A stretch of 32,407 bases of DNA from Phycisphaerae bacterium (GTDB lineage: Bacteria > Planctomycetota > Phycisphaerae > SM23-33): the NCBI GenBank assembly GCA_021108335.1, contig JAIORC010000407.1:1-32407 (forward strand), read 5' to 3'. Positions 1-32,407 of the stretch are shown here, one piece after another (the stretch's first letter is position 1; each line of letters opens with the position of its first letter). Below the pieces are notes generated by a model. That model was not told the origin of the DNA, searched no databases, and was given only the letters and a program-made list of their open reading frames with translations. The translations under genes were made by a program, and so were the position numbers.

Positions 1-1
1 G

Positions 2-55
2 CCGTTCGACCAGTTGATACTCCAAACCCTGCGGCAGGCCGGCGTGCTGGGGTAA
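2..55 (+). CDS. C-terminal end of a truncated upstream CDS (reads PFDQLILQTLRQAGVLG*)
   Basis: Frame open from the window edge to TAA at 53-55; too short to identify. Confidence 0.35.
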   Translation, partial: PFDQLILQTLRQAGVLG

Positions 56-84
56 TTTCCGCGCGAGCAATTTTCCGTGATATT

Positions 85-108
85 GGGTGGCCCCCTGGGG
101 GAGGGATG
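85..108 (+). repeat. Core D element (GGGTGGCCCCCTGGGGGAGGGATG)
   Basis: Matches copies at 2716-2740 (reverse), 14142-14165 and 18282-18305. Confidence 0.75.
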
Positions 109-116
109 CGAAACAA

Positions 117-140
117 CATGCTTCTGCAAGCAGAAGCATG
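117..140. repeat. Core A palindrome CATGCTTCTGC-AA-GCAGAAGCATG
   Basis: 11-bp perfect arms; followed by GCACCCG. Confidence 0.9.
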
Positions 141-344
141 GCACCCGACATCGAGTGAAATAGATGGTGGGGTGCCGTGACGGGAGCGAAGCTTTCAGCC
201 ACGATGTCTGCTATTGCGTCAGTTTCGTAATATTTTGTGGCATGGGTTTGTAACCTGTGTTATAGACGCAGATTGAGAACATGTGTTACTCACGGATTCA
301 ACATCGACAGGGTGTGGGTTTGTACTTCAAACGCAAAGGAAGAC

Positions 345-1394
345 ATGATGAAAAAATTGGCGATTCTGGTAGTGGCGGTGGTGATGGTAGCCGGTGTGGA
401 AATGGCGTCGGGCGCAGCTCCGGGGTTTTTAAAATCCTATGCCAAAGCTCAGGCGCAGGCGAAAAAGGAAAACAAGCCCATCTATCTGCACTTTACCACT
501 AGTTGGTGCGGCTGGTGCAAGAAAATTGAAAACGACATCTACAAGAATCCCGCGGGCAAGAAGGCCCTGGTGGGTTTTGTCTGCGCGAGCCTGGATTGTA
601 CGACTCCTCGTGGCAAAGCCCCGACCGGCGAAGCTAAGATCAATATCGGTCTGATGAAAAAGTTTGGCGGAAGTGGGTATCCGTTTCTTGTAATAACGAC
701 GCCGGATGGGGTTTTGCTGGATAAATTCAGCGGGTACAGGCCCCTTGCCGAGTTCAAAAAAGTCCTCGCAAAGGCGGAAGCGAAGTTCAAAAAGTATCAG
801 GAATTCCAAGCCTACGCAGCCAAGGCGGATAAGAAAAGCCTGGAATACAACGTCAAGGCGTTGGAATTCTACAGTGAGATTGGTTCCTGGAGCAAGGCTG
901 CCCAGGCAGCGGCTGTCCTGAAGAAGCTTGACCCCAAGGGCGAGAAAGCCGATCCGGCCAAGGTTAATTTTGCTTTGTACGTACAGGCTGCCCAAGCCTC
1001 AAAAAAAGTCAGTCAAAAGAAAATGCGGGAACTTGAGCAGGCGGTAATCAAAGCCGACCCGGACAATAAAAAAGGTTACATGGAGAAGGTCTGTTGGGCC
1101 AAGGCTCTGATGTTGTTCCAAACCGCCCAACAAACCCGCAGCAAGCAGGGACAAAAAGTAATGCTCCAGCAGATAGCAGCGACGCTTACGGACCTCACGA
1201 AAAAGGCAAAGAAACTGAAATATGGCGAGAACGTTTATTCGCTGCTTGGTTTTGCCTACGCGAATCTCGATGAATTCGACAAAGCTACCGCCACATACGA
1301 GAAATTGCTGACAATGGTGCCCAAGGACAGCAAGCGAGCGAAGGACATCGCCAAGTCCCTGGAGAATCTGAAACAGGCAAAGGCGAAGCAATAG
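345..1394 (+). CDS. Secreted thioredoxin-fold protein (WCGWCKK motif) with C-terminal TPR-like region
   Basis: Start MMKKLAILVVAVVMVAG signal peptide (ATG at 345, inside the ORF listed from 237); HFTTSWCGWCKKIENDIY thioredoxin-like active site; helical repeats at C-terminus. Confidence 0.85.
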   Translation: MMKKLAILVVAVVMVAGVEMASGAAPGFLKSYAKAQAQAKKENKPIYLHFTTSWCGWCKKIENDIYKNPAGKKALVGFVCASLDCTTPRGKAPTGEAKINIGLMKKFGGSGYPFLVITTPDGVLLDKFSGYRPLAEFKKVLAKAEAKFKKYQEFQAYAAKADKKSLEYNVKALEFYSEIGSWSKAAQAAAVLKKLDPKGEKADPAKVNFALYVQAAQASKKVSQKKMRELEQAVIKADPDNKKGYMEKVCWAKALMLFQTAQQTRSKQGQKVMLQQIAATLTDLTKKAKKLKYGENVYSLLGFAYANLDEFDKATATYEKLLTMVPKDSKRAKDIAKSLENLKQAKAKQ

Positions 1395-1441
1395 CAGAAA
1401 AACAAAGCCGCCGAAAAGGACAAATCAAAGTAAGGCGATTT

Positions 1442-2686
1442 TCAGGTTGTGTAATCGGCGTTGATTGCTATGTATTCCCGGCTTAGGTCGCAGGTCAGGG
1501 CGGTGAATTTGCCTTGTCCGAGTCCGAGGTTGCAGTCGATTTTCACTGTATCGCCGGCCATCAGGCTTGACGCCTTTTTTGCGGAGAATTTGCACCCCAT
1601 ACCGCGTGCGAAAACCTTTACGAACTCATCTTCGGCGTTTTGCCTACGGCTGGGCGGTTGTCCGCCGATGCGTATGGTGAGTTTCTCCGCGACGACTTTG
1701 GCTGCCGATTTGCCCAGAGCCATCGCTATTCTGCCCCAGTTGGGGTCAGCGCCGTGGACGGCGGTTTTTACCAGCGGGCTGTTGGCCACGGACTTGGCGG
1801 CGACTTCCGCTTCGGCGTCGGTTCTCGCCCCGCGAACGATAACTTCCACCAGACGGGTAGCTCCTTCGCCGTCGGCGACGACCGATCGGGCCAATTCTCC
1901 GCAGACTTCGGCGAGGGCGGCTGCGAATTTGCGATAGGCTGCCGTGCCGGGTTGAATGGTCTTATTTCCTGCCAGGCCGCTCGCCAAGACGGCTACCACG
2001 TCGGAGGTGCTCTGGTCGCTGTCGACGGTTATCGCGTTGAACGTGCCGGCGACGGCCTGCCGTAGGGCCTTTCGCAGAACCGTCGGGGCGATTTTCGCAT
2101 CGGTGGTAATCACCGCGATCATTGTCGCCATCGACGGGGCGATCATGCCCGAACCCTTGACGATACCGCCCAGCCGTACCTCCCGGCTGGCTATGCGAGT
2201 CTGCACGAATGCGGACTTGGCCCGCAGGTCGGTGGTGAGGATTGCCTCTGCGACGTCGCCGTCGTTCCGCAGGCTGAGGGTTGCCCCGGCGGCTGCGATG
2301 CCTTTTTTGACTTTCGCCATCGGCAGGGGGTGTCCGATTATGCCCGTCGAGGCGACCAGCACTTCCTGGGCTTCGGCGTCGAGGATTTTCGCCGTCAGAC
2401 CAGCCATCGTCTCGGTGTCTTTAAGCCCAGTCTTGCCGGTGCAGACGTTGCTGTTGCCCGCGTTAATCACCATGCCGCGAACCTTCCCGCAGCCTCGCGG
2501 TAAAATGTGGCGAATCCATTGGATCGGCGCGCCGGTGATCTGGTTGGACGTGGTAACCACTGCTGCCGACACTTCAGCCCGGCCTGCGATAATAGCTAGA
2601 TCTTTCTTGCCCGAAGGTTTAATCCCGCAGGCGGTCGCACCGGCGACAAAACCCTTCGGCAACGTAATATGACGTACAAAACTCAT
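1442..2686 (-). CDS. argJ: Glutamate N-acetyltransferase / amino-acid acetyltransferase ArgJ
   Basis: Typical ArgJ motifs: FVAGATACGIKPSGKKDLA N-terminus, VKGSGMIAPSMATMIAVITTDA, autoproteolysis-type TVDSDQSTSD, HGADPNWGRIAMALG. Confidence 0.95.
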   Translation of the reverse strand: MSFVRHITLPKGFVAGATACGIKPSGKKDLAIIAGRAEVSAAVVTTSNQITGAPIQWIRHILPRGCGKVRGMVINAGNSNVCTGKTGLKDTETMAGLTAKILDAEAQEVLVASTGIIGHPLPMAKVKKGIAAAGATLSLRNDGDVAEAILTTDLRAKSAFVQTRIASREVRLGGIVKGSGMIAPSMATMIAVITTDAKIAPTVLRKALRQAVAGTFNAITVDSDQSTSDVVAVLASGLAGNKTIQPGTAAYRKFAAALAEVCGELARSVVADGEGATRLVEVIVRGARTDAEAEVAAKSVANSPLVKTAVHGADPNWGRIAMALGKSAAKVVAEKLTIRIGGQPPSRRQNAEDEFVKVFARGMGCKFSAKKASSLMAGDTVKIDCNLGLGQGKFTALTCDLSREYIAINADYTT

Positions 2687-2715
2687 TGCTGTTCCTCATT
2701 ATACTGTTTTCGCCA

Positions 2716-2740
2716 TTCATCCCCCAAGGGGCCACCCAAC
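2716..2740 (-). repeat. Core D element, reverse orientation
   Basis: TTCATCCCCCAAGGGGCCACCCAAC. Confidence 0.8.
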
Positions 2741-2783
2741 AATTACAATTTCTGCGCCATCCCTCATGGCGGGACGAAAAACA

Positions 2784-2813
2784 CATGGTCCCCAGGGGAC
2801 CATGCCACCCAAC
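2784..2813. repeat. Core F palindrome CATGGTCCCC-A-GGGGACCATG + CCACCCAAC
   Basis: Perfect 10-bp arms with the shared family edge. Confidence 0.85.
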
Positions 2814-2828
2814 AACTATATATTTGCC

Positions 2829-2938
2829 GTAGGGTGGGTGCTCCCACCCACGTGGTTTTCACACGATTCTCAATTCCGTTGTTTCTGCCTGGTTCGCCGC
2901 GTGGGTGAACCTGCCTTCGGCAGAACCACCCACCCTAC
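2829..2938. repeat. Core E compound inverted repeat (TAGGGTGGGT ... ACCCACCCTA)
   Basis: Outer inverted repeat enclosing GTGGGTGCTCCCACCCAC and GTGGGTGAACCTGCC-TTC-GGCAGAACCACCCAC. Confidence 0.8.
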
Positions 2939-2961
2939 ATGCCGTCCAGCGCGTTGTTTTT

Positions 2962-2989
2962 TAGTCATTAGACATTAGTCATTAGACAT
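2962..2989. repeat. 14-nt tandem duplication TAGTCATTAGACAT x2
   Basis: Two exact adjacent copies. Confidence 0.9.
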
Positions 2990-2990
2990 T

Positions 2991-3008
2991 GTGGGTGCTC
3001 CCACCCAC
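2991..3008. repeat. Core E palindrome GTGGGTGCTCCCACCCAC
   Basis: Identical to 2834-2851. Confidence 0.85.
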
Positions 3009-3015
3009 AGTTTTC

Positions 3016-4044
3016 CTAATACAATCCCATGTCTTCTTTGAGGCCGAACATGATGTTCATGTTCTGGATGGCTTGGGTGGACGCGCCCTTTAACAGGTTG
3101 TCAATGGCGGCGAATATCATCACCTTACCCTTGGCCAGCCGGGCGGTTACGTCGCAGAAATTCGTGTCGGCTACGTACTTCGTCGCCGGTATGACATCTG
3201 TCCGCACGCGGACGAACGGCTTGTCGGCGTAGGCAGCCTGCAGGGTCTCGATGAGTTTTTCTTCCGTCGCGCCGCCGGCGGGGTTGGCGTAGATGCTGCA
3301 CAACATGCCGCGATCCATCGGGCACAGGTGCGGCACGAACACCACGGCTGGTTCCTTGCCGCTGAGCGTCGCGAGCACCTGCTCCATTTCGGGCATGTGG
3401 CGATGGCTGGCGATTTTGTACGGCTCGAAGTTCTCGTTCCGTTCCGGGAAGTGTTGGGCCAGCGACGGCGAGCGGCCTGCCCCGGTAATCCCGCTTATCG
3501 CGTTGACGACGATGTCAGCCGGTTCGATCAGCCCGGCAGCCAGCAGCGGCGCGATCGCCAGAATCGCGCAAGTAGGGTAACAGCCGGGATTTGCCACGAG
3601 GTTCGCGCCGGCGATCTTGTCGGCGAAGAATTCCGGCAGGCCGTAGACTGCATCGGCCAGGCCGGCTGGGTCGGTGTGCGGGCAGTACCATTGCTCGTAC
3701 ACGGCGGCGTCGGCGAGCCGATAATCCGCGGACCAGTCGATAACACGCAGGCCGAGTGCTCGCAGGTCCGGCACGTAGCTCATGGCGACTTTGTGCGGTA
3801 CGCAGAGCATAGCCAGGTCGGCATTGCATTCGGCGACTGCCTGTGGGCTGTACGGCTGCTGGGTCAGGTTTGTCTGCCCGGACAGCATGGGGTGGATTTC
3901 GTCAATCGGGCCGATATTGCTCGAACCGAACAGCCCGACGACCTCGGCAGCCTCGTGCCGCTCCAGCCAACGCAAGGTCTCCAGACCCGTGTACCCGCTG
4001 CCGCCGATCAACACGATTCGAATTGGTTTTTCCGATGAATACAT
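3016..4044 (-). CDS. argC: N-acetyl-gamma-glutamyl-phosphate reductase ArgC
   Basis: IRIVLIGGSGYTGLETLRWLERH Rossmann motif; VANPGCYPTCAILAIAPLL active-site Cys; upstream of argJ on the same strand. Start taken at the internal ATG (MYSSEKP). Confidence 0.95.
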   Translation of the reverse strand: MYSSEKPIRIVLIGGSGYTGLETLRWLERHEAAEVVGLFGSSNIGPIDEIHPMLSGQTNLTQQPYSPQAVAECNADLAMLCVPHKVAMSYVPDLRALGLRVIDWSADYRLADAAVYEQWYCPHTDPAGLADAVYGLPEFFADKIAGANLVANPGCYPTCAILAIAPLLAAGLIEPADIVVNAISGITGAGRSPSLAQHFPERNENFEPYKIASHRHMPEMEQVLATLSGKEPAVVFVPHLCPMDRGMLCSIYANPAGGATEEKLIETLQAAYADKPFVRVRTDVIPATKYVADTNFCDVTARLAKGKVMIFAAIDNLLKGASTQAIQNMNIMFGLKEDMGLY

Positions 4045-4100
4045 AATGCCGCCCTCTTTACGATTACCCACTATTGTTCACTGTTCTCATGGCCGGGTGC

Positions 4101-4124
4101 CATGCTTCTGCTTGCAGAAGCATG
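4101..4124. repeat. Core A palindrome, centre TT
   Basis: CATGCTTCTGCTTGCAGAAGCATG, preceded by GGGTGC. Confidence 0.9.
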
Positions 4125-4141
4125 CCTGTTACGGACTCCAT

Positions 4142-4180
4142 CATGGCGACCCCTGCGGTGTCGCCATGCCACCCAACAAC
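4142..4180. repeat. Core B palindrome CATGGCGACCCCTGCGGTGTCGCCATG + CCACCCAAC edge
   Basis: 27-nt core (4142-4168) identical at 8451-8477 and 8636-8662. Confidence 0.9.
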
Positions 4181-4207
4181 TTTTTTTCGATTGTTGACAC
4201 AAAATCG

Positions 4208-4249
4208 AAAAATAAAAAAAGCCCCAGCACCTTTCTCGGGCACCGGGGC
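4208..4249 (-). terminator. Rho-independent terminator after rpsI
   Basis: On the minus strand: GCCCCGGTGCC-cgagaaa-GGTGCTGGGGC followed by TTTTTTTATTTTT. Confidence 0.8.
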
Positions 4250-4274
4250 GTTGGTGTTTGTTGATCCAGGTGGC

Positions 4275-4781
4275 TTAACGCTTGGAGAACTGGAAGCGTT
4301 TGCGTGCTCCGGGCTGGCCGGGTTTCTTCCGTTCTTTCATGCGTGCGTCGCGGGTCATCAGGCCTTTGTCTCTGAGTTCCTGATCGACTTCCGGCATGTG
4401 CTTGGACAGCGCCCTTGCCAGACCCAGCAAGACAGCCCCGGCCTGTCCGGTCGAACCACCGCCGCCGACGTTTACAAAAACGTCGTAGCTGGCCATCATG
4501 CCCAGCGTCTTCAGCGGCGAAATAACGGCTTCCTGATCGCGAAGCTGCGTGAAGTAGGCGTTGGCCTCTCGCTTGTTGACCAGGAATTTGCCCGTGCCCG
4601 GTTTGATGCGAACCCGCGCGACCGAGGCTTTGCGTCGGCCCGTGCCCCAGATGTAGTGCGTACCTTCGGGCAGTGGCGGTGCGGTGCGGGTGGCCTCCTT
4701 GGGGGCAGGCTTATCGCTTTTTACTTCGGCGACTACTACTTCGTCGGCGGTTTCCTGGTTATTTTCGTTTGCCTCTGTCAT
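4275..4781 (-). CDS. rpsI: 30S ribosomal protein S9
   Basis: YIWGTGRRKASVARVRIKPGTGKFLVN ... GLARALSKHMPE ... KERKKPGQPGARKRFQFSKR; acidic N-terminal extension. Confidence 0.97.
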   Translation of the reverse strand: MTEANENNQETADEVVVAEVKSDKPAPKEATRTAPPLPEGTHYIWGTGRRKASVARVRIKPGTGKFLVNKREANAYFTQLRDQEAVISPLKTLGMMASYDVFVNVGGGGSTGQAGAVLLGLARALSKHMPEVDQELRDKGLMTRDARMKERKKPGQPGARKRFQFSKR

Positions 4782-4829
4782 TCTCACTCTTCCTGATGAA
4801 ATTCCGAAAAATTCGTTAGCGTTCTGCTG

Positions 4830-5267
4830 TTACAGGCTCAGCGGTTCGGGCTGCTGTGCCTGGTGACTGTGTTCTGATCCGACGTAGACCTTCAATTTCT
4901 TGATCATGGCCCGGCCCAGCTTGGTTTTGGGCAGCATCCGCCGGACAGCCTCGGTAAGTACCCGCTCGGGGTGCTTTTCGAGCATCTTCGTAGCGGTAAT
5001 TTCCTTCTGGCCGGAAGGATAGCCGCTATAGCGGCGATAAATCCGCTGGTCGGATTTGTTTGCGCCGGTCATCACGATTTTCTCGGCATTGATTACGATA
5101 ACGAAATCGCCGGTGTCCACGTGTGGTGTGTACTCGGGGCGATGCTTGCCTTGGAGGATCACCGCCAGCTTGGTCGCCAGACGGCCTACTACCTGATCCG
5201 CGGCGTCTACCAGATGCCATTTGGCGTTCACTTCGCCCGTTTTTGCCATGTAAGTTTTTGTTGCCAT
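4830..5267 (-). CDS. rplM: 50S ribosomal protein L13
   Basis: KWHLVDAADQVVGRLATKLAVILQGKHRPEYTPHVDTGDFVIVINAEKI; canonical rplM-rpsI order. Confidence 0.97.
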   Translation of the reverse strand: MATKTYMAKTGEVNAKWHLVDAADQVVGRLATKLAVILQGKHRPEYTPHVDTGDFVIVINAEKIVMTGANKSDQRIYRRYSGYPSGQKEITATKMLEKHPERVLTEAVRRMLPKTKLGRAMIKKLKVYVGSEHSHQAQQPEPLSL

Positions 5268-5343
5268 CAGTTTTTCCAGTTAAATCCGTTCCAAAATTCT
5301 GTTTGCCTTGAACTCAGGCTGCTTAAGCTATAAAGAGCCACAC

Positions 5344-5372
5344 ATTATGGAGATGTCGACAAATCCTGTCAA
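5344..5372 (-). promoter_or_regulatory. Sigma70-type promoter for rplM-rpsI
   Basis: Minus strand: TTGACA - 17 nt (GGATTTGTCGACATCTC) - CATAAT, about 80 nt upstream of rplM. Confidence 0.65.
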
Positions 5373-5620
5373 GCCCATTTCGTCAATTTATGGATTTTTC
5401 TCAAAATGTTTTGCCAGGCCCGGCAGGCGGGGGCGTTAATCGGATTTTTCCCGTTTTGAAAAGTTATCCATTTTTCTGGATGTCTGCTTGACTTTTTCCG
5501 CGAACTGGCCAAACTTGGATATATAAGACAAAGGTGATTCCCGTTTTGGCAGATCAGCCTCGGCTGATCTCCAGGGGAACCCAAATATACCGGATATTTT
5601 TATCGCGAAGGAGTTTCGGA

Positions 5621-6598
5621 GTGAAACGTTCAATTCATATCTCGACGGTAGTGTTGCTGCTTTTTGGCGGCATGGTTTTTTTCTCCGGTTGCGGAGAAAA
5701 AAGAACCATCTCGATCAGCTACACCAGGCCGGCTGTTCAAAAAATTCCCGCTGACGTTCGCAAGATTGCCATAGTGCAGTTCGGCGCCAAGATAGGCACG
5801 GAGAAGAAGTGGGGCGAAATCGCCGCCGACGAACTTGCCTCGAAAATGAACGCCCTCAACGCCGAATTCCATCGCTATATCCTGTTTGATCGCAAACGGC
5901 TTGGCGTGTTGATGGACGAGCGGGACTTCCAGATGTCCATCACCGGCACGGATGAGGCTATCAAGCTTGGGAAAATCGCCAAAGTCGATGCCATGATCTA
6001 CGGAACTGTTACTGTTACCCATAAGGATTCCTTGAAAACGTACCAGAAATTCGATCCGATCGGGCGAACGATGGTATCGGCAACGCGCCTGTGGCGTACC
6101 GCCAGCGTTTCGGTCAATTTCACTATGGACGACATTCATACAACGCGGACACTTTCCAGCCGTAATATAACCCATGCGTTCGATTCCGAGAAAGACCGCG
6201 GCGGCTTCTCGATGTTCGGCGGGTCGGGCGGCAAGATCAAATCGACTGCCGTAATCTGCAACGAGTTGATCAACCGATGTGTTATGGAGTTCGTAGCCCG
6301 TATCAGCCCGCACTTTGTTACTTTCCGGGTACACCTGGAAAAAGGCAAGACCAAGGCGGTAAAGAATGGGAACAAGTATGCCTACGCCGGGGAATTCGCC
6401 GACGCCATAATGATGTACCGCAAAGGCCTGAACGAAAGGCCCGACGATTACGGGGCGATGTTCAACATGGGTGTGTGCTACGAGGCCCAGGCGAATCTGA
6501 AAGAAGCCCTGGAGTACTACAATCAGGCTCTGCAATACAAGACGGAAGACAAGTTCATAGTCGCTCGTCGCAGGGTACGATTGGAAGACCAGAAATAA
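5621..6598 (+). CDS. Lipoprotein with CsgG/LpoB-like domain and C-terminal TPR
   Basis: GTG start with GAAGGAG upstream; lipobox VFFSGC; VRKIAIVQFGAKIGTEKKWGEIAADELASKMNA...YILFDRKRLGVLMDERDFQ...KIAKVDAMIYGTVTVT is CsgG-like; YAYAGEFADAIMMYRKGLNERPDDYGAMFNMGVCYEAQANLKEALEYYNQAL is TPR. Confidence 0.8.
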   Translation: MKRSIHISTVVLLLFGGMVFFSGCGEKRTISISYTRPAVQKIPADVRKIAIVQFGAKIGTEKKWGEIAADELASKMNALNAEFHRYILFDRKRLGVLMDERDFQMSITGTDEAIKLGKIAKVDAMIYGTVTVTHKDSLKTYQKFDPIGRTMVSATRLWRTASVSVNFTMDDIHTTRTLSSRNITHAFDSEKDRGGFSMFGGSGGKIKSTAVICNELINRCVMEFVARISPHFVTFRVHLEKGKTKAVKNGNKYAYAGEFADAIMMYRKGLNERPDDYGAMFNMGVCYEAQANLKEALEYYNQALQYKTEDKFIVARRRVRLEDQK

Positions 6599-6709
6599 TC
6601 GGCTGTGTCAGCCGGGAAACCAGTTGCCGGGGCGGGGCTGGCATTGATTGCGAAAAACAGACCAGTCGGGTTTTGTATCGCCCGGCGAAACCAGAGTAAG
6701 GAGTCGCAA

Positions 6710-8089
6710 ATGAGTAAACACACGAAATTGCTGATTGTGCTGGTGAGTTTTGCAGTGGTCGGAGCCATGGCCGTGCCGGCGGTCGCCCAGGTGGCGAAGC
6801 CGAAAAATGCCGCCGAGGAGGCCAAACGCCTCGCGATGGGCGAGCGGGCTGCCCGTGCCGACGCCATCCGCAAACTTGGCGAGCGTATCCGCGGGCTGAG
6901 GATCACATCCTCGACTACCGTACAGGATTTCGTTGCCGAAAATGACACTATAGAGACAGACCTCAATGCGTTTCTTAAAGGTATGAAGCAGGAAGGCAAG
7001 TGCAAGGTAGACGAGGATGGCGTGGTTACCTGCAGGATGTCGGTTACGCTGAAGACGGTCGAGACGACGCTCAAGAGAATATACACCGCCCGCTACAAGG
7101 GCGACAAGGTCAAGATCAACGATTTCAACAAAATGACGCAGGTCAACAAGTTCAACAAGATTGAGGTTGTCGGCCAGGGCGTGCTGAAGTCTGAATCTGC
7201 CGCCGCCCCGATAGTGCCAGCAGCCGCAGGCCCGGCAGGCGTGCGGCGATCCACACTGCCGCCGTTCTGGAAGAAGCACATTCCTGCCGGGTTCCGCGCT
7301 CAGGCCAAGACGGGAGCCGAGCGTGCCGCCCGTGTCGATGCCATGCGGCGGCTGGCCGAGCGGATCAAGGGCGTGAGGATTACCTCTTCGACCACCGTGC
7401 AGGATTTCGTAACCGAATCTGACGAGATAAACGTTGATATGAGGCGGTTTCTGCGTGGCGCGAAGGAAATCGGCGTTCGTTACCGGCGGGACATACTGAT
7501 CTGCGAGGTCGAGATGCAGGTAACCCTCAAGACGGTCATTACCAATTTCAAGAGTTGGGTCGATACCCACTACAAGGGCGACCGCGTCAAGATCAAGCAG
7601 CTCCAGGAATACGTCCAGAAGGTTCGGTTCGACAAAATCAAGGAAATCGGTACGGGCGTGGTGAATCCCAAGTACGTTCAGCCGGCGATGGCCAAGAAGC
7701 AGGTGATTGTCGCGCAGGTTGCCTCGCAGCCGCCGGCATGGATTGTCGATACGCTGCGTGTAAAAGGCCGAGCTGCCGTGGACCCCAACGCAGCCAACCC
7801 CGCCCAGGCAAGGTTGGCGGCCTCTCGGGCCGCAGCCTTGGACGCCCGGCGTAAAATCGCCGAGAAACTCAATGGTTTGATGCTTTCCTCCAATTCTTCG
7901 GTGAAAAACTTCGCCGCACAAAGCGACAAAATCCAGGCCAGGATGCAGGCATTCCAGCAGAATGCCGCCGTTGTTGACGGCTCGGAGAAAATCGCCGACG
8001 GAGTTGTCACGGTAACCGTGGAAATGGACCTGAAACCCGTCTGGGACATGGTTGTATTCTATCGCCAGCAGGGTACCCCGCTGCCGTAA
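6710..8089 (+). CDS. Secreted protein with three tandem LPP20/FlgT-like modules
   Basis: MSKHTKLLIVLVSFAVVGAMAVPAVAQ signal peptide, GGAG upstream; three internal copies beginning GERAARADAIRKLGERIRGLRITSSTTVQDF / GAERAARVDAMRRLAERIKGVRITSSTTVQDF / ASRAAALDARRKIAEKLNGLMLSSNSSVKNF. Confidence 0.8.
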   Translation: MSKHTKLLIVLVSFAVVGAMAVPAVAQVAKPKNAAEEAKRLAMGERAARADAIRKLGERIRGLRITSSTTVQDFVAENDTIETDLNAFLKGMKQEGKCKVDEDGVVTCRMSVTLKTVETTLKRIYTARYKGDKVKINDFNKMTQVNKFNKIEVVGQGVLKSESAAAPIVPAAAGPAGVRRSTLPPFWKKHIPAGFRAQAKTGAERAARVDAMRRLAERIKGVRITSSTTVQDFVTESDEINVDMRRFLRGAKEIGVRYRRDILICEVEMQVTLKTVITNFKSWVDTHYKGDRVKIKQLQEYVQKVRFDKIKEIGTGVVNPKYVQPAMAKKQVIVAQVASQPPAWIVDTLRVKGRAAVDPNAANPAQARLAASRAAALDARRKIAEKLNGLMLSSNSSVKNFAAQSDKIQARMQAFQQNAAVVDGSEKIADGVVTVTVEMDLKPVWDMVVFYRQQGTPLP

Positions 8090-8135
8090 CGTCGCGGGGC
8101 CGTGAAATATCTGGAATAATAGATGGCAGGTGAAA

Positions 8136-8170
8136 ACAGGTTTGTAACCCCCTGGGGGTTTGTAACCTGT
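8136..8170. repeat. Core C/D composite ACAGGTTTGTAACCCCCTGGGGGTTTGTAACCTGT
   Basis: Duplicated GGTTTGTAACC around CCCCCTGGGGG. Confidence 0.8.
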
Positions 8171-8226
8171 GCTGCCGCTGTCTGAATTTGACAAACTACA
8201 CTGAAACCGTACGACAGGAGAAAAAC

Positions 8227-8379
8227 ATGTTTACAATCAAAAGAATCTTTTCGGTAGTGATGATCGTAGCCATGCTGGTTGTTACCGGTGTTGTGGTCGG
8301 TTGTGAAGAGGACGAAATAACAACCCACAAGTCCAAAACCACAACCACGAGCAAGACAAGCGAAGTAGTCGTTCCGTAA
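8227..8379 (+). CDS. Micro-lipoprotein (50 aa)
   Basis: AGGAG then ATG; MFTIKRIFSVVMIVAMLVVTGVVVGCEEDEITTHKSKTTTTSKTSEVVVP; signal peptide plus lipobox-like VVVGC and Thr/Ser/Lys-rich tail. Confidence 0.6.
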   Translation: MFTIKRIFSVVMIVAMLVVTGVVVGCEEDEITTHKSKTTTTSKTSEVVVP

Positions 8380-8413
8380 CAACCGTTGTGGGCGGCACAG
8401 ATTTGTCGGGTGC

Positions 8414-8437
8414 CATGCTTCTGCTCGCAGAAGCATG
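8414..8437. repeat. Core A palindrome, centre TC
   Basis: CATGCTTCTGCTCGCAGAAGCATG, preceded by GGGTGC. Confidence 0.9.
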
Positions 8438-8450
8438 TGTTCGGGTCCTT

Positions 8451-8477
8451 CATGGCGACCCCTGCGGTGTCGCCATG
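8451..8477. repeat. Core B palindrome
   Basis: Exact copy; followed by CCACCCG. Confidence 0.9.
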
Positions 8478-8508
8478 CCACCCGATTTGGCGGGAATTTT
8501 GTTTGGTG

Positions 8509-8545
8509 GCACAGGTTTGTAACCTCCTTGGGGGCAAGCCTGTGC
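8509..8545. repeat. Core C/D composite GCACAGGTTTGTAACC...CAAGCCTGTGC
   Basis: Inverted GCACAGG/CCTGTGC ends enclosing CCTCCTTGGGGG. Confidence 0.8.
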
Positions 8546-8567
8546 AATTTCCCACGATATCGGGTGG

Positions 8568-8602
8568 CATGGTTAGCCCGCATTTTTTGCGGGATAGCCA
8601 TG
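8568..8602. repeat. Core G palindrome CATGGTTAGCCCGCA-ttttt-TGCGGGATAGCCATG
   Basis: 15-nt arms with two mismatches; preceded by GGGTGG. Confidence 0.8.
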
Positions 8603-8635
8603 AAAGATAAATTTACAATTTTAGCGACATCCTTA

Positions 8636-8662
8636 CATGGCGACCCCTGCGGTGTCGCCATG
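8636..8662. repeat. Core B palindrome
   Basis: Exact copy; followed by TCACCCAAC. Confidence 0.9.
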
Positions 8663-8688
8663 TCACCCAACGCGTTTTTATTACCGCA

Positions 8689-8708
8689 TGCTTTTACAAG
8701 CAGAAGGG
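8689..8708. repeat. Degenerate core A
   Basis: CATGCTTTTACAAGCAGAAG. Confidence 0.5.
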
Positions 8709-8717
8709 ACTGAACTT

Positions 8718-9848
8718 ATGCGCAGGGTATTCTTTTATCTATTGGTCGTTACACTTTTTACTTCGTTGTTTGCCCAGCAGGCTACCGCTGCCAGGAACCT
8801 TGTAACGGTTACCGTTATCGGCAAGGGGATGAGCAAGAAGGAAGCCGTCGCCGACGGCCAGCGGAAGGCGGTCGAGGAGGCTGCCGGCACGTTAATCTAC
8901 TCCGAGACCAAGACCAAGGATTTTGTCCTGGCCAAGGATACGATTCTCTCGCGGGCAGCCGGCTTTGTCCAGAGTTGCGATATCGTCTCCAAATCCGTTG
9001 ACGAGGACGGCGTCTGGACGCTGAAGCTGCGGATTGTTGTCTCGAAGAAGGGCATCGTGGATTGCTGGGGCGTGATAACGAACCTGCTCAAGCAGATGGG
9101 CAGGCCGAAGGTCATGGTATTCATCCGGGAAAGCATCGACGGCAAACCGCAGGATGTTTCCACGCTGCAAACCCGACTGGAAAGCAAGCTGTTGAAGAAC
9201 GGCTTTATTCTGGTCGACAAAAGTCAGATAAAGGCTATCGACCAGAAAAACCTCATCGCCGCCGTCGCCGAAGACAAGCCGGAAAAAATCCAGGCTATCG
9301 CAAAGAAATTCGGCGCGCAGATTTTCATTACCGGCACCGCCAACGCCAGCGCCGCCGGTACGAAGAGGATGCACGGCCGCGTGTTCTATCGCTATCTCGC
9401 CGACGCGAATATCCGCATCTTCCGGTCGGATACCGCCCAGTTGCTCGCTGCCCAGGTCGGCACGAACGATGAGCGGTACGGCGGCATGCAGCAGGCCCGG
9501 CGGGGTGCTGCCACGGCAAGTCTGGCGAGGCAGGGTAACTACATCGTGCCGCGAATCACGCGGAAAATCGTGCGGTTCTGGTCGGACGTGCTGGAAGGCC
9601 GGGGCGAAGTGCAACTGAAGGTATCCGGCCTTTCGTTCGGGCAATACGCCAAGTTGAAGAAGGCATTGGTAAAGATCAAGGGCGTCAAGGACGTAACAGC
9701 CAAGTATAACAACAAAAATGCCGACATCTCCATCGAAGCCGACTGCAACGCCGAAACGCTGGCTGAGCGAATCGTCGAGGCGATGGAAAAGAAAATCGAA
9801 ATCACCGACGTCTCGCAAAACGTCATCAAAGCGGACTACAAAAAATAA
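8718..9848 (+). CDS. Secreted FlgT/CsgG-like protein
   Basis: Signal peptide MRRVFFYLLVVTLFTSLFAQQATA; LVTVTVIGKGMSKKEAVADGQRKAVEEAAGTLIYSETKTKDF...GVWTLKLRIVVSKKGI (LPP20/FlgT-N pattern); KVMVFIRES...LESKLLKNGFILVDKSQI...AIAKKFGAQIFITGTANAS (CsgG/FlgT-M pattern). Confidence 0.75.
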   Translation: MRRVFFYLLVVTLFTSLFAQQATAARNLVTVTVIGKGMSKKEAVADGQRKAVEEAAGTLIYSETKTKDFVLAKDTILSRAAGFVQSCDIVSKSVDEDGVWTLKLRIVVSKKGIVDCWGVITNLLKQMGRPKVMVFIRESIDGKPQDVSTLQTRLESKLLKNGFILVDKSQIKAIDQKNLIAAVAEDKPEKIQAIAKKFGAQIFITGTANASAAGTKRMHGRVFYRYLADANIRIFRSDTAQLLAAQVGTNDERYGGMQQARRGAATASLARQGNYIVPRITRKIVRFWSDVLEGRGEVQLKVSGLSFGQYAKLKKALVKIKGVKDVTAKYNNKNADISIEADCNAETLAERIVEAMEKKIEITDVSQNVIKADYKK

Positions 9849-9893
9849 CATAGCGGCGGCATAGTTCCAAAAACATTGCAAGGAGACTGAAAA

Positions 9894-10319
9894 ATGAAAA
9901 GACTTGCCAAATCGGTGCTAGCTGGCGTTGTCGTAGGTGTTTTGGGTATAGGTTGGGGGTGGTTAACCTGCGGCTTCCTTTTCAATTGGGTTTACAGGCT
10001 GGCACCGACGAACATCTGGGTAAAGCCGGACGACATGCCGTTTGACATGATGGCGGTTACGAGCGTTCTGTTCGCGATTCTGCTCGCGATTGTTTACTCG
10101 CAGATCAGCAAGTCCCTGCCCGGCCGGAGCGTTGTTGTCAAAGGCCTGTGGTTCGGCGTGATAGTGTGGCTGGTTGGCGCGCTGCCGGGTATATATTCGA
10201 TGCTGTTGTATACCACTTTCGCATACCAGGTAGTAATCTACTGGCTGGTTAACGCGCTGGTCGCCGGGTTATGGAAGGGTGTAATCATCGCCCTCATCGT
10301 CGGCAAAGATAAAAGCTGA
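9894..10319 (+). CDS. Small multi-pass membrane protein (141 aa)
   Basis: AAGGAG upstream; about four hydrophobic segments (SVLAGVVVGVLGIGWGWL, MMAVTSVLFAILLAIVY, GLWFGVIVWLVGALPGIY, VIYWLVNALVAGLWKGVIIALIV). Confidence 0.7.
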   Translation: MKRLAKSVLAGVVVGVLGIGWGWLTCGFLFNWVYRLAPTNIWVKPDDMPFDMMAVTSVLFAILLAIVYSQISKSLPGRSVVVKGLWFGVIVWLVGALPGIYSMLLYTTFAYQVVIYWLVNALVAGLWKGVIIALIVGKDKS

Positions 10320-10322
10320 CGG

Positions 10323-10346
10323 CATGCTTCTGCAGGCAGAAACATG
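10323..10346. repeat. Core A palindrome, centre AG
   Basis: CATGCTTCTGCAGGCAGAAACATG followed by GCACCCG; one arm substitution. Confidence 0.85.
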
Positions 10347-10636
10347 GCACCCGACAATTTTTAGAGGTGTCCCTTTAGTTTTGGCAGGCCGGGTCTTGAC
10401 CCGGTAACGGCACTCTGTTCGGTTTGCCTGTTGATTTGTTTGCGTGCTTTCGCCTTCAATTCAGCTTCATCCGTCATGAATTCCGCAAATATTCTGATTC
10501 GCGGTTTCAATCCAACTTCCGCTGGAGGGAACTTTGCTTGAGTTGTGGGGGGGTTGCTGTTATTTTATTTCGACACATTGACGCTGGAGGCTGGTGATGG
10601 CGGTTGATTGACAATTGCAATACAGGAAAACAGAAG

Positions 10637-13105
10637 ATGTTACTATCATTTCGGAAACTGGAAACTTCGTTTGTCCTCGTGGTGCTTTTGTTATGTTTTG
10701 GCTGGACAGGTGTTTCGTCGGCGGATGAGCCGTTGCGTATCCAGGGGTATCGCAGTTCGTTTTCGCCGTATATTCGCCGTGGGGCATGGGTAAGCCAAAC
10801 CGTCCGGGTGGCAAACGACAACGACCAGTCCCGTAAGGTGAAGGTGGGCTGCCAGACCAGCACCGCCGGTATCGGCCGACAGTATTTCACGCGAATCGTT
10901 AACATCCCGTCGCATGCTTCGCGGCGAATACGGATAGCCTATCGTCCCGGAACGCTCCCGCCGCCGAAAAAGCAGCCACGGAAGAAAAACCGGAGGTCGA
11001 AAAAGAAGAAGGCGAAACCCAAAGCCCCAACCGTGCGAAAGAAGAAGGAAACTCTCCGGCAGGACTACCTGTTGTGGGATGCCGAGACGGGTGATGAAAT
11101 CCAGGCCACTAACGGTATCGGCTCAATTATCGAACCGAAGCAAACCGCCATAGCCCTTATTGGTGCCCTGGAGCACGATAACACCACTTACCTGCGGCAA
11201 ATGGTTGACAGGCCTCTGGGCGACGTATTGTTCCTCGGCGGTATCGCCGCCAATCTGCCTGATCTGTGGTACGAGTATTCCATGGTGGACATTCTCGTTC
11301 TGGGGCAGGTGGATGTTTCGGCTTTGCGGGTAACGCAGGTTTCCGCCATTCTTCAGTGGGTTCGGCGTGGCGGGGTGGTGGTTTTTACCGGCAGCGAGTC
11401 GATGGGCAAGCTTTTGCGTGGGCGACTTGGTACCGCGGCTGGGGTTTGCGTTACGGGCTACGGTTTTGTGGACAGCCTGCGGGTTACCGGGCCTTTCGCG
11501 CCGTCCAAGCCCGTCGGGCTGTTGCGGCCGGTGCCGATGGGCTGGCTTTGTCCGACGACCGCCGAGGTTGTCTATCGTGCCAACGGCCTGCCTTTGCTGA
11601 CGCGGCGGTGTCTGGGGGATGGGCTTATTTTCACGCTTGCGACATCCGTGGGCGGGCTGAAGCCCAAGCCGTTGCAGGCAGTGTGGAATACCATCGGCCA
11701 GGCGAGGCGAACCATGATGCCCCTGAACCCGAACGCCTTTGTCAAGGCGGGCACGGGGACGCTGGGCAGCATAGCCGGCCGTCGCGGGCCTGACAGTACC
11801 ATGCCGGTTACGATTTTCGTGGTATTGTTCGCGGCGGTGGTTGTCTTTGGCGTATTGCTGGCGAGGCGGCGGCGTGGCGAGCTTCTGTGGCTGGTGCTGG
11901 TTCCGGCTTCGATTCTGATATCGATCGGCCTGTATGTCGTCAGCCGTGCGAATGACAACCCGCCGCGGCTTAGTCATATCGGCATGATTACCGACATGGG
12001 CGGCGGCGAGGCGCGGGTTCAGCAGTTATTTTCCTATTACAGCGGCCCGGAAGACCAGCCGATTACTTTCGTTGCCGGCAGCCGGGATGCGGTCATTCGG
12101 GATATAGGTCAGGCCAGTGCCGCGGAGTTTGCCCTCAGCGAGATTCGCACGATCGACGCCGGCATGGTGCTGCCGGATCAGCCTATTCGCCCGGACGCCA
12201 CGCGTGGGTTCTACGTAGATTCAGTCGAGAAGATAGGCCGGCTTGGAGCGACGGTTACTTTCGACGAAAAAGGCATCTTCGGCACGGTGGACAACCGCCT
12301 GGCGGGCGATATTAATGATGCGGTGCTCTATGTCAACGCCCGGGCATACCGGGTGGGGAATCTGCCGGCAGGGGGGCAGACCGCCATTGAAGTAGATGAC
12401 AGCCGCCTGTTGGGCAAAGATGAATTTACGCCGCTGGTGGTGCAGGACACGCGGCGGAACGATCTGATGCGACAACTGGTCAGCCGTCCCAGTATGATGG
12501 ATACGGTTGCCAACCGTTGGCTGTTGATCGGCTATACTCCCATCAGCGTCATTGCCCCGCTGCAGGGGCGGGAACTTGTCCGGCAGGGCTGGAGCGTTAT
12601 AGCCTGGCCGGTAGAGTTGGTTGCTCCGAAGCCGGGCACGAAGGTACAGATACCGGCTGGCTTCGTGGATATGGAAATAAAATCAACGCTCTGGAACGTT
12701 GCGAAACAGGAGTTTATAGATTCCTCCTACCCCAACAAGCTATTGATACTTGTTCGTCCGCCCTGGCCTGGTGGGAGGCTTTCGGCTGCGACCGCGAAGC
12801 TGAGTGTCCAACTTCAGGCGGGGGGGTTCAAAATGGTGGTTTCCGGCGTCAAGCTGGCTGAAAAAGATGGGAATAAAAAGGGCAGAAGCAAGATTGCTTC
12901 CCGCATGGAGATGAAAACCGTGGAGAATCCCGCCGGGCGGTATGAGATAACGATTCCACGAGTGGAAAGGTTTCGCGGGGCGGACGGACGATGCGCGATC
13001 CTGCTGGAAGTCAAGCGATTGGCCCCGGCAACCGGCGGCGATGCGACGGTGATGACATGGAAAATCGAGAGCATGAATGTCTCTCTGAAAGGAACGGTTC
13101 GGTGA
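10637..13105 (+). CDS. Large exported/membrane protein with Lys/Arg-rich insert and GATase-like segment
   Basis: N-terminal signal anchor (LVVLLLCFGWTGVSSA), basic insert PPPKKQPRKKNRRSKKKKAKPKAPTVRKKKE, DILVLGQVDVSALRVTQVSAILQWVRRGGVVVFTG segment, two TM segments near 11800-11950. Start taken at MLLSFRK. Confidence 0.7.
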   Translation: MLLSFRKLETSFVLVVLLLCFGWTGVSSADEPLRIQGYRSSFSPYIRRGAWVSQTVRVANDNDQSRKVKVGCQTSTAGIGRQYFTRIVNIPSHASRRIRIAYRPGTLPPPKKQPRKKNRRSKKKKAKPKAPTVRKKKETLRQDYLLWDAETGDEIQATNGIGSIIEPKQTAIALIGALEHDNTTYLRQMVDRPLGDVLFLGGIAANLPDLWYEYSMVDILVLGQVDVSALRVTQVSAILQWVRRGGVVVFTGSESMGKLLRGRLGTAAGVCVTGYGFVDSLRVTGPFAPSKPVGLLRPVPMGWLCPTTAEVVYRANGLPLLTRRCLGDGLIFTLATSVGGLKPKPLQAVWNTIGQARRTMMPLNPNAFVKAGTGTLGSIAGRRGPDSTMPVTIFVVLFAAVVVFGVLLARRRRGELLWLVLVPASILISIGLYVVSRANDNPPRLSHIGMITDMGGGEARVQQLFSYYSGPEDQPITFVAGSRDAVIRDIGQASAAEFALSEIRTIDAGMVLPDQPIRPDATRGFYVDSVEKIGRLGATVTFDEKGIFGTVDNRLAGDINDAVLYVNARAYRVGNLPAGGQTAIEVDDSRLLGKDEFTPLVVQDTRRNDLMRQLVSRPSMMDTVANRWLLIGYTPISVIAPLQGRELVRQGWSVIAWPVELVAPKPGTKVQIPAGFVDMEIKSTLWNVAKQEFIDSSYPNKLLILVRPPWPGGRLSAATAKLSVQLQAGGFKMVVSGVKLAEKDGNKKGRSKIASRMEMKTVENPAGRYEITIPRVERFRGADGRCAILLEVKRLAPATGGDATVMTWKIESMNVSLKGTVR

Positions 13106-14127
13106 ATTCTCAGACGAAAGCCAATGATGAAATTGTCCTGCGTTGCGAAGGTCTGACCAAGCAATACGACGAGATAATAGCCTTGGATAATCTCTATCTC
13201 CAGGTTAGACGCGGGCAGATATTCGGGTACATCGGGCACAATGGTGCCGGCAAAACCACGACCATCCGCATTCTGGCGGGGTTGCTCAAGGCTACCAGCG
13301 GCAAGGCGGAGATATGCGGCCTGGATGTCCACCGCGGCGTCAGCGACATCAAGATGTTGGTCGGCTATATGCCCGACAGCTTTGGCGTGTACGATCAGAT
13401 GCGTGTCTGGGAGTACCTGGACTTTTTCGGCGCAGCCTTCAAGATTCCCCGCAAGCAGCGTTTCGACAGGATGGAGTATGTGCTGGACATAACCGAGGCG
13501 GAATATCTGCGGGACCGTTTTGTCGATACGCTGAGCAAGGGCATGAAGCAGCGAGTGGGCATTGCCCGAACGCTGATGCACGACCCGCAGGTGCTGTTGC
13601 TGGACGAGCCGGCGAGCGGCTTGGACCCGCGTGCCCGCGTGCAGATGAGGCATTTGTTGCGGAAGCTGGCAGACCGCGGCAAGACGCTGTTGGTCAGCTC
13701 GCACATTCTGCCGGAACTGGCGGCGGTCTGCGACACGGTTGGAATCATTCACGAGGGCGTGCTTCGCGTGTCTGGGCCGATTCAGGACGTTCTTAACCAG
13801 ATACAGCGCGACCGCCTGATGGAAGTCCGATGCTTCGGAAGTCGGCAGGAAGTGCAAAAAATACTTCAGCAACAGATTCACTGCCACGACTTCGAAGGGG
13901 TGGAATTGGAAAATGCCCTGCAATTCCGCTTTACCGGAGACGATGAATCACTGGCGGGTATAGTGGAAACCCTCAACTTGGCTGGGCAAAAAGTCGTAAC
14001 GCTGCGTGAAGTACCGCTAAGCCTGGAAGACGCCTACATGACCGTCAGTGGTACGGAATACGACGAAGAAACGGAAGAAGAAAAACAAGAGGAAGAAACT
14101 GAAGAACAGCCGGCCGGCACAGGTTAA
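13102..14127 (+). CDS. ABC transporter ATP-binding protein with acidic C-terminal tail
   Basis: GTG start overlapping the upstream stop (GTGA); Walker A GHNGAGKTTT, signature LSKGMKQRVGIARTL, Walker B VLLLDEPASGLDP; tail EYDEETEEEKQEEETEEQ. Confidence 0.93.
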   Translation: MNSQTKANDEIVLRCEGLTKQYDEIIALDNLYLQVRRGQIFGYIGHNGAGKTTTIRILAGLLKATSGKAEICGLDVHRGVSDIKMLVGYMPDSFGVYDQMRVWEYLDFFGAAFKIPRKQRFDRMEYVLDITEAEYLRDRFVDTLSKGMKQRVGIARTLMHDPQVLLLDEPASGLDPRARVQMRHLLRKLADRGKTLLVSSHILPELAAVCDTVGIIHEGVLRVSGPIQDVLNQIQRDRLMEVRCFGSRQEVQKILQQQIHCHDFEGVELENALQFRFTGDDESLAGIVETLNLAGQKVVTLREVPLSLEDAYMTVSGTEYDEETEEEKQEEETEEQPAGTG

Positions 14128-14141
14128 AAATCTATAGGTTG

Positions 14142-14165
14142 TGGGCGGCCCCCTGGGGGATGAAT
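14142..14165 (+). repeat. Core D element
   Basis: TGGGCGGCCCCCTGGGGGATGAAT. Confidence 0.8.
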
Positions 14166-14174
14166 TATGACACG

Positions 14175-14198
14175 CATGCTTCTGCAAGCAGAAGCATG
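14175..14198. repeat. Core A palindrome, centre AA
   Basis: CATGCTTCTGCAAGCAGAAGCATG followed by GCACCCG. Confidence 0.9.
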
Positions 14199-14227
14199 GC
14201 ACCCGGCAGAGTAGTTGTGAGTGAAAT

Positions 14228-15910
14228 ATGATAAAAAATCCGATCATTCGTAAAGAGGTTCTTTCCGCCCTGCGGACGAAGAAGGCAGTGGCGATGCAGG
14301 GGTTGATGTTTGCCGTGATGGCGGGGTTATTGTGGCTGTTGTGGCCGTTGGATGGCCTGCAGGACGTCGGCGGGCAGCAGGCCCGGCGGATACTGGGCAT
14401 CCTGGCGATCGGGGAACTGGTGATGATCGCCTTGTTCGCGCCGGCGCTTACAGCCGCAGCCCTTACCAGCGAAAAAGAACACAATACCCTCGAAAGCCTC
14501 TTCACCACCACGATGAAGCCCTGGGAAATCGTTCTGGGCAAGATGGTCGGGGCGCTGGCGTTTCTGGTGCTGCTCGTATTGAGCGGCACGCCGGCTTTGG
14601 CGGCGGTGTTTCTGCTGGGCGGCGTAACCGGCTCGGAGGTGCTGGCGGTAATCTGCATCCTGTTGCTGACGGCTGTCTACCTGGGCGTTATCGGGTTCCT
14701 TGTAAGCGCGATAATGCATCGCAGTTACCGGGCAATTATCGTTACCTATGTAGTGCAGGGCGTAGTCTGTTTTCTTTTCGCGGTGCCGGCATGGCCTGTC
14801 AGTAATCACCTGATTATCAAGGCTGGCGGAGCCAATCAGGCTATCCTGCATATTCTGGCGTCGCTCAGTCCGCTGGAGGCGATGGCGTCGCTGGTTTGGC
14901 CGGGCGGGCAGTATACCCAGGGCGCACCGTCAATGCCGTCGTTCTGGGGAATGTTTATCCCGTTGAGCATCGCGGTTATCGTTATCGTAACGATAGTCTG
15001 CCTGATAAAACTTCGCCGGCCCGCCCAGCCGCCGCGTCCGCGCGAAAAACTCAAGGTCGTCGAACGCGGCAAGGTATCCGCCCGGACGTTTTTATTTCTT
15101 ATCGACCCTCGCAAGCGAAAGCGGAGCATCTGCTGGTGGCAGAATCCGGTGCTGGTAAAGGAGTTCCGCACCAGGCCGATGTTGCAGACGCATTGGCTGT
15201 TCCGCGCGGTGAGCATCAGCCTGATCGTGTCGATTCTGCTGATGTTCCTGGTCGGGGCGGGCGTAACCGCTTTTTCGGCGGAAGAGCCGGAACTGCCCAC
15301 GCTGATGTTGACGGCGGTCGGGGCGATGATGGTCGTGCTGGTGGTCCTGGTCGGACCGGCGATATCGGCGGGGGCGATTTGCAGCGACCGGGAGACCGGC
15401 GTGTGGGATTTGCTGCGGGTTACGCCGATTCCGAGTTGGCGGATTGTCAGCGGCAAGTTCCAGGCGTCCATTCTACCGCTGCTGCTGTTGACGCTGGCGA
15501 CTTTGCCGGGGATGTGCGTCCTGCTGTATTTCAACGAGAATCTTGGGCCGAGGCTTTGGCGGGTATGGCAGGTCATCGCCATGACGATTCTGTTCGTATC
15601 CACGGCAGGGACGTTTTTTTCGAGCCTGTTCTCGCGGACGGTGGTTTCGACCGCCTGGACTTACGCGATGGTGGTAAGCATGACCATGCTCAGCCTGCTG
15701 ATACTGTTGGGCGGGGATATGTTCAGTTCGCGGTTCGTCGAGGTGGTATTCGTGATGAATCCGGTGGTCGCGGCGATGGAAGCCGCCGGCCATCAGGGAA
15801 TGCAGAAGCTGGGCTTGCTGGCGACGCATTTCAAGGTGATGGCGGCTGCGACGGCGGTTATGTTTACCCTGACGGTTATACGGGTTTTCCAATTAAGACG
15901 TGCGGAGTAG
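14228..15910 (+). CDS. ABC-2 type permease, internally duplicated
   Basis: Two similar halves: NPIIRKEVLSALRTKKA...EKEHNTLESLFTTTMKPWEIVLGKM and NPVLVKEFRTRPMLQTH...DRETGVWDLLRVTPIPSWRIVSGKF, each followed by multiple TM segments. Confidence 0.88.
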   Translation: MIKNPIIRKEVLSALRTKKAVAMQGLMFAVMAGLLWLLWPLDGLQDVGGQQARRILGILAIGELVMIALFAPALTAAALTSEKEHNTLESLFTTTMKPWEIVLGKMVGALAFLVLLVLSGTPALAAVFLLGGVTGSEVLAVICILLLTAVYLGVIGFLVSAIMHRSYRAIIVTYVVQGVVCFLFAVPAWPVSNHLIIKAGGANQAILHILASLSPLEAMASLVWPGGQYTQGAPSMPSFWGMFIPLSIAVIVIVTIVCLIKLRRPAQPPRPREKLKVVERGKVSARTFLFLIDPRKRKRSICWWQNPVLVKEFRTRPMLQTHWLFRAVSISLIVSILLMFLVGAGVTAFSAEEPELPTLMLTAVGAMMVVLVVLVGPAISAGAICSDRETGVWDLLRVTPIPSWRIVSGKFQASILPLLLLTLATLPGMCVLLYFNENLGPRLWRVWQVIAMTILFVSTAGTFFSSLFSRTVVSTAWTYAMVVSMTMLSLLILLGGDMFSSRFVEVVFVMNPVVAAMEAAGHQGMQKLGLLATHFKVMAAATAVMFTLTVIRVFQLRRAE

Positions 15911-15925
15911 GGAGTTGTACGCGAT

Positions 15926-17788
15926 ATGGAGTTTAGTGTGAAACATAGCATTTCAATAGTGTTAGCCGCGGCGATTGGTCTGGCGGGCGTTTCTGTTTTT
16001 ACCTGCCGCTCTGCTTCCGGGGCTGGGATTGAAAAACCGGAATTTGAATTTGCCGGGTATAGGATTCCAGATTACGGCGACCAGGAAAGCGTCGATCTGC
16101 TGGCAGGCCTTCTGGCCGATGCCGACCCGCTGACCCGCCAGCAGGCGACGCGGGACCTGGGGTGGACCAACAACCACGCAGCCTTCGTGCCGCTGAAAAA
16201 GGCTTTGCTGGACAAGGCCCCGGCGGTTCGCGTTGCGGCTGTTGCGGCGGCGGTGGAGCTTGGCGGCGATTCGGCAGCCGAGTTTGTCGTCAAAGCCTTG
16301 GGCGCGAAGGAACCGGCAGTCTGCCTTGCGGGGATTTATGGTGCAGCCAGGCTCCGCGTCGCAAAGGCGGCGGAGAAGCTTGGCCCCATTGCCCGGGACG
16401 CCTCCAGGCCTCGAGTTCGGGCGGCGGCGTTGACGGCGTTGACGGAACTGGGCCTGGCTGCCCCCGAGTCGACGTTGAAAAAGGCATTGGCCGATGCCGC
16501 CGTTGTGGTGCGGCTGGCGGCGGCGAGAAATACGCTCCAATTGAAAAAGGCTGACGGGCTTATCGCGGTTTTAATGCAACTGGCGGAGAAAGACCCGGTT
16601 CCGGCTGTTCGTGCCGGGGTGCTGCCCGTCCTGGGCAAATTCGCAGCCGGCAAAGCGGGAAATATTCTCCGCCGTGTGTCAAAAAATCCCAATCCGCTGA
16701 TTCGCCGTGGGGCAGTGCTGGCTTATCATAATGCCCGGCAAAATCAGCGGATACCGGAGTTTTTGGAGGACGAGGTGTCGATAGTGCGGCTGGCGGCGAT
16801 TGTCGCAGCCGGCGATCTCAAAATTACTTCCACCAGGAATCGCCTGATGGCGTTGATGCTGGAGGCACCGGACGAGCAGACCCATCTCGCTGCCCGGGAG
16901 GCACTGTTGCGGATAGCGGCAGCAGATACCCCGCAAAATGCCCGAAAGCAACTGGCGGAACTGCTGAAGGAATTCAAAGAGGTGCGGGCGGAAATCGAGC
17001 GGTTGGGGAAAGAAGAGGCGAAAGCGAAGAAGAAAAAAAAGAAAAAGTCGAAGAAGAAAAAATTCGAATTGCCGGTGGCGAAGCGGAAGTATGAGCTTAT
17101 CGAGCGGAACGGTGTTGCCTGTTGCAGGATTATAGGCGAAATGAAATACCGGCAGGCTTGCAATTTTCTGTTGAAGCATCTGGATGAATTGCCGCTTGAT
17201 TCGCCGGTGCTTGGCGAGGCTGCCTGGGCGTTGGGCAAGCTGGACGACCTCAACGCGGTTGGTCCGCTGATGGCTTTGCTGGAGAAATGTCGCAAGAGGG
17301 GTATTAAGTATTTCAAAGCGCTGGTGGCAATGCGGGCAGCGCCTCCATACAGCCCGATTGTTACCGGCAGGGTGATTCGCTCGCTGGGCGATTTGAAGGC
17401 CCGCAAGGCTGTCGCTGCACTGTTGCGGATTCCCAAAGTGGATGTTCAGGGAATGCGTATGAACCATGAATCTGCCGAGATGATCCGGGCGATGGGGCAA
17501 CTGGAGTGCCCGGAGAATCGCGAGAAATTCCGTGGATGTGTCTTGGAAATTCTCTCCGATGAGGGCCTGAAGTTCGAGGCCCGCTTTAGTGCGGCGGTGC
17601 TGGCGGCACGGTGGAAGATGTCCAAAGCCTTGCAAACGCTGCGACAATTGCTCACAGAGGAACGGCCTGGGCCTATGGGAATGCAACTGGCCGGCTGGGC
17701 GATTCAGGAAATTTCCGGTAAAACGCCCGAAATTCCAGAACCATATCTCAAAAAAGGCCCGTGGATTTTGACCCAAACCGGTAAATAG
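15926..17788 (+). CDS. Secreted HEAT-repeat protein with poly-Lys linker
   Basis: Signal peptide (ISIVLAAAIGLAGVSVFTC); repeated helices e.g. DADPLTRQQATRDLGWTNNHAAFVPLKKALLDKAPAVRVAAVAAAVELG; EEAKAKKKKKKKSKKKKFELPV linker. Confidence 0.85.
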   Translation: MEFSVKHSISIVLAAAIGLAGVSVFTCRSASGAGIEKPEFEFAGYRIPDYGDQESVDLLAGLLADADPLTRQQATRDLGWTNNHAAFVPLKKALLDKAPAVRVAAVAAAVELGGDSAAEFVVKALGAKEPAVCLAGIYGAARLRVAKAAEKLGPIARDASRPRVRAAALTALTELGLAAPESTLKKALADAAVVVRLAAARNTLQLKKADGLIAVLMQLAEKDPVPAVRAGVLPVLGKFAAGKAGNILRRVSKNPNPLIRRGAVLAYHNARQNQRIPEFLEDEVSIVRLAAIVAAGDLKITSTRNRLMALMLEAPDEQTHLAAREALLRIAAADTPQNARKQLAELLKEFKEVRAEIERLGKEEAKAKKKKKKKSKKKKFELPVAKRKYELIERNGVACCRIIGEMKYRQACNFLLKHLDELPLDSPVLGEAAWALGKLDDLNAVGPLMALLEKCRKRGIKYFKALVAMRAAPPYSPIVTGRVIRSLGDLKARKAVAALLRIPKVDVQGMRMNHESAEMIRAMGQLECPENREKFRGCVLEILSDEGLKFEARFSAAVLAARWKMSKALQTLRQLLTEERPGPMGMQLAGWAIQEISGKTPEIPEPYLKKGPWILTQTGK

Positions 17789-17841
17789 AGGCGGCAAAAC
17801 TGGAAAAACAAAAATAAGCCGAAAAAAATTTACACAAATCA

Positions 17842-17870
17842 TTGACAAACAGGCGATAACATAATAAAGT
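17842..17870 (+). promoter_or_regulatory. Candidate promoter of the cold-shock gene
   Basis: TTGACA - 17 nt - TAAAGT about 110 nt upstream of the CDS; A-rich tract just upstream. Confidence 0.45.
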
Positions 17871-17981
17871 TACTCTGTCCATCCGGGCTGTTTGAGGAAA
17901 AGTTTCCCCTCCCGTATGGCAGTTGTTACAGTGTGTTTCCTTTGTGAAGGGCTGCACTGCTTGTTTGGAAGGAGCCAGAAT

Positions 17982-18182
17982 ATGGCTAATGGTAAAGTGA
18001 AGTGGTTTAACGATTCGAAGGGGTTTGGTTTTATCGAGGTTGATGACGGTACTGATGTATTTGTTCATTACAACGATATTTCGGGTGACGGATACAAGTC
18101 GCTCGCCGAAGGCGAGGCGGTTACGTTCGAAATTACCCAAGGAGACAAAGGCCCCAAGGCTACAAACGTTCAGAAGGCCTAA
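17982..18182 (+). CDS. CspA-family cold-shock protein
   Basis: [71 protein letters not shown] ribosome-binding site. Confidence 0.97.
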
Positions 18183-18222
18183 TGTTTAAAACAGACTTTT
18201 AAGCTTTAACTGAACTATCCTG

Positions 18223-18252
18223 CGCCGTCCCGATTGGGGCGGCGTTTTTTTT
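18223..18252 (+). terminator. Rho-independent terminator after the cold-shock gene
   Basis: CGCCGTCCC-gatt-GGGGCGGCG followed by TTTTTTTT. Confidence 0.9.
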
Positions 18253-18281
18253 GCGAATTTCAAGTCCAAGCATCCGTTGTT

Positions 18282-18305
18282 AGGTGGCCCCTTGGGGGAT
18301 GAATC
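18282..18305 (+). repeat. Core D element
   Basis: AGGTGGCCCCTTGGGGGATGAATC. Confidence 0.8.
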
Positions 18306-18311
18306 CCTCAA

Positions 18312-19262
18312 TCATCTATTGTTTGATGGTTGTGGTGGTTTCGCTGCCGGTGGAACGACGTGGGGTTTGGTGGCTGGTCTCAAGTCTCCAGCCTCTGGCC
18401 TCGAGCCTCGCTTTTCCTCCGGCAGAATGATGTGGGGCTTGGTGGAGAGTTTTATTTTCGTGTTTGCGGGCCGGCCCCGCGTGGCGTCGGGCTTTGGGGA
18501 AATCTTGAAGTTTACGGGTTTGCTCTTGCCGTCGGCATCGACGTAGCTGGACAACGCGGGATAATACTCTACGCTGATTGCCTGCCATTCGTGCGGCTTG
18601 GTGCGAACCCGTCGGAGAATGCGTTCGACGTTGGCCAGCCGCTCCCACCCTCCGCCGCGTCTGGCGAAGTACCACAATTCCACCCGCCAGACAATATCGC
18701 TCTTCTGGTCGTCCATGCGGGATTTGTGAAATCCCGTCGTCCGCATCAGTTCCAGCAGTACCGTCGCCCGCGGGCCTTTGCCGCGGATATAGAGCACGCG
18801 GCGGTAGTCCATGAAGTCTTTCTTGCCGCCGGCTATAATCAGCTTCGTAATCGCATCGGCGTCGGCCTGCGTGAACGGTTTTTGCGTTTTCTTTGCGGGC
18901 AGGCCGAGTTGTTTGCGGCGAATCGCCAGTAGGCGGAGCATTCGGCTGTCGACGAAATTCAGGTTGATTCCCTCGATATTCCGGCTGTCGGTTGTGGAAA
19001 TGCAGATGTCGTAGGTCGCATCGCCGGGCAGTTTGCCGAAGGCGAATCGGCCTGTCTTTTTGTCGAACGAATGCGGCTGATATTTTTTCCCGGTAACGCG
19101 GGACACGGCGGTGAGAGTTTTGACAGCGTTGGCGGGCGAGATTGTTCCGGTAAGTCTGCCGGCTTTGGGTGGTTTTGCCACCGGCGGGTCATCCTTGAGT
19201 TTCACTCCGCCGCAGGAAAGCAGCGCCGCCACAATCACCAGGATAACCGGAACTTTTTTCAT
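18312..19262 (-). CDS. Putative lipoprotein
   Basis: MKKVPVILVIVAALLSCGGVKLKDD lipobox LLSC; Carboxypeptidase-regulatory-like segment GRLTGTISPANAVKTLTAVSRVTGKKYQPHSFDKKTGRFAFGKLPGDATYDI. Confidence 0.7.
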   Translation of the reverse strand: MKKVPVILVIVAALLSCGGVKLKDDPPVAKPPKAGRLTGTISPANAVKTLTAVSRVTGKKYQPHSFDKKTGRFAFGKLPGDATYDICISTTDSRNIEGINLNFVDSRMLRLLAIRRKQLGLPAKKTQKPFTQADADAITKLIIAGGKKDFMDYRRVLYIRGKGPRATVLLELMRTTGFHKSRMDDQKSDIVWRVELWYFARRGGGWERLANVERILRRVRTKPHEWQAISVEYYPALSSYVDADGKSKPVNFKISPKPDATRGRPANTKIKLSTKPHIILPEEKRGSRPEAGDLRPATKPHVVPPAAKPPQPSNNR

Positions 19263-19274
19263 GGGTTCTACCGT

Positions 19275-20846
19275 TTACTCGTATGTTCTGCCTTTTCTCT
19301 TTTTGCCTGTATTTTTTCGAGCGGCGGCGATCAGTTTGTTGCCGTATTTGCTGGGGTACTTACCCGTTACGCAGCCGGTGCACAAATCGCAGCCGTCTAT
19401 CTCAAGGCATTTGCTCAGATCCGGGACGGACAGGTATCGCAGGCTGTCCAACCCCAGCGTTTTTGCCATGCGGGCGAGAGTCTTATCGCTCGGGCAGCCA
19501 TTGTAGCCGTTGCCAAAGAACGACGGTGCGAACAGTTCGCCAATTGTGGACATGTCGATTCCGTAGAAACACGGTGCGATAATCGGCGGGCAAGCCACCC
19601 GCACGTGTACTTCGCTGGCTCCGCCTTGGCGGCGAATCTGCTTCACCAGACTCCGCAGCGTGGTCGAACGGACAATCGAATCTTCCACGAGGAAGACTTT
19701 CTTGCCGGTCAGCACGCTGGGCAGCGGCGTGTACTTGTACCGGACGCTCTGGCTGCGTGTGGTGTCGGACTGGATAAACGTCCGCCCGACGTAGCGGTTT
19801 CTCATCAGGCCCTCGACGCACGGTATGCCGATGTGATAGGCGTACGAGTCGGCGGCGGCTTTGGCGGTATCCGGCACGGGCACGACGATGCTGTTTTCGT
19901 TGACGGCCTGGTCTTCCAGTTCCGCTAAGCGCTTGCCCAGATTGGCACGGGCGACGTACACCCCCGTACCGTCCATTTCGCTGGCGACGTTGGAGAAATA
20001 AACCCACTCGAAGAAGCAATGGGCCTTCCGTTTGGGTTTGGCGAATTCCTCGAACCGCAGGCTGCCGTCTTCGATAATCGCCATTTGCCCCGGTGGCAGG
20101 CAGCAGACCTGGTCGAAGCCCAGGTTCGTCAGCGCGACCGATTCGCTGGCGGCACCGAAGAGTTTGCCCTGGACGCCGTAGCTCAGCGGGCGAAGCCCCA
20201 GCGGATCGCGGGCAACGACCATCCGCCCCAGCGCGTCGAGAAATACCATGTTGTAGGCGCCGTCGAAATGCTTGCTCATACTGGACATAACCTTTACAAG
20301 GTCGGGCTTTCTGTCGCCGCGCAGGCGATACGCCAGTTCGTGCATGATAATTTCGGTGTCGGTGTCGAGCGTGAAGTGATAGTCCCGCTTGGCCAGCAGG
20401 CGATCCCGCAGGTCGGTGTAATTCGCCAGATTTCCGTTGAATCCGAAACTGTACCATTTCCACAGCCGTCCGTGGTGTCGCTCGAACGGCTGGGCGTAGC
20501 GGGCGTCGTCCTTGCCGCAGGTGGCGTAGCGAACATGGCCGATTACCGCCTTGCCTGCATACTCCTGCAAAATGGCTGCGTGCTTCGACGGGTGCGACAT
20601 GCGGAACGCCTCGCCGACGTTGCCGATGTCCTTGAACGTATCCAGCAGTTGCATCCGGTTTGGATCGTAGCTGCTAAGCCCGGCGGCAAGCTGTCCGCGA
20701 TTCTGCAGGTTCAGCAGCATCATCGGCATCATTTTGGTTACGTCGCCGTCGGCGGCGGTCTGGCTGGCCAAGCCGCCCCGGCCCACCGACTTGTCCAGGC
20801 AATACAGGGCAGCTATCCCGCACTCATGATGTAATTCGTCACTCAC
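19275..20846 (-). CDS. purF: Amidophosphoribosyltransferase
   Basis: HECGIAALYC N-terminal nucleophile region, VIGHVRYATCGK, FNGNLANYTDLR, PRTase motif VFLVEDSIVRSTTLRSLV, C-terminal CDLCTGCVTGKYP. GTG start at 20846. Confidence 0.9.
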   Translation of the reverse strand: MSDELHHECGIAALYCLDKSVGRGGLASQTAADGDVTKMMPMMLLNLQNRGQLAAGLSSYDPNRMQLLDTFKDIGNVGEAFRMSHPSKHAAILQEYAGKAVIGHVRYATCGKDDARYAQPFERHHGRLWKWYSFGFNGNLANYTDLRDRLLAKRDYHFTLDTDTEIIMHELAYRLRGDRKPDLVKVMSSMSKHFDGAYNMVFLDALGRMVVARDPLGLRPLSYGVQGKLFGAASESVALTNLGFDQVCCLPPGQMAIIEDGSLRFEEFAKPKRKAHCFFEWVYFSNVASEMDGTGVYVARANLGKRLAELEDQAVNENSIVVPVPDTAKAAADSYAYHIGIPCVEGLMRNRYVGRTFIQSDTTRSQSVRYKYTPLPSVLTGKKVFLVEDSIVRSTTLRSLVKQIRRQGGASEVHVRVACPPIIAPCFYGIDMSTIGELFAPSFFGNGYNGCPSDKTLARMAKTLGLDSLRYLSVPDLSKCLEIDGCDLCTGCVTGKYPSKYGNKLIAAARKNTGKKRKGRTYE

Positions 20847-21116
20847 GCATATCTCCGTCGTTCCAACCCCGCGATTCCACCGACAAACCGGAAACAATCG
20901 CAGAGCAATAAAAGTATCGATAAAAGCAGGTCATGCAACTCGTCGCATGGCAAACCAGGTGTTACGATAAATTAAAACCTGTTATGCAACAAGCCGTATA
21001 ACCTACTGCTGCTTATAGTAACGAAACACGGCGGCGGAAACAAATACGCATGCCGAATTTTGCCCGAAATAGACGCAAAAATCGAAAATGATGAACACTG
21101 CCGGAAATTTCAGCCG

Positions 21117-21139
21117 AGCACAGGTTGCAAACCTGTGCT
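21117..21139. repeat. Core C palindrome (AGCACAGGTT-GCA-AACCTGTGCT)
   Basis: Perfect 10-bp arms. Confidence 0.8.
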
Positions 21140-21190
21140 ACCAATCTACAATAGGAGCAATAATTTGCCACAATTACTTGAGGAAGACAA

Positions 21191-21634
21191 ATGACATTAG
21201 CCGAAACCATCAAAGAACAAATCATGCAGGCGATGAAGCAGAAGCTGGAACTGGAAAAGAATATCCTGCGCGTCGCCCTGGGCGAAATCCAGCGAATCGA
21301 AACCCGCCAGGGGTCGATCACCGAAGCCGAGGCTCAGAAGGCCCTGCGAAAACTCATCGCCAGCAATAAGGAAACGATAGCGGCGGCCCCCGAGAAGGAT
21401 AATTCCGACCTCCTGCGGGAAAATCAGATAATCGAAGCGCTTCTGCCCCAACTGTGGGATCAGGCTAAGATCACGGAGTTTCTGTCCTCCGACGAGGATG
21501 CCCTGGCTGGTATTCGCTCGGCGGGCGGCGACGGCCAAGCTACCGGCGTGGCGATGAAATCTCTCAAAGCCGCCGGGGCTGCGGTCAACGGCAAAGACGT
21601 CGCAGCCGTTGTCGGCAACCTGCGAAACGGATAA
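21191..21634 (+). CDS. yqeY: GatB/YqeY domain protein
   Basis: TLAETIKEQIMQAMKQKLELEKNILRVALGEIQRIE...IEALLPQLWDQAKITEFL...GQATGVAMKSLKAAGAAVNGKDVAAVV. Confidence 0.85.
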   Translation: MTLAETIKEQIMQAMKQKLELEKNILRVALGEIQRIETRQGSITEAEAQKALRKLIASNKETIAAAPEKDNSDLLRENQIIEALLPQLWDQAKITEFLSSDEDALAGIRSAGGDGQATGVAMKSLKAAGAAVNGKDVAAVVGNLRNG

Positions 21635-21653
21635 CCCCAGAACATCCCCCACC

Positions 21654-22337
21654 ATGAGAACCATGAATCGTAACCGTCTGGCTAGCACATGGATACTGCT
21701 AAGCGTGGGGCAATTTGTCGTCATGACTGTCATTGCCATGGCGAATTATCCCGGCGGGCATCCGTTTGATCTGTCATCCGAAGGATACGACTTCTGGCAG
21801 AACACGCTATGCGACCTGGGCGAGACCGTTACGGAAAGCGGGCTGATAAATCCCGGAACGGCAAAGTGGTTCAACGCCTCGATGATCATTTTGATGCTCA
21901 GCTTCGTGCCGCTGTGGCTCATCCTGCCGCGTACATTTCCCAGCCGGCGGCGAATCGGCATGGTTGTCCGCATTGCCGGGATGCTGTCGCTTGCCGGCAT
22001 GCTGGGTGTCGGGCTTACCCCAGCCGACCGGTACGTGTTCCTGCACAGCCTGGCCATCGGGTGCGCCTCGATACCCGGGATTCCAGCCCTGCTGCTTGCG
22101 GTGATAGGTATGATTTCCGATGGGAAATGCCCCCGCGTCTATACAATCGGCAGCATCGTTTTTCTGGTAATCGCCATAATTCACTTCACCCAATACGTCC
22201 AGCATTTCTGGCTGGGATATCCATGGACGCCTATCGATCCGATCTGCCAGAAAATCGCCGTTACCATCGGCTTGTCGTGGATGGTCGCCACCGCGATTGT
22301 CGCGAGGCGGCAGGAACGGGAAGCGGATACTGATTAA
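21654..22337 (+). CDS. Multi-pass membrane protein, DUF998-like
   Basis: Multiple TM segments and FWQNTLCDLGETVTESGLINPGTAKWFNASMIIL; family call by resemblance only. Confidence 0.6.
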   Translation: MRTMNRNRLASTWILLSVGQFVVMTVIAMANYPGGHPFDLSSEGYDFWQNTLCDLGETVTESGLINPGTAKWFNASMIILMLSFVPLWLILPRTFPSRRRIGMVVRIAGMLSLAGMLGVGLTPADRYVFLHSLAIGCASIPGIPALLLAVIGMISDGKCPRVYTIGSIVFLVIAIIHFTQYVQHFWLGYPWTPIDPICQKIAVTIGLSWMVATAIVARRQEREADTD

Positions 22338-22365
22338 CATACGGCGTAACTTGTCGTGCGGGGTG

Positions 22366-23151
22366 TCAATCCCGGCCCATTTTAACGTAGCCGCTATATT
22401 TCGTATACGCTACAGTCGGAAACTTCAGCGTCTTCCTCTTTGACTCCTTCGCCTCGAGGGCCTCTATTTTGAACGATTTTTCGGCAACTTTCTCCGTTTG
22501 GTTCCAGAAACGAATATAGCCGCTGATACCCTCGGCAAGCCTATTGGTATTGTTGGTAACGGTAAACCGCACGCGTATGTATTTCGTTTTATTTTTAACA
22601 TTAATCCTGCCGATACTGACCGGTGCCAGGGATTGTATTTCCTTGCGTTGTTTTGGCGAAAGCAATTCCATGCACCTGGTATTCATCAATTGCAACTGGG
22701 ACAATTCCGCTTCCAGTATTTTGCACCGCTGTTTGTAGTCTTCTTCATTATGGGAATCGTTATCACGGGAATCGTCGGATTCCTTGTCGGTATCGGCATC
22801 ATCCGTGGCGGCAACTGTTGGCGCGACGCTGCCGGCTGACCGTGTTGCATCCGATTGCCGCTGGAGCAGTTTGTCGTTTGCCTTCTTGAATTCCATTATT
22901 TTGCCCATGACTTCTTTCACGTTGGCCTGCGATTTATCGTAATCGGTTTCCGCTTTTGCCAGTTTTGTCGCCATGGTGGATTTTGACTCAACCGCCCAGA
23001 GGGTTACAACTATCAGTATCGCACAGGCTACTCCCAGGATAACGGCTACTATGGTTAACATTAACGTGGTGTTTTGCCCGCGGTGCGTCATTTGATATCG
23101 GGACATGATCGGACGATTCTGGGCGTCATGTTGTTGCTGATTCATTTGCAT
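22366..23151 (-). CDS. Single-pass membrane protein with coiled coil and C-terminal beta domain (FxLYD-like)
   Basis: TLMLTIVAVILGVACAILIVVTLWAV TM; Asp/Glu-rich linker; SIGRINVKNKTKYIRVRFTVTNNTNRLAEGISGYIRFWNQTEKVAEKSF. Confidence 0.6.
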   Translation of the reverse strand: MQMNQQQHDAQNRPIMSRYQMTHRGQNTTLMLTIVAVILGVACAILIVVTLWAVESKSTMATKLAKAETDYDKSQANVKEVMGKIMEFKKANDKLLQRQSDATRSAGSVAPTVAATDDADTDKESDDSRDNDSHNEEDYKQRCKILEAELSQLQLMNTRCMELLSPKQRKEIQSLAPVSIGRINVKNKTKYIRVRFTVTNNTNRLAEGISGYIRFWNQTEKVAEKSFKIEALEAKESKRKTLKFPTVAYTKYSGYVKMGRD

Positions 23152-23326
23152 TATCCTTCCTTTTATTCAAAGAAAACTGCCTTCCGGCGTTCATGTATGC
23201 CATTATCGGCAATGCCTATCTGATTAGACAACCATCGCTTAAAAAAATTCACACAAATATCAATATTTTTCCCATGGCGGGGCGACACCGCAAAGGGTGG
23301 CTTTGTCCGATGGTTTACCGCCGCGG

Positions 23327-24481
23327 TTATTTCGCCTGGCAGCGTTTTTGCAGTTCGGCGAGGGCGGTCTCGAAATCGCTCGGCCAGGGTGCGGTAAGGT
23401 TCATCATCTCGCCGCTGCGTGGGTGGCGGAATTCGATTGTGTGGGCGTGGAGGGCCTGTCGCGTAATCAGCGGGCCTTCGGCGACTTCGGGGTGGCCGTC
23501 CAGTTGGCTGCGATACAAAGGCCCGCCGCCGTACATGCGGTCGCCGATAATGGGATGCCCCAGAAAACTCATGTGCACCCGCAACTGGTGTGTCCTGCCG
23601 GTCTTGGGAGACAATTCCACCAGCGTGAAAGACATCTCCGTGCCGGCAGGCCTGAGCCGCTGGACCACCTTGTATCGCGTTATCGCCGACTTGGTCTGGA
23701 TGGGATGCTCCCTGCCGGTCAGGCGGTGGACGGCATACTTCTCGCGGAACTTGGGATGCTTGCCGATGGGCATGTCTATTACGTCTTCTTCCAGGGCTAA
23801 TTGCCCGTGGACGATGGCGGTGTAGGTTTTCTGTATCTTGCGATGTTCGAACTGCTGGCCGAGCCGCCAGAGGGCAAGCTCGGTCTTGGCGACGAGGATA
23901 ATGCCCGTCGTGTCGCGATCCAGGCGGTGGACGATGCCCGGGCGGAATATCTCGCCGCTGGTGGGCAGCTCCTTGATGTCCCGCCAGTTCTTCTTGAAGT
24001 AGAACGCCAAGCCGTTGACCAGCGTACCCGTCCAATTGCCCCTCGCCGGATGGATAATAAGGTCGGCCTGCTTGTTGATAGCCATCATATCGTCATCCTC
24101 GTAGACGATATCCAGCGGAATGTCCTCCGGCGGAATTTCCCTGGGCTTGACTGTCGGCAGCATCATGTCGATGGCGTCGCCGTTGCGTATCGTGTAGCTG
24201 GGCTTGACGATTTTCGAATTGACGGTAACGTTGCCTTCCTTGATGTATCGCTGCAAGGCAGTGCGGCTGGTGCTTTTGCCCAGCCGACCGGCGAGATACT
24301 TATCCAGCCGCCGGTTGGGCCTGGCCCGGCGGATGTCTATCCGCAGATGCGCAAGGCCGTCTTCCTCGGCGGCGACGGACGTCTCCACCGCCTCCATGCC
24401 GTCCCGCGTCGTTTCCACCGGGCCGTCGTCGGGAAGGTCCAAGACCTCTTCTGCGTCGGGTTGTCTGTCTTCAGCATTCAT
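23327..24481 (-). CDS. RluD-family 23S rRNA pseudouridine synthase (S4 domain)
   Basis: S4-like RLDKYLAGRLGKSTSRTALQRYIKEGNVTVN; catalytic HRLDRDTTGIILVAKT; RTHQLRVHMSFLGHPIIGD. Start taken at MNAEDRQ. Confidence 0.92.
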   Translation of the reverse strand: MNAEDRQPDAEEVLDLPDDGPVETTRDGMEAVETSVAAEEDGLAHLRIDIRRARPNRRLDKYLAGRLGKSTSRTALQRYIKEGNVTVNSKIVKPSYTIRNGDAIDMMLPTVKPREIPPEDIPLDIVYEDDDMMAINKQADLIIHPARGNWTGTLVNGLAFYFKKNWRDIKELPTSGEIFRPGIVHRLDRDTTGIILVAKTELALWRLGQQFEHRKIQKTYTAIVHGQLALEEDVIDMPIGKHPKFREKYAVHRLTGREHPIQTKSAITRYKVVQRLRPAGTEMSFTLVELSPKTGRTHQLRVHMSFLGHPIIGDRMYGGGPLYRSQLDGHPEVAEGPLITRQALHAHTIEFRHPRSGEMMNLTAPWPSDFETALAELQKRCQAK

Positions 24482-24510
24482 CTTCCGGCAAAGGATACTC
24501 GAAACGCGGA

Positions 24511-24543
24511 TAAAAAACGAGCCGTCTGCATTTGCGGACGGCC
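24511..24543 (-). terminator. Rho-independent terminator after the GH130-type gene
   Basis: Minus strand: GCCGTCCGC-aaat-GCAGACGGC then TCGTTTTTTA. Confidence 0.8.
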
Positions 24544-24573
24544 CGTGCAATATCTGCTGAACAGAAAATCTTA

Positions 24574-25575
24574 TCAAGCGATGCTATTGGCCTTGATGAA
24601 GTCGATCAGTTCATCCACCTGCGTAAAGGCCATGCCGACGACAGTGTCCGCTCCGCCGTAGTAGATCGCGATGCGGCCGGTGGCGGCATCGGCGAGAGCG
24701 GCACACGGAAAGAGCACGTTCGGCACGTCGCCGACGCATTCGTATGTTTCTCGCGGATTGAGGATGTAAGGTTCGGTGCGGGCGATGACTTTCCACGGCT
24801 CGTCGATGTCCAGCAGGGCTGCGCCTGCGCTGTAATTGAAGCCGTTGCACGAAGTCAGCACGCCGTGGTAAATCAGCAACCAGCCGGCGGTGGTTTCGAT
24901 GGGAATCGGCCCGGCACCTATTTTGGTAGCCTGCCAGCCCTGGCCGCTCAACGCGCCCATCGCAAAACGATGTTTGCCCCAGTGGCACATATCCGGGCTT
25001 TCGCTGTAGAAAATATCTCCGAACGGCGTGTGGCCGTTGTCGCTGGGGCGGGACAGCATAGCGAATTTGCCGTTTATCTTCCGGGGAAACATCACGCCGT
25101 TACGGTTGAACGGCAGGAAAGCGTTTTCGAGTTGGTGGAACTCCTTGAAGTCCAGCGTCCAGGCGACGCCTATTGTCGGGAGGCCGCGATAGGCGTTACA
25201 CCAGGTGATGTAGTAACGGTCCTCGATCCAGCAGACGCGCGGGTCGTAGCCGCATATAAACTCCGCGATTTCCGGGTCGTCGCATATAAACTCGATAGGC
25301 TCGTTATCGAGACGCCAGTTTATGCCGTCTTCGCTTTGCCCGCAGTGAAGCTGCATGTGGCGGCGTTTGTCGTCTACGCGGAAGACGCCCACGAATTTGC
25401 CCTCGAAAGGAATCACCGCGCTATTGAAGATACTGTTGGCGCACGGGATCAGGTCACGTGGAATGACGGGATTGCCACTGTACCGCCAGGCTACTTCGTC
25501 GCAGCCGGCGGGTTTATCTTCCCACGGAATGTTCGTCAGGGCCGGGCCGATGATTGTTTGCTTGTCATTCGACAT
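24574..25575 (-). CDS. GH130-family glycosidase/phosphorylase
   Basis: [40 protein letters not shown]...GQSEDGINW...[16 protein letters not shown]...[25 protein letters not shown] (MSNDKQ) at 25575. Confidence 0.88.
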
Positions 25576-25859
25576 ATTGTATTCTCCATATGGATTAGAT
25601 CGCGATTTCCTTAGTCCCTCTCGCAGACAACTGCCGGTACAAAGCCGTGCCGTCGGAAAATGCCTGGAAAACAACGCACTGAATCCGGCCATCTTGCGCA
25701 TTGCGTCTGTTTGTGTCAAGTAATCGTCCCTGGGGGAAAGCGGTTTATCGCGCCATCCAGTTTCCGGTTCCCGTTTTTCCGGTTCCGGTAGCTTTTTCCG
25801 CCAATGGGGCGGAATCTTCACTTTTTTTGATTTATTGTCATTTCCCGGCAGAAACGCCA

Positions 25860-25887
25860 TTGACAATTTTGCGTGAAAACCTATACT
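25860..25887 (+). promoter_or_regulatory. Sigma70-type promoter upstream of tRNA-Asp
   Basis: TTGACA - 16 nt - TATACT, about 58 nt before the mature tRNA 5' end. Confidence 0.75.
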
Positions 25888-25945
25888 GTTCCTCTCGTTG
25901 GTTCCGGGCGGCTGCGGTTGCCCTGACAATCGAATATGAAAAATT

Positions 25946-26019
25946 GCGGCGGTAGCTCAATTGGTTAGAGCCCTGGACTGTCGATCCAGAGGTTGCGAGT
26001 TCGAGTCTCGTCCGCCGCG
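25946..26019 (+). tRNA. tRNA-Asp (anticodon GTC)
   Basis: Acceptor GCGGCGG/CCGCCGC, D-arm GCTC/GAGC, anticodon arm CTGGA-CTGTCGA-TCCAG (GTC), T-arm GCGAG-TTCGAGT-CTCGT, discriminator G; CCA not encoded. Confidence 0.96.
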
Positions 26020-26033
26020 TTTTACGACTGACC

Positions 26034-26066
26034 AAAGGCTGGTGATATATATCACCGGCCTTTTTT
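26034..26066 (+). terminator. Terminator after tRNA-Asp
   Basis: AAAGGCTGGTGAT-ATAT-ATCACCGGCCTTTTTT hairpin with U-tract. Confidence 0.85.
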
Positions 26067-26160
26067 CGTGCATCCGGGGCCTCCGAAACTCAACATTATT
26101 GTGTCCCAGTTACGCAGCCTGCTGCATAACGGGGGATTACGGGGAGATGTACCTGGGAAA

Positions 26161-26188
26161 TTGTTATGCAACGCAGCTCTCTTATAGT
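26161..26188 (+). promoter_or_regulatory. Candidate promoter of the two-gene accessory module
   Basis: TTGTTA - 16 nt - TATAGT upstream of the ATG at 26258; overlaps an inverted repeat (CTGCTGCATAAC ... GTTATGCAACGCAG). Confidence 0.5.
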
Positions 26189-26257
26189 ATAGTTTTAGGG
26201 ATGGTTGAAAGTTCGAAGGTAAAAATAACTCCTTGACCATAACGAACAGAGGTAAGA

Positions 26258-27160
26258 ATGGCGGCGAGCAGTAAATCCATCCGAGTTGATTTGTTTATGC
26301 TCGAATTTGAGCATAATCCAGCAAAGCAGACGATAGTCGAGATTTTTCAGGCAATCATACAATGCCCTATCGAAAACCGTGTTTATCGAGCCGGTGGCCT
26401 TGCTGACTATCCGTTTTGCATGTATGAGATACATGAGAACCAAGACCACATATGGGGAATGATAGGCAGAATCCGTAGCGACCTATTGGATCCCAAGGGG
26501 AATCTTCAAGGTGAACTAAAGCCGCTTGATTGGGCCGCTGACGAAGGCCAAGTCCAATTGAACCATTTTGTTTTTGACAAGAATAAGGTTGCATTAGCGT
26601 TTCCATATCAACAGGCAGGTATTCGCATAAGCCGTTTTTTGGGTTATCTGTCCCACTTTATCACACAGGACACAATCCTTAGTTCGAGACCAGTGTTACG
26701 GAAAGAGACGTTTAGTAAACTGCTCAGCCAGACCAAGCTGACCACAGAATTGGAGCTACGATACAAGATTCCTGCAAATAAAGAAACGCTCAGCCAAGCA
26801 GGTCTTAGTAACGACAAAATCATACGATTTGCCGGGGAGCATGGGGCTGCACGCCTTACTATAGTCCTCAAACCGGAGAAGCTATCTAAAGCGAAGTCCA
26901 GTCTGAGAGACGTGAAAGATATGGTGGAGTCGTACATTGGTCATGAGGACATTGTCAAGGGCCACCTCAAAGTATTCTATGGAGATGATAACCAACCACC
27001 TGACTTGATTAAACTGACCGATATGGCCGTTTTCGCCAGGAAGACAGTAGAGGTCAATTCCCAAACACGTATGCTTTCGGCTGCATTAGCATATCAGAAA
27101 CTGAAGGAAACGCTTCGTGAGCAGGCTGTTCAAATCGACGCTAACTCTGATTGGCGGTAA
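26258..27160 (+). CDS. Uncharacterised soluble protein (300 aa), first gene of a two-gene module
   Basis: AGAGGT before ATG; no signal peptide or TM; full-length ORF; composition differs from neighbours. Confidence 0.75.
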   Translation: MAASSKSIRVDLFMLEFEHNPAKQTIVEIFQAIIQCPIENRVYRAGGLADYPFCMYEIHENQDHIWGMIGRIRSDLLDPKGNLQGELKPLDWAADEGQVQLNHFVFDKNKVALAFPYQQAGIRISRFLGYLSHFITQDTILSSRPVLRKETFSKLLSQTKLTTELELRYKIPANKETLSQAGLSNDKIIRFAGEHGAARLTIVLKPEKLSKAKSSLRDVKDMVESYIGHEDIVKGHLKVFYGDDNQPPDLIKLTDMAVFARKTVEVNSQTRMLSAALAYQKLKETLREQAVQIDANSDWR

Positions 27161-27698
27161 GATTGGAGCCGATATATTACCGGATGATCCATGGAAGGTA
27201 ATCCGGAAGAAGTATGTTAACTGGGGGAGACGACATCCACATTGGCTTGCGGTACCTTCTGCTGGTGCCTATCTACTCCTCCCCAACAAATGTGTGCTGG
27301 CAATTTTGGCACCCAGCTTCCTCTCAAGTATCATCAGCGTGTCGTCGATATTAGCAGGTTTTCTGACCATGGGCATCTCCGTCTTGCTCGCATTGGGTGG
27401 AAAGAGAATCATGCGCTTACTTGATGAACTCAATTTAAGGAAAGAAGTCTACAGGAGCGTTTGGTGTGCTACGAAATGGATGCTGCTAATGGCCGCCTGC
27501 GCTATGATAGCATTGTTTGTGACGACAATCGAAACCCCAAAAAACCAGATGACCCCAGATTGCACTTGGTGGTGTCGGGCGTCTGCTTTTGTTGTGTTTT
27601 TCGTCGGAATGTGTTCATTGTTTCATGGTTGGACGGCACTCAAAAACATCACGGCTGTCGTGAATCGACACATTGAGATGGATGCGAAAGAGAATTAA
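27117..27698 (+). CDS. Multi-TM membrane protein (193 aa), second gene of a two-gene module
   Basis: GTG start at 27117 overlapping the upstream CDS by 44 nt; three to four hydrophobic segments (IISVSSILAGFLTMGISVLLAL, WMLLMAACAMIALFVTTI, ASAFVVFFVGMCSLFHGW). Confidence 0.7.
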   Translation: MSRLFKSTLTLIGGKIGADILPDDPWKVIRKKYVNWGRRHPHWLAVPSAGAYLLLPNKCVLAILAPSFLSSIISVSSILAGFLTMGISVLLALGGKRIMRLLDELNLRKEVYRSVWCATKWMLLMAACAMIALFVTTIETPKNQMTPDCTWWCRASAFVVFFVGMCSLFHGWTALKNITAVVNRHIEMDAKEN

Positions 27699-27735
27699 TA
27701 AGGCGAGCGGTTGCCATGATGAAATTCGTAACGAA

Positions 27736-27759
27736 CATGCTTCTGCGAGCAGAAGCATG
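27736..27759. repeat. Core A palindrome, centre GA
   Basis: CATGCTTCTGCGAGCAGAAGCATG followed by GCACCC. Confidence 0.9.
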
Positions 27760-27788
27760 GCACCCATCATTTGATTTGTTATAATGTA

Positions 27789-29123
27789 CTACGCCGGCTG
27801 GACTATCAAGTCGTATTCTTCGCTGCCGATGACTTTTGTTGGGACAATTTGCCCCGGTTCGACCGGCTCGGCTAGGATGCAGATGCCGTCGATGTCCGGC
27901 GCCTGGCCGTAGTATCGCCCCACGCACAGGCCCGACGGGTCTATCCCGTCTACCAGCACTTCGAGCTGCTGCCCGATCATCTCCTCAGCCTGCCCGGTGG
28001 CGATTTCCGCCTGGGCTTGCATGATTATCTCTGCCCGCTCGGCGGCGACGTCGGCTGGGATTTGCTCCGGCATGTCGAAGGCAGCCGTGCCTTCTTCGGG
28101 CGAAAACTCGAACACGCCCAGTGCGTCAAAGCGGGAATCCCGCACGAATTGCAGCAGTTCCTCGAAGTCGGCTTCCGTCTCGCCGGGAAATCCGACAATC
28201 ACGCTCGTGCGAATAACCAGGCCTTCAACCCGCTGCCGCAGCCGCTCCAGCAACGCCTCGGTCGCAGCGCGATCCACGCCGCGATTCATCCGCTTCAGCA
28301 CGCTGGTGGAGATATGTTGCAGCGGCATGTCCACGTATGGGATAACATGCTCGCAGTCGGCAAGGCTGTCGATGAGGTCGGCTTCGAAGAAGTTCGGGTA
28401 TGTGTACATCAGGCGAATCCAGGCTGCCCCGTCGAGTTGATCCAGTTGCCGCAGGAGTTTGCCCGTGGTGGTCGCCGGCGACAGCTCGCGGCCGTAACTT
28501 GTTGTGTCCTGGGCGATTACGTTTAACTCCAACGCCCCGTCGCCGATCAGTTCTCTCGCCTCAGCCAGCACCATTTCCATCGGCTTGGAGCGGAAAGGCC
28601 CGCGAATTGCGGGGATTGTGCAGAACGCGCACGAGCGGCTGCACCCTTCGGCGATGCGGAGATAGGCGGTGTGGTGCGGGGTCAGGCGGAACCTGCCCGC
28701 GTCGCCGGCGGAGTTTTTCCCGTACGGCAGGGGGGGGCTGGCGATTTGCGTTATCTTTCCTTCGCCCAGCACGGCTGCGGCGATTCCCGGCCGATCGTTG
28801 ACGCCGACCAATGCGTCGATTCCGTCGACGGCGTCGTATATCGCTTCGCCGTCGCGGTTGGGCAGGCAGCCGGCTACGACGATTCTGGCAGTCCGGCCGC
28901 GGCGCTTATGCTCCATCGCTTCGGCGATTATTTCCAGCGATTCGTCGCGGGCGGCGGCGAGGAATCCGCAGGTGTTGATGACGATGACGTCGGCATCGTC
29001 CATCGGCGCGCCGACGACGCAGCCGTTCTCGGCAAGGGTTGCCAGCATCTTCTCGCTGTCCACCAGGTTCTTCGGACAGCCCAGCGACACCAGCGACACG
29101 GTAATCGGTTCTCGTTCAGCCAT
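27789..29123 (-). CDS. rimO: Ribosomal protein S12 methylthiotransferase RimO
   Basis: VSLVSLGCPKNLVDSEKMLATL; radical-SAM CSRSCAFCTIPAIRGPFRSKP; TRAM-like C-terminus. ATG at 29123 (MAEREP). Confidence 0.95.
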   Translation of the reverse strand: MAEREPITVSLVSLGCPKNLVDSEKMLATLAENGCVVGAPMDDADVIVINTCGFLAAARDESLEIIAEAMEHKRRGRTARIVVAGCLPNRDGEAIYDAVDGIDALVGVNDRPGIAAAVLGEGKITQIASPPLPYGKNSAGDAGRFRLTPHHTAYLRIAEGCSRSCAFCTIPAIRGPFRSKPMEMVLAEARELIGDGALELNVIAQDTTSYGRELSPATTTGKLLRQLDQLDGAAWIRLMYTYPNFFEADLIDSLADCEHVIPYVDMPLQHISTSVLKRMNRGVDRAATEALLERLRQRVEGLVIRTSVIVGFPGETEADFEELLQFVRDSRFDALGVFEFSPEEGTAAFDMPEQIPADVAAERAEIIMQAQAEIATGQAEEMIGQQLEVLVDGIDPSGLCVGRYYGQAPDIDGICILAEPVEPGQIVPTKVIGSEEYDLIVQPA

Positions 29124-29154
29124 AGCCCGCGATAATACGATATTTACGCGGGAT

Positions 29155-29168
29155 ATTCGATATCGAAT
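29155..29168. promoter_or_regulatory. 14-bp perfect palindrome ATTCGATATCGAAT between divergent rimO and dus
   Basis: Perfect dyad in the divergent intergenic region. Confidence 0.6.
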
Positions 29169-29170
29169 TC

Positions 29171-29179
29171 TGCTATAGT
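29171..29179 (+). promoter_or_regulatory. Extended -10 element TGCTATAGT before dus
   Basis: TGn-TATAGT ending 8 nt before the GTG at 29188. Confidence 0.5.
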
Positions 29180-29187
29180 ATACAGTT

Positions 29188-30183
29188 GTGATGAATATTT
29201 CAGCACTCAAACCGTTTCGTATTGGCGATATCGAGATCGATTTTCCGGTCGTCCTTGCCCCGCTGGCGGGATACTCGGATTTGCCCTATCGCCGCCTGTG
29301 CCGCCGGCTCGGCGCGCCGTATTGCACGACGGAAATGATGCTCGATCGCTGCGTCGCAATCCAGAGCAGGCAGCAGATGGCCTTGATAGCCACCGACGAA
29401 GACGACCATCCCGTGGCAGGACAGCTTATCGGCAACGACCCCGCCGTGATGGCCGAGGCTGCCAGGTTGCTTGCGGACAAGGGGTTCGACGTTATCGACC
29501 TCAACTTCGCCTGCCCGGTCAACAAGGCGATGCGTCGCAAACGCGGCGGGTTCCTGATGAGCAAGCCGCACCTGGCCGTCGAAATTACCCGGGCGGTGGT
29601 CGAGGCGGTGGATCGGCCTGTTACGATTAAAGTCCGCCAGCGATTCGCCGATGACGATTCCGAGGAGAATTTCTGGATTCTCGCCGAGGGCGCCCGCCAG
29701 GCCGGGGCCGTCGCGGTTACCGTCCACGCCCGCAGCGTCGCGCAGAAATACCAGGGCGTCGCCGATTGGGATTTCCTCAAGCGGGCCAAGGCCGGCCTTG
29801 CCGACTGGACGGTGATAGGTTCCGGCGACTGCCTCCGCCCGCAGGACGCACTGGCGATGCTGGAGCAAACCGGCGTAGACGCTGCCGCCGTCGCCCGCGG
29901 AGTACTCGGCAACCCGTGGTTTTTCAGGCAGGTACGCGACCTTACCGAGGGCAACCAGCCGTATCAGCCGTCGCTTATCGAACAGCGGGAGCTTATGCTG
30001 GAACACTTCGATATGGCGATGAAACTCTACAGCCCGCGGAAAGCCCCGGCCTTCATGCGAAAATTTGGGATCAAATATTCCCGCATGCATCCGCAACCAA
30101 AACGAATCCGAATGGCGTTTGTCGGTGTTAAATGTCCAGAGGATTGGCAGAAAGTTCTCGACGAATATTACCCGAAACGGTAA
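29188..30183 (+). CDS. tRNA-dihydrouridine synthase (DusB-like)
   Basis: VVLAPLAGYSDLPYRRLCRRLGA...DVIDLNFACPVNKAMRRKRGGFLM...VTIKVRQRF...VTVHARSVAQKYQGVADW...VIGSGDC. Start GTG 29188 or ATG 29191. Confidence 0.93.
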   Translation: MMNISALKPFRIGDIEIDFPVVLAPLAGYSDLPYRRLCRRLGAPYCTTEMMLDRCVAIQSRQQMALIATDEDDHPVAGQLIGNDPAVMAEAARLLADKGFDVIDLNFACPVNKAMRRKRGGFLMSKPHLAVEITRAVVEAVDRPVTIKVRQRFADDDSEENFWILAEGARQAGAVAVTVHARSVAQKYQGVADWDFLKRAKAGLADWTVIGSGDCLRPQDALAMLEQTGVDAAAVARGVLGNPWFFRQVRDLTEGNQPYQPSLIEQRELMLEHFDMAMKLYSPRKAPAFMRKFGIKYSRMHPQPKRIRMAFVGVKCPEDWQKVLDEYYPKR

Positions 30184-30214
30184 AAAAAGGTGCTTTTTAT
30201 CGGAGGATAACAAT

Positions 30215-32245
<2,031 letters not shown>

Positions 32246-32407
32246 CGAATTTTTGGAGGTTTTCTTGAGACTTGCGGGCGGCTATGGTATTTTCTGCGAG
32301 ATTTAAGGTTCCCAATAAGCCGGGAATCGGAGCGTGTTTGTGCGCCCCGGCTTGACTTGTAGCGAATTTTACCAACAAGGATGTGCCGTTAATGCCGCGA
32401 CGCGACG

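Follow-up and report, generated by a model that had tools for sequence, protein, structure and literature searches.

Headed palindromes of a Phycisphaerae bacterium as probable REP elements of RAYT transposases, one lineage of which is nested in essential genes

Some genomes are documented to hold several REP classes, with a GT[A/G]G head in common and different stems (PMC2817692, PMC3733652). In such genomes each class has its own RAYT (PMC2817692, PMC6006769). Experiments on TnpA_REP of E. coli showed that the tetranucleotide and the lower stem matter and that the sequence of the upper stem can be swapped (PMC8266576). REPs have been described in frame inside tnpA_REP genes (PMC6006769), and palindromic elements lying in frame in Rickettsia genes are cited in PMC3733652. 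A sequence-only reading of the DNA described here had considered different cores within one frame to be unlike a REP family. The documented multi-class genomes and the swappable upper stem speak against that view.

The window is a stretch of 32,407 bp that makes up a whole contig (C15) of a Phycisphaerae bacterium (GCA_021108335.1). The genome is 3.78 Mb in 409 contigs. The assembly is 91% complete, breaks at repeats and may lack RAYT genes. Genome statistics were taken from a sample of 830 kb, or 22% of the assembly. The seven inverted-repeat cores reported earlier (A to G) were all recovered, at or near the places where they had been seen. A unit of a further core, K (170 to 206), and a degenerate copy of core A (10323 to 10352) had been missed. 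The units of the window are listed in Table 1. A search of the window against Rfam gave only a tRNA and no match for the palindromes. Two other repeats were seen in the window. At 30362 to 30545 GAC and GAT codons follow one another in a long run, giving a low-complexity sequence rich in Asp that lies within or runs across a coding region. Two 106-nt copies, 75% alike and 477 nt apart, lie at 6841 to 7423 within an ORF on the plus strand (6605 to 8089) and are probably a duplicated protein domain.

Table 1. Palindromic units in the window, with core class and head.
Position	Strand	Core	Head	Remarks
85-101	+	REP core D	GGGTGGC	heads-out pair with the A unit at 117-146
117-146	-	REP core A	GGGTGCC	head on minus strand
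170-206	+	REP core K	GGGTGCC	class of the hairpins that flank the RAYT on contig C13
2721-2737	-	REP core D	GGGTGGC	
2784-2810	-	REP core F	GGGTGGC	tail GTGTTTTTCG
2834-2851	+	core E palindrome	GTAGG	different head type, before the palindrome
2901-2933	-	longer core E-type palindrome	GTAGG	CCTAC after it on the plus strand, a GTAGG head on the minus strand
2991-3008	.	core E palindrome		without clear head
4095-4124	+	REP core A		heads-out pair (REPIN) with the B unit at 4142-4174
4142-4174	-	REP core B	GGGTGGC	
8135-8176	-	core C long palindrome		D-like apical part
8408-8437	+	REP core A		heads-out pair with the B unit at 8451-8483
8451-8483	-	REP core B	GGGTGGC	
8505-8545	+	REP core C	GGTGGC	CCTTGGGGG apical module
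8562-8602	+	REP core G	GGGTGGC	
8636-8668	-	REP core B	GGGTGAC	degenerate head
8686-8706	.	degenerate core A		headless
10323-10352	-	REP core A	GGGTGCC	one stem mismatch
14143-14159	+	REP core D	GGGCGGC	degenerate head; faces the A unit at 14175-14204
14175-14204	-	REP core A	GGGTGCC	
18282-18298	+	REP core D	AGGTGGC	degenerate head
21118-21138	-	REP core C short form		GGTA before it on the minus strand
27736-27765	-	REP core A	GGGTGCC	adjoins the remnant of a B-like half (27706-27730)

The edge motif was tested for association with hairpins in the 830 kb, using 40 anagrams of the motif and the wrong side of the motif itself as controls. A hairpin followed GGGTG[G/C]C in 170 of 408 cases (41.7%), compared to 297 of 8,181 for the anagrams (3.6%). 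On the wrong side the rate was 3.7%, which is the control level. The edges thus lie beside palindromes far beyond chance, as the sequence-only reading had proposed. Its shared outer motif holds in this respect but needs correction in two others: the motif is one-sided, and cores C, E and J differ. The edge is a 5' head on one strand, and the GSCACCC ends are the heads of second units in opposite orientation. As in REP elements, a conserved unpaired tag stands at one end only of a short palindrome. Cores A and K carry the head GGGTGCC; in B, D, F, G, H and L it is GGGTGGC. In core C it is shorter (GGTGGC), core J has GTAGGCCGGGTC and core E another head, so the edge is not common to all cores. 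The tag tetranucleotide is GTGG in B, C, D, F, G, H and L, GTAG in J, and GTGC in A and K. Head-like words were also seen at L063 (10984 to 13450), where tandem repeats (GGGTGCCGACGTAAACGCC) read as LLDKGADVNAK-like units. This is an ankyrin-repeat-like gene and the words are not REPs.

Most perfect hairpins in the 830 kb with a stem of at least 9 belonged to a few families (A 38, C 34, B 31, H 22 and F 18, with others). Classes beyond those of the window were H (CATGGCTTGC), L (CATGGTCAGC), J (GTAGGCCGGGTC..) and a C-headed variant of D. Core K (CGTGGCGGGAAGCGAAGC..GCCACG) belongs to the GGGTGS group (S = G or C), which has at least eight core classes in the genome; there are ten or so core classes altogether. 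The sample held 266 headed units, which extrapolates to about 1,200 per genome. By a long-ORF mask, which is crude and contains spurious ORFs, 51% of the unit midpoints fell outside long ORFs compared to 15% of the DNA. Among neighbours within 160 nt, 49 pairs were heads-out, 25 heads-in and 65 tandem, and many units were single. High copy number, mainly intergenic placement and opposite-orientation pairs or clusters are all as in REPs, BIMEs and REPINs. Core A had 162 exact copies in the genome and its reversed-pattern control had none. The 39 relatives held zero to two copies each (two in G013, one in G027), giving counts of 162, 2, 1 and 0 across the genomes tested.

Parts of units were found in different combinations. 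Pairs containing A have a common spacer, TTGTTACGGACTCCATC, with either B or D as the second half. Cores F and H differ in their stems and agree in head and tail (GTGTTTTTCG), and a hybrid of H and F exists (GGGTGGCATGGCTTGCTTGGGGACCATG). The module CCCTTGGGGCARGCC is found in core C as well as in D and F hairpins, there in the loop, and each of these cores also occurs without it. Both the modularity suggested earlier and an exchange of cores or of pair partners are supported by the mixed A/B and A/D pairs, the F/H hybrid and the shared loop module. Template switching between units at shared CCCC/GGGG tracts could have exchanged halves and placed one hairpin in the loop of another. A module CCCTTGGGGCAGGCC was noted inserted in the loops of D and F hairpins at L025 (3510), L028 (1085), L047 (18442) and L051 (2759 and 3096). 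It resembles the apical part of long core C hairpins. The GTGC head variant, the exchange of pair partners and the hairpins inserted in hairpin loops are new here.

The earlier reading had also supposed a common activity associated with the edge. A search for one found Y1/RAYT transposases. RAYT-A is a protein of 193 aa encoded on contig C207 between core A hairpins with heads outward; one GGGTGCC-A unit lies upstream and two inverted A units lie downstream. Three other RAYTs lie between hairpins of their own core, on C213 (core C), C170 (core J) and C13 (core K). The same repeat is thus inverted around a RAYT gene for cores A, C, J and K, as is found for REPs. RAYTs A, K and J scored above the NCBIfam cut-off for the REP-associated tyrosine transposase (REP_Tyr_transpos, NF047646). 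By sequence the closest solved structure was E. coli TnpA_REP (4er8, E 4e-6). In the 91%-complete assembly, none of the RAYTs found lay between hairpins of core B, D, F, G, H or L. Two RAYT-A-clade genes are present in the assembly and both have GTGC heads; the six cores left without a RAYT have GTGG. Both observations weigh against the RAYT/REP reading.

A search for RAYT-A homologues covered 248 genomes of the class, and the flanks were read at 71 loci. The proteins have the Y1 HUH domain, the W and the catalytic Tyr followed by xxxNP of RAYT/TnpA_REP proteins. H69xH71, W126 and Y148 were present in 71 of 71 and N152 in 69 of 71. RAYT-A has the pattern EHVH..WQ..YIHxNP, and a stretch WQRGGG[YH]DRN is conserved in the clade. 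Outward GGGTGSC heads stood on both sides of the gene at 50 of 71 loci and on at least one side at 64, compared to 10 and 25 for heads in the wrong orientation. Strict headed hairpins were found at 48 loci, with 46 distinct cores. At 38 loci, strict hairpins stand on either side of the gene and share a core. Core identity was 0.91 between the flanks of one locus and 0.48 between loci. The cores of G013, G203 and G213 had 33, 53 and 2 copies in their own genomes, respectively, and none in nine others. Core abundance is thus linked to the cognate RAYT, as in REP systems. The G213 core occurs only beside its RAYT, so a RAYT does not always give many copies. Taken together, these loci show a head that is kept across the RAYT clade and a core that is tied to the individual RAYT. 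A constant head with a variable core is a rule of the RAYT clade. It agrees with the tolerance of E. coli TnpA_REP for changes in the upper stem (PMC8266576).

Roughly half of the RAYT-A-clade loci have the tag GTGC; tags in the literature are GT[A/G]G. Placed on the RAYT tree, the head base S required 11 changes compared to 20.2 in shuffles, so S tends to be inherited with the RAYT. Covariation of S with RAYT residues was best at column 141, which is acidic with GTGC and often Thr with GTGG. As this column was picked from about 190 and has only four independent pairs on supported branches, it is not claimed here. It is a suggestive, not yet statistically secure, candidate for a GTGG/GTGC specificity determinant. 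A sub-clade of seven loci (L125, L133, L137, L139, L140, L141 and L142) had flanking hairpins of the form CCACTGCTCT..AGAGCAGTGG. Its heads were GTGTGCC or GGTGCC in place of GGGTGSC.

From these sequences the palindromes are very probably REP elements with RAYT transposases, that is, non-autonomous hairpins with a one-sided 5' guide. The guide GGGTGS adjoins a stem that usually starts with a C-G pair, in units that are often clustered or arranged heads-out as REPINs or BIMEs. By analogy with E. coli TnpA_REP, the RAYT may bind the folded single strand at its head and lower stem, and it would then move or copy the unit. Under such a mechanism the distal stem would be little constrained, so cores could diverge.

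One transposase could also move many cores in trans, with the head alone as substrate, so that B, F, G, H and L would be moved by RAYT-A or RAYT-K. The disproportion between two RAYT-A-clade genes and at least eight GGGTGS core classes fits such sharing. So do the common spacer of the mixed A/B and A/D pairs and the F/H hybrids. We regard it as possible but on balance unlikely. The flanks share a core at 38 loci that have a strict hairpin on each side, the cores tested follow their RAYT, and the inheritance of S along the RAYT tree suggests dedicated RAYTs. The shortage of RAYT genes may itself come from an assembly that breaks at repeats, or from loss of the genes.

Two readings do without RAYT mobility. 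Hairpins kept for their RNA structure, as transcription terminators or mRNA-stability elements with the edges as part of the signal, would account for the strong stems and for the GTGTTTTT that follows F and H units. An F unit (2783 to 2805) and one A unit were indeed among the terminator-like sites in a scan of the window. Most window units were not terminator-like, however, and the reading was rejected. Conservation falls on the unpaired head at one side and not on a T tract, RAYT genes lie between inverted copies, and copy number is linked to the RAYT. Terminator function as the basis of the family is very improbable, and secondary use of some units as terminators is possible. The heads-out pairs resemble terminal inverted repeats around a core, as in a MITE-like element with ends GGGTGGC...GCCACCC, a DDE transposase and the cores as cargo. 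This is extremely improbable. Single units, which are many, are headed on one side only, and the genes flanked by the repeats encode HUH/Y1 transposases. Two-sided terminal inverted repeats were rejected on the wrong-side head rate of 3.7%, which is background. The RAYT/REP reading is retained. A RAYT clade that conserves the edge, with a core that diverges for each RAYT/REP pair, accounts for cores that can be swapped inside constant edges. The roughly seventy loci, which combine one head with 46 cores, are a ready panel for how a RAYT reads its guide.

The more surprising part is the nesting of RAYTs in the sole copies of essential tRNA synthetase genes. On C213 the core C RAYT lacks a stop codon and continues in frame into leucyl-tRNA synthetase (LeuRS), in an open frame of 968 aa that is seen directly. 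C226 carries the N-terminal part of LeuRS, and the frame there enters the same core C repeat array after GAEVDF. C226 covers positions 1 to 233 of the leuS profile (L149, 1 to 1104, minus strand) and C213 covers 230 to 843 (L067, 3001 to 5904, minus strand). These are the only leuS in the genome, and the two contigs presumably join here. The core C REPs and the RAYT lie in frame in the region of the LeuRS editing domain, and the reading frame stays open from the REP array across the RAYT until LeuRS ends. The border REPs are translated as GGTGLQPV and HRLQTCAT. A Pfam scan of one nested frame gave only LeuRS domains and Y1_Tnp, with no protein-splicing (intein) domain. The insert therefore probably stays in the protein as an extra domain.

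Homologues of the core C RAYT were sought in 298 genomes and 56 loci were read. HxH, W and the catalytic Tyr were present in all 56. Frames longer than 350 aa held 73 of 87 homologues, compared to 7 of 133 in the RAYT-A clade. At least 80 aa continued in frame on both sides at 41 of the 56 loci. By sequence reading the hosts were LeuRS, ValRS, IleRS, PurH and RdgB, in many genera of the class (L151 to L205). GcvP, RarA and others are less certain hosts. A few RAYTs of this lineage extend a ThiE-like protein at its C terminus, and some stand alone. An insert-free homologous gene at the same place was found in the set for 18 loci, giving an insert of about 200 to 430 aa. The nested copy was the only leuS over the cut-off in seven further genomes and likewise the only valS in seven genomes. 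No stop codons occurred in the matched parts of these nested leuS and valS genes. In G024 leuS is spread over two contigs; of the valS genes, two resume past a frame break or on a different contig. One genome with a nested sole synthetase gene, G263, is a single contig.

Inteins and similar elements are in-frame residents of conserved essential genes, from which only precise loss is tolerated. The nested arrangement described here is seen in the sequences themselves. We think it likely that this RAYT lineage has an intein-like life without splicing, with transposase and REPs in frame in loops of essential enzymes (the LeuRS editing domain, ValRS, IleRS, PurH and RdgB). The host could lose the insert only by precise deletion, and the transposase would be made within the host enzyme. 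The selfish advantage and the expression as one protein are inferred. In the papers searched, no transposase in frame in tRNA synthetase genes and no whole RAYT in frame in essential enzymes was found.

Compared to known systems, the headed units are most like the REP/BIME/REPIN elements of Pseudomonas and Stenotrophomonas and their RAYTs (PMC2817692, PMC3116915, PMC3733652). Both are short hairpins tagged at the 5' side only, occur in many copies and in pairs and clusters, and have a RAYT between inverted units, genome-specific cores and a copy number linked to the RAYT. The present elements differ in their extended GGGTGS head, with GTGC at about half of the loci against GT[A/G]G, and in having ten or so core classes in one genome, mixed-core pairs and hairpins in loops. 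E. coli TnpA_REP (RAYT group 2, subclass 2.2; PDB 4er8) shares the HUH motif, the W and the catalytic Tyr, sequence similarity and a guide by the hairpin foot. The REP stems of RAYT-A, however, are perfect and lack the bulge seen in E. coli, and GGGTGC serves as the guide. The patterns EHVH..WQ..YIHxNP and WQRGGG[YH]DRN of RAYT-A also set it apart. The nested RAYTs resemble inteins in lying in frame in essential genes and differ in having no splicing domain in the one frame scanned. With the Rickettsia palindromic elements and the REPs in tnpA_REP genes they share palindromic repeats kept in frame in coding genes. The core C lineage differs from these in that a whole transposase with its flanking REPs is carried, in essential enzymes and in many genera.
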